DNA of 64,000 nucleotides from Planctomycetota bacterium. GTDB lineage: Bacteria > Planctomycetota > UBA11346. The position numbers and the translations under genes are program-made. A model generated the notes under the pieces. That model did not search any database. It was not told the DNA's origin and was given only the letters and a program-made list of their open reading frames with translations. This document shows positions 1 to 64,000 of this stretch, in pieces (the first letter of the stretch is position 1; every line of letters starts with the position of its first letter). The stretch is from NCBI GenBank assembly GCA_014193115.1, contig BJHQ01000005.1:238982-302981 (forward strand). The letters run 5' to 3'.

Positions 1-257
1 GTTTCGTCGATCAGCGCGGTGAAACAACGGGCATTCACCCCGGCCCGTATTGAACCCTGGCACAGGTGCTGGGTCTTCGCGGAAACGAACTCGCCCGATT
101 CACCTACCTGGCTTGGCTATCTCGCACGCCAGTGCCTATCAAAAAACACATCTAGCGCCTGGAGGCTCGCCTGGCCAGGACGGGAACTGGCCGAGATTTG
201 TTTGACCGAGAAGGCTAGCCCGGAGAATTCCGGGCCTAGAGCGCGAATACTGCAATA
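1..257. other. No recognisable gene
   Basis: I see no credible coding region here. A long plus-strand open frame runs through this stretch, but it continues straight across the tRNA gene and antisense to the peroxidase gene, so it is not believable. The stretch lies just downstream of the tRNA-Pro terminator. Confidence 0.5.
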
Positions 258-284
258 TAAAAACCCCCAGGCTTTCGCCTGGGG
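258..284 (-). terminator. Rho-independent terminator of tRNA-Pro
   Basis: On the minus strand an 8-bp perfect stem, CCCCAGGC/GCCTGGGG, closes a GAAA tetraloop (stem arms 265-272 and 277-284). It is followed by a GTTTTT tract. It begins 6 bases after the encoded CCA end of the tRNA, the expected place for its terminator. Confidence 0.9.
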
Positions 285-289
285 TATTC

Positions 290-366
290 TGGTCGGGGCG
301 ACAGGATTTGAACCTGCGGCCTCTTGCACCCGAGACAAGCGCTCTACCAGGCTGAGCTACGCCCCG
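290..366 (-). tRNA. tRNA-Pro (anticodon CGG)
   Basis: The minus strand folds into a complete cloverleaf. The acceptor stem CGGGGCG pairs with CGCCCCG, the D-arm reads GCTC...GAGC, and the anticodon stem CTTGT/GCAAG carries loop CTCGGGT with anticodon CGG. The T-arm has the TTCAAAT loop. The discriminator is A and the 3' CCA is encoded (290-292). The leading C1-G72 pair is typical of bacterial proline tRNAs. It reads codon CCG, which a GC-rich genome would use often. No other tRNA was found in the window. Confidence 0.95.
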
Positions 367-456
367 AACCGTCCGCCAGTTGCCTGGCGGGGTGGGATCA
401 TCGGTTCGGCTGGTGGGAGTCAACTCTCCCGGTCACTGCGTTTCTCGTGGCTGGGA

Positions 457-1020
457 TTATTTGAGTTCCGGGACGGCCAGGGCGGCTTCGATGGCGGCGG
501 TCACCTTGGCGTCGTCAGGTTTGGTCTTCGGGTCGAAGCGGTCGATGACGCTGCCGTCGCGGCCGATCAGGAACTTGGCGAAGTTCCAGGTGATCGCTCC
601 GGGCTTGGGCGACTTGGTGGTCAGCCATTCGAAGAGGGGGTGGATGCCTTCGCCTTTGACGACGATCTTCGACATCAGCGGGAAGGTGACGTGGTATTTG
701 CTGGTGCAGAACTCGGCGATGTCGGCGTTGCTGCCGGGTTCCTGCTTACCGAATTCGTTGGCTGGAACGGCAATGATGGTCAGGCCCTTGGCGCCATAGG
801 TTTCGTGCAGTTTCTGCAGGGCCGCGTACTGCGGGGTGTTGCCGCACTTCGACGCGGTGTTGACCAGCAGCACGACTTTCCCCTTCAATTTGCCGAGCGG
901 ATAGTCGGAGCCATCGTTGGCTTTCAGGGTGAAGTCGAGGAAGCCGGCGGGCGCCGCAGCTGCCGGGTCGGCAGCGATAGCGGTGGCGGCGAGGAGGGCG
1001 GGGAGCATGGAGCGGAGCAT
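457..1020 (-). CDS. Glutathione peroxidase family protein, exported
   Basis: This 187-aa protein is a thioredoxin-fold peroxidase that reduces hydrogen peroxide or organic hydroperoxides; bacterial members usually take electrons from thioredoxin. The family block NTASKCG places the peroxidatic Cys near residue 59. The QEPGS block and the WNFAKFL block supply the catalytic Gln, Trp and Asn. The Cys replaces the selenocysteine of animal enzymes. Residues 1 to about 23 form a short hydrophobic, Ala-rich leader, so I predict a periplasmic enzyme. The ATG at 1020 was chosen because it puts this leader at the N-terminus; an in-frame extension to 1296 lacks family similarity and would overlap the helicase gene. 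No strong Shine-Dalgarno is visible. The gene is divergent from the helicase. Confidence 0.88.
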
Positions 1021-1201
1021 TTCGCCAGTCTGCCGGGATCGGCCCGCGGGGAAGCGGACGAACGGGAAACGGGAACACTGCGGCCCGCATTGGTGCATGG
1101 GCTTGAGGATTTCCGCTGATGTCCATGCTCTCCGCCCTTCGCGGAGTCGGCTGGCGGGTTGCCGGTTGGTCGCGCAACCATCCATCCTTCCAGGAATCTT
1201 C

Positions 1202-2521
1202 ATGGACTTTACCGCCTTCGGTTTGATTGAGCCGATCCAGCGTGCGCTGAAAACCGAGGGGTATGCCACTGCGACCCCGATCCAAGCCGGTGCCATCCCG
1301 CCGGTGATGGCGGGCCATGATCTGCTCGGCTTGGCTCAGACCGGGACGGGAAAGACCGCGGCATTTGCGCTGCCGGTGCTGCAGCGCCTGGCCACCACCA
1401 AGCCGGCCAAGCCGGGTCGTCCGATCCGCTGCCTGGTGCTGGTGCCGACCCGCGAGCTCGCCACCCAGGTGGCCGACAGCTTCAAGGCCTATGGCCGGAA
1501 TCTGCATGTCCGCACCGCCACCATCTTCGGCGGAGTCGGCCAATCGCCCCAGGTCCAGGCCCTGCGCGCCGGGGTCGATGTCGTGGTCGCCTGCCCTGGT
1601 CGGCTGCTCGATCTGATGGGCCAGGGACACGTCCGCTTCGATTCGGTCGAGGTCCTGATCCTCGATGAAGCCGACCGGATGTTCGACATGGGATTCCTGC
1701 CCGATTTGAAACGGATCGTGGCGACCTTGCCCGCGAAGCGGCAGAACCTGCTGTTCTCGGCGACCATGCCGGGCGAGATCCGTCAGCTGGCCTCATCGAT
1801 CCTGCGCGACCCGGTGGAAGTGAAGGTGGCCGCGGTTTCGAGCGCCGCAGAGACCGTGGCGCAAAGCGTCTATCTGGTCCCGAAGGAGCTGAAGGCGTCG
1901 TTGCTGGTCCATCTGCTGGCCGATCCGACGGCGGAACGCACCCTGGTCTTTTCGCGGACCAAGCATGGCGCGGATCGCCTGGTGAAGCAGCTCACCGCCG
2001 CGGGCATCGGGGCGGCAGCCATCCATGGCAATAAGAGCCAGAACGCCCGTCAACGCGCCCTGGAGGATTTCCGTTCCGGTAAGATCAAGGCCCTGGTGGC
2101 CAGCGACCTGGCCGCCCGTGGTCTCGATATCGACGCCATTTCCCATGTGATCAACGTCGATCTGCCCCACGAGCCCGAGACCTATGTCCATCGCATCGGC
2201 CGGACCGGCCGGGCGGGAGCCACCGGCACGGCGATCTCTTTTTGCGGCGGCGATGAGCGCGGACTGCTCACCGCCATCGAGCGCACCATCCGCCAGCGCA
2301 TCCCGGTGCAGGCTCTGCCGGCGCTGAAGCCGCTGGCGGCACCGATCGGCGGCGATCGGGACGACGACGATCGGCCGCCGTTCGGCGGTCAGCGTCGATC
2401 GTTCGGCCAGCGCTCAGGTCCTCCCGGACGGACCGGGGCGATCGGCCATCCGCAGGCCGGGCGCACCGGATCGAGCGGCGGCTTCGGACGGCGCAGCGGA
2501 CCCCGCGGGCCCCGGCGCTGA
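1202..2521 (+). CDS. rhlE: DEAD-box ATP-dependent RNA helicase, RhlE-like
   Basis: This 439-aa cytoplasmic helicase unwinds RNA duplexes, in ribosome assembly, mRNA turnover or cold adaptation. It has the Q motif near residues 6-28, motif I AQTGTGKT (45-52), motif Ib CPGR, DEAD (155-158), SAT (186-188) and motif [10 protein letters not shown] (330-337). The last 80 or so residues form a basic Gly/Arg/Ser-rich tail, typical of RhlE proteins and likely to bind RNA. The start follows AGGA at a suitable distance. A longer open frame upstream, from 917, runs antisense to the peroxidase gene and is rejected. The RhlE assignment rests on motif layout and tail; a CsdA or SrmB relative is less likely because their C-terminal domains are absent. 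Confidence 0.93.
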
Positions 2522-2548
2522 GCCGTCAGCCAGCCAGCGGAGCACCGT

Positions 2549-3931
2549 TCATTTCGGCCAGGGCCCGGTGATCGCCAAGGTCAGGCCGGGAGTCTGGATG
2601 TTGACGAACAGGATGGCGCCATCCGGGCTGAAGCAGGCCCCGGCGAACTCCGCGCTGTTCAGTGCGTTTCGCGCCAGGCGATAGCACGCGCCCTTGGGCG
2701 TGACCCCGACGATATGCTGCACGGCGTCGATCGCCGGAGCGCAGCTGTCTTCGCACAGGATCAGGTGACCATTCGGAGAAACAGTGATGTTGTCGCAATT
2801 TTCCAGGATGTTCGCTTCGTCTGGCTGAATGTACAAGGTCAATGCCGCGCCGCCGTGGGCGAGTTTCCAGACCTGGCCTTTGCCCACGCCGAAGCCGCGC
2901 TTGTCGGTCGCCACGGCTTTTCCTCCCGAGGTCGTGCAGAACAGCATCCCGTCGCTGGCCACCCACAGCCCTTCGCCGCGGGCGAACCGGGCGGCATCGG
3001 GAATGGTCGTGCGCATCTCGTCGCCGCGATCGGTGATCGGGATATCGACCCAGGTCACCGGCCTGGTCTCGCCCACCGCCCATTCCTGGTGCTGCCAATT
3101 GCGCGTATCGCAACCCGGTTTGCCGGTCACGACCAGGGCCTGGAGCCGGCCCGGACTACGGAGATCTCCAGCTTTTTTCGGCACAAATCGGTACAGGCAG
3201 CCATCGGCTCGGTCCTCGGTCAGGATGACGGCGCCATCACGCGGATCGACCGCGGCGGCTTCGTGGTACCAGCGCCCGAGCCCGGTCAGCGGCACCGCGG
3301 GGGTGAGGACGGGCTCTGCGGTGACGGGAACTTCGAACACCCAGCCATGATCCTTGGCATAGGGGCCGCCAGCAGTCTGGACGGTTTCCTCGCAGGTCAG
3401 CCAGGTACCCCAGGGCGTCGGGCCGCCAGCGCAGTTGCGCAGGGTACCACCCAGACTCAGCCATTGGCGCAGGGTTTTTCCAGCCGCCGGATCGTAGACC
3501 ACGGTGGTGGTGCCGCCGAGCGGAAGCGGGCCGTTCGGATTGGCGCCGACATCGTAGAGGCGGCTGCGATCGACGGTGGAGAGAAGCGCGCGGTCGTCGC
3601 CAAATGCGCCGGCGGAGTTCGGTTCGTGAGCCATTTCGTGGTTGCGCACCAGGATGACCGCGCCATTGGGTCCTGGAAACGCAGCCATGCCATCGAACAT
3701 GGCTGGAACCCGCAGTCCGTCGACCATGGTTTCACCAGCCTTCGAAATGACCCGGTAACTGAAGCCCGGAGGAAGGTCGAGGATGCCCGCAGGATCCTTG
3801 ATCAGGTCAGGAAACCCTGCGCGAGCCGGTGCCGGTTCCTCTGCCCAGGCCCGGCGGCCTGCCATCGCGCTGAGTCCAGCGAACGCCAGGGAGGTGGCGG
3901 TCTGGGAGAGGATCTCTCGGCGCGTGGGCAT
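2549..3931 (-). CDS. PhoX-type (DUF839) exported protein, probable alkaline phosphatase
   Basis: This 460-aa beta-propeller protein belongs to the PhoX/DUF839 family, whose characterised members are calcium- and iron-dependent alkaline phosphatases. The N-terminus has paired arginines in TRRE followed by a hydrophobic stretch and AWA, a plausible Tat signal. The family block CAGGPTPWGTWLTCEE is present, with the NHE metal-site block upstream (near residue 97) and a second Glu block, YHEAAAVDP. The ATG follows AGGA at 8 bases. It is convergent with the helicase, only 27 bp apart, and 55 bp downstream of the AraC gene. No phosphate-uptake genes sit nearby, so the substrate is inferred only from the family. 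Confidence 0.85.
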   Translation of the reverse strand: MPTRREILSQTATSLAFAGLSAMAGRRAWAEEPAPARAGFPDLIKDPAGILDLPPGFSYRVISKAGETMVDGLRVPAMFDGMAAFPGPNGAVILVRNHEMAHEPNSAGAFGDDRALLSTVDRSRLYDVGANPNGPLPLGGTTTVVYDPAAGKTLRQWLSLGGTLRNCAGGPTPWGTWLTCEETVQTAGGPYAKDHGWVFEVPVTAEPVLTPAVPLTGLGRWYHEAAAVDPRDGAVILTEDRADGCLYRFVPKKAGDLRSPGRLQALVVTGKPGCDTRNWQHQEWAVGETRPVTWVDIPITDRGDEMRTTIPDAARFARGEGLWVASDGMLFCTTSGGKAVATDKRGFGVGKGQVWKLAHGGAALTLYIQPDEANILENCDNITVSPNGHLILCEDSCAPAIDAVQHIVGVTPKGACYRLARNALNSAEFAGACFSPDGAILFVNIQTPGLTLAITGPWPK

Positions 3932-3986
3932 GGCGGCATCCTGGGGAAGCGGGCGATAGGGGAACCAGCGGCGTTTCAGCCGAGTA

Positions 3987-4886
3987 TCAACGGTTCTCGC
4001 CTTTGCGCCAGGTCAGCGGCGAAGCGCCCGCGATCCGCCTGAAACTGCGGTTGAAAGTCGACAAATCGGAAAAGCCGCATGACAGCGCCACATCAAGGAT
4101 GCGGTCGTTGCCGTGGTGCAGCGCCGCCATCGCCATCTGGATGCGGGCCTGCATGTGATAGGCCCGTGGCGTCGTGCCAGTCAGGCGGCGGAAGGCTCTG
4201 CAAAAGGACGATCTGGTCATGTCCGCCCGCTGCGCCAGGTCGTTCAGGTCGAACGGCCGTGCGGGATGTTCGTCGATGGAACGGGCGATCATCGCCAGCA
4301 CGCCATCGCTGCGGCCGGTTCCCAGATCGGCGAAGCCGCCATCGGCGGCCGCTTGCCGGGCGATAGCAACCAGAAGCAGATGCAGGTGGCCGCGCATCGC
4401 CGATTGCCAGCCAGGCTGCTGCGCAGCCTGTTCATCGAGCATCGCCCGCAGGATGCCCTCCAAACCCGATCCAGGAGCGAAACGCAGGTGGACGAACCGG
4501 TGGCGGCGATGCCGGGTGCTCGGCACCGCCGGCAGGATCCGCTGGAGCTGCGGGCCAAGGTCGCTGCCCAGCACCGGCAACCCGCCAGCAGGCCCAGGGC
4601 CGGGGATCAGATAGGCATTGATGACCTGCATGCCACTTGGAGTGGTGAGGATGTCATGGGCTTGGCCGAGATGGACGATGCCCAGGCAGCCCGGTCCGGT
4701 GGCATGATCGCCTCCGTCAAAACGGTACGTCCCGGTGCCGGCTATGATGTAGTTGAACTCGATCACGTCATGGGTGTGGAGGGATCGGCGGCGCAGGTTC
4801 CGGTAATCAGGCAGCGATTCGACGCCGAGCGCGACTCCGCCCAGGTCGTGGGTGCGGTCGCGGACCTGGAGGATGCGCACGGCCAT
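3987..4886 (-). CDS. AraC family transcriptional regulator
   Basis: This protein is about 299 aa. The N-terminal half looks like a cupin sensor (blocks RRSLHTHDVIEF and GTGTYRF). The C-terminal 100 residues carry two helix-turn-helix motifs ending in the family signature, ILDVALSCGFSDLSTFNRSF. It is divergent from the PhyH dioxygenase at 4981, and regulators of this class commonly control the divergent neighbour. I chose the ATG at 4886 because it begins the cupin domain and leaves a 94-bp shared promoter region; the frame stays open to 4997, which would run into the dioxygenase gene. Ribosome-binding-site support is weak, so the start is uncertain. The inducer is unknown; a sugar is typical of the class. 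Confidence 0.9.
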   Translation of the reverse strand: MAVRILQVRDRTHDLGGVALGVESLPDYRNLRRRSLHTHDVIEFNYIIAGTGTYRFDGGDHATGPGCLGIVHLGQAHDILTTPSGMQVINAYLIPGPGPAGGLPVLGSDLGPQLQRILPAVPSTRHRRHRFVHLRFAPGSGLEGILRAMLDEQAAQQPGWQSAMRGHLHLLLVAIARQAAADGGFADLGTGRSDGVLAMIARSIDEHPARPFDLNDLAQRADMTRSSFCRAFRRLTGTTPRAYHMQARIQMAMAALHHGNDRILDVALSCGFSDLSTFNRSFRRIAGASPLTWRKGENR

Positions 4887-4980
4887 GCCGAAGGCGTATC
4901 CCAGCCCACGAAGAGGGCAACCAATGCCAAGAATAGTCTGAGAAGGCCACTCAAATTGCCTCAACACCAGCGGGGAACCC
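4887..4980. promoter_or_regulatory. Divergent promoter region between AraC gene and PhyH gene
   Basis: This 94-bp gap separates two divergent starts and must hold both promoters. A GGGGAA ribosome-binding site lies just before the PhyH ATG. I see no convincing -35/-10 pair or clear inverted repeat, so the regulator's binding site is inferred from gene order only. Confidence 0.45.
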
Positions 4981-5814
4981 ATGCGTACCGATGTCACAGA
5001 CGCCGAGATCGACCACTACCGCCGCGACGGATACCTGGTCGTGGAGGATCTGCTCACCCCAGCCGAGACTGCTGAACTGAAAGAGGCCGTGCTGACCACC
5101 GCCGCCGGCTATGGCAATCGCCGGATCATCAACAGCGATCTGGAAATGAATGACAAGGAAGATCATTACTCCTCGGTCTTCCGCCAGCGGCTGAACCTGT
5201 GGAAGGTCAATCCGACGGTCAAGCGCTACATGATGGGAACCGAGATGGGCCGGCTGGTCGAACGTCTGACCGGGGTCCGTCAGCGGATCTGGCATGACCA
5301 GATGCTGGAGAAACGCGCCTGGGGCAACCCGACCGCCTGGCACCTTGATAATCCCTACTGGTCGTTCTCATCCTTCGACGCGATTTCGGTGTGGATCGCG
5401 CTGGAAGACGCGACCCTGGCCAATGGCTGTATGTGGTACCTGCCCGGCAGCCACCGCCTGGCCCGCCATGACCGCAATGTCGGCATCGGCCAGGATCTCG
5501 GCGGTTTGTTCAAGGCTTATCCCGAAATGCTGAACTCGGCCCAGCCGGTAGCCGCGCCGCTGCGCGCCGGTTCCTGCGGATTCCACAATGGCCTGACCGC
5601 TCACGGTGCCGGCGCGAACATGACCGCCGGCAATCGGACCGCGATGACCTGTGGCTACATGCCGGCTGGCTCGACCTATAATGGAATTCGTAATATCCTG
5701 AGTAAAGAACGCTTCGAGCGTTTGAAGGTTGGCGACAGTCTGGACGACGACACCGACAATCCTTTGGTCGGAACCGGCGGCAGCGTCGGTGGGACCTCAG
5801 CGCCTGGGACGTGA
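4981..5814 (+). CDS. Phytanoyl-CoA dioxygenase (PhyH) family protein
   Basis: This 277-aa protein has the double-stranded beta-helix fold of Fe(II)/2-oxoglutarate oxygenases. It starts with the family-typical YRRDGYLVVEDLL block. The iron-binding HxD is in WHLDNPYW (near residue 121). The distal His is in LTAHGAG (near 210) and is followed by NRTAMTCGYMP, whose Arg would bind 2-oxoglutarate. No signal peptide is seen, so it should be cytoplasmic. The family hydroxylates very diverse small molecules, so the substrate cannot be named. The divergent AraC regulator suggests inducible catabolism of a specific compound. Confidence 0.88.
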   Translation: MRTDVTDAEIDHYRRDGYLVVEDLLTPAETAELKEAVLTTAAGYGNRRIINSDLEMNDKEDHYSSVFRQRLNLWKVNPTVKRYMMGTEMGRLVERLTGVRQRIWHDQMLEKRAWGNPTAWHLDNPYWSFSSFDAISVWIALEDATLANGCMWYLPGSHRLARHDRNVGIGQDLGGLFKAYPEMLNSAQPVAAPLRAGSCGFHNGLTAHGAGANMTAGNRTAMTCGYMPAGSTYNGIRNILSKERFERLKVGDSLDDDTDNPLVGTGGSVGGTSAPGT

Positions 5815-5842
5815 ATGCCGGCGCCGGACGCGCATTCCAGAT

Positions 5843-6340
5843 TTATTTCCAGCCAGCGCCAGCGCCTTCCAGCCAGGCCGCCAGGTCATCAGCCGCAGCC
5901 TGGGCGGCTTGGCTCACTCCTTCCGGCTCGTCTGACAATGCTCCGTACCAGCCGGTGCCGGAAAAATGGTGGTCAAGATTCCCACGTCTGCTGACCAGCA
6001 GGGCGTCACCTTCGATCCGGATCGACCACCGGTTGGTCACGTCGCGGTCGTCGCTGGCGGCCGGTCGGATGCGTTCGGTACTGATCGACAGATCAAGCCG
6101 TGCGCTACCGTCCACGGCCACGCGCCAACCGAGGCGCTGCGAGACGGCTGCGGCGACGGCCTCATGCAGGACCACCTGGGTCCGCGGCAGCCGGCTATCG
6201 TTCCGCACGACCCTGACCTGGACAGGTTCGCCCAGCCGCGGCGGGCTGGCGATGCGGTAGCAGGCTGGGCACGCGGACAATGCCAACACGACCGTCAACG
6301 ACCGGATGAGCGGGCCATTGGCGAAACGATTCAAGATCAT
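5843..6340 (-). CDS. LptE-like lipoprotein
   Basis: This 165-aa protein has a signal sequence ending in the lipobox LSAC, with the lipidated Cys at residue 24. The remainder is a small alpha/beta domain. It resembles LptE-type proteins in having RVVRNDSRLP (compare the family's nonspecific N-terminal strand), a helix and a polar strand. LptE helps the LptD porin insert lipopolysaccharide at the outer membrane. Sequence conservation in this family is low, so the assignment is tentative. It lies 18 bp downstream of the BamD-like gene, and the pair reads as an outer-membrane biogenesis operon, which strengthens the call. An unrelated DUF-type lipoprotein remains possible. Confidence 0.55.
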   Translation of the reverse strand: MILNRFANGPLIRSLTVVLALSACPACYRIASPPRLGEPVQVRVVRNDSRLPRTQVVLHEAVAAAVSQRLGWRVAVDGSARLDLSISTERIRPAASDDRDVTNRWSIRIEGDALLVSRRGNLDHHFSGTGWYGALSDEPEGVSQAAQAAADDLAAWLEGAGAGWK

Positions 6341-6358
6341 GATCGGGAAGAGATTCGA

Positions 6359-7570
6359 CTATTCTGCCAACGGGCGGCCGGGGGTCGTTGACGCAGGCAA
6401 CGTCGCCATTTCCCGTTCCGCCGCCAACCCTTGCCGGCTGGTCGGATCGCGGCGGATCGCCTCACGGTAATAGAGACGTGCTCCAGCAAGCCAATCGTCC
6501 AGCCCGTGGGGCGTGGCGATCAAACCATTGGGCATCTGCTTGGATCGGTACCACCGTGCGACCCGCAGATCGCGATCCTGCAACCATCCGCGGATCCTGG
6601 CGCGATACTGCTTGACCAAGGCGACTCGCGCGGGATCTCCTGCTGTTTCCTGTTCCGCCTGATCGATCTGAAGACTGCCTGCGATCAGGGCACCGATGTC
6701 ATAGTCGTCGCCCCGGTACTGCTTGAGATGGCTGAGGGTCAGTTCGCACAAGGCGGCGAAGACCAGCGGGCTGCGGGGATAATCCGAGAGGAAGTCCTCA
6801 TAGGCGCGGCGGGCGGCGTACAGTTCGTTGCGCATTGGCGACAGCAGCTGTGACCGGGCGAGGCCGAGAGCGGCCTTGGGCGCGATCTCGACCCGGTCGC
6901 CGAAACGGAGCAGGAATCTGAAGATTCGGTCCAGATTTTCATTCCGGACGTTGGAGTCGAGGCTCACTACGGCCGCTGGAGTTTCGGCTTCCAGATCGAT
7001 GGCCGCTGAAAAGTTCTGGAGTCGCTCGGCGGCGGCCAAGGTGGCCCGGAAGATGTCGGCGATGCCCGCGTAGTCGGGGAGATAGAACCACAGGCGGTGG
7101 AGCGTCTTGCGCAGTTCGGGCAGATCGCCATTGGCAGCTTGCGCCATCACCCGGATCGCGAGCAGATCGCCGGCATAGGTGCTGTACGGTGCGGCCTCGA
7201 AACCGCGTTCAGCCACTTCAGCGGCGCGCTCTAGGATCGAACTGAACAGCTGATCCCACCACCATTCCTGGCTGAAGGTCGCACCGCGGCGGATGCGGCT
7301 GACCCGGTCCGACTCGCCCGGCGCCGCTGGAGTCGTTCCGACCAGATACAAATCCCGAGCGATGTCGAGGTAGGGCCTGGCGACGGCATCGTCGGCTGCG
7401 GTGGGCGGGGTGCGGGCCCGGGCGAGGCGGTAAGCGGCGGCATCGGACTGGTCCGACAGCAGCTCCTTTTCGGCCCGATCCGCGTCGTCGTCGCTGCCCT
7501 GGCTCTTGGCTTCGCCGGACCATTGGATGGGAGCCGAGATCAGGCAGAGCAGGAACAGCAGCGTGCGCAT
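6359..7570 (-). CDS. BamD/ComL-like TPR outer-membrane assembly protein
   Basis: This 403-aa exported protein has an N-terminal hydrophobic leader (about residues 1-23) and an otherwise helical, Ala/Leu-rich body consistent with TPR-like repeats. The C-terminal third matches the BamD pattern: RDLRVARWYRSK followed by ARLYYREAIRRDPTS, where family members have a variant of VARFY...A...YY..v...yP.S. BamD serves the BAM complex, which inserts outer-membrane beta-barrels. The protein is longer than usual for BamD (about 245 aa), and its Cys residue lies within the hydrophobic core rather than in a clear lipobox, so lipid anchoring is uncertain. It is transcribed with the LptE-like gene. Confidence 0.55.
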   Translation of the reverse strand: MRTLLFLLCLISAPIQWSGEAKSQGSDDDADRAEKELLSDQSDAAAYRLARARTPPTAADDAVARPYLDIARDLYLVGTTPAAPGESDRVSRIRRGATFSQEWWWDQLFSSILERAAEVAERGFEAAPYSTYAGDLLAIRVMAQAANGDLPELRKTLHRLWFYLPDYAGIADIFRATLAAAERLQNFSAAIDLEAETPAAVVSLDSNVRNENLDRIFRFLLRFGDRVEIAPKAALGLARSQLLSPMRNELYAARRAYEDFLSDYPRSPLVFAALCELTLSHLKQYRGDDYDIGALIAGSLQIDQAEQETAGDPARVALVKQYRARIRGWLQDRDLRVARWYRSKQMPNGLIATPHGLDDWLAGARLYYREAIRRDPTSRQGLAAEREMATLPASTTPGRPLAE

Positions 7571-7656
7571 GGGGCGCGAATGCTGCCGGGTCGGCAGCTG
7601 GTGGCCAGAGGGAGGTGCCAGTCGGCCAGGTCAACCTGATCGAGGCAGCAGACGCA

Positions 7657-7675
7657 GGAGCGGAACCGCCGCTCC
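7657..7675 (-). terminator. Hairpin downstream of the RsbU-like gene
   Basis: A 7-bp perfect stem GGAGCGG/CCGCTCC with a 5-base loop lies in the 197-bp gap between the RsbU-like gene and the BamD-like gene. No T-tract follows on the minus strand, so termination is only suggested by position. Confidence 0.3.
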
Positions 7676-7767
7676 GCTGAAGCAACGGGATCACCGCCAG
7701 TCAGCGGAAGATCTTCCCAATATCCTCCTGCCGCAGAGCCGACCCGGCTGTTGGATTGGGCCGCCGA

Positions 7768-10029
7768 TCAGGCCGGTCCGTGATAGCGCATGGCGATCAT
7801 GGTGATGTCGTCGGATTGGGGAGCTTCACCCGCGAATATCTGCACCGCCTGGCGCATCTCGGTGCAGATGGTCGTCGTGGATTCACCGCCGAACTCGTCG
7901 ATGCAACGCTTCAGCCGGTCGTAGGAGAACTGTTCACGCTGCATGTTCATCGCCTCGTTCACCCCGTCAGTGTAGATGTACAGCAGATCGCCGGGCTTGA
8001 GGACTTCCTTCTGGACCTTGTAGCGGGCCATGTCCATGACGGCGAGGGCGACGCCCTTGTTCACCTTCAGGTATTGGGCATCGCCATCCGCGCGCCTGAT
8101 CATCGGCGGATTATGGCCGGCATTGGCATATTCCATCTCGCCGGTTTTGAGGTTGATGAAGACGCAAAACACCGTCACGAACATCAGCATCTCGTTCTCT
8201 TCGCAGAGCTGGACATTGACCCGTGCCAGCACGTCGGCGACGGAGCGATCGGGCTGGGTAGCCTCGGTCTTGATCAAGGTCTTGGTGACCGCCATGAACA
8301 ACGAGGCTGGAACGCCTTTGTCCGATACATCTCCGATGGCCAGGCAGAGACGATCCTGGTCGATGAAGAAAAAGTCGAAGAAATCTCCCCCGACCTCCCG
8401 GGCGGGATCCATGCTGGCGAACAGTTCCATCTCCTTGCGGTCGGGGAATGGCGGAAAAATCCGGGGGAGCAGGCTCGACTGGATCTTCTGCGCGATCTGC
8501 AACTCCTTCGCCACCAGCTCCCGGGCGACCGTGGCCTGGCCGAGATGCTCGATATAGGTCTGCAAGTTGGTGGTCATGGCGTTGAAATCGTTGGCCAGCT
8601 GCTCGATCTCATCGCCGGTCTTGAGCACGATCTGCTGGTCGAGCTTGCCCGCGCCCAGATTGCTGGCGCCATCGCTGAGGACCTGGATCGGCCGGGTGAT
8701 GCGGCGCGACAGCGCCATAGCAGCCCACGACGCCATCAGCAGCAGGACCACCAGCAGCATCGCCATCAGCCATAGCGAATAGGTGATCTGGGCATCGATA
8801 TGTGCCGAAGAGGTGTTGGCGGCGCCGGACAGCTCCCTCGCGGTGGCTTCGGCAGGGGACAGGATTTCGCTGATCGGCATGATCAGCCCGACGCTCCATC
8901 CGGTCGCGGAGACCGGTGCGTAGGCGATGTAATCTTCGCTGCCATCCTTGTGGATATCGAGGTTGCACCGCACCAATCCACGTTCCTTCTTCAGCATCCG
9001 TTCAGCGATTCGGCGCAGATCGGGATCGGTCGAAAGACGCAGATTGACTGATTTATCCGTCGCTGGGGCGCGCAATGCCTGATCAAGCTTGGTCTTCACC
9101 ACCGTCGCAGCAGGGACGGTCATCTTCTCGAGGTCCTCAATCCGCGGCGAGGCGACCACCGTGCCTTCGGCGTCGAGCAGGAAGGCGTATCCGCCTTGGC
9201 CGACGCGGATGTTGATGATCGAATCGTTGATGGTCTGCGGCGTGACATCCATCTTGATGACGCCGATGATGGAATCATCCACCGCGATCACCGGCATCGA
9301 ACAGGTGATCAGCAGGCGATTGGTGGACTTGCTGACATAGGGACCGGTCCAGGCGACATTGCGGGTCTCCACCGGCAGAGTGTACCAGTCCCGGACCCGT
9401 GGATCGAAGTCCGCAGCCCAGCCGGTCCGCCACGGGAAGGTGCGCAACATGCCGCCGGCCGTGGCGATATGGGCCGCCAGCAGGACCGGTTCATTGGCGC
9501 AGGTGGCCATGAACAAGTTGTCGAGTTCCGCCGACAGGTTGAATTCATTCTGCACCGCTGACAACTGAACTCCCGGCGCCAGAACATACGACGACCGATC
9601 GCGGATATTCGCTGGCGGCTGGTCCGATAGATGGGCGGGGCGCGGGACATTGTATGCGGGATTGCTCCAGACCCGGCTGGCGACGGAGGCCAGCTGTCTG
9701 GCCTCGATCTCGATCCGGCGGAAGACGCCATCGCACCGCTCTGCCAGACCCAACACGCGGCTCTGCAAATCTTCTTCAGCGGCGGCGATAAGGGCGCTCG
9801 AACTGTTCTTGACGGCGAATTTGCCCAGGGTCGTGGTGCCTTCGCGAGCATGTTCGCCGATCGCGCGCATCTGGACGAAAGCAAGTCCTGCGGTGCAGAG
9901 GGACGTCACCGTGGCCAATCCCAGCAGCAGAACCAGGATTTTCACCGCCAGGGAATAGCGGATCCGAACCTTCCGGATGGTCGATAGTTGGCTGGTATCG
10001 AAACCTGTGGAACCTTCACGGAAGGGCAT
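7768..10029 (-). CDS. RsbU/SpoIIE-type PP2C phosphatase with dCache sensor and HAMP domain
   Basis: This 753-aa membrane receptor phosphatase has a first transmembrane helix near residues 30-50 and a large extracytoplasmic region with the double-Cache pattern (RVRDWYTLPVE, GYAFLLDAEG, YIAYAPVSATGWSVG). A second transmembrane helix lies near 410-435 and is followed by HAMP (RRITRPIQVL, GDEIEQLANDFN). The SpoIIE/PP2C domain occupies about 535-753, with metal-site blocks REVGGDFFDFF, GDVSDKGVPA, AGHNPP, LYTDGVNEA-like and QSDDITM. It should dephosphorylate an STAS antagonist in a partner-switching cascade when a periplasmic small-molecule ligand is sensed. Its start overlaps the RsbW-like gene by 14 bp, so the two are co-expressed. 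The STAS gene at 12891 is a candidate substrate. Confidence 0.92.
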   Translation of the reverse strand: MPFREGSTGFDTSQLSTIRKVRIRYSLAVKILVLLLGLATVTSLCTAGLAFVQMRAIGEHAREGTTTLGKFAVKNSSSALIAAAEEDLQSRVLGLAERCDGVFRRIEIEARQLASVASRVWSNPAYNVPRPAHLSDQPPANIRDRSSYVLAPGVQLSAVQNEFNLSAELDNLFMATCANEPVLLAAHIATAGGMLRTFPWRTGWAADFDPRVRDWYTLPVETRNVAWTGPYVSKSTNRLLITCSMPVIAVDDSIIGVIKMDVTPQTINDSIINIRVGQGGYAFLLDAEGTVVASPRIEDLEKMTVPAATVVKTKLDQALRAPATDKSVNLRLSTDPDLRRIAERMLKKERGLVRCNLDIHKDGSEDYIAYAPVSATGWSVGLIMPISEILSPAEATARELSGAANTSSAHIDAQITYSLWLMAMLLVVLLLMASWAAMALSRRITRPIQVLSDGASNLGAGKLDQQIVLKTGDEIEQLANDFNAMTTNLQTYIEHLGQATVARELVAKELQIAQKIQSSLLPRIFPPFPDRKEMELFASMDPAREVGGDFFDFFFIDQDRLCLAIGDVSDKGVPASLFMAVTKTLIKTEATQPDRSVADVLARVNVQLCEENEMLMFVTVFCVFINLKTGEMEYANAGHNPPMIRRADGDAQYLKVNKGVALAVMDMARYKVQKEVLKPGDLLYIYTDGVNEAMNMQREQFSYDRLKRCIDEFGGESTTTICTEMRQAVQIFAGEAPQSDDITMIAMRYHGPA

Positions 10030-10465
10030 GGGGTGTTCCAGCAGGTTGTGGGCGATGCATCACGAAGACGTTGCGGTTATGGGTTCCGGTGTGCTGGTAG
10101 TCGAAGCGGTCAAGCGCCTTGAAAGCCAGGAAGACGCCCAAACCGCCGACATTGCGCTCTTCAAGCGGTCGTTTCAGATCCTTCTCCTCTGGCGACAACA
10201 GACTGCGCGGATCGAACGGGGGCGCAGTGTCCTCCAGTACCAGGATCAATTCCCGCTCGGTCACCTCACCGGAAATGATGATGCTGCCGCTCTTCCCGTT
10301 TTCGTCATAGCCATGGGTGATGATGTTGGTGGCGACCTCGTCCATGGCCAGACGGAGGCCATAGGCCTTTTTCTTCTCCAGGCCCGCCGTCTTGGCCGCA
10401 GCGAGGATGTATTCCCCGATGGGTCTCAGCGAATCCAGGTTTCCGGGGAATTCCGTCCGCTGCAT
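10016..10465 (-). CDS. RsbW-like serine kinase / anti-sigma factor (HATPase fold)
   Basis: This 149-aa GHKL ATPase has the N-box DEVATNIITHGY (near residues 42-53), the G1-type block EDTAPPFDP and the G2 block GGLGVFLAF. Proteins of this class phosphorylate a serine of an STAS antagonist and bind either that antagonist or a sigma factor or other partner. The 3' end overlaps the start of the RsbU-like phosphatase, and glgX starts upstream across a 39-bp gap. The start is preceded by AAAGG at 9 bases. The controlled output is unknown, since no alternative sigma gene of the SigB/SigF type lies in the window. Confidence 0.9.
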   Translation of the reverse strand: MQRTEFPGNLDSLRPIGEYILAAAKTAGLEKKKAYGLRLAMDEVATNIITHGYDENGKSGSIIISGEVTERELILVLEDTAPPFDPRSLLSPEEKDLKRPLEERNVGGLGVFLAFKALDRFDYQHTGTHNRNVFVMHRPQPAGTPHALP

Positions 10466-10504
10466 GGAAGGGACCTTTCGGGATGCGGCTCGACCCGTGA
10501 ATGG

Positions 10505-12634
10505 TTATTTCGCGACCAGGATGAAGAGAGAGCGCGGACCGGCGAGGAACTGGCCCTGGTTCTCCAAGAGAATCTCCTTGCCCGGCTCGCTGATGTCCCA
10601 GGGCGATGGTGCGCTGGTATTGCAGAACACATGCCACCGTTTGCCATAAGGGGCCTCGGGCAGTTCGAACGAAAGCCCTTCCCAATAGGAGTTGATGGCG
10701 ATGTACAACGAATCGTCAGCCACCGATCCACCTTTGGCGTGCTTGCCGTCGAGCATGAAGGCCAGCACCTTCGAGCCTTCGCTCCAGTCGGCCTGCCAAC
10801 GGCGGGTGCCGTGCCAGGTGATGTCGGCCAGACCGCTGCCGACATAGTCCCGGTTCTGGTAGTGGCGCTTTGAGCGCAGCACCGGATGGGCCTTGCGAAA
10901 GGCGATGATGTTCTGGAAGAAGCGCAGCAGATCCGGATGCTGCTTGGCCAGATTCCAATCGAACCAGTTCAGATCGTTGTCATGGGGATAGGTGTTGTTA
11001 TTCCCGCGCTGGGTGCGGGCGACCTCGTCACCCATCAGGAACATCGGAATGCCCAGGCTGACCATCAGGATGCTGACCGCATTCTTGATTTGACGGATGC
11101 GGAGCTCGTTCACGCCGGGATCGGTGGACTCGCCTTCCCAGCCGCAGTTCCACGAATAGTTATCGTTGGAACCGTCGTTGTTGTTTTCGCCATTGGCTTC
11201 GTTGTGCTTGCTGTTGTAGGCGACCATGTCGTACATGGTGAAGCCGTCATGGCAGTCGACGAAGTTGATCGACGCGGTCGGACCGCGGCCGTTCGCCTCG
11301 TACAGGTCGGGCGAACCCTGGATCCGCTGGGCCAGCTTGCCGACCAGACCTTCGTCGCCGCGCAGCCAGCGTCTGACATCGTCGCGATACTTGCCATTCC
11401 ATTCGGCCCATCGGCCGTAGGCCGGAAACGTCCCGATCTGATAGAGCCCGCCGGCGTCCCAGGCCTCGGCCACCAGCTTGCATTTGGCCAGCACCGGATC
11501 GAACGCCAGGGTTTCGAGCAGCGGCGGGTTGGCGAGGGGAGCGCCCCACGGATCCCGGCCGAGGATGGCGGCGAGATCGAAGCGGAAGGAATCGACGTGA
11601 TATTCCGACGCCCAATAGCGCAGGCAATCGAGCACCATGCTGCGCACGATCGGGTTGTTGCAGTTCAAGGTATTGCCGGTGCCGCTGAAGTTGAAATACC
11701 AGCCGCCCGGGGTCAGCATGTAATACGTGACATTGTCGATGCCGCGGAAGGAGATGGTCGGGCCGCGTTCATTGCCTTCGGCGGTGTGGTTGAACACCAC
11801 GTCGAGCATGACTTCGATGCCGGCCTCGTGCAATTGCTTGACCATGTTCTTGAACTCGTCGACCTGCATCCCCATTTTTCCAGTGGCAGCCAAGCCAGCT
11901 TTCGGGGCGAAGAATGCCACGGTGCTGTAACCCCAGTAATTGTACAGCGTTTCGCCAGGCAGGACTGGATTCGGCCGGCTGTTCTCGAATTCATCGAACT
12001 CGAACACCGGCATCAGCTCGATGCAATTGATCCCGAGCTGCTTCAGATAGGGGATCTTGTCGATGACGCCGGCATAGGTTCCCCGATTCTTGGGTTTGAC
12101 TTCCGATGACGGGTGCCGGGTCAGGCTGCGGACATGCGCTTCGTAGATGATCAGATCCTCGATGGGGATCTCCAACGGGTGGTCGTCTTCCCAGTCATAG
12201 TCTTCGAAGATCAGCCGACCACGCAGGGGGAAGCACTGTTCCCAGTTTGGCGGCGTGCCCCACGTATCGCGGCCGGCGATCGCTTTGGCATAGGGATCGA
12301 GCAGAATCTTGGTCTTGTCGAAGCGATGGCCGTTGGTCGGGTCCCACGGACCGTCCATGCGGTAGCCATATTCGATGGATTCATAATCCAGGCCGAAAAC
12401 CACGATGCTCCAGGTATTGCCGATGCGGAACAGATCCGGGATGGGGATTTCAACCAGCGGAACCTGGGCGCGCTTTTCGAAGAGCACCAAGGTGCAGGAT
12501 TTCGCGTTGTGTGAATAGACCGAGAAGCTGACGCCGCCCGGGACCAGGGTCGCACCGAACGGCAGCGGTTTGCCATGGCGGACCTTGTAACCGCTGATTT
12601 CGTGGGTCGGGTAGAAGTCGATGCGGGTGTCCAT
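10505..12634 (-). CDS. glgX: Glycogen debranching enzyme GlgX (GH13 isoamylase type)
   Basis: This 709-aa enzyme hydrolyses alpha-1,6 branch points in glycogen limit dextrin. The N-terminal isoamylase-type beta domain (about 20-150) contains PLPFGATLVPGGVSFSVYS. The GH13 barrel follows, with VMLDVVFNHTAEG, DSFRFDLAAILGRD (nucleophile Asp), VAEAWDAGGLYQIG (acid/base Glu) and FVDCHDGFTMYD (third Asp). The length matches the family. No signal peptide is present, so it acts in the cytoplasm. It lies between the STAS gene upstream and the RsbW-like gene downstream, which suggests that glycogen mobilisation is co-expressed with, or controlled by, the partner-switching module. The start codon has only a weak ribosome-binding site. 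Confidence 0.94.
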   Translation of the reverse strand: MDTRIDFYPTHEISGYKVRHGKPLPFGATLVPGGVSFSVYSHNAKSCTLVLFEKRAQVPLVEIPIPDLFRIGNTWSIVVFGLDYESIEYGYRMDGPWDPTNGHRFDKTKILLDPYAKAIAGRDTWGTPPNWEQCFPLRGRLIFEDYDWEDDHPLEIPIEDLIIYEAHVRSLTRHPSSEVKPKNRGTYAGVIDKIPYLKQLGINCIELMPVFEFDEFENSRPNPVLPGETLYNYWGYSTVAFFAPKAGLAATGKMGMQVDEFKNMVKQLHEAGIEVMLDVVFNHTAEGNERGPTISFRGIDNVTYYMLTPGGWYFNFSGTGNTLNCNNPIVRSMVLDCLRYWASEYHVDSFRFDLAAILGRDPWGAPLANPPLLETLAFDPVLAKCKLVAEAWDAGGLYQIGTFPAYGRWAEWNGKYRDDVRRWLRGDEGLVGKLAQRIQGSPDLYEANGRGPTASINFVDCHDGFTMYDMVAYNSKHNEANGENNNDGSNDNYSWNCGWEGESTDPGVNELRIRQIKNAVSILMVSLGIPMFLMGDEVARTQRGNNNTYPHDNDLNWFDWNLAKQHPDLLRFFQNIIAFRKAHPVLRSKRHYQNRDYVGSGLADITWHGTRRWQADWSEGSKVLAFMLDGKHAKGGSVADDSLYIAINSYWEGLSFELPEAPYGKRWHVFCNTSAPSPWDISEPGKEILLENQGQFLAGPRSLFILVAK

Positions 12635-12873
12635 ACCTGGTCAGTTCTGCGTTAGAGGTGAAGCGTTGGCTAAATCAGCGGTTTTGGGAAGGCGATCGTT
12701 TGGTTCGGGCAGGGGTCCCCAAGCGAAGCGAGGGGAACGGCCGACCGAGGAGCGGTAGGCGTAGAACATCGGCGAAGGACGACTGAGACCGGGCGTACCA
12801 GGTGCCTCTTCTGGGCGGCAGCTGGCCAAAGTCCTGCGACTTGTGCAGTGCTCAGCGAAGCGAAGCTGCGCCG

Positions 12874-12890
12874 TGGGGGCTTCACCCCCA
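12874..12890 (-). terminator. Hairpin immediately after the STAS gene
   Basis: A TGGGGG/CCCCCA stem with a 5-base loop begins directly after the STAS stop codon. No T-tract follows. It may be a weak terminator or one of the short GC-rich palindromes seen elsewhere here; the rest of the 256-bp gap up to glgX (12635-12890) shows AGCGAAGCGA motifs near 12721 and 12851 but no gene. Confidence 0.35.
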
Positions 12891-13223
12891 TTATTTCAAC
12901 TGCGCAATGCCAGCATCGACGCTGTCGGCGATGACGAAGAACTCCAGGAAGCCGGTGGAGTCCATGGTCTCGCGGATCACATCGAGGAGATTGACCAGGC
13001 AGACGGTGCCTTTGTTGGACTTGGCCGAACGATAGACCAGCAGCATGGTCCGAAGTCCGGCGCTGGACATGTAGGTGACGCCGCCGAGGTCGATAACGAC
13101 CTTGCTGTTCGCAGCGATCAGCGGCAGCAGCTCGGTCTGGGCCTCTGGCGCGGTCTTGCCGTCGATCTCACCGGAAATGGCGATGATGGCGATACCGTCG
13201 ACCAGGCGATGGGAGATGTTCAT
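12891..13223 (-). CDS. STAS-domain anti-sigma factor antagonist (SpoIIAA/RsbV-like)
   Basis: This 110-aa protein is a single STAS domain. The block DLGGVTYMSSAGLRTML (near residues 44-60) is the phospho-acceptor site; the serine ahead of AGLR is the predicted target of the RsbW-like kinase and the RsbU-like phosphatase at 7.8-10.5 kb. Unphosphorylated antagonist would sequester the kinase and free its partner. An AAGG sequence 6 bases before the ATG supports the start. It sits directly upstream of glgX, in the same direction as the kinase and phosphatase genes but separated from them by glgX. Confidence 0.93.
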   Translation of the reverse strand: MNISHRLVDGIAIIAISGEIDGKTAPEAQTELLPLIAANSKVVIDLGGVTYMSSAGLRTMLLVYRSAKSNKGTVCLVNLLDVIRETMDSTGFLEFFVIADSVDAGIAQLK

Positions 13224-13261
13224 CAGATGCCTTGCGGAAGAAGTGAAGAGGAAAGGACCTT

Positions 13262-13290
13262 CCCCGGCGGACGCTGTGCGCCCGCCGGGG
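13262..13290 (-). terminator. Strong hairpin between the AGE-fold gene and the STAS gene
   Basis: A perfect 9-bp stem CCCCGGCGG/CCGCCGGGG with an 11-base loop starts 18 bp after the AGE-fold stop codon. The minus strand then reads AAGGTCCTTTCC, a short interrupted T-rich run. It probably ends the upstream transcript, so the STAS-glgX unit would need its own promoter. Confidence 0.6.
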
Positions 13291-13307
13291 ATTCCCTGTG
13301 ATCGCGC

Positions 13308-15146
13308 TTACTTGCTGAAGCTCGGGTTCGGAGCGATCCGGACCTTGACCTTCAGCTGTTTGCTGCTGGTCGGCAGCTTCACGGTCAGGGCGTCAGCGTT
13401 GAAGTCGCTGTGGGCCTTGCCGTCGATGGTGACGCTCTCGATGCGGATGCTGCCCTTGGGCAGGATGTCGGGCGAGACGCGCAGGATGCCATCTTTGAAG
13501 CCGTTCGGCTTTGGCGCAAAGTAGAAGTCGGTGGCCTTCTTGGTGATCAGCAGATTGGTGTAGACCGCCGCCAGATAGGCCAGTTCGCACGAGTGGTAGC
13601 AGCCCATGCTGTGGCTGCCCTTGGTCCGCTCGGTGCCTTGCAGATAAGGCAGGCCGTTGGCCAGGACGTTGAAATAGACCGCGCCGGCTTCGGTGTCGAG
13701 GAACCAGGCGTTGTAGAACGCCGAGGATTCCCGGGCCAGTTTCAGGTAATACGGATTGCCGGTGCAGCCGTTCAGGATCAGGTACGCCAGGATGCCCTGC
13801 TCCTGCTGCCACCACGCCTTGCGGTCGTGGAAGGCCAGGCGGTGATAGCACTGTCCGTCCTTCAGGATCCGCTCGGTCACGTCGTACCAGCCGCCGCGCT
13901 GCAAGTCCATGCCGGCCTGGGGCATGGCATAGGCGAGCTGGGTGGCGACCGCCGTGTATTCACCCTTTTCGCGCAGCGAGTTCATGCGCATCAGGTTCCA
14001 GGCGATCTTCAGGTCGTGGCCGACCACGGCGCGATCCTGCTGCCAGCGCCAGGTCTTGTCGGCGCTCCAGTCGTTGAAGAACTTCTCTTGCACGAACGGG
14101 CTGGCATCCTTGGGCGGGAAATGCTGGCAGATGGTGTCGAAGGTCAGGGCAAGGAAATCAGCGTGCTTTTCTTCGCCGGTGGCCAGCCACAGATTGATCA
14201 GGAAGGCCGGGGCGTGGTCGCCGACCGAGTTCCAGTTCTTGCGCGCCTGATTGTGGGCGAGACGCGGATCGGTGGCGCTCCAGGTGTCGGTGGTGATGTG
14301 GTTGTAGTATCCGCCCAGCGCCGAATAGTCGCGGAAGTACTTGTTGAACAGGGTGATGGTCTTTTCGATGTCCGACAGGATCCCGGGTTCGCCAGTGATG
14401 CGATAGGTCTGGGTCGGGCCGGCCAGGGCATAGATCTGCTCATACAGCGGGATCGCGCCATAGTCGTCGCCGAACAGCGAGCCGAGATGCTCCTTCAGGC
14501 CGCCAGGAGTGACTTCGAGGGCGTGCAGCCAGTAGACGACGCCTTCGGAAGCTTCCTTGTCGCGCTTGGCAGCTTTGTCGCGCAGATAGGCGGTGCCCTT
14601 GTCGGCGGCTTCGAGGAAGCGGTCTTCGCCGGTGAGCAGATAGGCCGACGCGAAACCATAGACGGTGCGCGAGATGGTGTCGATCTCTTGCAGGCCGTTC
14701 GGGGTCTTGCCGCCATACAGGGTCAGGTTGGTGCGATAATTCGCATAATCGATGGTCTTGCCTTCGAACTGCGCATTGATGTAGAAATCAGCGATCTGGC
14801 TGATCTGCTTGATCCACCAGTCCTGATCTTCGAAGCGCCAGCCCGCGCCGGCAGCGAGCTTGCCGGGGAACTTGAGGTGCTTGACCTCGAACGTCGTATC
14901 TGCCTTTTCGGGATAGATGATGCCATAGGCGAAGACGTACTGGCCAGGGACCAGCAGTTCCTTCGCATCGGCGCCGATCCAACCTTCACCCAGATTGCTG
15001 ATCGTCTGGGCATACGTGTCATAGGTCAGTTTGACCGTCTGCAGATCACCGCCAGGCGTCTTGAGGACGAAGGTGCCGGCAGCGTTATCGACGCTGACGA
15101 CGTACCCGGCGATGAGGTCGGAGTGGATGTAGGGAGAGTAGGACAT
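13308..15146 (-). CDS. AGE-fold (N-acylglucosamine 2-epimerase-like) protein
   Basis: This 612-aa protein has a large (alpha/alpha) barrel resembling the AGE/cellobiose 2-epimerase superfamily. Visible blocks are VGDHAPAFLINLWLATGEEKH, a central VVGHDLKIAWNLMRMNS whose His matches the family's catalytic region, RKAWWQQEQGILAYLIL, and a Cys/His-rich SMGCYHSCELAYL near the end. An N-terminal beta domain of about 110 residues and a C-terminal beta tail of about 80 make it longer than classical AGE (about 400 aa). There is no signal peptide. The family isomerises sugars or sugar amines, but the substrate is not evident. AAGG precedes the ATG. The DJ-1 gene lies 41 bp upstream and is probably co-transcribed. 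Confidence 0.7.
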   Translation of the reverse strand: MSYSPYIHSDLIAGYVVSVDNAAGTFVLKTPGGDLQTVKLTYDTYAQTISNLGEGWIGADAKELLVPGQYVFAYGIIYPEKADTTFEVKHLKFPGKLAAGAGWRFEDQDWWIKQISQIADFYINAQFEGKTIDYANYRTNLTLYGGKTPNGLQEIDTISRTVYGFASAYLLTGEDRFLEAADKGTAYLRDKAAKRDKEASEGVVYWLHALEVTPGGLKEHLGSLFGDDYGAIPLYEQIYALAGPTQTYRITGEPGILSDIEKTITLFNKYFRDYSALGGYYNHITTDTWSATDPRLAHNQARKNWNSVGDHAPAFLINLWLATGEEKHADFLALTFDTICQHFPPKDASPFVQEKFFNDWSADKTWRWQQDRAVVGHDLKIAWNLMRMNSLREKGEYTAVATQLAYAMPQAGMDLQRGGWYDVTERILKDGQCYHRLAFHDRKAWWQQEQGILAYLILNGCTGNPYYLKLARESSAFYNAWFLDTEAGAVYFNVLANGLPYLQGTERTKGSHSMGCYHSCELAYLAAVYTNLLITKKATDFYFAPKPNGFKDGILRVSPDILPKGSIRIESVTIDGKAHSDFNADALTVKLPTSSKQLKVKVRIAPNPSFSK

Positions 15147-15187
15147 GGGGATGCCTTGTTGGGGCGGGGAGGGAGGAGGGAGGTGGA

Positions 15188-15775
15188 TCAGACTTTGGCC
15201 AGGGCCAATAGGTACGCGAGCAGGAACCGATCGAGCACCCCTGGATGCTTCGCTGTCACCCAGCAGCCATCGGTTACCAGATCCGCCGTGCCGTCGCCGT
15301 CATAGATGATTTCGGCGCCGGCGGCTTCGACTTCGCGGATGACGTTGTGCGTACACGTCACGCGGCGACCGGCGATGGTTTCAGGGGCGGCGCAAGCCAG
15401 CCATAAGCTGTGGCATTGGGCGCCGATGATCACATTGGCGGCCACTGCTCGGCGGAAGAACTCTACGGCCGGGGCGCGGTTCGGTTGGCCTTTGGCGACC
15501 TTTGCCTGGTAGCGCAGGCGGTCCATGGCGTAGCCGCTGCTGAGGATGACTCCGGCGTACGTGGCTGGATCAGCGGTGGCGACTTCGCTCGTCACCGTGA
15601 CGTGTTCGGTGACAACGCCGTCTTCAGGGTAACTGCCGAAGGTCAGCGACGGCTGGCCCCACAGGTGCGTCAGGTAGTCGACTGTGAAACCATGCTTGGG
15701 AAAGAACGTATTGAATCCGCGGTATTCCGCAGGCGAGAAATATTCTTCGGTGAGGATGGCGATGCGCTTGGTCAT
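15188..15775 (-). CDS. DJ-1/PfpI family protein
   Basis: This 195-aa class I glutamine amidotransferase-like domain starts KRIAILTEEYFSP. The nucleophile elbow is IGAQCHSLWLA with Cys near residue 122, and the HNVIREVEAAGAE block follows, as in the PfpI/DJ-1 family. Members act as glyoxalases, chaperones or amidases, and this one cannot be assigned further. The ATG at 15775 gives the usual family length and starts directly with the first beta strand; a longer frame to 15859 begins inside the repeat island. It is adjacent to the AGE-fold gene, and the pair could handle a sugar or sugar-derived aldehyde, which is inference. Confidence 0.83.
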   Translation of the reverse strand: MTKRIAILTEEYFSPAEYRGFNTFFPKHGFTVDYLTHLWGQPSLTFGSYPEDGVVTEHVTVTSEVATADPATYAGVILSSGYAMDRLRYQAKVAKGQPNRAPAVEFFRRAVAANVIIGAQCHSLWLACAAPETIAGRRVTCTHNVIREVEAAGAEIIYDGDGTADLVTDGCWVTAKHPGVLDRFLLAYLLALAKV

Positions 15776-15829
15776 TGGAGATCGTCTTGACCGTGACGCG
15801 GCACGTCGCTCATGGTACGACACACTAGC

Positions 15830-16590
15830 GACGAAGGCAAGTTGCTCGGAGCGTCGCACTCCGTGCGGCGCCGACGCCGACCGACGTGCATGGATGGATG
15901 GTTCCGCTTCGCCAGGTCACTGGTGGTGCGGCCGGACGGAGTCCGGCGCTCCGGGCTGGGCGTTTCCCTCAGAGCGCCGCACTCTGTGCGGCCCCCGCGC
16001 CAAACGACGTGCATGGATGAATGGTTCTGCTTCGCCAGATCACTGGTGGTGCGGCCGGACGGAGTCCGGCGCTCCGGGCTGGGGTTGGACGGCCATGCCA
16101 CTTTTGGCATCAATCGCGGGAGCCGTCCCGTCGGGACGGCAGGATACCAGCCCGGGGCTTCAGCCCCGGGTTGTGACGCACCATTATCAAAAGCCCCGTA
16201 GGGGCGGCTGAGTGATGAGCGGGCTTCAGCCCGCGTGCGAATCGCTGCGTCGGGGAAGCCCCGGCATAATTCAGCCGTCCCTACGGGACTTTCTTTCACT
16301 GTGGTCGTGTTCCCGGGGCTGAAGCCCCGGGCTAGTGTCGTTGCGTCCCTACGGGACGCGGTCTGGACCCTGTGGTCATCCTGTGTGAACGGATGATTCT
16401 TCGCCGTGTCGCCGGAGGTGTGGCCGGACGGAGCCCGGCGCTCCGGGCTGGGCGTTTCCCTCAGAGCGCCGCACTCTGTGCGGCCCCCGCGCCAAACGAC
16501 GTGCATGGATGAATGGTTCTGCTTCGCCAGATCACTGGTGGTGCGGCCCCACAGAGTGCGGCGCTCCGGGCAGGGCGTCTGACGCTCCGT
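15830..16590. repeat. Repeat island: three diverged direct repeats around GC-rich palindromes
   Basis: Three related units of about 113 bp lie at 15848-15960, 15970-16083 and 16462-16575. Each carries GACGTGCATGGATG, TGGTT(C/T)(C/T)GCTTCGCCAG and CACTGGTGGTGCGGCC. The 125-bp stretches 15932-16056 and 16424-16548 are nearly identical. Between them lie short palindromes, including CCCGGGGC/GCCCCGGG with a 4-base loop at 16151-16170 and again at 16312-16331, plus GTCCCGTCGGGAC and CCCCGTAGGGGC. An open frame spanning the block on the minus strand is just a translation of the repeats. There is no transposase, and this is probably a cluster of REP/MITE-like elements. Confidence 0.8.
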
Positions 16591-16664
16591 GCTGGGGATG
16601 GCTGTCGCTTGGACTTCGCCGCCCGCCAATGACGCGATTCCGCACGCATATTTCCAACCTGGCG

Positions 16665-16716
16665 CCTTGGCATCTTGGCGGTTCATTGCGTGTGATCTTT
16701 GGCGTTGTGGCGGTCC
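16665..16716. repeat. Short interspersed repeat (CTTGGCnTCTTGGCGG type)
   Basis: Two arms, CCTTGGCATCTTGGCGGTT (16665-16683) and CTTTGGCGTTGTGGCGGTCC (16697-16716), lie in direct orientation next to the 3' end of the ankyrin gene. The second arm is the reverse complement of one arm of the element at 25728-25837, with about one mismatch. This identifies a dispersed intergenic repeat family. Confidence 0.7.
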
Positions 16717-16726
16717 ACCCGACGAC

Positions 16727-19432
16727 TCACTCGGCCGCCATCCGGCCGCGCAGCAGGTGGACGATCGGGTGGTTGGGGCCGAAGGTCGCCACGGCGAGGT
16801 CGATCGGCTGCTGGCCGGTGACGGCTTCAAGGGTCACGTCGGCGCCGCCCTTGATCAGGATTTCGGCGACATCGGGATGGCCCTGCCAGATCGCGTCGTG
16901 GAGCGGGGTGAAGCCCTGCCACGGTCCTTGGATGTCGAGGTCGAGCTGGGCATCGACCTGGGGTTGGGCACTGTTGGGGTGGCCCATGTAGGCGGATTTG
17001 TGCAGCGGCAGGGCTTTATACAGGGAATCCGTGGCGTACGGATCGGCGCCGGCGGCAAGCAGTAGGGCGGTGATCTCGGCCTGGCCATCGCGGGCGGCGG
17101 CGATCAGGGCAGTGTGACCGTCATTGCCGCTCTGCTCGATCGGCCAGACGCCGTTCACGTCTTCGCCTGCGGCGATGCGTTCTTTCACCTTGGCGACATC
17201 GCCAGCCAGGGTCGCTTGGAAGATCTGCAGGCTGGCCTTCTTGGCCTCGTCGGCGGCGACGCGGGCGTCCCAGGCGGCCTTGATGGCGTTGATGCGTTCC
17301 TTTTCGGTGCCTGGCTGGGCGAGCAGCGCCTTCAGGAAATCGGCTGGTCCCCAACCCCAGTTGTTCTTGGCATTCAGATTGGCGCCGGCGGTGAGCAGGA
17401 CCTTGGCCACGCCGACATTCTTGTAGATGATCGCGTCGAGCAGCGGGCTGTGGCCCTGGGACGGGTTCTGCAGGTTGATGTGGGCGCCACGACCGATGAT
17501 CAGTTCGGCGCAGGCAGCGGTGCCATTCTGGGCAGCGTAGTGCAGCACCGAGTTGCCGAAGCGGTTGCACAGCACATTCACATCGGCGCCGGCTTCGAGC
17601 AGGACCTTTACCAGATAGACATGGCCGCGGGCTGCGGCGTACATTAGCGGCGTGCGGCCGGCTGGATCCTTGAAGTTGGGGTTGAAGCCCTCGCCCAGGG
17701 TCTGATCGACCAGGGAGACGTGGTTGTATTTCACCGCGTCGATGAAGGAGAGCTGGGCGTCGGAAGTGGCGGACATGGTGATCCTTTGGGCGGGGTGTGA
17801 TGAGATAGCGACCGGCATGACCCGGACCGGCTGCACGCTGTAAGCGCCGGTGTCGAGATCGACGATGAAGGCGTAATGGCCGGATTGGCGGCAGGTGAAT
17901 TCCAGCGCTGGCGGATCGCCGTGGGTGGTCAGCTGGCCATAGGCGATCAGATCTTCGAACCGGCTGGCGGTGGGATGGGGATTGCGGCCGGCGAAATCCC
18001 GGCCGAAGCCGTCGAGTTCGTAGTCGGCAAAGGTCCACAGCCACGGCCAGCGGTTGGCGCAATACTTGTAGTGGTAGGTCCGCCCGGCTTCGAGGAAGAC
18101 TTCGCGGCGGAAGACGTGGTCGCCGATCCGGACCAGGTCGTTGGCGGCATTGGTCGGATCCCACGCCACCAGCGGCGCCGAGAAATCACCGACCAATTGC
18201 AGGGAATCGATGGTCGGTCGGGCCCGGAGCGCACCATCGGCCAGCGGTTCGATGCTGAACGAGTCGTCATTGGTGTCGTAGATGATGGCGAACTGGCCGC
18301 GGCTGGTCACCTCAAATGGGATGTTGGCCTCGTTGGGCTTGCCGTGCCAGGCCAAACCATGCAGCCCGGGCTTGTCCGCAGCGATCCACGCGCCCATCGC
18401 CATGCTATCGAGGAACAATTCGCGGCTGAACACGAAATTGATCGTGTAGGGGCCGGGTTCCAGGGTCACGACGAGGCGCTGGCGGCCAGTACCGATATCG
18501 CTCATCGTGTGTTCCGGCACCGACGGGTTGAAGCCGTCTTTCTGCCAGATCGTCCCCTGGACCTGGATGGTGCTCAGGGTGTTGAGGAATTGCGGTGGTT
18601 TGGCTCCAGCCGGAGGAATCACATCGAAATCGAAGGAGCGCGGATTGGCGCGGAAGGTGTAGTCGCCGTCCTGCTCGACCCGGATGGTCAGCGCCGAATG
18701 CCGGCGATGTCCGCCGCTGGAGCTGAATCCGGTTCCACCGGTCAGCCGGCGCGGTCCGAAGTTGCAACCCGCGAATCCGAAGTCCTCGGTACCGTTGGCT
18801 GAAAAGAGGAACTGGTACACGCCATCGGCGCGGAAGCTGATCCCGCCGTTCTTTTTCAACGGTACCGTGATCTCCCACCAGTCGCCCTTGCGGACCATCT
18901 GGTGATTCGGTCGACGTTCATCGAATTTTTCGAACAGATTTTCGCTGTCCCAGACGAATCCGTTGAGCTGCATCGATTCCACCGCGGTGATATACCGCGG
19001 TTTTGGTGACACGTCATATTCGCCGGATTTCGGTGTGAAGCGGATGGTGTAGACACCGTCGCTGGGCACCTGGATGACGACGTTGTGCGCCTGGTCGGAG
19101 GCAGCTCCGGTGAACAATTTCGGCTTACCGTCGGCATCAATCTTCGCGACATCGGCCTTGTAGACTTCGCACAGCCGATGGTTGGTCACGAAGCGGAACG
19201 CGTACACGCCGTTGCCGTGGCGCCCGCCAGCGCGGCGCAGATCGACCCGGGCGACATAACTGTCGCCATCGGGCACCATGTCGTTCTCGGGGAGGAACGG
19301 ATTCCACCGGCCACGACGGGCATGGACGGTTCCTATCAGCTGGCAGCTCGGACCGGCATTTTCAGCCAGGACCGGGATTGCTGCGCCGAAGGTGGGCCTG
19401 CCGAGTCGGCCTGCGAGGACCGGATCGATCAT
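16727..19432 (-). CDS. Multi-domain protein: SusE/F-like beta repeats fused to ankyrin repeats
   Basis: This is a 901-aa open frame. Residues 1 to about 545 contain four similar beta-sandwich units, each with a (L/V)xGxxxxxxxW start and a GxYxFxFxxNxxxxxY strand pair, recalling SusE/SusF-type or glycogen-binding-like domains. Residues from about 560 to 890 are ankyrin repeats, for example GRTPLMYAAARGHVYLVKVLLEAGADVN and GFTPLHDAIWQGHPDVAEILIKGGADV. No signal peptide is seen. At Met553 an AAAGGATCACC sequence precedes the ATG at 17776, so the ankyrin part could also be translated alone (349 aa). With glgX nearby, a role in binding a storage glucan is possible but inferred. AGGG precedes the ATG at 19432. 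Confidence 0.75.
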   Translation of the reverse strand: MIDPVLAGRLGRPTFGAAIPVLAENAGPSCQLIGTVHARRGRWNPFLPENDMVPDGDSYVARVDLRRAGGRHGNGVYAFRFVTNHRLCEVYKADVAKIDADGKPKLFTGAASDQAHNVVIQVPSDGVYTIRFTPKSGEYDVSPKPRYITAVESMQLNGFVWDSENLFEKFDERRPNHQMVRKGDWWEITVPLKKNGGISFRADGVYQFLFSANGTEDFGFAGCNFGPRRLTGGTGFSSSGGHRRHSALTIRVEQDGDYTFRANPRSFDFDVIPPAGAKPPQFLNTLSTIQVQGTIWQKDGFNPSVPEHTMSDIGTGRQRLVVTLEPGPYTINFVFSRELFLDSMAMGAWIAADKPGLHGLAWHGKPNEANIPFEVTSRGQFAIIYDTNDDSFSIEPLADGALRARPTIDSLQLVGDFSAPLVAWDPTNAANDLVRIGDHVFRREVFLEAGRTYHYKYCANRWPWLWTFADYELDGFGRDFAGRNPHPTASRFEDLIAYGQLTTHGDPPALEFTCRQSGHYAFIVDLDTGAYSVQPVRVMPVAISSHPAQRITMSATSDAQLSFIDAVKYNHVSLVDQTLGEGFNPNFKDPAGRTPLMYAAARGHVYLVKVLLEAGADVNVLCNRFGNSVLHYAAQNGTAACAELIIGRGAHINLQNPSQGHSPLLDAIIYKNVGVAKVLLTAGANLNAKNNWGWGPADFLKALLAQPGTEKERINAIKAAWDARVAADEAKKASLQIFQATLAGDVAKVKERIAAGEDVNGVWPIEQSGNDGHTALIAAARDGQAEITALLLAAGADPYATDSLYKALPLHKSAYMGHPNSAQPQVDAQLDLDIQGPWQGFTPLHDAIWQGHPDVAEILIKGGADVTLEAVTGQQPIDLAVATFGPNHPIVHLLRGRMAAE

Positions 19433-19511
19433 AAGATATCCCTGGGTTGCAGGTGGACGGGACGGCTGACGGCCAGCGGAAGGTGCTGACCGTCAGCGAT
19501 CTCGTCGGATA

Positions 19512-20036
19512 TCAGCGGACCAGCTGGTCGATCTCGGCCACATCAAGGCCGACCGACGCCCAGTGCTTGCGCGCCAGTTCGAGCAGGGTGAAGCCGTCAT
19601 CGTATCCAGCGGGGGTGCCATCTTCATTGATGTAGATCAGGCCGCCCGAGAGAACGAAGAAGGCCAGCATGTCTTCTTTGGCATCGGCGGGGACGATCAA
19701 AGTGTGCAGTTCGCCCGGAGTCTCGTAGACATAGGTGCCGGCCTGAGCAACCCACTTGTGCTTGTGCTCGGTGTAGAACCAGGTGCCCTGGATGGTGTAG
19801 GCGTGCACGGTCGAAACATGGTAGTGGACCGGCAGTTTGGCGCCCGGCCGGATCTTCAGGATGTTGGCGAAGCCACCCGAGCTGACGTCGAAAAACAGCG
19901 GGTAGAACCACGAGCCCACGCCATAGGGCACCCAGCGCTTTTCGTCCTTGAAGTTCGTATAGACCGCGAACTCATCGCGGCGGCGCTGCAACGGCTGCAG
20001 GCCATCGGTGGCGTTTTTGAAGACGGTGATGGGCAT
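19512..20036 (-). CDS. Cupin, 2,4'-dihydroxyacetophenone dioxygenase-like
   Basis: This 174-aa single-cupin protein has the metal-binding block LPVHYHVSTVHAYTIQG (near residues 68-84), GTYVYETPGELHTL with another His, and the conserved start WVPYGVGSWFYPLFFD. These blocks and the length fit the DAD-like cupins, named for an Fe-dependent enzyme that cleaves 2,4'-dihydroxyacetophenone. Most family members are uncharacterised, so the specific reaction should not be assumed. AGGGAA precedes the ATG. It lies 79 bp upstream of the ankyrin fusion gene and is probably the first gene of this minus-strand unit. Confidence 0.75.
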   Translation of the reverse strand: MPITVFKNATDGLQPLQRRRDEFAVYTNFKDEKRWVPYGVGSWFYPLFFDVSSGGFANILKIRPGAKLPVHYHVSTVHAYTIQGTWFYTEHKHKWVAQAGTYVYETPGELHTLIVPADAKEDMLAFFVLSGGLIYINEDGTPAGYDDGFTLLELARKHWASVGLDVAEIDQLVR

Positions 20037-20636
20037 GGAGGATTCCCTGGAAGGGGGGTGGATGGCAGGAAGGACAACTGAAGAGCAGTGACGGCAGAGC
20101 GGTGACTGAAGAGAGATGAAGGCAGAGCGGCGACTAAAGAGCGGTGACGGTTGGTCGTACTGATTCGCCAGGTGCGCCTGGCGCGTTTGGATGATATTCG
20201 TAGGGGCCTGCGTGCGACCTTCATAAATGGTAGGTCATCCGCTTATAGGTCGGCAATCGGCATTGCAAGTGGGCAGATCCTGTTTCAGCGCATATCAAAA
20301 ATACATCGATAAAAAGCATCGATTCATTGACTATTAACGGTTATCGTCGTGGGATGTTCATATCGTGGCCCAGGCCCTGCGCGCGGTGGCCAGAACCCGT
20401 TGATGCATGGCGCAGAAGGTCCGGTCATCTTCATAATGTCATTCCGCCGACGCTCCTCTGTGCCAGGGAGCGTCAGCGTCGCGCTCGGCACGACATGTGG
20501 TCAGGACCAGGACCGAACTTCGACTCGGTGGCGTCTTGGTGGCCAGCTGATTCTGCTGCCTCGACTGGTATCGGCAGTGTCGCACGTCTGAACCAACGGC
20601 CATTGCCGCGGAGGCTCTTCCTGTTCGGATCCTGGG
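20037..20636. other. 600-bp intergenic region between divergent cupin and cinA genes
   Basis: No convincing gene is present. The region holds a 28-bp tandem repeat (20077-20150), a CGCCAGG/CCTGGCG hairpin (20166-20183) and an unusually AT-rich patch around 20285-20345. In that patch the hexamer ATCGAT occurs twice, at about 20307 and 20320, separated by 7 bases. There is also an 8-bp stem GACGCTCC/GGAGCGTC at 20449-20474. The AT-rich patch is a plausible promoter zone for one or both divergent genes. Confidence 0.5.
20077..20150. repeat. 28-bp tandem repeat, about 2.6 copies
   Basis: Units start ACTGAAGAGCAGTGACGGCA (20077-20104), ACTGAAGAGAGATGAAGGCA (20105-20132) and ACTAAAGAGCGGTGACGG (20133-20150), and differ by a few substitutions. 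The repeat lies 41 bp upstream of the cupin start, so copy number could affect its leader or promoter. Confidence 0.75.
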
Positions 20637-21884
20637 ATGACCGCCCCCAGAAATGCACTGCGCCTCGCCCGGATCCTCGCCATCGGCGATGAATTGATGC
20701 TGGGCCGCACGGTCGATACCAATTCGGCGGCGATCGCCCGGCAGTTGTCTGATCGCGGTTTGGTGGTGGATCAGATGCGCCAGGTGGGCGATGGACTCGA
20801 CGCGATCACCTCAGCGTTGCAGACCTTGGCCCACGGCGCTGATCTGGTGATCTGCACCGGCGGACTTGGACCGACCGATGATGATCGCACCCGAGCAGCC
20901 GTTGCTGGCGCCATTGGTCAGCCGCTGCTGTTCAGGGAGACGGCCTGGAAACAGGTGCACGGCTGGTATGCGCGTCATTTGCCTGGGAAAACCGTACCCG
21001 AAGCCAATCGCCGGCAGGCGGAGCTGCCCCGTGGCGCCAAGATGCTGATCAACGACCGCGGCACCGCGCCGGGTCTGCTCGCCCGGCATCCATCGGGTGC
21101 GTGGATCGCCTGCTTCCCTGGTGTTCCGCACGAAATGCTGGCCATGGCGGATCGCCTGTTCGCCAAGCTGCCATCGCTGATTCCCGGTTTGACCGTCCCG
21201 GCCATCAGCGAATTCGCGATCACCGGCATCGGTGAATCGGCGGTGCAGGATCTGATTCCCGGCCTGCTCAGCGAGGCCGATCCGATGGTCGGCATCACCG
21301 CCCATGACGCGGGCCACCTGACGTTGCGGGCGGTGGGCAAGCCGGCCGCGGTCAAACGCCGGATCAACCAGTTGCGGAAGATCCTCAACCAATGGCTTAT
21401 TCCAGAGCCGACGGTTCCGTCCAGCCTGGTTGCCGAATTGACCCGGCGACGCATGACCATCACCGCTGCGGAAAGCTGCACCGGCGGTCAGGTGGCGGCG
21501 CAACTCACTGCCATTCCCGGTTCGAGCCGGGTCCTGCGCGAAAGCCGGGTGGTCTATCACCCGGACGCCAAACGTGCGCTCGGTGTCCCGGCGGCGATCC
21601 TGCGTGAACACGGCGTGGTCAGCGAGCAGACGGCGTTGGCCATGGCCGAGTCGGCGCGGACCGCCCTGTCCGCCGACATCGCGGTCGCCACCACCGGTAT
21701 TGCCGGACCCACAGGCGGGTCGGAGCAACTTCCGGTGGGCACGGTGTGGGTCGCCGTTGCCGACGCCCGTGGCGCCGTCGCCAAGCGTTTGCGCCTGTCC
21801 GGCAGCCGCACCCGGATCCAGCTTCGCGCCGCGGCCACGACCCTGGTGCTGGCCTGGGAGCGGCTGCGTCAGGCCGCAGGTTAG
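20637..21884 (+). CDS. cinA: CinA family nicotinamide mononucleotide deamidase-like protein
   Basis: This 415-aa two-domain protein has an N-terminal MoCF_biosynth-like domain (about 1-170; RILAIGDELMLGRTVDTNS, CTGGLGPTDDD). The C-terminal PncC-type NMN amidohydrolase domain (about 255-412) has TAAESCTGGQVAAQL, VVSEQTALAMAESAR and GIAGPTGGSEQLPVGTVW. CinA recycles pyridine nucleotides in the cytoplasm and in some bacteria is linked to competence. The ATG was chosen because it starts the first domain; the ribosome-binding site is weak. It begins a plus-strand run with the GspE-like, UDG, ABC and comF genes, which are closely spaced or overlapping. Confidence 0.93.
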   Translation: MTAPRNALRLARILAIGDELMLGRTVDTNSAAIARQLSDRGLVVDQMRQVGDGLDAITSALQTLAHGADLVICTGGLGPTDDDRTRAAVAGAIGQPLLFRETAWKQVHGWYARHLPGKTVPEANRRQAELPRGAKMLINDRGTAPGLLARHPSGAWIACFPGVPHEMLAMADRLFAKLPSLIPGLTVPAISEFAITGIGESAVQDLIPGLLSEADPMVGITAHDAGHLTLRAVGKPAAVKRRINQLRKILNQWLIPEPTVPSSLVAELTRRRMTITAAESCTGGQVAAQLTAIPGSSRVLRESRVVYHPDAKRALGVPAAILREHGVVSEQTALAMAESARTALSADIAVATTGIAGPTGGSEQLPVGTVWVAVADARGAVAKRLRLSGSRTRIQLRAAATTLVLAWERLRQAAG

Positions 21885-21920
21885 TTCGCACCCAATTCTT
21901 GTTCTGCCCGTCCAAGGGCC

Positions 21921-23075
21921 ATGCCAGCTTCATCGGGCCGTCCACGTTCAGAGCCATCTCCCATTGAACAGTTCCTGATCGAAGCTGGACGGCGCCGAGC
22001 CAGCGACCTGGCGCTTCGGCCGCTGCCTGACGGAGCCGTTGTCACGGCACGGATCGATGGAATGTTTCATCAGCTGGGGCACCTCACGGTCATCCAGGCG
22101 ACCAGCGCCATCGTCCGGTTGAAGGCCCTGGCCGACCTGCCCGGATACATCACTGATGAACCCCAGGACGGACGCATCTCCGGCGACCTGTATGGAATCG
22201 CAGGTGATTGCCGATTGGCAGTGCTGCCGACGGTCAACGGTGAACGTGCCAACGTGCGCCTTCCAGCATTGGGGGCGCTTCCTGATCCGGATGGCCTTGG
22301 GTTGCCGCAGGTGCTGGTGTCCGACCTGCGGGCGGCGGTGCGGCGCAGTGCCGGACTGGTGCTGGTATGCGGGCCGACCGGCGCTGGAAAAACCACGACA
22401 ATCCACAGCCTGTTGCGCGAATTGGCGGCGCAGCGGCCTGACCGTCATGTGCTGTCCATCGAGGATCCAGTGGAGCGCCGCCTGCCCGACGTGACCCAGG
22501 TCGAGGTCACCACCCGCTGCCCCGCCCTTGCCTGCCTGCGGGTTGCCCTGCGCCATGACCCCGACGTGCTGGTGGTCGGCGAAATCCGTGACGGAGAGAC
22601 TGCGGCGACAGCGGTGCGATCGGCGCTGACTGGTCATTTGGTGGTGGCGACGCTGCATATCGGCAGGGCGGTCGAGGCAGTCCCGCGACTGATCGATCTC
22701 GGCGTCGCCGTTGATCTGCTGTTGCCATCCCTGGTTGCGGTGTCGGCCCAGCGCCTGATCCGCCTGATCCACCCGGCCTGCGCCGGAGCCGGTTGCGGCG
22801 GTTGCGCGGGTGGATTCCTCGGCCGCCGGGCAGTGGCTGACTTCATCGCGGTTGACGGCGAAGCCAGATCAGCCTGGCGATCAGGTCGGTCGCCGGCGCT
22901 GACCCATGGCCGGAATCATCGGCGCTGCACTCGCCTCTGGATTGGCCGAGGAATGGCTTCAGGTGCTACGCCAAGCGGCGCAGGAACAGGCCAGGGTGTT
23001 GCCGGCGACGTTCCGCGACGTGTCATGGTGCCATGGATGATCGTGCCGCCGTGCTCGCCACCCTGCGGGCGTTGA
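21921..23075 (+). CDS. GspE/PilT-type secretion or pilus ATPase, abnormal C-terminus
   Basis: This 384-aa ATPase belongs to the type II secretion/type IV pilus family. The N-terminal domain contains ASDLALRPLPDG and ARIDG. Walker A is GPTGAGKTTT (151-160), the Asp box is SIEDPVERRLPDVTQVEV, and Walker B is VLVVGEIRDGETA followed by ALTGHLVVATLH. A reduced Cys cluster, CGGCAGGFLGRRAVADFI, stands where GspE has its zinc site. It is shorter than GspE (about 500 aa) because the N1 domain is missing. After about residue 328 the frame turns into Pro/Gly/Arg/Cys-rich sequence unlike the family and overlaps the next gene by 43 bp, while another frame (22906-23040) looks more protein-like. A frameshift is possible. 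No other secretion genes are visible. Confidence 0.85.
   Translation: MPASSGRPRSEPSPIEQFLIEAGRRRASDLALRPLPDGAVVTARIDGMFHQLGHLTVIQATSAIVRLKALADLPGYITDEPQDGRISGDLYGIAGDCRLAVLPTVNGERANVRLPALGALPDPDGLGLPQVLVSDLRAAVRRSAGLVLVCGPTGAGKTTTIHSLLRELAAQRPDRHVLSIEDPVERRLPDVTQVEVTTRCPALACLRVALRHDPDVLVVGEIRDGETAATAVRSALTGHLVVATLHIGRAVEAVPRLIDLGVAVDLLLPSLVAVSAQRLIRLIHPACAGAGCGGCAGGFLGRRAVADFIAVDGEARSAWRSGRSPALTHGRNHRRCTRLWIGRGMASGATPSGAGTGQGVAGDVPRRVMVPWMIVPPCSPPCGR
22906..23040 (+). CDS. Small ORF or displaced C-terminus of the GspE-like ATPase
   Basis: This 44-codon frame starts MAGIIGAALASGLAEEW and continues as an amphipathic Ala/Gln/Leu-rich helix. It lies inside the abnormal 3' part of the ATPase gene, in the +1 frame, and its ATG is 4 bases after an in-frame TGA. 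Its composition suits the helical tail that normally ends GspE-type ATPases. It ends within the UDG start (ATGGATGA overlap). It may be a real coupled small gene, or the true tail of the ATPase displaced by a frameshift. I recognise no family. Confidence 0.35.
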   Translation: MAGIIGAALASGLAEEWLQVLRQAAQEQARVLPATFRDVSWCHG

Positions 23076-24037
23076 CCGAGCTGGACCGCGAGCATGGAGT
23101 GGAATGGATGGTGCGGGGAGACGCTCCGAATCGTGTTCAGCCGGCTGTTCTGCAAGCAGCTGTTCTGCAAGCGGCTGTTCCGCAAGCGGCTGTACCACAA
23201 GCGGGGTCGGCTCGTCCGGTTGACGTGCAGGCCGCCTCGCCGTCACGACCCGGGTTGGTCCAGCCGACCGATTCGCCGCTGCGCACACCTGTGCCGGGCA
23301 ACGCCTCGCCATCGATGTCCATGGCTGCGAACCCCGCTTCAGTGAACACTGCACCAGCGAACACGCCTTCAGAGCACCCACTTTCAGCGAACACCACTTT
23401 AGAGAACCCCAAGCCAGCCCCGATGAATCCTGCGCATCCCTCCGCTCCCGGTTCCCCATCCCTGACCGATCTCGCCGCCGCCATCGCCCGCTGCCGGGCG
23501 TGCAAGCTGTGCGATGGCCGGACCAACACCGTGCCGGGCGAAGGCAATCCGCAGACTGAGCTGCTGTTCATCGGCGAAGGCCCCGGTGCTGATGAGGACG
23601 CTCAAGGTCGGCCATTTGTCGGCGCTGCCGGTCAGCTGCTGACCAAGATGATCGAAGCGATGGGATTCCAGCGTTCCGAGGTCTTCATCGCCAACATCGT
23701 GAAATGCCGGCCACCTGGAAACCGGGCCCCTGAGCCAGACGAGGTCGCCGCCTGCTTGCCGTTTTTGCACCAGCAGATCGCAGCGCTGCGCCCCAAGGTC
23801 ATCTGCACCCTTGGCAATACACCGCTGAAAGCCCTGTGCGGCGCCGAGGTCGGCGGCATCACCAAGGTCCGCGGTCAACGCCTGGCGTATCGCCAGGGGG
23901 ACCTCGACCTGCCGCTGATCCCGACGTTCCACCCGGCCTATCTGCTGCGTAACCCGCCGGCGAAGAAGCCGTGCTGGGAGGACCTGAAAGTCGTGCTGAG
24001 CGTACTCGGCCGCGAGCTGCCGACCCGCAGCGCATGA
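23033..24037 (+). CDS. Uracil-DNA glycosylase, family 4 type, with low-complexity N-terminal extension
   Basis: This 334-aa protein removes uracil from DNA in base-excision repair. The catalytic domain is about 145-334. It has CRACKLC with Cys154/157/160 supplying [4Fe-4S] ligands, GEGPGADEDAQGRPFVG (motif A, near 181-197), further Cys residues near 223 and 239, and HPAYLLR (motif B). Residues 30-140 are low complexity, rich in Ala/Gln/Pro/Asn/Ser, and partly encoded by a 15-bp tandem repeat. Other bacteria, including phage-polymerase-like fusions, also carry N-terminal extensions, but this one has no recognisable domain. The start overlaps the ATPase gene, which suggests coupling. Confidence 0.9.
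   Translation: MDDRAAVLATLRALTELDREHGVEWMVRGDAPNRVQPAVLQAAVLQAAVPQAAVPQAGSARPVDVQAASPSRPGLVQPTDSPLRTPVPGNASPSMSMAANPASVNTAPANTPSEHPLSANTTLENPKPAPMNPAHPSAPGSPSLTDLAAAIARCRACKLCDGRTNTVPGEGNPQTELLFIGEGPGADEDAQGRPFVGAAGQLLTKMIEAMGFQRSEVFIANIVKCRPPGNRAPEPDEVAACLPFLHQQIAALRPKVICTLGNTPLKALCGAEVGGITKVRGQRLAYRQGDLDLPLIPTFHPAYLLRNPPAKKPCWEDLKVVLSVLGRELPTRSA
23144..23203 (+). repeat. In-frame 15-bp tandem repeat, 4 copies
   Basis: The units are GCTGTTCTGCAAGCA, GCTGTTCTGCAAGCG, GCTGTTCCGCAAGCG and GCTGTACCACAAGCG. They encode four imperfect AVLQA/AVPQA pentapeptides in the N-terminal extension of the uracil-DNA glycosylase. The period is a multiple of three, so copy-number change would keep the reading frame. 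Confidence 0.9.
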
Positions 24038-24047
24038 CACCGACCTC

Positions 24048-24953
24048 ATGGCCCTGATCGAAGCCATCCAGCTCAGCAAGCGCTTCGCCACGGTGACTGC
24101 GCTGCACGAGGTGTCTCTGACCGTGGCGGCTGGAGAAGTCGTGGGATTCCTTGGCGAAAATGGTGCAGGCAAGTCGACCACGATGAAGATCCTGACCGGC
24201 GCGTTGGCTCCCAGTGGCGGGTCGGCGCGGGTCGATGGCCACGATGTCGTTGCCGACTCGCTGGCGGCACGGCAGCGGATCGGCTACCTGCCCGAAGAAC
24301 CGCCGCTGTATCTCGACATGGGCGTGGCCAGCTATCTGGATCACGTCGCCCGGCTGAAAGGCATCGATGCCCACGCTCGGCGGGCGGCGGTGGTTGATGC
24401 CATGGAGGCCGCTGATGTGACCCAGCATGAGCAGCGGCCGATCCGGCAACTGTCCAAAGGCAATCGGCAACGGGTCGGGCTGGCCCAGGCGCTGCTCGGC
24501 CGACCGCCGGTGCTGATCCTCGACGAGCCCACCAGCGGCCTTGATCCGACTCAGGTCGGGCGGTTTCGCGACCTGGTCAAATCCCTGGCTGAACGCCACG
24601 GCGTGTTGATCTCGACCCACATTCTGGCCGAGGTCGAAGCGATGTGCAGCCGGGTGGTCGTCATCCACCGCGGTCGCACCGTCGCTGCCGCCCCGGTGGA
24701 GGACCTCCGCCGGCGGTCGGGTTGCCGTCTTCGTGTGCGGGTGGCGGGCGATCCGGCGGCGATCCGTGGCCGCCTGGATGCTGTGGTTGGCCTGACGATC
24801 CACGGCACCACTGGCGATACGCTCACGCTTTCCGTGCCCGATGAACAGCGCGGCGATCTGGTGTTGGCGGTGGGCGCCGACTTGCGCGAACTGGTGGAAG
24901 AACGTCGGGGACTCGACGAGATTTTCCACGAGCTGGTCCACGACCAGGCATGA
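24048..24953 (+). CDS. ABC transporter ATP-binding protein
   Basis: This 301-aa nucleotide-binding subunit has Walker A GENGAGKST (36-44), signature LSKGNRQRVG (near 135), Walker B LILDEPTSGLD (near 155) and an H-loop region ISTHILAEVEA. The C-terminal 80 residues form an extra alpha/beta domain, as in GldA/Ccm-like or NatA-like exporters' ATPases. No permease gene lies next to it, so its transport partner must be encoded elsewhere. The gene starts 10 bp after the UDG stop and overlaps comF by an ATGA, so it sits inside this compact run. Confidence 0.92.
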   Translation: MALIEAIQLSKRFATVTALHEVSLTVAAGEVVGFLGENGAGKSTTMKILTGALAPSGGSARVDGHDVVADSLAARQRIGYLPEEPPLYLDMGVASYLDHVARLKGIDAHARRAAVVDAMEAADVTQHEQRPIRQLSKGNRQRVGLAQALLGRPPVLILDEPTSGLDPTQVGRFRDLVKSLAERHGVLISTHILAEVEAMCSRVVVIHRGRTVAAAPVEDLRRRSGCRLRVRVAGDPAAIRGRLDAVVGLTIHGTTGDTLTLSVPDEQRGDLVLAVGADLRELVEERRGLDEIFHELVHDQA

Positions 24954-25678
24954 CGGCGTTGGCCTCGTGGACTGCCGCGGCGCTCGACCTGCTCTTGCCG
25001 GCGGTCTGCCCGGCCTGCCAGGTGGCCAGCGGCCCGGGGTGCTGCCCGGCCTGCTTGGCGGCCTTGCCGGCGATTCCCAACCCGTGTCCGTGGTGCGGTG
25101 CTCCGGGCAAGGCGCCCGCTGCGGATGACACCGGCGAGTCGGCAACGGATTGCCCAGCTTGCCGAAATGCCGGATTGCCCGGAATCGCCTCGGTCGTCGT
25201 CGTCTGGCACTATGCCGGGCTGATGGCGCATCTGGTCGGCGAAGCCAAGGCGTGCAGCCGTCCTGCGGCGGTCGCTGCCTTGGCCGATCTCATGCCTGCG
25301 GTGGGCGAATCCCGGCTCGACGATCCAGGGCCGTGGACCGTGGTCCCGATCCCCGCCAGCGGCCGGCGTCCAGGACCGCACCTGGGAACCGCCTTGGCCA
25401 GGACCGTCGCACAGCGGTCGGGATTACCGCTGCGTTCCGGTTTGGCGACCACCCGGGCCACCGCCGCCCAGCATGGGCTGAACCTGGCGGACCGGGCGCG
25501 CAATGTCGCAGCCCTGTTCCGCGCCATCGGCCAGCCGTCGCCAGGCGTCGTGCTGGTGGACGACCTGCTGACCAGCGGAGCCACCGCGGTGGCAGCGGCC
25601 CGGGCCCTGCGCTTGGCTGGCGCGAAACAGGTCGTGCTGGTGTGCCTGGCGCGGACGCAGCGGCGGCGGGAACGCTGA
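24950..25678 (+). CDS. comF: ComF family phosphoribosyltransferase-like protein
   Basis: This 242-aa protein has an N-terminal zinc-ribbon-like Cys region (CPAC, CCPAC, CPWCG and CPAC within about residues 20-75). The C-terminal PRTase domain has the PRPP loop VVLVDDLLTSGATA (near 200-213). ComF proteins support DNA uptake in competent bacteria, but the family is also common in non-competent ones. Its start overlaps the ABC gene stop as ATGA, so translation is coupled. CinA, a GspE/PilT-type ATPase and ComF in one run are all competence-associated names, which is suggestive but not proof. Confidence 0.9.
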   Translation: MTALASWTAAALDLLLPAVCPACQVASGPGCCPACLAALPAIPNPCPWCGAPGKAPAADDTGESATDCPACRNAGLPGIASVVVVWHYAGLMAHLVGEAKACSRPAAVAALADLMPAVGESRLDDPGPWTVVPIPASGRRPGPHLGTALARTVAQRSGLPLRSGLATTRATAAQHGLNLADRARNVAALFRAIGQPSPGVVLVDDLLTSGATAVAAARALRLAGAKQVVLVCLARTQRRRER

Positions 25679-25694
25679 GAAAGCCTGCGCCGGC

Positions 25695-25722
25695 ACCGCA
25701 GGATTCACCTTCATCCTGCGGT
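25695..25722. terminator. Hairpin between convergent comF and heparinase-like genes
   Basis: A perfect 10-bp stem, ACCGCAGGAT/ATCCTGCGGT, with an 8-base loop begins 17 bp after the comF stop. No long T-run is present. Its position between convergent genes suggests a bidirectional terminator. Confidence 0.6.
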
Positions 25723-25727
25723 TGGGG

Positions 25728-25837
25728 AACCGCCACAACGCCAAAGCGCCAAGGGTCGGAGATAGTCCCAGCTGCCCCCGGTGGTTTTTCCAGGCAGCGG
25801 AGAAACTTCTCCGTTTTTCCTTGGCGTCTTGGCGGTT
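25728..25837. repeat. Dispersed intergenic inverted repeat (AACCGCCA...ACGCCAAG type)
   Basis: The left arm AACCGCCACAACGCCAAAGC starts at 25728, and the right arm CCTTGGCGTCTTGGCGGTTT ends near 25837; they are imperfect reverse complements. Related arms occur at 16665-16716. In both places the element abuts the 3' end of a gene. Confidence 0.7.
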
Positions 25838-25853
25838 TATCTGTTGGATTGGT

Positions 25854-27683
25854 TCACCGTTTGATCGTGACGCCCTTGTCGTCCACGGTCACGGCTTGGC
25901 CGCCGACAGTCAGCGCAGCCTGCTTGGCCGAGCCGCTGCCGGTGACCGCAGGGGCCGTCTGCCCCTTGGGCTGCAACGTGAACACCACCAGGGTCTGCTG
26001 ATCGCAGGGGAACTCGATCCACGAATTGTTGATGTATTTCTTGTCGCCGAACGGGAACCCGACGTGGCCGGCGCCACCGCCGCGTTCGAAACTGCCGGTT
26101 TTGAACTGGAGTTTCGCCGGTTCGATCACCGTCGCCACGAGGGTCGCGCCGTTGGGCGCGGTGATCGTGAAGCCGTGTTCGCTGGTGGCGATGGTGTTGA
26201 ATTCCGGGGTGTTCAACCGCCAGAGCGTGGCATTGGTGCTGGTCTCGGCCATCACCACCACTGCCGGGGCGCCTGATTTGCCGCTGAAATCGATGGCGGC
26301 GAGTCGTTTCTGATTGGCGACGCCCATGCACGATCCGCTGGTGGTGGCGGTGCCGCCGCCATCTCCGGTAAAATCCGTGGCATCGAGCTTGCCGAGCCCG
26401 TTGGCGCCTTTGGCTGGGGGCGGACCGATGAACAGGTTGGTCTGGCCGTTGGCGTCGCCGGTTCGTCCGCTGCCCACGACCCAGCAGCTGCCAAGGCCGA
26501 GCAGGCGCCAGGTGTTGGTGTCGCAGCCGCCGTGGGCTCCAGGCGGCTGGCGGGCATGGCCGTTGACCGCCAGCACGATGTCGTCGGCATCCTGGAAACG
26601 ATTGCGGAAGATGGCGATGCCCGCGGACGGATCGGTGTAGTTCCGGCCCAGGCCGGGCACCGTGGTCGGATCCTGGGCTGGAATCTTGTCAGGATAAAAG
26701 AGCAGCGAGAAGATGCCCAGGCCGCCTTCGGCATCATAGGTGCCGTCGCCTTGGGCGCCGCACAGGTGGTCGTACATGAAGCGGAATCCAGGAAGGTGTT
26801 CCGCGGGCACGAAGCGGAAAGCCATGCCGCCGCAGCCGCCGCCGCCGACCGGATGGTCGTCGCCGAAGTCGGCGCGCAGGCCGAGCCCACCCGGCCGCGG
26901 GATCGCAGCCGTTCCGGCGAACAGGGTCCAGAATGTCTTTTGCGCTTTCTTCACTTCCTTGATCAGATCGCCGGCACCGGCGCGTTCCGCAGCGATGGCG
27001 AATGGTCCAGTGAATTGCCAGGGATATCCGGTGTAGCCGATGCCTTCGGGATTCCAGCCGTTTTCACCGAGATTGGCGGTGATGTGGGCCTTGAGCTTGG
27101 CGAAGGCGCCCTTCGCCTTGTCGACGCCGTCCGGCTGATCGCTGGCCAAAAAGGCGATACCGGCGGAGCAGTAGCGCACCGCCTGCCAGTTGTTGGCGAT
27201 GCCGTTGTTCGCCCCGGCGCCCATCGAAGCGATGATGCCATCGGCGGCAGCGTGTAATTTGGTGTTCACCAGGCTGCGGGTGGATTCGGGCCAGGCATCA
27301 TAGCAGGCGTCAAACGCGATAGCGACGGTCAGGGCTCCGGCAGCGCGGGTCAGGCCTTTGCTCTGGGGGCTGTTCCAGTACTCCGCATCGTTGACTTGTT
27401 TCAGAACGATTTCCTCGGCGGCCGCCGCGTACTGCTTATCGCCAGTCACCAGATAGAGCGCAGCCAGATCGCGCGGCCTGATGTCGTACAGCAATTTTCC
27501 AGCCGGATCAGGCACGATGGCCGCCTGGGCCTTGATCTTCGCCACCATGGCGGTGTACGGCGCCTGATTCGCCTTGGCGCGAACCGCAGCGACGTCAGTC
27601 GCCGAAAGCAGCAAGCGGGGATGATCGGCAGCGGACAGAAGTCCTCCGGCGGCGAGGATGAGGAGCGTGGTGGAACGGGTCAT
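25854..27683 (-). CDS. Secreted heparinase II/III-like or alginate-lyase-like polysaccharide enzyme
   Basis: This 609-aa protein has a signal peptide (MTRSTTLLILAAGGLLSAA). The N-terminal half is helical with blocks DHPRLLLSATDV, RDLAALYLVTGDKQY, ALTVAIAFDACYDAWPES and NNGIANNWQAVRYCSAG, typical of the (alpha/alpha) toroid of heparinase II/III and related lyases. The C-terminal half is beta-rich, with GRNYTDPSAGIAIFRNRF and AVNGHARQPPGAHGGCDTNTW, as in the sandwich domain of that family. It probably cleaves an acidic polysaccharide outside the cytoplasm, though the exact PL family is not certain. The ATG at 27683 was chosen over 27767 because AGGATCC precedes it and the signal peptide then starts the protein. 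Confidence 0.72.
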   Translation of the reverse strand: MTRSTTLLILAAGGLLSAADHPRLLLSATDVAAVRAKANQAPYTAMVAKIKAQAAIVPDPAGKLLYDIRPRDLAALYLVTGDKQYAAAAEEIVLKQVNDAEYWNSPQSKGLTRAAGALTVAIAFDACYDAWPESTRSLVNTKLHAAADGIIASMGAGANNGIANNWQAVRYCSAGIAFLASDQPDGVDKAKGAFAKLKAHITANLGENGWNPEGIGYTGYPWQFTGPFAIAAERAGAGDLIKEVKKAQKTFWTLFAGTAAIPRPGGLGLRADFGDDHPVGGGGCGGMAFRFVPAEHLPGFRFMYDHLCGAQGDGTYDAEGGLGIFSLLFYPDKIPAQDPTTVPGLGRNYTDPSAGIAIFRNRFQDADDIVLAVNGHARQPPGAHGGCDTNTWRLLGLGSCWVVGSGRTGDANGQTNLFIGPPPAKGANGLGKLDATDFTGDGGGTATTSGSCMGVANQKRLAAIDFSGKSGAPAVVVMAETSTNATLWRLNTPEFNTIATSEHGFTITAPNGATLVATVIEPAKLQFKTGSFERGGGAGHVGFPFGDKKYINNSWIEFPCDQQTLVVFTLQPKGQTAPAVTGSGSAKQAALTVGGQAVTVDDKGVTIKR

Positions 27684-27824
27684 GGCGGATCCTGGTGACG
27701 AGATACCGGGGGTGAGCCGCGGCGTTGGCGGACAACTGGGGAATTTCTGGGACTGGTCGCGAACCACGGTGGCCTCCTGCGAGTTCCAGGGAAGGCTGGA
27801 TCACGCTGACCGATGGACGCCGGT

Positions 27825-30800
27825 TCAGAAATCATTGGCTCCACCGGTGGGCAAGGATGGCGGCGCTGGCTTGTCCGGTGTGGGAACCGCCTTGGGAGTC
27901 GATGGTTTTTCATTCGACACGGCGAGGATGGACGATGCCTGGTTGATCACGGCATCGTCGTCCCAGCATCCGGCGAACAGCGTCTGTTCGAAGGTCAAAT
28001 CCATGGAACTCATCGCTGGGCCGAGCCGGCGCCAAACCGCCAAGGCCCGTTGCGCTGCGGGCGCGGCGGCTGGATCGCTGACAGCAGCGGCGAAATGCAG
28101 GCCCCGCTCATCGACGAGGCAGGTCTGTTGGCCGAGCCTGACCAGGTATTCCAAAGCCGGACCGAGCCGCATCGTGACCACTTTGAGCGTGATCGGTACG
28201 ACCGGCGGGTTGACCTGCGGCTCGATGGAGACCGGCATGCCGCAGATCTTGCCGATCTGGGCCGCCGCATCCTGAAAGGGCATGTCTTGGATATCGAAGG
28301 TGATCCGTTGAGCGAGCGCCGGCGCATTGCCGATCACGACGCAGGCTCCGGTCGCCCGGATCGCAGTCTTGACTGCGGCAAGGCGTTCATCGCCTGGTCC
28401 GAGCTGGGCGTGCTCGGCCAGCCAGCCCCAGGCGGCGTTGCGCAGCGCCGCGGATTCGGCGCCAGCCCAGCCGGTGACCAGGGACACCAAGCCCGGCGGG
28501 ACCGACGCGAAAAAACGCAGGCCGCCGCCAAAGGTCGGGTGGCGCAGGCCCGCACGCAGCCACATCGGATCGATCTTGCCCAGGGGTTGCTTGGCCAACC
28601 AGCCGATCATGGCCGGGGCGGTATCGGGATACCAGACCAGGCTGAGCCGGGCGGCGATCTCGGTCTTAGCCAGGTCATCCAAACCGCTCGCCAGCAGCCG
28701 CCGCAGGTCCGGATCGCCGAGATCGGCGAAACGCAGATTCGCCGCCAGGGCCACCGCGGCGCTCCGCGATTCCGGCCGGCGGTCGCGGGCCAGACCCTGG
28801 GCGCGCAACACCGGACTGGTCGGAGCGATTGGCGCGTCGCCACGCTGTGCATACGTCAGCCAGAATCCAGCATCCTTGGCGAAGATCCGGCTGCGCAGTC
28901 CGGAATCTGGACCGAGGCGCGCCCCGAGCCATCGCGCCAGGACTTCGCTGAGCGCTGCCGGATCGGCGAAGATCCGGTCGCGGGCCGGGGCATCGCCCTG
29001 CACCGCAAGCATGGCATCGACGACGGCCGCCCGGCGGGCATTGGCCACCGGATCGACCTCGGACTTGATCTTCTGGGCGAGGTCGGCCGCGACGCTGCGG
29101 AGCTGGACGAGGGTGGCCTCGGGGTCGCCGCGACCGATGCCGCCGGTGATCGCCTCGTTGATCCACCACCGATCAGGACGGACATCGCCGTTGAGCAGGT
29201 GCTCGGTCAGGATCGGGTGCGGCGCGCTGATCGCGGCATCCTGCCAACCGTTCACCACCGGTACTTTCACCAGGCGATCCAAGGCATCACCGCCGGCCAG
29301 GGCGCAGGCCAGGTAGTGTCGGCAGGCCACGATCCATTCGCCGGTCGGTTTCAGCTCGGCAATCAGCTTGCGGTCGGCGTCGGTGGCGACCCGGGCCAGG
29401 GTCAGGGCCTGGGCAGTGAGCCGGGCATGTCGCGATTCCGGGGTCATGACGGTTCGCAATTCCCCAGCGATCGATGCGGGATCGATGCGGGATATCGCCC
29501 ACAGTGCTGCCCCAGCCAGACGTTCATGGACGAATCCGCTCCACGGATGTGCCGGATCGAGGGCCGGTCGGCAGGCCGTTGGCGCTGTGGCGGCCAGGCG
29601 CAGCCAGGGCAGGCTGGATCGGCTGCGGCAGGCTCCGGCGAGCAGGGCCAGGGTCGGGGTCGCGACCAGCCGGGTCGGCCGATCGTCGGCGAGGCCCACG
29701 GCCAGCCAGCTCGGATCGTTGCCGCCGGCGACTGCCAATTGGGCCAGTGGAACGCTGGCGATCAGACGTGATGTATTGTCGGGTTCGGCCCGGATCGACA
29801 CCAGGTCGACGCCCACCGCGCCGAGCAGCGAGCGGTGGACATAGCCCAGGGTCGGCTTGGCCTGATCCCACAACCGGGCGATGGCGGCATCGACTGCCGG
29901 ATCGTCGGCCAGCCAATCCAGCGGCCTGGCCTCGGGCAACCAATCCTCAAACGTCGCGTCACGGCACAGGCCGGCAAGGAATGCCGACCACCAAGAGCGC
30001 GGCAAATCCTTGGCAGCTGCCGCGATCAGCAGGTCACGACGCAGATCGACATCGTCGAAGGCCGACCTGGCAATCGGATCGCCGCGCTCGATCGCAGCCA
30101 GAGCCGCGGCGCGTTCATCGCCGGTAGCTGCCCGGTCGACCAGCACCAATCCTGAGCGTTCCCGCCAGCGCAGTCCGGTCTGGGTCGCCAGCTGATCGAG
30201 GGCGACCCGCAAAGGCGCACGACCGACCATCAGATCGGCGGCGAAGGCATCGCCATCCACCGCGACGGCGAATCGTTGGTTCGCCAAGGGGCGGAACTGC
30301 TCGGCGAGCAAGGCCACGATGGCACCGACCGGCCAGCGGATGACGCTGATCGCGACTGGCTGATCGAGCACGCTGGGTACTGGCACCGGCTCCGGCGCTG
30401 GCGGGTCGGCCGGGAGCACCTGGGGGCGAGGCACCGCTTCCGAGCTGGTCTGGATCGGCGCGGGCGGCACCGCAGTCCACGCGGCCAGGACGAACATGGC
30501 AGCGCCAAGGGCCAGCCCGGCAGCCAGAATGGATGCAGGCGCGGTGGTCAGTCCAAACCAGGCCAGGCCGGTCGCTGCGGCCGAGTGGCTCGCCGGCGCG
30601 GCGACCAAAGCGACCTTCCCCAGCTGGGCCAGCAGGCCAGGTGGAGGAACGACCAGGGCTGCGCCCAAGGCGGCACCGAGCACCGCTGAACGCGGCTCAT
30701 CGACGTTGAGCCGCCGGCGGAGCTCGGTCAGTCCGCGGTCGATCCTCCGGTGGATGGTCGGCTGGCTGCACCCGAGGCGAAGGGCGATCTGCTCCTGGGT

Positions 30801-31205
30801 TTGCCCCTCCAGGAAACGAAGGACCACGACTTCGCGATGGTCGTCCGGCAGTTCGGCAAGCGCCTGGTCGAGGCGGTCGAGCAGTTCGCGCTGTTCGCGA
30901 TCGGTTTCCGCCGCTGGAACGTCCGTTGCCTGTTCCAGCGTGACCCGCACATCGGCCCGTCTGCGCAGCGCCGCACGCAGGGCCGTGGTGTGCAGCCAGC
31001 CGGCCAGATTGCCACGGACCTGACGCGCATGTCTGGCCAGGGCCAGGAAGCAGTCCTGGGCCGCATCTTCGGCGGCGTGGGTATCGCGCAGCACCCGCTG
31101 ACAGGTGCCATAGACCAGACCGGCATGCCTGACCACCAGGTCGGCAAAAGCCTCAGCATCGCGGCTTTCCGCATAGCGACCGAGCAGGACGGCATCTGGC
31201 GGCAT
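27825..31205 (-). CDS. ECF sigma factor with membrane-anchored C-terminal extension carrying STN-like domains
   Basis: This protein is 1126 aa. Region 2 is at about 10-80 (EAFADLVVRHAGLVYGTCQRVL, AEDAAQDCFLALA) and region 4 at about 110-165 (ALAELPDDHREVVVLRFLEG, EQIALRLGCSQPTIHRR). One transmembrane helix lies near 225-245, and a Pro-rich linker follows. Residues 285-358 and about 966-1040 look like secretin/TonB short N-terminal (STN) modules: a short beta-helix-beta unit followed by L..AL..L....g. About 600 residues between them are Ala/Leu-rich and helical. The N-terminus would be cytoplasmic and the extension periplasmic, so this resembles a signal-gated sigma factor. The ATG at 31205 is chosen because AAGGAG lies 8 bases upstream; the ATG at 31211 is too close. 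Confidence 0.85.
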   Translation of the reverse strand: MPPDAVLLGRYAESRDAEAFADLVVRHAGLVYGTCQRVLRDTHAAEDAAQDCFLALARHARQVRGNLAGWLHTTALRAALRRRADVRVTLEQATDVPAAETDREQRELLDRLDQALAELPDDHREVVVLRFLEGQTQEQIALRLGCSQPTIHRRIDRGLTELRRRLNVDEPRSAVLGAALGAALVVPPPGLLAQLGKVALVAAPASHSAAATGLAWFGLTTAPASILAAGLALGAAMFVLAAWTAVPPAPIQTSSEAVPRPQVLPADPPAPEPVPVPSVLDQPVAISVIRWPVGAIVALLAEQFRPLANQRFAVAVDGDAFAADLMVGRAPLRVALDQLATQTGLRWRERSGLVLVDRAATGDERAAALAAIERGDPIARSAFDDVDLRRDLLIAAAAKDLPRSWWSAFLAGLCRDATFEDWLPEARPLDWLADDPAVDAAIARLWDQAKPTLGYVHRSLLGAVGVDLVSIRAEPDNTSRLIASVPLAQLAVAGGNDPSWLAVGLADDRPTRLVATPTLALLAGACRSRSSLPWLRLAATAPTACRPALDPAHPWSGFVHERLAGAALWAISRIDPASIAGELRTVMTPESRHARLTAQALTLARVATDADRKLIAELKPTGEWIVACRHYLACALAGGDALDRLVKVPVVNGWQDAAISAPHPILTEHLLNGDVRPDRWWINEAITGGIGRGDPEATLVQLRSVAADLAQKIKSEVDPVANARRAAVVDAMLAVQGDAPARDRIFADPAALSEVLARWLGARLGPDSGLRSRIFAKDAGFWLTYAQRGDAPIAPTSPVLRAQGLARDRRPESRSAAVALAANLRFADLGDPDLRRLLASGLDDLAKTEIAARLSLVWYPDTAPAMIGWLAKQPLGKIDPMWLRAGLRHPTFGGGLRFFASVPPGLVSLVTGWAGAESAALRNAAWGWLAEHAQLGPGDERLAAVKTAIRATGACVVIGNAPALAQRITFDIQDMPFQDAAAQIGKICGMPVSIEPQVNPPVVPITLKVVTMRLGPALEYLVRLGQQTCLVDERGLHFAAAVSDPAAAPAAQRALAVWRRLGPAMSSMDLTFEQTLFAGCWDDDAVINQASSILAVSNEKPSTPKAVPTPDKPAPPSLPTGGANDF

Positions 31206-31339
31206 GGACATGGCTCCTTCAACGCGGTTCGGACGGCTCATCCGGCATGAAGTATGAGGCGCGAAGTCAGCAGAGTATTCACCAAAGATCGGGCCGTTGG
31301 CTGGAGGATGTTGCCGGATAGGTGAATAGCATTGTTTTT

Positions 31340-31353
31340 CGCTCAGCTGAGCG
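31340..31353. other. 14-bp perfect palindrome between ECF and AraC genes
   Basis: CGCTCAGCTGAGCG is fully self-complementary and lies in the 172-bp gap between the ECF start and the AraC stop (31206-31377). T5 precedes it on the plus strand, so it does not form a standard minus-strand terminator. It could be an operator for the ECF gene. Confidence 0.4.
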
Positions 31354-31377
31354 ACCTGCGCCACTTTGGCGATCGAT

Positions 31378-32280
31378 TCATGCCCCAGGCGGAGCCGGTT
31401 CACCTGATGTGCCAGCCCCACGCGCCAGGTGGGATCGGCGCTGGCGCAACCAGCGTTTGGGCGGCTGGCCGTGATGCCTGGCAAAGGCGTGGACGAAGCC
31501 GGCCATGGTCCGGTAGCCGCAACGCTGGGCGATGTCGTGCAGATTCAGGGCTGGGTCGGTCTCCAGCAGGTAGGCGGCGTGATCGAGTCGCACGTGGCGG
31601 TGGTAAACGGTGGGCGCCATGCCGTAAGCGCTGCGGAATTGCCGGCGGAGGGTGCGCGGTGGAACACCGACGGTTTGGGCGAGGTGGTTGGCCATTGCCG
31701 GGGCCCTCAGATCACGGCGCATGGACATGGCCGCAGCCCGAGCCGGGCTCGGTTCGCGCGCCAACGGTCCGCCACGTCGCATGGCCACCAACGAGGACAG
31801 ATAGGCGGTCAGCAGGCGGTCGAACAAGGGACGCATGGCCAGCCGGCGCTGGAGCACGCCCAGACGGTCCAACGACGGATCGCTGAGATCGCAGGTGGCA
31901 GCACAGGCATCACGCAGGCTGTCGGAATCCGGTAACGGCACGACGATCGGAAGGGCCAATCGGCCCCACGGTGAAGGTCCCGCAACCGGCGCGAAGCCCG
32001 CCAGGAAAGCAAGAAAGTCTGGGATGCCTTCCGAGCGCATCCGGTACATCGGCTGCGGTGGCAGGACCAAGGCGCTGCCGGCCGGCACCACCGCGTCGGT
32101 CTCGACCGTGCCCATCTTCAGGACACCACGGAACACCAGGATGATGGTGAAATGATCCCTGAGTCCGTTGGTGTTGGCGTCCTTCCCCCGGTGCCAGCAG
32201 GTCCAACGCGGAACCACGGTGGTCTGGGACCAGGCGTCGAGCAGGGCTTCGCCGTCCGTTTGGGACAATATCGTGGCCAT
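31378..32280 (-). CDS. AraC family transcriptional regulator, likely controller of the paralogue array
   Basis: This 300-aa protein has an N-terminal cupin-like sensor half (HFTIILVFRGVLKMG, PAGSALVLPPQP). The C-terminal AraC domain of about 100 residues has two HTH motifs (MANHLAQTVGVPPRTLRRQFRS and NLHDIAQRCGYRTMAGFVHAF). Start MATILSQ at 32280 was chosen because the same segment is conserved in the duplicated fragment at 55301-55480; longer frames exist upstream. It is divergent from the array beginning at 32431, the usual layout for a regulator and its target operon. The binding site is probably within 32281-32430. Confidence 0.88.
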   Translation of the reverse strand: MATILSQTDGEALLDAWSQTTVVPRWTCWHRGKDANTNGLRDHFTIILVFRGVLKMGTVETDAVVPAGSALVLPPQPMYRMRSEGIPDFLAFLAGFAPVAGPSPWGRLALPIVVPLPDSDSLRDACAATCDLSDPSLDRLGVLQRRLAMRPLFDRLLTAYLSSLVAMRRGGPLAREPSPARAAAMSMRRDLRAPAMANHLAQTVGVPPRTLRRQFRSAYGMAPTVYHRHVRLDHAAYLLETDPALNLHDIAQRCGYRTMAGFVHAFARHHGQPPKRWLRQRRSHLARGAGTSGEPAPPGA

Positions 32281-32430
32281 TGCAGACAACCCTGGACCGG
32301 TGCAGAGGAGTACAAGCACCATGCCTCGTCTCCACTGGTCGCATGCCGGCAGGCGAGCCGCACCCGAGGACCTCGGAAACGCCGTCGTTGCCAACGGCCG
32401 TCTCTCGCGCCAACACAAGGCCAAAAAAAC
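32281..32430 (+). promoter_or_regulatory. Divergent promoter region of the array, partly duplicated at 55.4 kb
   Basis: This 150-bp gap lies between the AraC start and the first array frame. About 80% of the first 60 bases, by eye, is repeated at 55381-55440, including TGCAGACAAC and GGAGTACAAG. Conservation of non-coding sequence upstream of two catabolic genes suggests an operator or promoter. No clear -35/-10 boxes were identified. Confidence 0.5.
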
Positions 32431-32718
32431 ATGACCGATCTGACCGCATCCCTTCGCGTCGTGCTGCTGACGATCGTGCTCGCAGTTTTTCTGACGACCG
32501 GTGCGGCAGAACCGCTCCCGGCTCCCGCCCAACCCATCCGCTTCGATATCCAACTCGGCCCCGCCCAGTTCCCGGCCGGCAAGCCCAAGGCGGGTGCACC
32601 TCAGCCCGCCGTCCTCGGAGGTTACATCGAAGTGTGGTCGGCTCTGTGGGCACGAGTCGTTCAGCATGACTTCCGCGCCCATCTGCATCTAAAACTCCAT
32701 GCCGGAGGGATACTATGA
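32431..32718 (+). pseudogene. Truncated array paralogue (N-terminal fragment)
   Basis: This 95-codon frame has a signal peptide (LLTIVLAVFLTTGAA) followed by PIRFDIQLGPAQFPAGKPKA and QPAVLGGYIE. These match the 36142 paralogue nearly base for base over about 100 bp (compare 36235-36334). After GGYIE the similarity stops abruptly and about 28 unrelated codons follow before the stop. The stop overlaps the ATG of the next gene (ATGA). It is the 5' remnant of a duplicated paralogue, or the product of recombination with it. A short secreted peptide could still be made, and it may act as a translational leader for the next gene. Confidence 0.8.
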
Positions 32719-35700
32719 AAACCACCCTTGCCCTGATCCTTACAACCGGGATTTTGACATGTTTATCCCCGCTTGCCGCCGCCGACCTGCCCCAGGTCGA
32801 TCGGTCCAAACCCTTCCACATCGACCTGTGGATGGGAGTGCCGAGCAAAGATGCCCTGGCCAAAATCGGCATCGATGGTTCGAAGAATAAACTTCCTTCC
32901 GATCCTTCCAGCGGCTGGACCTTCCCCTGGTTCATCGGCGCCGTGCAGGTGGGGACCGAGATCCGGCAACCATATGCACTGCCCTACGAATCCTGGTACA
33001 CCCCGCACAACCAGTTGCAGGAAAATGACGGGAACTGTCCCTACGCCTTCTTCAACTTCCGCCAGGCCAAGGAGGACCTGCAGGCTTTCTCGTGCACGAT
33101 CACGGATGCAAAGATCAGCGGCAACGCACGGGTCGATCTGGGCGGAACCCAAGCCCTGTCCGTGGCCTGGGAAGGGACCATCAGCGGCAATTCGATCCGC
33201 GGCAAGGCGACCATGTCCCTGGCGGAAGACCGGGTTCTGGAACGACCGCTGGTCGGCGTCCTGCGCCCCACCGAACCGCTCGATCTGCGCAACGCCGTGT
33301 ATCAGATCAGGTTCAAGGGCCAGGTCCTGGTCTTCGAGGTGCGCGATGGCAAAGCCGGGCAGGGTTCCGGTCGCCCGTGGGATCCCATTGGACGTCCCGT
33401 CGCCTTTGGCCGGCTGCTGCCGGTCGACGCCTCCCAACTGACGGTCACCGCCCTGCCCCCCGAGGTGCGTGGCGTTTCGGTGGCCCTCGCCGGGATCGTG
33501 CAGGTGGATGGAAAACCGCTGGAGATTCCCACGACCGTGGTCCTGGCCAACGGTCTGGCCGTCGGACAGGCCACTCGGGGCAAGATGCCTGGGGTCGAGG
33601 TCCAGGCCTATCCCCTGACCGATCCGGTTGCCGCCCGCTGGCGCGACTGGATGGGCGCGATCCATGCCGAGGGCAAACCGGTGGATCCGGCCCTGGTTCA
33701 GCAGGCCCAGGACGAGGCTGCCACCATTCCCGCCCTGCCGGCACCCAGTCCCGCCACGACCTTCACCCATCAGCACCTGGAAGGCCGCTTTATTTACGCA
33801 CCCTGGCTGCCCCTGTCGGCAACCGCTGGCGCCGTCAAATATCGGATTGAACTGACCCCATCGCATCCGCCACACTCCAAGCCCCTGGTTCTGGAGGTCG
33901 CCGCTGCGCAAAGTGTCGATCTGCGGCCGGTCTGGGCAGGCATGGCCCCTGGCAACTACGCCCTGGCGATCACCGCCCTGGATGCTGGCGGCGCAGCGAT
34001 CGGCACGGCGCAGCGATCCAAACTGATCAAGAAGGTGCCCTTCGGTTCCCATCCCTTGACGGTCATTCCTGATCCCATCGCCATGGACCTTGCCCTGCGC
34101 TTTCCGCGCTACCTGGCCGATCACCAGTATGCGTTCCATACCCTTTTTCGGGAAATCGATGCCGCCGGCGAGAATGCCGTCATCAGCAAAACCATCGCCT
34201 CCATCTGCCATTCGCCCTGGCATCTTCTGACTCGCTGGGGGACGCCCGCCGAGCAGGTCCGGGGCCGGGTGCTGGCGGACTATTTCACCAAGGTGCTCCA
34301 ATGGGATGCCGACCAGCCCCTGGGCATCCAGCAGGGCTACAAGGCCATGTACTTCGGCGCGGCCCAGGACTGGGGCCGGGCCGTGCTGGATGATTTTGCG
34401 GCCACCAAGGCCGAGGACCGCTTGGCCCTGGTGCGGACGGCCTTCGACCGCCTGTACCGCCTGCAGCAACCCAGCGGTTCGTGGGCACTGATGTGGGACC
34501 GGACTCCATGGCCCAAGTGGTCGGGCGCCTTCACCATGTGGAATACCGCCTGGCTTGACCACAATGGCGCCGCATACGCCCTGCCCTTCGGGCGCTACCG
34601 CAATCTGAGCGGCGACCACCGCTATCTGGATGCCGAACTCAAGGCCGTGCGCTGGGTGCTGCGCAACTCTCTGCGCACCGGTTATTGGGAGACGCAGGCG
34701 CAGCAGGGCGACTCCAACTACAACCGGCCCACGGCGCACACCATGGCCTTGGATTTCCTGCTCTACCTGCTGGAGCAGGCTCCGGCCGATCAGGCCGATT
34801 CCGTGCTGGCCGAGGACATCATGCGCTACCTGGAAGACCAGTTCATCACCTGGGACCGCGTCCCGGCGGTCAGCGGTGGCACCATGACCGACAACGGCGT
34901 CCTGCGCCTGGCCATCGTCTCGCTGCTGCTGCACCAGCGCACCGGCAAGCCCATGCACCTGGCCAAGGCCGAAGCGCTGTTCAACGCCTACATGATCAAC
35001 CGCGACCCGGTCAGCGGCCTGACCGACATGCGCTGGAACCGCTATATGTCGGAAGTTGACGATCCGGTGTACGCGCTGCGTTATGTTGAACTGCGCCGCC
35101 AGGTACTGGCTGAACCAACTTCGTCTGCCGTTCTTGGCACCACGCCGCTGACCCTGACCCTGGACCGCGCCGCCGCCGGCAGCGAACGGGTCCGTCTGCA
35201 TCTGGACAGCCGTGACGGGAAGGTCGTACAGGCCATCGCCACCACCCCCACCTGGCAGACCCTCGACATCCCCTTCACCACCGTTTCCCGGCGCCACCAG
35301 CAGGACGGTGAAACCCTGTTCCATGCCGTCGATGCCAGTGGCCTCAAGGTCGGCCCCCACGGCATCGAAGGCTCGGTGAGCGTGGCCCTGGCCGCACCCG
35401 GCGGCACGCCGGTGCCCACCGTGTTCAACCTCACCGCCGCACCTGGACAGCGGACGCTGGTCGGCACCTGGTCGCAGGGCACCGCCACCGGTCGCGTCGC
35501 CGGCGAAGGTCTGCGCCCAAGCGTGGCCAAGCCCAAGCACCTGCACCTCCAGATCGCCCAGGCCGTGGCCGGCGGCGAATCCTGGCAGAACTGGGCGCTG
35601 CTGCGCACCAATTTCCAGGACGGTACCGCAACCGGTGCAGTCATCTGTAACACCAACGCCGGCTGGCGCGCGACCACCACCGCCTGCGACCTGCGCCTGG

Positions 35701-36101
35701 GGACGGATGGAACCATCAGCGGCAGTCTGGCCACCGACGTGCGCTGGATCGGCTTCATGGACAACAACGCCAGCGATGAGGCCAAGACCAAGGAATGGAA
35801 GACCGGCACCCTGGATTGGCTGGCCTATTGGAAACTCGGCGGCCCCGGCACCGGACGCGGCAACGAATACGAACCCGGCTTCCGGCCCCTGCCTTGGCCC
35901 GAGCACACCAGGATCCCCGGCAAGGACGACAAGTCCACCGGCCAGCTCGAATATAGCACCACGTCAAAGCCAGTGACCCCAGGAACCTACCGGATCGTCT
36001 TCGCCAGCCGACGCATCGGCGATCTGGTCGCCGGCACGGCCACGGTGGAAACACCGGATGGCAAAAAGCAGGTCAGCCAGTGTTTCGGCAGTGTCGAATG
36101 A
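32715..36101 (+). CDS. Array paralogue 1 (long type): secreted multi-domain protein, predicted (alpha/alpha) toroid
   Basis: This 1128-aa protein has a signal peptide (1 to about 22) and an N-terminal beta region to about residue 330. A module near 355-440 begins RFIYAPWLPLS and contains AVKYRIEL, like an Fn3-type sandwich. A helical region of about 350 residues follows, with LYRLQQPSGSW (invariant part 582-590), ADQADSVLAEDIMRYLEDQFITWDR and VDDPVYALRYVELRRQ. C-terminal beta modules end PDGKKQVSQCFGSVE. It is the most divergent long member; the PYHYN block of the others is replaced by IQQGYKAMYFG. GGAGGG precedes the ATG. I recognise no named family; a glycan-active hydrolase, lyase or epimerase is the working guess. 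Confidence 0.85.
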   Translation: MKTTLALILTTGILTCLSPLAAADLPQVDRSKPFHIDLWMGVPSKDALAKIGIDGSKNKLPSDPSSGWTFPWFIGAVQVGTEIRQPYALPYESWYTPHNQLQENDGNCPYAFFNFRQAKEDLQAFSCTITDAKISGNARVDLGGTQALSVAWEGTISGNSIRGKATMSLAEDRVLERPLVGVLRPTEPLDLRNAVYQIRFKGQVLVFEVRDGKAGQGSGRPWDPIGRPVAFGRLLPVDASQLTVTALPPEVRGVSVALAGIVQVDGKPLEIPTTVVLANGLAVGQATRGKMPGVEVQAYPLTDPVAARWRDWMGAIHAEGKPVDPALVQQAQDEAATIPALPAPSPATTFTHQHLEGRFIYAPWLPLSATAGAVKYRIELTPSHPPHSKPLVLEVAAAQSVDLRPVWAGMAPGNYALAITALDAGGAAIGTAQRSKLIKKVPFGSHPLTVIPDPIAMDLALRFPRYLADHQYAFHTLFREIDAAGENAVISKTIASICHSPWHLLTRWGTPAEQVRGRVLADYFTKVLQWDADQPLGIQQGYKAMYFGAAQDWGRAVLDDFAATKAEDRLALVRTAFDRLYRLQQPSGSWALMWDRTPWPKWSGAFTMWNTAWLDHNGAAYALPFGRYRNLSGDHRYLDAELKAVRWVLRNSLRTGYWETQAQQGDSNYNRPTAHTMALDFLLYLLEQAPADQADSVLAEDIMRYLEDQFITWDRVPAVSGGTMTDNGVLRLAIVSLLLHQRTGKPMHLAKAEALFNAYMINRDPVSGLTDMRWNRYMSEVDDPVYALRYVELRRQVLAEPTSSAVLGTTPLTLTLDRAAAGSERVRLHLDSRDGKVVQAIATTPTWQTLDIPFTTVSRRHQQDGETLFHAVDASGLKVGPHGIEGSVSVALAAPGGTPVPTVFNLTAAPGQRTLVGTWSQGTATGRVAGEGLRPSVAKPKHLHLQIAQAVAGGESWQNWALLRTNFQDGTATGAVICNTNAGWRATTTACDLRLGTDGTISGSLATDVRWIGFMDNNASDEAKTKEWKTGTLDWLAYWKLGGPGTGRGNEYEPGFRPLPWPEHTRIPGKDDKSTGQLEYSTTSKPVTPGTYRIVFASRRIGDLVAGTATVETPDGKKQVSQCFGSVE

Positions 36102-36141
36102 AACTTCCTGCAACCGATGATCTACGGAGAAACAACAAACC

Positions 36142-39100
36142 ATGACCAAGTCCATCCACCTGGTCCTGCTGGCGGGTTTGCTCGTGGGAATTCATTCACT
36201 CAGTGCAGCGGAAACCCCGCTGGATACCTCGAAACCCATCCGCTTCGACATCCAACTCGGCCCCGCCCAGTTCCCGGCCGGAAAACCCAAGGCGGGTGCC
36301 TTTCAGCCCGCCGTCCTCGGAGGTTACATCGAAGGCGGCAAGGTCACCGGGGCCTATGCGCCAAACATGACCGCAGTCTATGCGGCCGGGCAATCGCCTG
36401 ATGACAACTATTGGGATCTCTGCCCGTACGGGCCGCGTGCACCGATCGAAGGCGAGGCCGCCTGGAGCAGCCGCATCCGCGAGGTTTCAGCGTCCATCGG
36501 CCCGGATGGTTTCCATGGCACCTGGAGCGTCAGTTTCGGCAAGGGCGATCCGGCCAAGAGCCCGGCCATCACCCCTGAATTGAAGATCCGCATCAAGGCG
36601 CATGCGGGTGTGGTCGGCTATGTGGGCACGTATGAAGGCACGGTGGGCGATGCGGCGGTGCAGGGTCCCTGCGTGGTCCGCGCCCGCAATGTCGCCGCCG
36701 GTATGATTGATCCCGCCAATGCCTTTTACCAGATCATCGGTGGCGGCTTCCGGGTCTTCGTCGAGGTCCGCGCCGGCAAGCCGGTGCAGGCCTGGGCGGT
36801 CGCCAATGGCGTGGGCAATCAGGGTTGGGTCTACCGGCGTCCGGACGCACCGGCGGCTGCCACCCGATTGTCCCCGGCCGATGCCACGGTGCTCACCATC
36901 GCCATTGCTGATGAAGGTCTGGCCGGAACGGCCGCCACCTTGCATGGCACCATCACCATCGCCCCGTCCACCACCCTCAAACTGAATGAAGTGGTCGTCA
37001 GTGGCGCCGGAAAAATGCGGGTTTCCGGTAAGGATTCCACGGTCGAGGCGGTGCGCAGTTATCCGCTCAACGATCCGCAGATGGCTCGCTGTCTGGATCT
37101 GCTCAAGGAGACGCATCGTGGCACCAAACCAGTCCCCGAGGCCCTGCTGGCCCAGGTCCGGCAGGAATCCGTGCGCGACGATGTCCAACCGGCGCCCAGC
37201 GAGGCGATGCGTTATACCCACCGCCTTTGGAAATCGAGCAGTTTCATCTATGCGCCCTGGTTCGACTTCGAAACCGTGCCTGGCGCGGTGAAGTATCGCT
37301 TCGCCATCCACACCTCGAACGTCCACAACCAATTAGTTGAACCGCCGGTCATCAGTTTCGAGGCCGCTTCACCACGCGCCTCGTTGGCTCCGATCTGGGA
37401 CAAAATGCCGGTCGCGGACGGTCCACGGGCGTTTCTGTCGCTCAAGGTGACCGGCCTGGATGCCGCCGGCAAGCCGGTTGGTGAACCGCAGTCCCGTGGC
37501 ATCCAACGCCGGTCACCCTTCAACCCCGAAATGATCGTCACCCCCGACGCAAAAGTGCTGATGGAACTGGCCCTGCGCCAACCACGCTTCCTGTTTGATC
37601 AGTATCATTCCCATCTGTATCTGACGGAAGCCGTGCGTGCGGCGGGCAACGGCGTTCAACCATTGGGCTACGGTCCCAGCCACTGGCATAACACGCAGCA
37701 ATGGCTGGCCATGGAGGAGACCGACCCCGGGCGTCGCATCCAGCAGTTGCGCCTGCTGGATACCTTCAACAAGCAGCGCCTGCTCGACGTCAATGGCGCC
37801 TTCAAGACCCCGTACCATTACAACGCCGTCGTCAGTGGCGTCGTGCAGGAGACCGGTCGCAACTATCTCAATGCCCTCGATATCCAGTTCGATGCCGAGG
37901 TGGTCGACCGGTTGCGGTTGTGGCTCCGGTATTTCGGTCGCTTGCAGCAACCCAGCGGCTCGTGGTGCATCTCGGAGCGGGCCGCGCTTGGCTGCTCTGG
38001 CGGGTATAGCCTGTGGGGCAGCCGGCACCTGGAGAATACCAGTGCGCCGTGGCTGCCTTTTATGGCGCGGCTGCGCCGGTTCGATGACCAAATCGAAACC
38101 CGCTCCCTCGCCCGCGCCATCGAGGAGCGAGCGTCATCGTGGGTTCGCAACAATACCCTGCGCACCGGTTTCGGCGAACAGATGCATCAGCAGACCGATC
38201 CCACCGACATGGCGCATTCGGCCCAGAACCAGATCGAATACGTGCTCTACGTCCTCCGGCACGCACCGCCATCGCAACGCGATTTGGTCATGGCCAGCGA
38301 CCTGATGCGCCGCATCGAAGATCTCTTCATCACCTGGGATGCGCTGCCGTTGACCGGGGGCGGTGCTTTCACCTTCGGACCATCGCTGCCTGCCGTCGAG
38401 GCGCTGTGCCTGCTGGAACTCTACACCCTGGATGGCGACCCAGCGCTGCTCGCCAAGAGTGAGGCCTTGGCCGCATCGTACCTGCAACGCGCTGATCCCT
38501 GGAACGGAAGCGGGGCCGATCCGATGACCGGCGGTTTCAGTTTATCCTACAACCGATTCCTGCAAGAAACCGATGACCCGGAATGGATCGTGCGCTGGGT
38601 GCAACTCCATCGCGCTCTCACCAAGGCTCCGCCTGCCGCCATCCCGGAACGTCATCTCACCCTCACCTGCGATCGGCTCATCGACGGCGTCGATCGCGTG
38701 GTTCTCGACCTGGCCATCGCCGACGGCAAGATCACCCAGGCCCTGGCCCGCACTCCGACCTGGGATGGACCAGGAGCGAACTTTCATCAGCCCGGACGCC
38801 TGCACACCCGCCCCGGAAAGAAGCTGTTCCACACCGTGGATGCCACTGGTCTCGCCATCACGCCGGACGGCATCAGCGGGCAAGTCATGCTGACTTTGCA
38901 CGATCCGCAGGGTGGGGAGGCGCGCCGCCTGACCGTCGAAGTTACGGCGAAAAGACAGCATGTCCGCGGCTGGCTGGGAACCTGGAAGCAGGGTCCATCA
39001 GGAGGTCGGGTCGAAGGCCGTACCGTTGCCGACGCGCCAGCCACCGGGGCTCAGCAGATCTTCGTTCAGGTGCATGAAGCCCTGGCTGGTGGCGAGGCAT

Positions 39101-39612
39101 GGCAGACCTGGTCCCTGGCTGGCGCGGTACTGCCTGCGGTCGGCACGGCGACCGCCGCCACTTTCATCAATCCCAATGCCGGCTGGACCGCCCAGTCGAC
39201 CGTGAGCGCGTGCTCCCTGAATGACGCGGATTTCTCCATGACCATGGATGCCGAGGTGACCTGGCAGGGCGTCGCGGAACTGGAGTACGTCAAGGGTGAA
39301 TTGCCGAAGGCAACCGCCAACTATAAAACCACACCGGAATCCGCGCAGGCGCTGCTGGCCAATTGGGAGATTCCCGGCAAGGGATTTACCCTCGAATTCC
39401 CACTGCAACCAACCAAAGGGGATTGGGATCCGGCCAAGCCGGTGGCGTACACCACCACCTGGAAACCAGTCACTGCAGGCAAATACCGACTGAAATGTGA
39501 TGGCAAACGCCTGGGCCATATTCTGTATGGCACGGCGATCGTCACCGGACCAGACGGCAAGGAAACTGCGCGGCAGTTTCTGGGTGATGTCGAATCAATC
39601 GTAAAACCGTGA
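36142..39612 (+). CDS. Array paralogue 2 (long type): secreted multi-domain protein, predicted (alpha/alpha) toroid
   Basis: This 1156-aa secreted protein has leader LVLLAGLLVGIHSLSAA and then PIRFDIQLGPAQFPAGKPKA, shared with the broken copy at 32431. The N-terminal beta region carries GTYEGTVGDAAVQG and MIDPANAFYQIIGGG. The sandwich module begins SSFIYAPWFDFETVPGAVKYRF (near 370). The toroid region contains LYLTEAVRAAGNG, FKTPYHYN, RLQQPSGSW (600-608), MRRIEDLFITWD and TDDPEWIVRWV. The C-terminal beta part has GEAWQTWSLAGAV, NPNAGWTAQS and the end block PDGKETARQFLGDVES. It lies 40 bp after paralogue 1 with GGAG upstream. No catalytic family is recognised; conserved His/Tyr and Glu residues are candidates for an active site. 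Confidence 0.85.
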   Translation: MTKSIHLVLLAGLLVGIHSLSAAETPLDTSKPIRFDIQLGPAQFPAGKPKAGAFQPAVLGGYIEGGKVTGAYAPNMTAVYAAGQSPDDNYWDLCPYGPRAPIEGEAAWSSRIREVSASIGPDGFHGTWSVSFGKGDPAKSPAITPELKIRIKAHAGVVGYVGTYEGTVGDAAVQGPCVVRARNVAAGMIDPANAFYQIIGGGFRVFVEVRAGKPVQAWAVANGVGNQGWVYRRPDAPAAATRLSPADATVLTIAIADEGLAGTAATLHGTITIAPSTTLKLNEVVVSGAGKMRVSGKDSTVEAVRSYPLNDPQMARCLDLLKETHRGTKPVPEALLAQVRQESVRDDVQPAPSEAMRYTHRLWKSSSFIYAPWFDFETVPGAVKYRFAIHTSNVHNQLVEPPVISFEAASPRASLAPIWDKMPVADGPRAFLSLKVTGLDAAGKPVGEPQSRGIQRRSPFNPEMIVTPDAKVLMELALRQPRFLFDQYHSHLYLTEAVRAAGNGVQPLGYGPSHWHNTQQWLAMEETDPGRRIQQLRLLDTFNKQRLLDVNGAFKTPYHYNAVVSGVVQETGRNYLNALDIQFDAEVVDRLRLWLRYFGRLQQPSGSWCISERAALGCSGGYSLWGSRHLENTSAPWLPFMARLRRFDDQIETRSLARAIEERASSWVRNNTLRTGFGEQMHQQTDPTDMAHSAQNQIEYVLYVLRHAPPSQRDLVMASDLMRRIEDLFITWDALPLTGGGAFTFGPSLPAVEALCLLELYTLDGDPALLAKSEALAASYLQRADPWNGSGADPMTGGFSLSYNRFLQETDDPEWIVRWVQLHRALTKAPPAAIPERHLTLTCDRLIDGVDRVVLDLAIADGKITQALARTPTWDGPGANFHQPGRLHTRPGKKLFHTVDATGLAITPDGISGQVMLTLHDPQGGEARRLTVEVTAKRQHVRGWLGTWKQGPSGGRVEGRTVADAPATGAQQIFVQVHEALAGGEAWQTWSLAGAVLPAVGTATAATFINPNAGWTAQSTVSACSLNDADFSMTMDAEVTWQGVAELEYVKGELPKATANYKTTPESAQALLANWEIPGKGFTLEFPLQPTKGDWDPAKPVAYTTTWKPVTAGKYRLKCDGKRLGHILYGTAIVTGPDGKETARQFLGDVESIVKP

Positions 39613-39634
39613 CCAAATCGGACGGGGAGGAGCC

Positions 39635-40438
39635 ATGACCAAATTCACCCATTTCAATCTTGGTCGGGAGGCGCCTGATCAGCAACGTCCGCTGTGGGAA
39701 CGCGGGGTCGGGGTGGATGTACTCGGACGGCACGATGATCGGATCACGTATCGGTTGCTTGTACTGCCCATGTTGTTCCTCATTGAACCAGCCGTTGCGG
39801 CGCGGGTAGGTGCGTATGCGGAAAATGGTGGCACGGTGTTGGCGACCTGGTTGACCGGCATCGTGGACGAGAACAACCTGTGCCATCCTGGTTGGCCAGG
39901 TGGCGGCCCGCGCGAATTATTTGGGATCTGGGCGGAGGAAATCGATGTGCTCCACGAAAGCGACCGGCAGGAAATTCACTTCAAGCCCGATACTTCGTTG
40001 AACCTGACCGGCCGGCATCGCGTCCGAGCTTACGCCGATCTTCAGCATCTTGAAGGCGCAACGGCAATAGCAGAATATGGAAGCGATTTCTATGCCGGAA
40101 GACCTGCCTTGACCTGTCATCGCGTCGGTCGGGGCGAAGCCTGGTATCTCGCCGCCGAACTCGACCACGTCGGACTCCATGCCGTGGTTGGCGCATTGGC
40201 CAAACGAACCGGGATCCGCCAACTCCTGCCCACGCCGCATCCCGGTCTCACGGTTCAATCGCGTACCGACGGCAAGACCGAATGGCTCTTCGTCCTGAAC
40301 TTCTCGGGTCAAACCCATTCCGTGGACCCGGGACCAGTGACCGATCAGGAAACCGATGCCACCATACATGAACCTGTGCTGGTCACAGGATGGGGATCCA
40401 AAGTGGTATTTCGGAAAGCGAGGAATGCACTGTCATGA
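39635..40438 (+). pseudogene. GH42 beta-galactosidase C-terminal fragment (no catalytic barrel)
   Basis: This 267-aa frame matches only the C-terminal half of GH42 beta-galactosidases. The trimerisation domain shows YRLLVLPMLFLIEPAVAARV, ENGGTVLATWLTGIVDENN, WPGGGPRELFGIWAEEIDVL and GRGEAWYLAAELD. A short beta domain follows, with WLFVLNFSGQTHSV. The TIM barrel with its two catalytic glutamates (about 390 residues) is absent, and 22 bp upstream lies paralogue 2. A strong GGGGAGGAG sequence precedes the ATG, and MTKF resembles the starts of neighbouring array genes, so the fragment may still be translated. No signal peptide is seen. It is best read as a deletion remnant, or less likely a repurposed galactoside-binding domain. 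Confidence 0.75.
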
Positions 40439-40473
40439 ATGCACAACCAGGGATCAAGAAAGAGAGCGTGGAC

Positions 40474-43400
40474 ATGCGCCGCGAACTCATCCTGCTGGCG
40501 TATCTCGCCAGCGCATCCTTCACCCTGATGGCGGCAGATGCCCTCCCGCTAGGAAAACTTCCGCCGCCGAAACTGGATTATTCCAAACCGATACAGTTTG
40601 ATGTGCAATTTTCCCCTGTGGTATTTCCTCAAGATACCCCGAAAGAGGTTCGCGGTAATCCATTGCCGGCCATCATTGGCGGCTACCTGGAGGGTGGGAA
40701 GGTGACCGGCGCCTATGCGCCGGATATCAGCCACATCTATCATGCGGGTGCAAGTCCGGATCAGTTCGAGTGGGATCTGTGTCCGTATGGGCCCCGTCAT
40801 GGTACAGGATCGCGTGATGCTCAACGTGAAAAATTCACCAGTTCCACGCTGCGGATGACTGATGCTCAGGTTGAGGGAACCTGGCGTTTCAACTACATTT
40901 CCACCAAGGATTCCGGAAAAACAACCTCGCCAGTCTATGAAATCAGCATCCAGGCCACCGCGACCAGTTGCGGGTATGCCGGAACCTATACCGGAAAAAT
41001 AGCGGATGTGCCGGTCAGTGGCGATTGCGTGCTGGCCGCTCATAACATCCCGGCGGGGGTGATCGATCCAGCCAATGCCATTTACCAGATTCTTGGCGGG
41101 AACTACGCTGTCTTGGTCGAAGTCCAAGCGGGAAAAGCAGTCCAGGCCTGGGCGGTTGCGGGGGTGGTTAGTGCTGAACGAACCTGGAGGTATCGTTACC
41201 CCGGTGATGCGGTGGCCGCCACGTTCCTGTTTCCTGCCGATGCATCCGGCATGAGCCTGAAAATCACCGATGAGGGTCTGGATGGCAAGGCGGTCACGCT
41301 GGGTGGTCAGATTACCATCACGCCGGAACCCAAAACCGCTTCAAGGATGTTTGGACCAACGACCCTCGATCTCAGCGGAACGGTCATCAGCGGCGCAGGA
41401 AAAATACGAGGGAATGGCAAGGAATCCAAGGTGGAACAGGCCAGAAGTTATCCGCTCACCGATCCGTTGATGGCCCGCAGTCTGGCGCTGCTCAAGGAAA
41501 CTCATCGCGGTAGCAAACCAACCGCTCCAGAACTGCTGGCGCAGGCCGATCAGGAATCGCTGCGCACGGATGTCCAACCGGGTCCGAGCGAACAGACCCG
41601 TTACATGCAGCGCCTTTGGAATGGTGGCACGAGTGGGGAATATAACTACCATCGTTCCTACATTTATGCACCCTGGCTCGATCTTGAGGTTGTACCCAGC
41701 GCCGTCCGTTATCGGTTTGACTTGATCGACGCTTCGCATGAAAATACCGGAATCCGGCCCTTGATCGATTTCTTCGAAGCGTCCTCTCCACGGGTCTCGC
41801 TTCTTCCGATCTGGGCCAAGGTGCCCAAGAACCTTGGTCGGAACCCCATCAGTTCACTTCGTGTCACTGCTTTCGATGCTGATGGTAAAGCGCTGGGAAA
41901 ACCGCAGGAATGCGGTATCACTCGTAGGCCGGCTTTTTCCCAGGATCAGATCGTGACCCCTGATCCCAAGGTGCTGATGGAACTAGCGATGCGCCAACCA
42001 TACCATCTGACCACGCGATATTATTCACACCTGTATCTGACCGAGGCGGTACTGGCAGCCAAGAACGGGGTGAAGCCCCTGAGTTATGAATCTCCGCATC
42101 ACCATTTGCCACAGACCCTGATGGTCGAGCATGAGGATAATCCGGTCCAACGGGATCAGTACATGCGGTTGTTGAATACCTATGTGGATCGACGAATGAA
42201 GGAACAGAATGAACCCTACTTCAAGCTGCCCTACCACTACAACGTCGGCCTGAATGGCGTGGTCCAGGAAACCGGGCGAAATTTCCTGAACGTCCTGGAT
42301 CTTCAGCCGAATACCGAATTATTGGATCGTATGCGTCTGTGGACTCGCTTTTTTTCGCGCATGCAGCAACCCAGTGGTTCATGGACGATTTCCTATCGAG
42401 GTATGTTGGGGTGCACTGGCGGCTATTCCCTTGGTGGCAGTTTTTTCCTGGATCAACCGAGTACACCCTGGTTGCCATTTCTGGCCCGAATGCGCCAGCA
42501 TGACAATGATCCGACCTTTCGCGCCATGGAACGCGCCATCGAGGAAAAGGCGGCGTCCTGGGTTTTGAACAATACGCTTCGTACTGGTTTTTCGGAAAAC
42601 GTGCAGCAGCAGACCCTCAGCAACGACAATGGCCACACGGTGCCCAACCAGATTGAGTATGTGTTATATGTGCTGCGCCACGCACCGCCCGTCCAGCGCG
42701 ATGTCGTCATGGCCACCGATCTCATGCGTCGGATCGAGGATCTCTTCATTTCCTGGGAGGCGCACGCGAAAACGAGAGGAGGGAATTTCACCTTCGAGCG
42801 TTCGCTCTATCCGATCGAAGCCCTTTGCTTTCTGGAATTGTATGCGCTGACCGGTGATCCGTTGATGCGGGCCAAGAGTGAAGCCCTGGTCAGCACCTAC
42901 TTGCAAGACAGCGATCCCTGGAATGGCAGCAATGGTCTTTCCGGATTGACGAGTAAAATGAATTATGACCGATTCATCCAAGAAACTGACGATCCCGACT
43001 GGATCGTGCGTTGGGTGCATCGTGACCGTGAACTTCGCGCCACCCCGCCCTCTGCCGCACCCGAGCAACACCTGACGGTAACCCTGGATCAACTGATCGA
43101 TGGCATCGACCGGGTTGTGCTGGATTTGGCCCTGGCCGATGGCAGGGTGACCCAGGCCCTGGCGCGCACCCCAACCTGGGATGGACCTGGAATCAATTTC
43201 TATCAACCCGGCACTGTCCACACCCGTCCTGGCAAGGCTTTCTTCCACAGCGTGGATGCATCCGGCCTGAAGCTCAGCGCCGAAGGACTCAGTGGTACGG
43301 TGAAACTCACCCTAAAACCGCCCCAAAGCGATACCTTGATCTCCATGATCGCTGAAATCAGCGCCAAACGCCACGCTCTACGCGGCTGGCGTGGAACCTG

Positions 43401-44034
43401 GAAACAAGATAATAATCAGGGACGGGTCGAAGGCGTCACCCTGGTCGATGCGGTTGTCAAAGGCCCGCAACAGATTTTTGTCAAAGTCAACGACGCCCTG
43501 AGCGGCGGCGAAGCCTGGCAAAACTGGACTCTGGCCGGCGCGGTCCTCCCAAGCACAGGAAGTGCAACCGGCGCGACCCTCATCAACCCCAATGCCGGTT
43601 GGACCGCTCAAGCCACGGGTCTCAAGGATTGCATCCTGAACGGCGACACCTTTACCATGTCCATGGATGGCGAAGTCACCTGGCACGGTGTCGCCGAGCG
43701 GATCCCAAAGGACGAAACACAGACAACCTACACCTACAAGACCACCCCAGAATCCAATCAGGCGCTCTTGGCCCATTGGGAACTTTCCATCAACAAAAAT
43801 AACAGCTCCCTGTACTGCCCATTCCTCAAACCAGGGACCGGAGATTTATCCGCAGACGGAAAGCTGATCTACCAGACCGATTCCAAACCCGTCACCCCCG
43901 GCAAATACCGATTGAAACTAGATGGCAAACGCCTGGGCAATATTCTATTTGGCATGGCCACCATCACCGGCCCGGACGGCAGGGAATCCGTCCGACAGTT
44001 TCTGGGCGATGTGGAAAGCATCGGTAAACCATGA
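40474..44034 (+). CDS. Array paralogue 3 (long type): secreted multi-domain protein, predicted (alpha/alpha) toroid
   Basis: This protein is about 1186 aa from MRRELILLAYLASASFTLMAA, a good signal peptide after a purine-rich AAAGAGAG sequence. An alternative ATG at 40435 overlaps the stop of the GH42 fragment. Domains match paralogue 7: PIQFDVQF and GGYLEGGKVTGAYAP in the first beta region, GTYTGKIADVPVSGDCVLAAHN, SYIYAPWLDLEVVPSAVRYRF, then the toroid with SHLYLTEAVLAAKNG, SPHHHLPQTLM, FKLPYHYN, RMQQPSGSW (629-637) and MRRIEDLFISWE. The C-terminal beta region has TPTWDGPGINFYQPG. The C-terminal 330 residues are about 90% identical to those of paralogue 7 by eye, so the two are recent duplicates or are kept alike by gene conversion. 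No named family was recognised. Confidence 0.85.
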   Translation: MRRELILLAYLASASFTLMAADALPLGKLPPPKLDYSKPIQFDVQFSPVVFPQDTPKEVRGNPLPAIIGGYLEGGKVTGAYAPDISHIYHAGASPDQFEWDLCPYGPRHGTGSRDAQREKFTSSTLRMTDAQVEGTWRFNYISTKDSGKTTSPVYEISIQATATSCGYAGTYTGKIADVPVSGDCVLAAHNIPAGVIDPANAIYQILGGNYAVLVEVQAGKAVQAWAVAGVVSAERTWRYRYPGDAVAATFLFPADASGMSLKITDEGLDGKAVTLGGQITITPEPKTASRMFGPTTLDLSGTVISGAGKIRGNGKESKVEQARSYPLTDPLMARSLALLKETHRGSKPTAPELLAQADQESLRTDVQPGPSEQTRYMQRLWNGGTSGEYNYHRSYIYAPWLDLEVVPSAVRYRFDLIDASHENTGIRPLIDFFEASSPRVSLLPIWAKVPKNLGRNPISSLRVTAFDADGKALGKPQECGITRRPAFSQDQIVTPDPKVLMELAMRQPYHLTTRYYSHLYLTEAVLAAKNGVKPLSYESPHHHLPQTLMVEHEDNPVQRDQYMRLLNTYVDRRMKEQNEPYFKLPYHYNVGLNGVVQETGRNFLNVLDLQPNTELLDRMRLWTRFFSRMQQPSGSWTISYRGMLGCTGGYSLGGSFFLDQPSTPWLPFLARMRQHDNDPTFRAMERAIEEKAASWVLNNTLRTGFSENVQQQTLSNDNGHTVPNQIEYVLYVLRHAPPVQRDVVMATDLMRRIEDLFISWEAHAKTRGGNFTFERSLYPIEALCFLELYALTGDPLMRAKSEALVSTYLQDSDPWNGSNGLSGLTSKMNYDRFIQETDDPDWIVRWVHRDRELRATPPSAAPEQHLTVTLDQLIDGIDRVVLDLALADGRVTQALARTPTWDGPGINFYQPGTVHTRPGKAFFHSVDASGLKLSAEGLSGTVKLTLKPPQSDTLISMIAEISAKRHALRGWRGTWKQDNNQGRVEGVTLVDAVVKGPQQIFVKVNDALSGGEAWQNWTLAGAVLPSTGSATGATLINPNAGWTAQATGLKDCILNGDTFTMSMDGEVTWHGVAERIPKDETQTTYTYKTTPESNQALLAHWELSINKNNSSLYCPFLKPGTGDLSADGKLIYQTDSKPVTPGKYRLKLDGKRLGNILFGMATITGPDGRESVRQFLGDVESIGKP

Positions 44035-46805
44035 CCAAATCCAACAAAGTAGTCACCATGAAGTCCATCCAACTCAGCCTGCTGGCGAGTTTGCTCGTCG
44101 CACAAGTCTCCCTCCACGCTGCGGACACCCCGCAAATCGACCCGAACGGATCGATCTGCCTGCGGCTGGAGAATCCTGCGCAGAAGGAGGATCCGCTTTG
44201 GGTGCCGCTGCACCTCGACATCGCTTTGAAGGACGGCCGTCCGTCGGTCGGCACTGCTTTTGCCACCCGGTTCAACTTTGCCAGCCATCCGGTGGATGTC
44301 ACCAAGCTGACGCTCGCCTCCGGACGCTTGTCCGGCGAGGTGACCGTGGCGTTCTCGTGGGACGATGCCCAGCGGCAGGCCGCCGAAAACTTCAAACAGA
44401 AATTGCAGGAACGGGATACATCGCCCCAGTGGAAGAGTGGTACAACCCAGGTGTTGCAGGTGGATTGTCCGATCACCGATCTGCTGTCATCCGCGTCGGG
44501 AACGATGTCGTGGACGGCGGTGAGCGTCCCGGTGTCCAACAAACCAGGATCCGCTCCCGCCCGTGCCTGGATCGATGCGTCAGTGGAATTGGCCAAACCA
44601 GTCCATTTCGAATTCATGCTGGGCTCCTGGTCTCCGACCGGGGCCAGGAATGCATCCATGGACAGCATGCCGGGTGCGTCAACCGTGCTCGTGCGGGGTG
44701 TGGCCCGAGCTGGCAAAGTGTCGGAGCTCATCTGCCTGCAAGGGGTGGAACGCTATATGATGCACAGCGCCGACCTGGTCTGGTCGGTGACGGAGTCGGC
44801 GCTGACCTTGGAACGCGGAGCCCTGACCGGTCGGATGACGATCACGGCGAACAAGGCGACCAAGGTGCGTGCCATGATCGGCGAATCGACCATCGCCAGC
44901 ATTATTGAATCAGGCAAAAAAGGTGCGCCGCTGCCGGATGCACCGGTATCGCTCAATCTTGCCGGCACCTTGGTCGGGAGGCGCCTGATCGGCAGCGCAG
45001 AAGTGACGGTGGGGGGAGCGACCCACAGCAGCAGCATCCTTGGCCAGGTGCGTTCGTATCCATTCACGGCCCACGCCGACCGGACCGCACGGGAATGGAA
45101 GTTCACCAAACAAGCCGACGCAGATTTGGTCGAGGCCGCTCGCAAGGAAGCGCTGCTCCCGATCCGTCCCGGTGAACCGGGAAAGCGCGATTTCTGGACC
45201 GAGTACGCCATCCAGGGCGGCGTTTGCGTCTTTTACAAGGACGGCCAGAAAATGGTACAGAAACATAAAGAAGTGATGCCGTATGACGAGTACCGGCAAA
45301 AGGCCAAGGTGAGCAATTGGGGTTCAGGCGGCCCTTTCAGCTGCATCGCTGCGCCGTCGTTCAACATCGCACCCATCGCCGGGGCGGAGCGGTATCGTGT
45401 GAGTATCCGCACCGCCGATCACACGGGTAAAATCCAGCAGGACTACTCGTTTGAGGCGCCGCAACCGTGGGTGCCTCCCGCTCCGGTCTGGGCGAAGGTG
45501 GAATTCAGGCCCAACGACCACGAACAGAATCGCCGTTGGTCTTTGACCGTGGTCGGTCTGGATCCAGCCGGCAAGGATATCGGGACGCCGGTGACCCAGG
45601 GGTTCACCTTGCGTACCACTTTCGCCGGTCCCTATCACGAACTGCCACGCAGTTACCGGCAGGCAGCGCTGATGCACGGGCGCTGGTTGCGCGACAACCC
45701 GCGCAACGCCGACGCACGCCAGGTGATCGGCGCCGGGGACTACACCGGTTCAGGCGGCGATGGTCAACTGTGGTACATCACTTTCAGCGCGTTCTATGGG
45801 GCCCAGATCATCTATGAAATCAGCGATCACGCCGAGGAACGCAGCGACGCCTTGCGCATGATGCGCGAAGTCGGCGACTGGTGGGAGAAGAATTTCAAAC
45901 ACAATTACCTGCCCGACACCTATCAGGGCTGGGTTTTCGACCACCATGTCTATGGTAATGCCTGGCTCGATCTCTTCCGAATCACCGGTGACAAAAAATA
46001 CGCCGAAGCGGCGCAATTGCTGGCCCAGCGGCTCGTGGCCAAGCAGATGCCCAACGGCAACTGGACGGAAGTCGAACCCGGTGATGGTCGCATGGCCCAT
46101 GACCCGGACACCGGACTTTACTTCTGGTACGGCAAATACGCAGCGTCGTGGCCGGCAGACATCGATCCGTCCAGCCTGCTGCATTTCCTCGGCCAGGTTC
46201 GGGCGGAACTGAAGACGGATGAATTTAAGACCAACGAGGAGAAATGCTGGCGGTGGCTGGTGGACAACAGCATCGCCCGCTTCGACTGGCGCAAACAGGG
46301 GCCTGGGGAGTCGTCGAACGTCAAGATGCCCTGGGCCACGATCCCTGACTACGCCCTGCACTGCTTCGAATACCTGGCCCTCGACCTGCCTGGCCGCGAA
46401 AAGGATGTGGCATTGATGACGGATCTGGTGCGGTGGTGCGAGGACCGCGCCGTGGATTGGCAACGCAAGGAGGATAAACTCCTGGTGTATCCACGATTCG
46501 TCCCGCCGTCTGACCGCATGTCCCCGAGCCAGAACGGTGCGTTCGGGCGCCTCGCCCTGGCCTATGCGCGCCTGGCTGCACTGACCGGTGACAAACTCCA
46601 CCGGGCCAAGGCGGAAGCCCTCGCCAGCGCCCTCGCCGTCGCCCAGAATCCGGTCACCGGCCAGATCTATGACAACAACCTCACCATCGACCCGGCGAAC
46701 TCCGGCAGCGGCGACGGCGGCAACCGCGGCGAATTCACGGGCAAGGCCCTGATGCGCCTGGCGCAACTGTGGGAAGGGACCGTGCCGGCGGACAAGAAGC
46801 CCTGA
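44031..46805 (+). CDS. Array paralogue 4 (short type): secreted predicted (alpha/alpha) toroid protein
   Basis: This 924-aa protein starts in an ATGA overlap with paralogue 3; an internal ATG at 44058 is possible. The signal peptide includes LSLLASLLVAQVSLHAA. The N-terminal beta region differs in sequence from the long members but keeps VRSYPFTAHADRTAREW, which corresponds to their SYPLTDPLMAR block. The sandwich module is shared (FSCIAAPSFNIAPIAGAERYRVSI). The helical C-terminal region (about 540-915) has DNPRNADARQVIGAGD, DHHVYGNAWLDLFRITGD, RFDWRKQGPGESSNVKMP and RWCEDRAVDW. The C-terminal beta modules of the long members are missing. Its closest relative is paralogue 6. Function is unknown beyond a probable carbohydrate role. 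Confidence 0.82.
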   Translation: MTKSNKVVTMKSIQLSLLASLLVAQVSLHAADTPQIDPNGSICLRLENPAQKEDPLWVPLHLDIALKDGRPSVGTAFATRFNFASHPVDVTKLTLASGRLSGEVTVAFSWDDAQRQAAENFKQKLQERDTSPQWKSGTTQVLQVDCPITDLLSSASGTMSWTAVSVPVSNKPGSAPARAWIDASVELAKPVHFEFMLGSWSPTGARNASMDSMPGASTVLVRGVARAGKVSELICLQGVERYMMHSADLVWSVTESALTLERGALTGRMTITANKATKVRAMIGESTIASIIESGKKGAPLPDAPVSLNLAGTLVGRRLIGSAEVTVGGATHSSSILGQVRSYPFTAHADRTAREWKFTKQADADLVEAARKEALLPIRPGEPGKRDFWTEYAIQGGVCVFYKDGQKMVQKHKEVMPYDEYRQKAKVSNWGSGGPFSCIAAPSFNIAPIAGAERYRVSIRTADHTGKIQQDYSFEAPQPWVPPAPVWAKVEFRPNDHEQNRRWSLTVVGLDPAGKDIGTPVTQGFTLRTTFAGPYHELPRSYRQAALMHGRWLRDNPRNADARQVIGAGDYTGSGGDGQLWYITFSAFYGAQIIYEISDHAEERSDALRMMREVGDWWEKNFKHNYLPDTYQGWVFDHHVYGNAWLDLFRITGDKKYAEAAQLLAQRLVAKQMPNGNWTEVEPGDGRMAHDPDTGLYFWYGKYAASWPADIDPSSLLHFLGQVRAELKTDEFKTNEEKCWRWLVDNSIARFDWRKQGPGESSNVKMPWATIPDYALHCFEYLALDLPGREKDVALMTDLVRWCEDRAVDWQRKEDKLLVYPRFVPPSDRMSPSQNGAFGRLALAYARLAALTGDKLHRAKAEALASALAVAQNPVTGQIYDNNLTIDPANSGSGDGGNRGEFTGKALMRLAQLWEGTVPADKKP

Positions 46806-46852
46806 GCGCCACATGCTGTTCGTACCCAGTGTTCATTGATCATGGAGCCATC

Positions 46853-48496
46853 ATGAATCGCACCATCTCCTTCATCTGCGGTTGCCTTGCCATCGCCACG
46901 TCGTCCGGCGCCGATCCGACCAAGGTCTATTCCGAGGCCGAGGCGATCCAGATCGGCTGGCCGGCGCTGGCCGGACCGTTCAGCAACTTCTCGCCGGTGA
47001 AGACGGAAGTCCGGTTGGTCGATGACCTGGCGACCGTCACTGTGGCCTGGACCTGCGAGGGTTTGGGGTTGGGCATCGGCAAGCAAAGCACGGACTTCGG
47101 CAAGTCGATGGTGACCTCGCGGATCGAAAACTATCTGGGACCGAATTCCAAGGCGGCACCCGGATCGTGGGCCGGAGCCATCGTCGCCGAGGGCAAGGTT
47201 TTCGCGTCCTCGATGCGTCCGGCTGGGGAGTTTGTCGAGGTCGAATATCCGGACAGGAAAGCGAAGGTCCGGGTCGATGCCGAAGATTTGGTCGTGGCGG
47301 TGGATTTCCTGACCGGCAAGAAACTGTGGGAAGCGGCCGAACCCGGCAGCGTTCTATGGGGTGGCGGCAAGCGGGTGTGCTTCCAGGTCGCGCCGGTGTA
47401 CAGCGATGGCAAAGTATTCAGCATGGGTGCGACCGGGCGAGTGTTCGCCTATGATGCTGCCAGCGGCAAGAAGCTGTGGCAGACCGACATCGGCGATAAG
47501 CACAAGATGGCCTCGGCGGAACGGACCAAGGTCCTCGAATCCCTCGCCAAGGGGAAGTTCGCCTTCCCGAAGATCGATAGTTGGAGCAGCGCCCTGGTGG
47601 TCGCGGACGGGGTGCTGGCGGTGCCGACCTTCACTGGCAACTCCATCCGCGGCCTCAATCTGGCCGATGGCGGCACCTTGTGGGAGGCCTCCGGCGTGCT
47701 CTCGACGCGCAACGCCCCCAGCGTCTTCACCAGCGGTGGCCGTGAATATTTCCTCACCGCGAATGAACGCGGCGAGATGCGGTTGATCAATCCGAAGGAT
47801 GGCAAGGAGTTGTGGAAGGTCGCCGATCTCGGTCCCAACCATTTCACCCTGGCCCCCAGCCAGACCCACGTTCTGGTCAATGTGAGCAAAGGCAAATCCC
47901 GCGCAGAAAAAGATGCCCCACGCGAACCAGGGTCATGGGGTGGCTACCGGATCAGTCCCGAAAAGGCGGAGCTGGCCTGGAGAAAGGACGGCAAGACCGA
48001 TGGCTGCGGCATGCCGATCTGGCCTGATACCTACGCCAACCATCAGCAGACGATCCGCGACGGCATCGGCTATTTCACCACGATCGATGGTGCGGAATCC
48101 AGCGGAGCAAGCGGAAGTGGAAGCAAAGGAAGCCGGTTCGTCCTGGTCCGCATGGACACCGGGGACATCGTCCGCGAGCATCAGAATTCCATGGGGAACT
48201 TGCCCCAGGCGGAACTGAGCCTGCTGGGCGGTCAATTGTGGTACCTGGTCGGTGAAAAAGTCATCTGCCGACCCAATTCCACCCACGGCCCGCGTCATGG
48301 TGGACGCCATCCCTGGTCGCTGTGGCAGGTTACCGACAAGGAAATCAAACAAATGCCCGGCCACCTTGACAAGAATGAATTCATCACCGGTTACGAGGTG
48401 CTCACCCAGGTGCCGATCGTCGCCGGGCGAATGATCGAGCGCACCGAGACCGGAGGCATCCTGTGTTATGACCTGCGCGCCGAACCAAAGCCGTGA
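46853..48496 (+). CDS. Secreted PQQ/quinoprotein-like beta-propeller protein
   Basis: This 547-aa protein has a short leader (FICGCLAIATSSGA) and a beta-propeller built of PQQ-type blades, for example AVDFLTGKKLWEAAEPGS, AYDAASGKKLWQTDIGD, LNLADGGTLWEASG and INPKDGKELWKVADLG. Whether it binds PQQ cannot be decided; the residues of PQQ dehydrogenases are not evident, and many such propellers are structural. A Gly/Ser-rich insert (GASGSGSKG) lies near residue 425. The ATG at 46853 follows GGAG. It lies between two short-type paralogues, 47 bp from the first and overlapping the second frame, so it belongs to the array transcript and may act with those proteins. Confidence 0.82.
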   Translation: MNRTISFICGCLAIATSSGADPTKVYSEAEAIQIGWPALAGPFSNFSPVKTEVRLVDDLATVTVAWTCEGLGLGIGKQSTDFGKSMVTSRIENYLGPNSKAAPGSWAGAIVAEGKVFASSMRPAGEFVEVEYPDRKAKVRVDAEDLVVAVDFLTGKKLWEAAEPGSVLWGGGKRVCFQVAPVYSDGKVFSMGATGRVFAYDAASGKKLWQTDIGDKHKMASAERTKVLESLAKGKFAFPKIDSWSSALVVADGVLAVPTFTGNSIRGLNLADGGTLWEASGVLSTRNAPSVFTSGGREYFLTANERGEMRLINPKDGKELWKVADLGPNHFTLAPSQTHVLVNVSKGKSRAEKDAPREPGSWGGYRISPEKAELAWRKDGKTDGCGMPIWPDTYANHQQTIRDGIGYFTTIDGAESSGASGSGSKGSRFVLVRMDTGDIVREHQNSMGNLPQAELSLLGGQLWYLVGEKVICRPNSTHGPRHGGRHPWSLWQVTDKEIKQMPGHLDKNEFITGYEVLTQVPIVAGRMIERTETGGILCYDLRAEPKP

Positions 48497-48543
48497 AGAA
48501 TCCTGAAAAAGTTGCAAAACCCGTGGATCCGAAGAGGAACCCT

Positions 48544-51312
48544 ATGCATCGATCGATGCTGCAAATCGCCTTGATCGCCGGTTTGCTTTCCATTCCCATG
48601 ACCATGTTTGCTCAGGAGACCGCCATCATCCGGGAATCGACCGTCGTCAAGATCGAGCGGCCGGAAGCGATGGGCACGACCACCACCTGCCGTGGTTTCA
48701 ACGATCTGCCGCCTGCGTGGCTGCCGCTACGGATCGCTGTGGCTCTGGACCAGGGTCGGCCGGTGACGGGCGTCGCCTTTGCGGCGCAGTTCAATGCATC
48801 GGGACATGAGGTGAATGTTGATGCATTGCGGATCGAACAGGGCCGGCTCAAGGGCGAGGTCGTCGTCTCACTCCGATGGGGTGAACTCCAGTCGGCAATG
48901 GCTGTTTCCGAGGATAAACGGGTGCAGGAAGGAGCGCCGAAGTGGGCAGATGGAACCCGCCAGACGATTCGGTTGGATACACCCATTGCCCAACACATCG
49001 GGGCGCCCAATGGCACGGCCTCTTGGCCGAGCGATGTGACCAATCCACGTGGAAAGATATTAAACGCCCCGGCCCAGGCCTGGCGTGATCCGGGCATTGT
49101 CCCGGGACTGGCGGTCAACGTTGAACTCCACTTGGGAACCTATGTGGGACCCAAGGAGCGCAAACTGACGCGATGCAACCACTATGACGGTATGCATGGC
49201 AGCGGGTGCCTGCTTTTGCGAACCACCTTCCAAGATGGCAAAACCGGTGCGTGGACGGTTTTGCAGGCGCCGGAGCGTTACAACGCAGACACCGCCGACC
49301 TTTTGTGGAAGGTCGAGGCGTCCGAGGTTTCGTTGTCAGAAGGTAAGTTGTATGGAAAGTTGACCCTGAAGAGCCTGGTTGATCAGCACATGCTGGGGCG
49401 CTTGAAGTCACCGATTCAGCAATTGAAGTATGAGCCATTCCCTGAAGGCCTCGTGTCGCTGGATCTTTCCTGCGTCGTGGCTGGCCGGTCTATCGCCGGA
49501 TCTGCAACCGTGGCGGTGGCCGGAGCGACCCATTCGTCCAGAATAACAGGCGCTGCACGGGGTTACCCGTTCGCCATTTTCGCTGATCGGACGTCAGCCA
49601 ATGCCGTTTGGAAACTCGATCGTCAATCCGATCCCGCCTTGGTGGCACAGGCGGTGGAGGAGTCATTGGTATCCATCCGACCCGGCGAACCGGGAAAGCG
49701 GGAGTTCTGGAGCGACTATGCGGACAAGGGCGCCTGTTCGATCTATCCGGTGGATGGGAAGAATATGGTGTGGTTTACCAAAGCGATCCCAGGCGTCGGC
49801 TGGTCGTTCCACGAGATGCCGCTTGAGGATTTCTGGAATGCACACCCTTTGCCCAGGTCCGGACCGTCCGCCTTCATCGCGGCACCGAGTCTCAACCTCG
49901 CACCGATCCCCGGCGCCGAGCGGTATCGTCTGACGGCCTATCCCAACGAAGGCCAGAAGTCCAAGGCCATAGCGAGTGTTGAAGTGGAACAACCTTGGAA
50001 ACCCCTGGTGGAGTTGTGGAGGGCGTTACCGGCCGGGGATCAACGATGGGATCTGGCGATCGAAGGTCTGAACGCCCAGGGATCGGCAGTCCCCGGCAGT
50101 GGCGTCGTTCGCCTGGCGATCAAAAGGAAATTACCATTCCAGGGGCCCTACTCGACCTCACCACGATCCTATCGCGAAGGCGCCTTGAAGTTGGCCCGAT
50201 GGATCCGCGACAATCCACGTTTTACTGATATGCGGGGCCTCGCGGGCGAGCCGGTCGATGCGGGACCCGGCGATGCCCAAACCTGGCTCATTTCCTTCGG
50301 CGCATTGTACGCAGGTCAGGTCCTGTATCAATTATCACCGGATCCCGTCGAGCGGGCAGATGCCTTGGAACTGTCGCTGAACGTCGCCGATGTCTGGCGA
50401 GAGTGCTGCCGGCTAAATGTCATGCCGGATGTTTATCAGACAGCCACTGGTGATATGTTCCACTATGGCATCGCCTGGATGGATATGTATCGGCTCAGTG
50501 GTGATCCGGTCTTCCGCGATCTGGCGCTGCACTTGGCACAGAAGTTTGCCCAACGTCAGGAAGCCAATGGGGTGTGGGGGCCGATATACCCGGCGACCGG
50601 GAAAGTATCACGTGATGAGAAAACCGGACGCCCGGTGGTCATTACCGCTCACTTGCCGGGGCTGATGGAATACGACCCCTCATCCACCCTGTATTTCCTG
50701 GGGCGATTGCGCAAGGAACTCAAGGTGGATGACTTCGTGCCGACCGAGGCCAGGGCGTGGGCGTGGATGGAGGCCAACAGCATCGCCCGCTTCGATTGGC
50801 GGAGGGAAGGACCAGGCGAATCGACCCAGCACAGAATGCCCTCTCCCACGGTTGCTGATTGCGCGCTACGTTGTTTCGACTACCTGGACCTCGATCTACC
50901 GGACCGACCGGCCGATGTCGCGCTTATGACCGATCTGTTGCGCTGGTGCGAGGATCGTCACGTGGATTGGAGCCGGAAGGACGGCAGCTCGCTGGTGTAT
51001 CCTCGGATGTTCGGTCGAAAGGATGAACACATGCGTCTTGCGGATGCATACGCACGTCTGGCGGATCGCACCAAGAACGCGCTGCACCGCGCTAAAGCGG
51101 AGGCCCTCGCCACCGCCGCCTTGGTGGCCCAGAACGCCGTAAGCGGCCAACTCGGCGTGGGGATCTACCCTTCGCCGCAACTTCTGAACAAGTCGGCAGA
51201 CCTCCAGGGTACCGGCGATGGCGGCCTGCGCGGTGAATACAGTGTTCTATCACTGATGCGCTTGGCGCAGATGTGGGAACAGGAAAAGACCGATCCGGCG
51301 GTGAAGCCGTGA
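48544..51312 (+). CDS. Array paralogue 6 (short type): secreted predicted (alpha/alpha) toroid protein
   Basis: This 922-aa protein starts at the ATG preceded by GAAGAGGAACCCT, an ideal ribosome-binding site; the frame also opens at a GTG overlapping the previous stop. The leader is QIALIAGLLSIPMTMFAQ. It aligns throughout with paralogue 4: LPPAWLPLRIAVALDQGRPV, LQAPERYNADTADLLWKV, SAFIAAPSLNLAPIPGAERYRL, then the helical region with DNPRFTDMRGLAGEP, FHYGIAWMDMYRLSGD, RFDWRREGPGESTQHRMP and RWCEDRHVDWSRKDG. The RFDWR.(Q/E)GPGES block is the strongest signature of this short subfamily. It has no C-terminal beta modules. The function is not known. Confidence 0.82.
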   Translation: MHRSMLQIALIAGLLSIPMTMFAQETAIIRESTVVKIERPEAMGTTTTCRGFNDLPPAWLPLRIAVALDQGRPVTGVAFAAQFNASGHEVNVDALRIEQGRLKGEVVVSLRWGELQSAMAVSEDKRVQEGAPKWADGTRQTIRLDTPIAQHIGAPNGTASWPSDVTNPRGKILNAPAQAWRDPGIVPGLAVNVELHLGTYVGPKERKLTRCNHYDGMHGSGCLLLRTTFQDGKTGAWTVLQAPERYNADTADLLWKVEASEVSLSEGKLYGKLTLKSLVDQHMLGRLKSPIQQLKYEPFPEGLVSLDLSCVVAGRSIAGSATVAVAGATHSSRITGAARGYPFAIFADRTSANAVWKLDRQSDPALVAQAVEESLVSIRPGEPGKREFWSDYADKGACSIYPVDGKNMVWFTKAIPGVGWSFHEMPLEDFWNAHPLPRSGPSAFIAAPSLNLAPIPGAERYRLTAYPNEGQKSKAIASVEVEQPWKPLVELWRALPAGDQRWDLAIEGLNAQGSAVPGSGVVRLAIKRKLPFQGPYSTSPRSYREGALKLARWIRDNPRFTDMRGLAGEPVDAGPGDAQTWLISFGALYAGQVLYQLSPDPVERADALELSLNVADVWRECCRLNVMPDVYQTATGDMFHYGIAWMDMYRLSGDPVFRDLALHLAQKFAQRQEANGVWGPIYPATGKVSRDEKTGRPVVITAHLPGLMEYDPSSTLYFLGRLRKELKVDDFVPTEARAWAWMEANSIARFDWRREGPGESTQHRMPSPTVADCALRCFDYLDLDLPDRPADVALMTDLLRWCEDRHVDWSRKDGSSLVYPRMFGRKDEHMRLADAYARLADRTKNALHRAKAEALATAALVAQNAVSGQLGVGIYPSPQLLNKSADLQGTGDGGLRGEYSVLSLMRLAQMWEQEKTDPAVKP

Positions 51313-51324
51313 TATCCAAATCCG

Positions 51325-51720
51325 ATGCGCAACCATCGTATCAGCGATGACAATCCAATGATTCACTGTTTACACCCGCATCGGTCACGATCCCTGGTGG
51401 TGGACTGCAAGCCTCTGACTCTGGATCCGGTCGAGATAAGACCGAATGGCTGGGTGGCCAAGGAGACCGAGGACAACAAAACTTGGTATGGCCTTGGTGG
51501 CATTCGTACCCGTGCCTATCACCACACCGGTCCGGTCGCCAAACACTGGAAGGAATGGATGACGGCGACCTATACGGGTACGCAGACGCTTTCGTCCGAA
51601 CTGAGGCAACAGGTGGCCCGGGAGACTGCGGAACTTCGGCGACGTGCTCGCGGGGACGGTTGCCGTGAAAGCCCGGATGGCAAAGAGGTCGTGTGCCAGT
51701 GTTTCGGAAGCCTTGAATGA
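51325..51720 (+). pseudogene. Decayed array paralogue remnant (paralogue-1 type, deleted and frameshifted)
   Basis: This 131-codon open frame joins two separated pieces of a long paralogue. Its centre, AYHHTGPVAKHWKEWM, matches the AYPLTDPVAARWRDWM block of paralogue 1 (about residue 300). Its end, SPDGKEVVCQCFGSLE, matches the last residues of paralogue 1. Just upstream of the end, GDVLAGTVAVK is readable only in a neighbouring frame, matching GDLVAGTATVE of paralogue 1, so a frameshift lies near 51670. The toroid and most C-terminal modules are deleted. The stop overlaps the following ATG at 51717. A stable product is unlikely. Confidence 0.8.
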
Positions 51721-51755
51721 ATAATCCGTCAATGATCACCACCAAGGAGCTTCTC

Positions 51756-54700
51756 ATGATCAAACCCATCATCTTCCTGACTGGCCTGCTCGGCGCATTC
51801 CTGCCCCTGATGGCGGCAGACTCCGCACCGCTGGGAAAACTCCCGCCACCAAAACTGGATTATTCCAAACCGATCCAGTTTGATGTGCAATTCGCTCCTG
51901 CGACCTTCCCCAAGGATGCCCCGAAGGAGGTCCGCAACAATCCCATGCCGGCCATTATCGGCGGGTATCTGGAAGGTGGGAAAGTTACCGGTGCCTATGC
52001 GCCGGTTATGAGTCATGTTTATCATGCTGGTTTAAGTCCGGATCAATACGAGTGGGATCTGTGTCCCTATGGTCCCCGTCCCAGTGAAGGGCAACCAGAA
52101 AAATTCAACAGTGCCACGCTGCGGTTGACGGATACTCAGGTCGAGGGTACCTGGAGTTTTCACTACATTTCCGCCAAGGATCCCAGCCAAACAACTTCAC
52201 CTGTCTATGAACTCAGCATCAAGGCCACCGCAAATGGTTGCGGATATGCCGGAACTTATACAGGGAAAATCGCGGATGTGCCGGTCAGTGGCGACTGCGT
52301 TCTGGCCGCCCACAACATTCCGGCGGGGATGATCGATCCGGCCAATGCTTTTTACCAGATTATTGGTGGTAATTATGATGTTATTGTTGAAGTCCAAGCG
52401 GGCAAAGCGGTCCAGGCCTGGGCGGTTGCAGGGGTGATTGGTGCCCACGGGTGGGTGTATCGTCAAACGAATGATTCGGTGGCTGCCACCTTTCTTTTTC
52501 CTGCCGATGCGTCGGGCATGACCCTGATAATCACCGACGAGGGTCTGGATGGCAAAGCCGTCACGCTGGGCGGTCAAATCACCATCACGCCGGATCCGAA
52601 AATTGCGTCGAAGATGTTCGGACCAATGTCGCTTGATCTCAGCGGTACCGTCATCAGTGGCGCAGGAAAATTGCGTGGGAAAGCCAAAGAATCCAAGATC
52701 GTGCAGGCCAGAAATTATCCGCTCACCGATTCCCTGATGGCCCGGAGCCTGGCCCTTCTCAAGGAAAGCTTTCGTGGCTGCAAACCAACCGCGCCAGAAC
52801 TACTGGCCCAGGCCGAACAGGAATCGCTGCGCACGGATGTTCAACCGGCCCCGAGCGAACAGACCCGTTATATGCAACGTCTTTGGAAGTATGGCGCAGA
52901 TTCCTACTCTTGTTCCTACATCTATGCTCCCTGGCTCGATCTTGATGTTGTCCCCAACGCTGTCCGGTATCGATTCGAATTGATCGACGCAACCATCCAG
53001 AACCGGCCAGTGATCGACTCATTCGAGGCGTCCTCGCCCCGGGCCTCGCTCAGTCCTTTCTGGGCAAAGGTGCCCAAGAACCCTGGAAAGGTTTTTGATC
53101 GCAACCCCCTCAGTTCGCTGCGCGTCACCGCTCTGGATGCTGAAGGGAAAGCGCTGGGAAAACCGCAGGAATGCGGTATCACCCGCCGGCCGGCTTTTGC
53201 CCAGGATCAGATCGTGACCCCTGATCCCAAGGTGCTGATGGAACTGGCGCTGCGCCAAGCATACCATTTGACGAATCGTTATTATTCCCACCTGTATCTG
53301 ACCGAGGCGGTATTGGCGGCCAAGAATGGGGTAAAACCACTGGAGTATTACTCTCCGCATCACCATTATCCACAGACTTTGATGGTTCAGCAGGAGGAAA
53401 ATCCAGTTCGCCGGGATCAGTACATGCGGCTGTTGAACACCTATGTAGAACAACGGAACAAGGAGCAATTCGGTTTCTTCAAGACGCCGTACCACTACAA
53501 CGTTGCCCTGGGTGGCGTGGCCCAGGAAACCGGACGCAATCTTCTGAACGTCCTGGATCTGCAACCAAACTCCGAAATACTGGATCGCCTTCGCCTGTGG
53601 ACACGTTTCTTTGCTCGCCTGCAGCAACCCAGCGGTTCGTGGACGATTTCGCATCGGGACATGCTCGGGTGCATCGGCGCTTATGCCCTCAGTGGATCTT
53701 TCTTTTTGGATCAACCGAGCACGCCCTGGTTGCCATTTCTGGCCCGTCTGCGCCAGCACGACCACGATCCGACCTTTCGCGCTCTGGAGCGTGGTCTTGA
53801 GGAAAAAGCCGTGTCCTGGGTCTGTAACAACATGCTGCGCACCGGTTTTTCGGAGAACGTACAACAGCAGACCCTCAGCAACGATAACGGTCACACGGCA
53901 GTCAATCAAATCGAATATGCATTGTACGTACTGCGCCATGCCCCGCCCGCCCAACGTGATGTGGTCATGGCCACCGATCTCATGCGCCGGATCGAGGATC
54001 TCTTCATCACCTGGGATACACATCCTCTGACCAGGGGAATGAATTTAACCTTTGACCGTTCGTTGTATGCGGTTGAAGCCCTTTGCTTCCTGGAATTGTA
54101 TGCCTTGACCGGTGATCAGTTGATGCGGACCAAGAGTGAGGCCCTGGTCAGCACCTATTTGCAGGACAGCGATCCGTGGCACGGTAGCAAAGGTGGATTC
54201 TTGAGCAAAACCGGCTATGATCGATTCCTACAGGAAACAGACGATCCCGACTGGATCGTGCGCTGGGTGGAGCGTGACCGCGAACTGCGCACCACACCGA
54301 TTGCTGCCGTGCCCGAAAAACACCTGACGGTAACCCTGGATCAATTGATCGATGGAATCGACCGGGTGGTGATCGATCTGGCCCTGTCTGATGGCAAGGT
54401 GACCCAGGCACTGGCGCGCACCCCGACCTGGGATGGTCCCGGGATCAATTTTTATCAACCCGGCACCGTCCACACCCGTCTTGGCAAGGCTTTCTATCAC
54501 AGCGTGGACGCGTCCGGTCTGAAACTGAGCGCCGAAGGGCTCAGTGGCCTGGTGAAACTTACCCTGAAACCGCCCCAAGGCGAGCAATTGATCTCTCTGA
54601 CAGCTGAAATCAGCGCCAAGCGACATGCCCTGCGCGGCTGGCGCGGAACCTGGAAACAGGACAATAATCAGGGCCGGGTCGAAGGCGTCACCCTGGTCGA

Positions 54701-55301
54701 TGCCGTTGTCAAAGGTCCGCAGCAGATCTTCGTCAAAGTGAACGAGGCCCTGAGCGGTGGAGAAGCCTGGCAGAACTGGGCCTTGGCCGGGGCAGTCCTC
54801 TCAAGCACAGGAAGTGCAACCGGCGCGACCCTCATCAATCCGAACGCTGGCTGGACCGCCCAGTCCACGGGCCTGAATGACTGCGCTCTCAACGGTGATA
54901 CGTTCACCATGACCCTGGATAGCGAGGTCACCTGGCATGGCGTCGCCGAGCGCACCCCGCCAGACAACTACCAACGGTCTCTTTACAAGACCACCCCGGA
55001 ATCCAAGGAGGCGCTCTTGGCGCACTGGGAGATCCCCGTCAATGGAACTCCTCCATACAACAAGGGAGAAGTTTCTCTGAGTTGCCGATTCCTCAAAGCC
55101 GGAACCGGTGATTTCCCCGCCGACGGAAAACTGATCTACCAGACCGATTCCAAACCCATCGTCCCCGGAAAATACCGACTGAAACTTGAGGGCAAACGCC
55201 TGGGCAACATTCTCTACGGTAAGGCCACCATCACCGGACCAGACGGCAAGGAAACTGCCCGGCAGTTTCTGGGTGATGTGGAGGCGGTCGGAAAATCTTG
55301 A
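51756..55301 (+). CDS. Array paralogue 7 (long type): secreted multi-domain protein, predicted (alpha/alpha) toroid
   Basis: This 1181-aa protein starts at the ATG preceded by AAGGAG at 6 bases, giving signal peptide PIIFLTGLLGAFLPLMAA. The N-terminal beta region (about 25-310) has GGYLEGGKVTGAYAP and GTYTGKIADVPVSG. The sandwich module (about 377-477) has SYIYAPWLDLDVVPNAVRYRF. The toroid (about 490-842) has SHLYLTEAVLAAKNG, SPHHHYPQTLM, FKTPYHYN, RLQQPSGSW (621-629), QQQTLSNDNGHT and MRRIEDLFITWD. The C-terminal beta modules (about 855-1181) have TPTWDGPGINFYQPG and NPNAGWTAQS. It is nearest to paralogue 3. Clusters of conserved His, Tyr and Glu in the toroid could form an active site. No known enzyme family is recognised. 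Confidence 0.86.
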   Translation: MIKPIIFLTGLLGAFLPLMAADSAPLGKLPPPKLDYSKPIQFDVQFAPATFPKDAPKEVRNNPMPAIIGGYLEGGKVTGAYAPVMSHVYHAGLSPDQYEWDLCPYGPRPSEGQPEKFNSATLRLTDTQVEGTWSFHYISAKDPSQTTSPVYELSIKATANGCGYAGTYTGKIADVPVSGDCVLAAHNIPAGMIDPANAFYQIIGGNYDVIVEVQAGKAVQAWAVAGVIGAHGWVYRQTNDSVAATFLFPADASGMTLIITDEGLDGKAVTLGGQITITPDPKIASKMFGPMSLDLSGTVISGAGKLRGKAKESKIVQARNYPLTDSLMARSLALLKESFRGCKPTAPELLAQAEQESLRTDVQPAPSEQTRYMQRLWKYGADSYSCSYIYAPWLDLDVVPNAVRYRFELIDATIQNRPVIDSFEASSPRASLSPFWAKVPKNPGKVFDRNPLSSLRVTALDAEGKALGKPQECGITRRPAFAQDQIVTPDPKVLMELALRQAYHLTNRYYSHLYLTEAVLAAKNGVKPLEYYSPHHHYPQTLMVQQEENPVRRDQYMRLLNTYVEQRNKEQFGFFKTPYHYNVALGGVAQETGRNLLNVLDLQPNSEILDRLRLWTRFFARLQQPSGSWTISHRDMLGCIGAYALSGSFFLDQPSTPWLPFLARLRQHDHDPTFRALERGLEEKAVSWVCNNMLRTGFSENVQQQTLSNDNGHTAVNQIEYALYVLRHAPPAQRDVVMATDLMRRIEDLFITWDTHPLTRGMNLTFDRSLYAVEALCFLELYALTGDQLMRTKSEALVSTYLQDSDPWHGSKGGFLSKTGYDRFLQETDDPDWIVRWVERDRELRTTPIAAVPEKHLTVTLDQLIDGIDRVVIDLALSDGKVTQALARTPTWDGPGINFYQPGTVHTRLGKAFYHSVDASGLKLSAEGLSGLVKLTLKPPQGEQLISLTAEISAKRHALRGWRGTWKQDNNQGRVEGVTLVDAVVKGPQQIFVKVNEALSGGEAWQNWALAGAVLSSTGSATGATLINPNAGWTAQSTGLNDCALNGDTFTMTLDSEVTWHGVAERTPPDNYQRSLYKTTPESKEALLAHWEIPVNGTPPYNKGEVSLSCRFLKAGTGDFPADGKLIYQTDSKPIVPGKYRLKLEGKRLGNILYGKATITGPDGKETARQFLGDVEAVGKS

Positions 55302-55480
55302 TCGCCAGCGCGGTACGAGGGTGGCCTGGGATCAAGCGACGCCAGGCTTCGTCGTCCATTTGGGACAATAGAGTGGCCGTTGCAGACAACACTGGCCAGG
55401 TGCACGGGAGTACAAGGATTATGCCCGTCTCAACTGGTCGATTGTCGGCACCGCTCCGGCAGGTGAGCCGCCCCCGATCT
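55301..55480 (-). pseudogene. Duplicated AraC 5' end plus upstream region
   Basis: This segment aligns with 32201-32370. Positions 55301-55380 correspond to the first 27 or so codons of the AraC regulator read on the minus strand (compare MATILSQTDGEA). The start codon has changed from ATG to ACG and the rest of the gene is missing. Positions 55381-55480 correspond to the regulator's upstream DNA, with a 10-bp insertion. It lies in the 306-bp gap before the GH10 gene; the remainder (55481-55607) shows no gene. The coding part is dead, but the conserved upstream part could serve as a second regulator-binding or promoter site. Confidence 0.8.
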
Positions 55481-55607
55481 GCTGCGAACGAAGGAGAATG
55501 AATCCCTTGGACGCTCTCGGTACGCTTGCGATGCGCTCAATACCACCGTCCTCCGCCATCCTGGCTGGGGCGAATCGCGATCACCTCCGCTTTAGGATAG
55601 GTGCCCC

Positions 55608-57002
55608 ATGACCACCACCCCGATCATCCTTGAGAACGGCCAAGAATGGAAAATCCTCGAATCAGCAACTGCTTTTTCCACGGATAAATACAAAGATCTG
55701 ATTGAGGACAGCCATGCCCGCATCGATCAGCGGCGGCGGCGCTGGTTGGCCCTGCGGCTGAGCGACCGGGACGGCAAAGCCCTTGCCCATCGGACCGTGC
55801 GCCTGCGGCAGTTGCGCAGTGATTTTCTCTGGGGATTTTGCGGTGCCGGAGTGATGGACGCCTGTCACGAACCGCAAAGACTCGAAAATGATGTGGTCAG
55901 ACGCAACCTGCTGCACCTGGGTCGCCTGTTCAACGCGGTGAATCTGTTGAACTATTGGCAGGAGTGGTCTTGGAAGGAGACGCAAAAAGGCGAAGAGTTC
56001 ATGGGGTACCAGAACTACGACACCCTTGACCGGGCGGTGCAGTGGGCCTGTGGCCATGGTCTGGTGGCCAAGTGCCATCCGCTGTGGTGGGGCGTCCCCA
56101 AGGCCATCCCCGCTTGGATGGACCGTTTTGATGCGAAGAAACGCTCCATGTTCCGTGAGGTCCGTCTGCGTCAGATCGTCAACCGGTTCAAGGGACGCGT
56201 CAGTGTTTATGACGCAGTCAACGAGGCCATCTGGGAACCGACCCTGGCCAAGACCGCCACCCGCCACTGGCCTCACAACACACCGATCCCCGAGTTGGCA
56301 CAGGACCTCGCCGAAGTCATGGCCATCGTTCGTGATGAGGATCCAAATGCGACGATGGTCATCAATGATTACGGCCAATGGGTCGGCGATACGACCAAGA
56401 TTCCGGTTGCCTGCAGCGATGGCACCTTTATCAGCAATCAGGACCAGGCCCAGCGTTACCGGGACCTGATGATGGCCCTCAAGGATCTGGGTGCTGCCCC
56501 CGATGCCATGGGTTTTCAGGGATTTTCAGCCATCGGGAAACTGGAACAGCACGTGGCCACGTATGATTTCCTGGCCAAGACCGGCCTGCCCATCCACGTC
56601 ACCGAATTCCATGCCGGAGGAGCCCATGCTGCAAACTTGGTGAAGGCCGGTGTGCCCCGACCTGAAATCATCGACCGGATCGCCGAATATGCCGATGCCT
56701 CGATGGTTTTGGCTTTCGCCCATCCGGCTCTTGAGGCATTCTTCTTCTGGTATGACCAGGACTATCTGTTCGATGGACGCGGTCTGCCCAGCGCCTGGTA
56801 CAACCGGATCTACCAGCGCATCCACAAAGACTGGACCACCGATGTGGTTATGACCACTGACGCGGATGGACTCCTGCGTACTCGCGCCTTTACCGGCAGT
56901 TATCGCCTGTCCTTCGAAGAGCCAGGCGTATCGCCCACCGGAATCAATCTCAGCATCCCGGCCGCCAGTCGCGGGGAAATCGCGATGCAGGTCATCATAT
57001 GA
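55608..57002 (+). CDS. GH10 family endo-1,4-beta-xylanase
   Basis: This 464-aa protein has a GH10 TIM barrel. The acid/base Glu is in VYDAVNEAIW (near residue 206), the nucleophile in LPIHVTEFHAG (near 332), and HPLWWGVP and FFFWYDQDYLF are the substrate-cleft blocks. GH10 enzymes cleave the beta-1,4-xylan backbone with retention of configuration. The N-terminal 100 residues (HARIDQRRRRWLALRLSDRDGK) form the beta domain seen before the barrel in several PVC-type GH10 proteins. No signal peptide is seen from this ATG, which is odd beside secreted neighbours, and suggests action on oligosaccharides in the cytoplasm or non-classical export. It is the clearest substrate clue in the array. Confidence 0.9.
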   Translation: MTTTPIILENGQEWKILESATAFSTDKYKDLIEDSHARIDQRRRRWLALRLSDRDGKALAHRTVRLRQLRSDFLWGFCGAGVMDACHEPQRLENDVVRRNLLHLGRLFNAVNLLNYWQEWSWKETQKGEEFMGYQNYDTLDRAVQWACGHGLVAKCHPLWWGVPKAIPAWMDRFDAKKRSMFREVRLRQIVNRFKGRVSVYDAVNEAIWEPTLAKTATRHWPHNTPIPELAQDLAEVMAIVRDEDPNATMVINDYGQWVGDTTKIPVACSDGTFISNQDQAQRYRDLMMALKDLGAAPDAMGFQGFSAIGKLEQHVATYDFLAKTGLPIHVTEFHAGGAHAANLVKAGVPRPEIIDRIAEYADASMVLAFAHPALEAFFFWYDQDYLFDGRGLPSAWYNRIYQRIHKDWTTDVVMTTDADGLLRTRAFTGSYRLSFEEPGVSPTGINLSIPAASRGEIAMQVII

Positions 57003-57153
57003 TCGGCTGGCAACAAGCCGCGCAGGACACTCATCCTGGAATGAGATGTCAACAAACGCGAGATATTCCGACCATGCAGAAGGGAACCAGATGACCCAAT
57101 GCGCTGGACGGGCATCGTGGTGCATCATGAACCAACCGCAGGAGAATATTCCT

Positions 57154-60100
57154 ATGTGCTGCCAGCCCGTTACTGATCGTCTCGCCTCTTTCCCTCCGGC
57201 ACCGTCCTGGCCACACGGCGCAGCATCAGTCTGGGGCAGGCGGTTGGCGGTTTTCCTAGCGGTGCTGTCCGTGGCCGTGGCCGCCGATCCGGCCCTCGCC
57301 GGCCTCACCATCGATCGCGGTGTCGCCCTGAGCGTGCCCGGTTCCAAGACCACCATCGAACTCGCCAGCAGCGGGCGGTTCGTGGTCCATGCCCTGGTGG
57401 TGGATGAGGCCGCCCGTGCGTCCCTGGCGGCGCAGCTGGCGGCGGCGGAGAGCTCCGCCGGTATCGTTCAGTCGGATGCACTGCCCCGCCTGCCGTATGG
57501 CGACCGAATCGCCAACCTGGTGGTGTGTGATGCCGACGCCCTCGGCGGCAAGGCTCCGACCCAGGCTGAGGTGCAGCGGGTGTTGGCTCCAGGCGGTGTC
57601 CTGCGCTGGCACCAGGGCGGGACCTGGACGACCATCGCCGCCTCGGCCACCGCCTCAGGCATCTGGCCAAGTTTCGATGGCGGCCGAGGCAGCATGGCCA
57701 GCACCGATGATCCGCTGATCACCCTGCCTCTGGCGGCGCGCTGGCTGGATGGGCCGGTGATCGGCCAGACCCCGGCCGGGGTCGACATCTGGTGCAGCGT
57801 GGTCAATGGCGGCCGATATGTCCAGGTCACCAACATCGACGAGGCCAATGTCCATGCGCCGGCCCGACAACGGCCGTTGTGGATCGTCGCCCGGGACGCC
57901 AGCAATGGCACCCGGCTGTGGCGGCAGCGCTATCCAACCGATCTGTCGGCCCAGAAGGCTCTGCCCTGGGGCGGCTACATTGCCGCCAGCCCGCGCTGCA
58001 TCTTCGCTTTCGCTGGCAGCGATCAGGTTGCGGCCTTCGACGGTGCCACCGGGGCAGAGATTCGCCGCTTCGCCCTTGGCGGTCCCCGGCGGATTCCCGG
58101 GCACCTGGTGTGGCAGGGCGACCGGCTGCTGGCTCAGACCACCGCCGGCTGGAGCGCCTTCGCCGAGGACGGCACACCGGCCTGGTCCATCGTCACGAAG
58201 GACCTGTGGCCAGGCTGGGGAGCGGCGATGATCACCCATCTTGCCGACCATCAGGTCCTGGTGCTCCAGGAAGGCGATCGCATGCGGGCGTTCAACCTCG
58301 CCGACGGCACTGAACGCTGGTCGGTGGCCATGTCCGCTCCCGGCGACCGCGGCGTGCGAACCTGGCAGCTGCAGGCGCTGTCCGGGGGCAGCGTGGCGGT
58401 CCGGACCCAAGGCGAACTCACCGCGTATTCCCTGGTGGATGGCCTCAAGCGCTGGACGGTGGCAGCGACCGGCAACCTTCCTTTCACTGGCCGGCCTGAC
58501 ACCTACGCCTGGAACGGTGGATTCGCCCGTGCCGGGAAGAAATTTGATGCGGTGACCGGGGCCGACCTGGGCGGAGCGCCGAACGCCAGCGTCGATCGCT
58601 GCACCCTGCCTCTGCTGACTTCTACCTTCCACATCAGCAGCCACAGCAGCCATGTCGGCAGCGCTGATCCCAAACAGCGCCTGCCTGGTTACGCAGCCCT
58701 GCGCCTGTCCTGCAACAGCGCCAACGCGGTGGGTTCGGGGCTGATCTTCGGCATCGCCTCGGACTGCATGTGCAATGCCAGCCATCTGCGCGGCATCACC
58801 GCCCATGGTTCGGCCCCGGCTGCGCTCATCCAGGCCGATCCGCAGACGCCCCGGCCCACGGTGCGCGGTGCCGGGAAGCCGGCGCCAGCTGCCAGCTCAG
58901 CGCCGGCAGCAGCCTCTGGCAAGGAATGGCCGATGTTCCGGCAGAATATCCAGCGATCTGCTGGTCTCGACGCCGCGCCGCTGCGGTCGCCAGCTCAGCT
59001 CTGGAGCGTGGCCGCATCACCGTCGTTGGTCCCTGGCCCGGTGGCCGTGTCCCGGGCGGCTGGCGGACAGGCGGGCATCCGCGGGCTGACCTGTGCCGAG
59101 GGACTGGTCTGCGTCGCCGATGCCGGCCATCAGCGGGTCCTTGGCCTGGACGTTGGCGACGGTCGGCGGCGCTGGGCGGTGCAACTGGGCGCTGGCCTGG
59201 ACACACCGCCAACCATTCACGCCGGGCGGGTGCTGTTCGGCGCCCTCGACGGCTGGGTGTGGTGTCTTGCGGCGACGGACGGAGCGCTGATCTGGCGTAC
59301 CCGGCTGGCCCCCGCCGAGGATTTCCTGCCCGCATACGGCCAGGTGGCGTCGCGTTGGCCGGTGGTGGGGGCGGTGACGGTGGCGGATGGCCTGGTCCTG
59401 GCCAGCGTCGGGCGCAGCACCGCGGTGGATGGCGGGGTGCTGTTGGCTGCTCTCGATCTCGATACCGGCGCAGTGCGCTGGATCCGTCCGATCAATCCGG
59501 TTGGAGGCCGGGAAAGCCGCTCGTTCAACGACGTGCTCATCGCCGGCGGCCGCGGTCTGCGCTTCCTCGGTCAGCCGGCGACGCCGGTACCGGCGCCTGC
59601 TGCTCAGGAAAAGGAATCACCTTCCGACACCCTGGTCCCAGCGGTGGAGGGCCTGGCCAACTTCGTGCGCAATGACCAGGACGCGGCTCTGCACGGCTAT
59701 ACCTGGGCCCCGATGTTGTACGGCGGTATTCGTGGCCGGTTGCTGGCCTGGCGCGATCAGCGGATCTTCGGCTTCGCCCGGCACAGCTACGCGTGGATCA
59801 ACAACAGCACCACCCAGCTCAAGGATCCCCTGGCCGTTTTCATGGCCCCGGCCGACCTCGTCAGCTCGGCCGCCAGCAACCTGCCGGCCAAGAATGCGCC
59901 CGCGGACTACGGTCCACCGACGGCGTGGAGCCGGCCCCTGGGTGCGACCAGCGATCGCCTGCAGGCCTGCCTGGTGGTGGGCGACACCGCCTGGGCCGCC
60001 TGGACGGTTGCTCCGGCGGCGTCTGGCGCTGCGGATGCTGCGGCTGCGGCTGCGCCAGCCGCGGTCCGGGAGACCGGCCGCATCGCCAGTTGGAAACTCG

Positions 60101-60228
60101 CGGATGGCACGCCCGGTCCGATCATCGACCTCGATGCCGGCCTGATGCGCGACGGCCTGATCGCCACCGACGGCCGGCTGTATGCGGCCTGCTCCGATGG
60201 TTCCGTGCGCTGCTTCCATGATCGCTGA
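57154..60228 (+). CDS. Secreted degenerate methyltransferase-like domain fused to PQQ-type beta-propeller
   Basis: This protein is 1024 aa from the ATG preceded by AGGAG at 9 bases. A hydrophobic leader RRLAVFLAVLSVAVAADPALA lies near residues 33-53. The next 110 residues resemble a class I SAM methyltransferase found at the start of some large PQQ proteins: TTIELASSGRFVVHALVVDE, LPYGDRIANLVVCDAD and VQRVLAPGGVLRW. The usual glycine-rich SAM loop is missing, so catalysis is unlikely. The rest is propeller blades (VARDASNGTRLWRQ, FNLADGTERWSV, ALDLDTGAVRWIRP), interrupted by a Cys-containing SDCMCNASHL block. It probably works outside the cytoplasm with the array enzymes. The frame is open further upstream, but that would overlap the GH10 gene. 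Confidence 0.82.
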   Translation: MCCQPVTDRLASFPPAPSWPHGAASVWGRRLAVFLAVLSVAVAADPALAGLTIDRGVALSVPGSKTTIELASSGRFVVHALVVDEAARASLAAQLAAAESSAGIVQSDALPRLPYGDRIANLVVCDADALGGKAPTQAEVQRVLAPGGVLRWHQGGTWTTIAASATASGIWPSFDGGRGSMASTDDPLITLPLAARWLDGPVIGQTPAGVDIWCSVVNGGRYVQVTNIDEANVHAPARQRPLWIVARDASNGTRLWRQRYPTDLSAQKALPWGGYIAASPRCIFAFAGSDQVAAFDGATGAEIRRFALGGPRRIPGHLVWQGDRLLAQTTAGWSAFAEDGTPAWSIVTKDLWPGWGAAMITHLADHQVLVLQEGDRMRAFNLADGTERWSVAMSAPGDRGVRTWQLQALSGGSVAVRTQGELTAYSLVDGLKRWTVAATGNLPFTGRPDTYAWNGGFARAGKKFDAVTGADLGGAPNASVDRCTLPLLTSTFHISSHSSHVGSADPKQRLPGYAALRLSCNSANAVGSGLIFGIASDCMCNASHLRGITAHGSAPAALIQADPQTPRPTVRGAGKPAPAASSAPAAASGKEWPMFRQNIQRSAGLDAAPLRSPAQLWSVAASPSLVPGPVAVSRAAGGQAGIRGLTCAEGLVCVADAGHQRVLGLDVGDGRRRWAVQLGAGLDTPPTIHAGRVLFGALDGWVWCLAATDGALIWRTRLAPAEDFLPAYGQVASRWPVVGAVTVADGLVLASVGRSTAVDGGVLLAALDLDTGAVRWIRPINPVGGRESRSFNDVLIAGGRGLRFLGQPATPVPAPAAQEKESPSDTLVPAVEGLANFVRNDQDAALHGYTWAPMLYGGIRGRLLAWRDQRIFGFARHSYAWINNSTTQLKDPLAVFMAPADLVSSAASNLPAKNAPADYGPPTAWSRPLGATSDRLQACLVVGDTAWAAWTVAPAASGAADAAAAAAPAAVRETGRIASWKLADGTPGPIIDLDAGLMRDGLIATDGRLYAACSDGSVRCFHDR

Positions 60229-60361
60229 ACCAGACCAGGCGAGCATCCAAAGTATTCACCAGGCATGTCAGTGCCTGCATCAGCATCACCGCTTGACCTC
60301 GGAGCCGCCATCGGAGCGGCCAGAGTTCCAACATGCCAAGCACAATCACCAGAAGATAACC

Positions 60362-63300
60362 ATGATTAGGTCCATCCAGATTATCCTGCTGACGACTCTC
60401 GTCGGCCTATCATGCACATTGGCGGCTGCAGACGCCGCCAGCACTCCGCCGTCGCCAAGACTGGATTTGACCAAACCGGTTATCTTCGATGTCCAATTCG
60501 CTCCGGCGACGATTCCAAAGGATGCTCCGAACGAGGTTCGCAGCAATCCCATGCCGCTGATCATCGGCGGCTATCTGGAAGGCGGCAAGGTCACCGGGGC
60601 CTATGCACCGGATATCAGTTATGTGTATTTTCCTGGCGGAAGTCCGGATGAGGTCGCATGGGCGCTGTATCCCTATGGCCCATGTCGGGAAACGGGGAAT
60701 CGTGGTGGACGTTATGCACAACAAGAGAAGTTCGCTCGTGCATCCCTGCGATTGAACGGGAATCAGGCTGAGGGGGCCTGGACCTTTCGTTTCGTATCCA
60801 GCAAGGATCCCAGCAAGGCGCTCTCTCCAGATTATGCCCTGAGTATCAAGGCTGTCGTGAAGGGCAGCGGATTTGCCGGAACCTATTCGGGGAAGATTGC
60901 TGACTATCCGGTCAGCGGCGAGTGCGTCCTGTTCGCCCGCAATGTTCCGGCGGGGATGATCGATCCCCTCAATGCGTTCTACCAGATCATCGCCAGCAAT
61001 TACCGAGTAGTGGTGGAAGTCCGGGCGGGCAAGGCGGTCCAGGCCCTGGCAATAGCCAGCGGCAATGACGCACATGCCACCGCTGTGCATCCCGCCGATG
61101 CGTCAGGCATGACATTCACGCCGATGGATCAGGGCCTCGACGGGACTGCGGTGACGCTGGGCGGACAGATCATAGTCACGCCATCGGTTTCAGCAGGTGC
61201 CAAGGCGATCCCCCCGGTCAGCATTTCCCTCGACGGCACGGTCATCAGTGGCGCCGGGAAGCTTCAGGTGAAATCCACGGTCAATTCCGCGCGCAATTAC
61301 CCGCTGGGCGAACCCTTGATGGCCAAGAGCTTCGATGTGCTGAAGGCGAGTTTCCGCGGGGCAAAACCAGTTTCACCAGAACTTTTGGCGCAGGCCGAGG
61401 CGGAGTCTCAGTGGAACGTTCAGCCGGCCCCAAGCGAGTCGACGCGTTATTCCCATCGTCTGTGGCGCACCACGAGTTTCATCTATGCCCCTTGGCTGGA
61501 TTTCGATGCGGTGCCCAATGCCGTGCGCTACCGCTATACCATCGATCCGGCAGAACCGAGCAAGGACGTGAAAACCGCCAGTTTCGAGTCCCTGTCGCCC
61601 AAGGCGTCGCTCGCTCCGGTGTGGAAGGATCTTCCCACCAATACGGGGCTCAGACTGCAAGTGACCGCCCTTGATGCCCAAGGTGCGCCCATCGGCAAAC
61701 CCCAGGAAAAGCTGATCACGAAACGCGCCCCCTTCGGTCCTGAGATGGCGGTGACCCCTGAGGCCAGGGTGCTCATGGATCTGGCCATGCGCCAACCCTA
61801 TCACCTGACCGAACGCCTCCATTCCCACCTGTACCTGACCGAGGCGGTGATCGCCGCAAATACCTCGGTCAAACCGATGGAGTATCACAATGCCCATTTT
61901 CATTTCTCACAGCAACTGATGGCTGAACAGGAGCAGGATCAGGCGGGGCGGGATCAGTACCTGCGTCTCCTGGACACCTTCGTTCAGAGACGCCTGGAGG
62001 AAACCTTCGGGGAATTCAAGATCCCGTACCACTACAATGTGGTCCTGAGCGGCGTGGTGCAGGAAAACGGCCGCAATTTCCTCAATGCCTATGAGCAACT
62101 CCCGAATGCAACCGTACTGGATCGTTTCCGGCTTTGGGTGCGTTACTTCGCCCGTTTGCAGCAACCGAGCGGTTCTTGGACCATTTCCTCGCGTGCGGCA
62201 TTCAGTAGTACCGGCGGGTTCAGTCTGTGGGGAAACCGTTTTCTGGATGCAACCAGCATTCCGTGGCCGCCGTTTCTCGCGCGCCTGCGCCAGATCGACT
62301 CTGATCCTGGCACGCGTGCGCTCGAACGTGCCATCGAGGAACGTGCCATCGCCTGGTTTTCCAACAACACCTTGCGGACGGGTTTCGGAGAATTGCTGCA
62401 CCAGCAGACCGATCCTGGTGATATGCAGCACTCCGCCGGGAACCAGATTGAATACGCCTTATATGTTCTGCTCCACGCGCCGCCTGCGCAGCGCGATGTG
62501 CTCATGGCCTCGGACCTCATGCGGCGCATCGAGGATCTCTTCATTTCTTGGCATGCTGTCCCCACCACCGGGGGTTGGAATCTGACCTTTGGCAATTCTC
62601 TGTATGCGGTCGAAGCCCTGTGCCTCATGGAATTATACGCCCTCACCGGCGATCCGCTGCTGCGCGCCAAGTCGGAGGCCCTGGCAACCGCCTATTTGCA
62701 ACGGAATGATTCGTGGCATGGCACCAATCCCAATTCCAACGCCTATGTCGGTGGCGATGCCCTCGGCTATAATCGCTATATCCAAGAGCAGGATGATCCC
62801 GACTGGATCGTCCGCTGGGTGAAACGGGACCGTGAACTGCGCGCCTCACCGCCAGTCGCGATTGCTGAAAAGCATATCTCGTTGTCGTTGGATCGGCTGA
62901 TCGATCAGACCGATCGGGTGGTTTTGGATCTCCAGGTGGCGGATGGCCAAGTGACCCAGGCCCTGGCGCGCACGCCGACCTGGGACGGCCCAGGAATCAA
63001 TTTTTACCAGCCTGGCAGGCTTCACACCAGGTCCGGCAAGGCACTGTTTCATGGTGTTGATGCCTCGGCCTTGAAACTCAGCGCCCAGGGGCTGAGCGGC
63101 ACGGTCAAACTTGCCCTCAAACCGCCACAGGGCGAAGAGATCCGCAATATCACCGTGGAAATCAACGCCAAACGCCACGCGCAACGCGCCTGGCGCGGCG
63201 CCTGGAAACTCGCCCAGGAAAATGGTCGGACCGAAGGCATCACCCTGCTTGATCCGGAGATCACCGGATCGCAGCAGGTCTTTGTCAAAGTCCACGAAGC

Positions 63301-63856
63301 CCTGGACGGTGGCGAAGCCTGGCAGACCTGGGCCTTGGCCGGTACCGTCATCCCGAAAAACGGCAGTGCGAGCGGTGCCATGCTGGTCAATCCCAATGCC
63401 GGTTGGACCGCCCAGACTTCGGTGAGCGACTGTGAACTGAAATCCGAATCCTTCGCCATGACCATGAACACCGAAGTCGCCTGGCACGGTGTGGCAGAAC
63501 GATCCAAGCCCGATGCCTGGCAGTGTTACACCTACAAGACCACTCCTGAAGCGAAGGAGGCGCTGCTGGGGTATTGGCAGATCCCCATCACCCGAGGCGG
63601 CGGCGGCGAAAAGAACGGTGAGTTATACCTCAATCTCGGCTTCCCCCTGCGCCCGGAAATCGGGGATCTGCCACCAGATGGAAAACTGACCTATGAAACC
63701 AGCTGGAAACCGGTCACCCCGGGAAAATACCTGTTGAAGCTCACAGGCCAGCGCCTGGGCAACATCCTGTACGGCACAGCCACCGTGACCGGGCCGGACG
63801 GAAAAAACGTTGTTCGTCAGTTCCTTGGCGATGCCGAAAGCATCGGAAAGCCGTGA
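60362..63856 (+). CDS. Array paralogue 8 (long type): secreted multi-domain protein, predicted (alpha/alpha) toroid
   Basis: This protein is 1164 aa from MIRSIQIILLTTLVGLSCTLAAADA; longer in-frame starts exist but lack a leader. It keeps the whole long-type layout: PVIFDVQFAPATIPKDAP, GGYLEGGKVTGAYAP, MIDPLNAFYQIIAS, SSFIYAPW-type block (TSFIYAPWLDFDAVPNAVRYRY), SHLYLTEAVIAANTS, FKIPYHYN, RLQQPSGSW (598-606), LHQQTDPGDMQHS, MRRIEDLFISW, TPTWDGPGINFYQPG and NPNAGWTAQT. Like paralogue 2 it has a DPGDMQHSAG-type loop where 3 and 7 have SNDNGHT, which may mark a specificity difference. Its stop overlaps the GTG of the next frame. Function unknown. Confidence 0.85.
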   Translation: MIRSIQIILLTTLVGLSCTLAAADAASTPPSPRLDLTKPVIFDVQFAPATIPKDAPNEVRSNPMPLIIGGYLEGGKVTGAYAPDISYVYFPGGSPDEVAWALYPYGPCRETGNRGGRYAQQEKFARASLRLNGNQAEGAWTFRFVSSKDPSKALSPDYALSIKAVVKGSGFAGTYSGKIADYPVSGECVLFARNVPAGMIDPLNAFYQIIASNYRVVVEVRAGKAVQALAIASGNDAHATAVHPADASGMTFTPMDQGLDGTAVTLGGQIIVTPSVSAGAKAIPPVSISLDGTVISGAGKLQVKSTVNSARNYPLGEPLMAKSFDVLKASFRGAKPVSPELLAQAEAESQWNVQPAPSESTRYSHRLWRTTSFIYAPWLDFDAVPNAVRYRYTIDPAEPSKDVKTASFESLSPKASLAPVWKDLPTNTGLRLQVTALDAQGAPIGKPQEKLITKRAPFGPEMAVTPEARVLMDLAMRQPYHLTERLHSHLYLTEAVIAANTSVKPMEYHNAHFHFSQQLMAEQEQDQAGRDQYLRLLDTFVQRRLEETFGEFKIPYHYNVVLSGVVQENGRNFLNAYEQLPNATVLDRFRLWVRYFARLQQPSGSWTISSRAAFSSTGGFSLWGNRFLDATSIPWPPFLARLRQIDSDPGTRALERAIEERAIAWFSNNTLRTGFGELLHQQTDPGDMQHSAGNQIEYALYVLLHAPPAQRDVLMASDLMRRIEDLFISWHAVPTTGGWNLTFGNSLYAVEALCLMELYALTGDPLLRAKSEALATAYLQRNDSWHGTNPNSNAYVGGDALGYNRYIQEQDDPDWIVRWVKRDRELRASPPVAIAEKHISLSLDRLIDQTDRVVLDLQVADGQVTQALARTPTWDGPGINFYQPGRLHTRSGKALFHGVDASALKLSAQGLSGTVKLALKPPQGEEIRNITVEINAKRHAQRAWRGAWKLAQENGRTEGITLLDPEITGSQQVFVKVHEALDGGEAWQTWALAGTVIPKNGSASGAMLVNPNAGWTAQTSVSDCELKSESFAMTMNTEVAWHGVAERSKPDAWQCYTYKTTPEAKEALLGYWQIPITRGGGGEKNGELYLNLGFPLRPEIGDLPPDGKLTYETSWKPVTPGKYLLKLTGQRLGNILYGTATVTGPDGKNVVRQFLGDAESIGKP

Positions 63857-64000
63857 TCACCATTCCCCAGAACCAGCTCCTCATCGCCACCGCCTGCCTG
63901 GTGGCCACCATCGGCGCCGCTGAACCCCTGCCCGATCCCGGACCTGGCTCCGGCCTGGCGGTGGTGGTTGGCCAGGACGATCTGGAACAGACCGGCAAGC
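63853..64000 (+). CDS. Start of another secreted protein, probably PQQ/methyltransferase-like (partial)
   Basis: A GTG overlapping the paralogue-8 stop opens a frame that continues past the window edge (49 codons). It has a leader QLLIATACLVATIGAAE and then GSGLAVVVGQDDLEQTGK. This recalls the first strand and helix of the methyltransferase-like domain that precedes PQQ propellers, as in the gene at 57154. The call rests on fewer than 20 residues, so it is tentative. Confidence 0.4.
   Translation, partial: MITIPQNQLLIATACLVATIGAAEPLPDPGPGSGLAVVVGQDDLEQTGK

What the first reader, a model, noticed from the sequence alone, without database searches (positions are those of the whole stretch)
32431..63856. 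Array of seven giant secreted paralogues of unrecognised family, interleaved with PQQ propellers and glycoside hydrolases
Five long (paralogues 1, 2, 3, 7, 8) and two short (4, 6) proteins, all with signal peptides, fill about 31 kb on one strand with almost no gaps. Long members share RLQQPSGSW, PYHYN (except paralogue 1), MRRIEDLFI and an FIYAPW module. I recognise no named family. The neighbours are GH10, a GH42 remnant and PQQ-type propellers, and an AraC regulator is divergent. The inference is an undescribed periplasmic or secreted glycan-processing system diversified by tandem duplication.
Basis: partly seen in the sequence, partly recalled or inferred. Interest (0 to 1): 0.93.

Follow-up and report, generated by a model that had tools for sequence, protein, structure and literature searches.

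The report
Seldom-seen secreted barrel-protein family, tandem array
A 31-kb stretch of an uncultured Planctomycetota genome carries seven related genes for seldom-found proteins, each with a predicted ring-shaped helical barrel beside beta-rich parts and a likely export signal; they are likely sugar-chain-cutting enzymes multiplied by gene duplication, but no activity has been tested.

The parts
32715..36101 (+). L1, long paralogue 1 (1128 aa), type L1/C7/C19
36142..39612 (+). L2, long paralogue 2 (1156 aa); predicted: beta part 33-308, beta-sandwich 365-456, toroid 466-830, beta part 838-1152
37534..38637 (+). toroid segment of L2 as used in the profile (residues 465-832)
39635..40438 (+). 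GH42 fragment: trimerisation and start of C-terminal domain, no catalytic domain matched
40474..44034 (+). L3, long paralogue 3 (ORF opens at 40390)
44058..46805 (+). S4, short paralogue (ORF opens at 44031); in the numbering of the 924-aa ORF predicted beta part 41-341, beta-sandwich about 454-527, toroid 534-918
46853..48496 (+). PQQ-type beta-propeller protein (ORF opens at 46769)
48544..51312 (+). S6, short paralogue (ORF opens at 48493)
51391..51717 (+). internally deleted remnant of an L1/C7-type long paralogue (52% identity to C7 over 82 aa, then its last residues)
51756..55301 (+). L7, long paralogue 7 (ORF opens at 51717); 79% aa identical to L3
55305..55477 (-). remnant resembling the 5' part of the AraC gene (81% over 149 bases; 67% over 27 aa)
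55608..57002 (+). GH10 family protein, no signal peptide seen by eye
56866..60228 (+). large PQQ-type beta-propeller protein (start uncertain, perhaps 57154)
60362..63856 (+). L8, long paralogue 8 (ORF opens at 60182)
32440..32631 (+). truncated N-terminal fragment of an L2-type paralogue (102 bases 94% identical to L2), remnant
31378..32688 (-). divergent AraC-type regulator (HTH_18); true start probably inside the ORF

Best explanation
The seven genes encode likely secreted, likely glycan-cutting proteins of an unnamed family with a predicted helical toroid, and the array arose by repeated duplication and decay. Shown by sequence: common descent of the toroid and beta-sandwich, purifying selection between copies, three decayed fragments (two of this family, one of AraC type), and a strand run that continues past the window into two more propellers, a GH95 and a GH78-type gene. 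Predicted: export, and the toroid fold. Inferred: a sugar chain lies across the long-loop face of the toroid, next to a Tyr that is identical in all 28 aligned toroids and reads His, by eye, in two remoter relatives; that residue would act as the acid/base; the most likely chemistry is beta-elimination on a uronic-acid-containing chain, with hydrolysis close behind. Each subtype keeps a different set of charged loop residues (nine L2-type sequences: K555, H559, E679, D689, H692, R805; twelve short-type: D577, D629, D691, D712, R750, D752, R754, E760), so the copies would differ in specificity. The GH10, GH95, GH78- and GH127-type enzymes beside them would trim the released oligosaccharides under AraC control.
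Confidence: 0.5

Rival explanations
1. The toroids are hydrolases (exo or endo) rather than lyases, distantly related to GH127/GH88/GH76-type barrels.
For: S4 matches the GH127 Pfam model at E 1e-4 and 9 of 18 members of A2 match it at E up to 1; P0010 passes the cut-off; Foldseek/VIA place GH76 and GH88 among the listed rows; each subtype keeps its own conserved acidic loop residues.
Against: The S4 match covers only positions 143-208 of the 376-position GH127 profile; no Cys is invariant in the long, short or G007-type toroids, although a zinc-bound Cys is the GH127 nucleophile (PMC10728902, abstract seen in the listing); no acidic loop residue is shared by all 28 toroids; the GH127 protein of the same locus gives hhalign 2% or less.
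Confidence: 0.27
2. The proteins are non-catalytic glycan-binding or adhesion proteins of the periplasm or cell surface, the toroid serving as a scaffold (a functional stand-in for SusD-like capture proteins).
For: Much of each protein is beta domains; invariant residues do not cluster on the presumed active face; toroids also occur as thioester domains of complement proteins, 29 of 50 rows for L2.
Against: A conserved Tyr with subtype-specific charged loop residues looks enzyme-like; sugar epimerases take the top eight VIA rows of both models.
Confidence: 0.15
3. The toroids and the PQQ-type propellers form one multi-protein machine.
For: Propellers lie between paralogues in the window; the distant paralogue at C7 and the G007 relative also have a propeller gene beside them, and the G007 one resembles the window's propeller at 46853 (E 8e-24); a protein with beta-propeller and (alpha/alpha)6-barrel in one chain is described among beta-1,2-glucanase groups (PMC12102758, passages seen).
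Against: Propellers are abundant: 26 and 12 matches to two types in this genome, self included; of the other fetched places with a G007-type gene, G128 (2 places) and G006 (1 place) show no neighbour that matches the compared propellers.
Confidence: 0.08

Closest known systems
Cellobiose 2-epimerase / N-acylglucosamine 2-epimerase (AGE) fold, Pfam PF07221
   Different: 7-12% sequence identity in the listed rows; no PF07221 match in the seven window proteins; added beta-sandwich and beta domains, predicted export.
GH127 beta-L-arabinofuranosidase, Pfam PF07944
   Same: Weak local sequence match in short members.
   Different: Below cut-off for all seven window proteins; no invariant Cys; GH127 middle domain not matched.
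PL10 pectate lyase, Pfam PF09492
   Same: Toroidal fold of PelA (PMC10992409, passages seen) and the QxPxGxW motif; 8 of 18 members of A2 match at E up to 1, best 0.016; profile A2 meets PDB 1r76 at E 0.002.
   Different: No scanned member passes the cut-off; the profile link rests mainly on the motif.
SGL-clan beta-1,2-glucanases (GH144, GH162, GH189 and newer groups)
   Same: (alpha/alpha)6-barrel, in one case with beta-propeller and further beta domains (PMC12102758, passages seen); shows that new families on this fold keep being found.
   Different: No sequence comparison was made here.
Smaller relatives in other Planctomycetota: G281:C53 (587 aa), G281:C218 (729 aa), G159:C256 (674 aa)
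   Same: Beta-sandwich signature F-x-[YH]-x-P plus toroid and EDQFVLW; hhalign 95.6-98.4% with the long and short toroids for the two G281 proteins (the G159 one was not given to hhalign).
   Different: Shorter, without the large N- and C-terminal beta parts of the long type; Tyr reads His by eye in G281:C218 and G159:C256; all under Pfam cut-offs and the two G281 proteins without an NCBIfam family above cut-off.

Membership tests
Helical toroid ((alpha/alpha)6-type) superfamily | Ring of alternating inner and outer helices | tested here: met
GH127 (PF07944) | Pfam cut-off 24.9 bits for PF07944 | tested here: not met
   S4 21.8 bits; other six window proteins no match. Metagenomic relative P0010 25.9 bits (passes), P0013 24.6
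GH127 (PF07944) | Conserved zinc-bound catalytic Cys | tested here: not met
   No invariant Cys in 12 long, 12 short or 4 G007-type toroids; feature from PMC10728902 abstract
PL10 (PF09492) | Pfam cut-off 22 bits | tested here: not met
   No match in the seven window proteins; best bit score seen 17 (P0013); best E among A2 members 0.016
PL10 (PF09492) | Putative base Arg524 and Ca-site Asp451 of Pel10A | not tested
   No alignment through those residues was made; residues from PMC10992409 passages
AGE (PF07221) | Pfam match PF07221 | tested here: not met
   No match in seven window proteins; the distant G007 protein 19.4 bits, cut-off 23.4
GH76 and GH88 | Pfam match PF03663 / PF07470 | tested here: not met
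   No match in seven window proteins; P0013 GH88 14.5 bits, cut-off 26.6
Any CAZy family (dbCAN models) | dbCAN/CAZy assignment | not testable with these tools
   No CAZy library on hand

The most novel reading that the evidence does not exclude
An undescribed family of polysaccharide-cutting enzymes (a new CAZy-level family), built as beta-domain / beta-sandwich / helical toroid / beta-domain, in which a Tyr or His is the acid/base and the loop residues around it are re-dealt between tandem copies, so that one 42-kb strand run holds a set of cutters for different linkages of one complex acidic glycan.
Probability: 0.35. Interest if true: 0.7.

Novelty: new variant of a known kind. Interest (0 to 1): 0.5.

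Why it matters
If the proteins are active, this is a new carbohydrate-active enzyme family: none of the seven passes a Pfam or NCBIfam cut-off, and several relatives are called 'hypothetical protein' by their source. Seven diverged copies in one place are a ready test set for how specificity changes after duplication. The beta-sandwich plus toroid profile is also a handle for unannotated relatives elsewhere in Planctomycetota.

Tried and rejected
Shared beta module with the propellers: by eye the beta parts looked alike in the paralogues, the propellers and a contig-end protein; hhalign against the family's beta parts gave 2% or less, so dropped. Within the family the N-terminal beta parts of long and short are probably related (88.5%), long N- to C-terminal only weakly (41.5%).

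PL10 membership: hhalign 27%, 67% and 87% (long, short, G007-type) to a PL10-annotated protein, but 2%, 6% and 21% with one QxxxGxW motif masked; 12 shuffles and the reversed protein gave under 1%. The G007-type match lies outside that protein's Pfam PL10 stretch, the long and short ones overlap it. Not accepted as membership.

Alginate-lyase-like protein of the window (25854-27767): 15% to the short toroid, 6%; not followed.

GH127 or AGE membership: the GH127 and AGE proteins of the same genome gave hhalign 2% or less.

Conservation test for an active face: no enrichment of invariant residues in long loops, as I drew them from DSSP; told as evidence against.

One search (profile A2) found the same 15 proteins as and no bridge. 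Searches scored only about 8,000 candidates each and did not list L1, L8 or S6 of the array itself, so their counts are lower bounds. The genome searches also scored only a few candidates per genome (7, 9, 2, 5, 3).

Literature: seven searches on Planctomycetes/Planctomycetota with propeller, PUL, toroid and tandem terms, Cock Soda Lake, PL10 and GH127; the listed titles and abstract starts showed nothing on this family. Passages were read in PMC12102758 and PMC10992409; PMC10728902 only as the start of its abstract. What a signal peptide looks like and which face of a toroid carries the active site are recalled.
Full report
What is there. The window lies at C5:238982-302981 of a 5.25-Mb, 36-contig assembly, 94% complete. 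Two genomes of the same GTDB family can be tied to named records: SLQH01000547 (same length and 100% match as the G007 contig) and REDP01000203 (same length as the G006 contig), both called Planctomycetota MAGs, so the host is an uncultured Planctomycetota bacterium. Seven homologous genes lie on the plus strand between 32715 and 63856, with a GH42 fragment, a GH10 gene and two PQQ-type propeller genes among them and an AraC gene divergent. The strand run does not end with the window: L8 is followed by a 1014-aa propeller (BamB-like by sequence), a 1051-aa one that is 55% identical to it, a GH95 (PF22124, E 7.5e-79) and a GH78-type gene (PF17389, E 1.6e-11), to about window coordinate 75007; an AraC-like gene on the other strand (by eye) and a GH127 (PF07944, E 8.8e-28) follow. 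That is 15 genes on one strand over about 42 kb.

Family status. The seven proteins were scanned against Pfam and NCBIfam: nothing passes a cut-off; S4 reaches PF07944 (GH127) at E 1e-4, below cut-off, over 66 residues. Phmmer against PDB sequences gives nothing of note for L2 (best E 0.29) and a weak match of S4 to the putative endoglucanase 3h7l (E 0.0016). Profile A2 reaches the PL10 pectate lyase 1r76 at E 0.002, profile A3 nothing better than 0.16.

Homology across the family. hhalign with 12 long, 12 short and 4 distant (G007-type) sequences: long/short toroid 99.2% E 1e-19; long/G007-type 97.9% E 5e-13; short/G007-type 99.2% E 7e-20; long/short beta-sandwich 99.6% E 3e-24; long/short N-terminal beta 88.5%. 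Controls from the window (PhoX, ankyrin, propeller) give under 1%; GH127, AGE, GH95 and GH78 proteins of the same genome 2% or less; the window's alginate-lyase-like protein up to 6% (15%). Two unnamed G281 proteins give 95.6-98.4% with long and short toroids (G281:C53 only 49.3% with the G007 type) and share the beta-sandwich signature and EDQFVLW; G281:C53 also has PPTYQG. A third G281 protein (C121) lacks EDQFVLW.

Conserved residues. Six columns are identical in 28 of 28 toroids: Y560, Q602, G606, R645, E661, G789 of L2. Q602/G606 belong to the QxPxGxW motif, which squalene-hopene cyclase and PL10 chains share, so it is probably structural. The Tyr sits in the loop before an inner helix, on the face with the longer loops; by eye the place reads His in G281:C218 and G159:C256 and Tyr in G281:C53, and is unclear in G281:C121. 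Each subtype keeps its own charged loop residues. Against an active-face reading: invariant residues are not enriched there (27 of 147 vs 42 of 244 for short, 13 of 144 vs 22 of 224 for long).

Distribution. L2 finds 8 and S4 15 proteins among 5.77 billion at E up to 0.01. Three of the 8 are the window's own L2 (one residue different), L3 and L7, and one of the 15 is S4 itself. These searches scored about 8,000 candidates each and missed L1, L8 and S6, so the numbers are lower bounds. In 98 relatives, including one genome of the same genus, L2 has a full-length match only in its own genome (2 of 98 with any match; the other is 80 residues at 29%); S4 in its own and, over 251 residues, in G007. 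The G007 protein matches 13 of 392 phylum genomes at E up to 1e-5, but over most of its length only G007, G128 (two copies) and G006; the own genome matches by the toroid of S6 and S4, the rest by its Ig-like or C-terminal stretch. With the toroid profile, 11 of 392 match at E up to 1e-5: four strongly (own, G007, G006, G128; E below 1e-100) and seven weakly. The G281:C53 protein finds 3 of 392 at E up to 1e-10: own, G159, G281. The own genome holds nine toroids of the profile: seven here, one at C7, one at C19 (all 47 candidates scored).

Evolution. Tree (FastTree): L3 pairs with P0003 (0.97) and L7 with P0006 (0.99), so the L3/L7 duplication is older than the split from those metagenomic relatives; S6 groups with P0021 (0.945), though at only 40% identity. 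P0006 and P0021 have the same sources and the same longest contig length, 12,847 bases, so a long and a short member probably sit together there too; the contig itself was not read. Nei-Gojobori dN/dS: L3/L7 0.19 (dS 0.64), L3/L8 0.24, L7/L8 0.23, L2/L3 0.24, S4/S6 0.46, the last four at dS 1.3-1.6, where the estimate is rough. Three decayed pieces lie in the gaps: an L2-type N-terminus at 32440-32631, an internally deleted L1/C7-type gene at 51391-51717 and an AraC-like 5' piece at 55305-55477. So the array gains and loses copies.

Propellers. The propellers match BamB and quinoprotein chains by sequence. They are abundant in this genome (26 matches to one type, 12 to the other, self included). 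The G007 relative has a propeller beside it that matches the window's propeller at 46853 (25% identity, E 8e-24), and the C7 paralogue has one too, but the neighbours in G128 (two places) and G006 do not match. I therefore treat the pairing as suggestive only.

Verdict. The proteins are a seldom-found, unnamed family on the helical toroid fold, likely secreted and likely glycan-cutting, spread by duplication and decay. Shown: homology, array history, selection. Predicted: fold, export. Inferred: enzymatic action, substrate class, Tyr/His role. The 0.5 for the best explanation is for the statement as a whole, whatever the bond-breaking chemistry; within it I lean to a lyase-like reaction (about 0.3), and the hydrolase rival (0.27) overlaps with it.

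Noticed in passing
window 32440-32631, 51391-51717, 55305-55477: Three decayed fragments (L2-type N-terminus, L1/C7-type internally deleted gene, AraC-like 5' piece) in the gaps of the array.
   Followed up: yes
L003 (C5:302001-322000) 834-16505: Past the window the cluster goes on with two propellers of over 1000 aa, GH95, GH78-type and GH127 genes, and by eye an AraC gene and a flavin-type oxidoreductase.
   Followed up: partly
own genome, C6:10757-23144 and others: Large PQQ-type propeller proteins look strongly expanded, with several in a row on C6 (26 matches genome-wide).
   Followed up: no
window 25854-27767 (-): Alginate-lyase/DUF4962-like protein, below Pfam cut-offs, beside an ECF sigma factor with a long C-terminal extension (27825-31484, -).
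   Followed up: no
L028 3030-6185 (-), L049 7913-11026, L050 8631-11702 (-), L051 8561-11650 (-): Distant toroid family with an Ig/fn3-like stretch (titin-type matches), in Planctomycetota and in MAGs named Opitutales and Verrucomicrobia.
   Followed up: partly
window 39635-40438: GH42 fragment without catalytic domain, opening with the same eight bases ATGACCAA as L2; looks like a leftover gene end.
   Followed up: no
L004 3482-6493 (-): 1003-aa contig-end protein with no Pfam match.
   Followed up: partly
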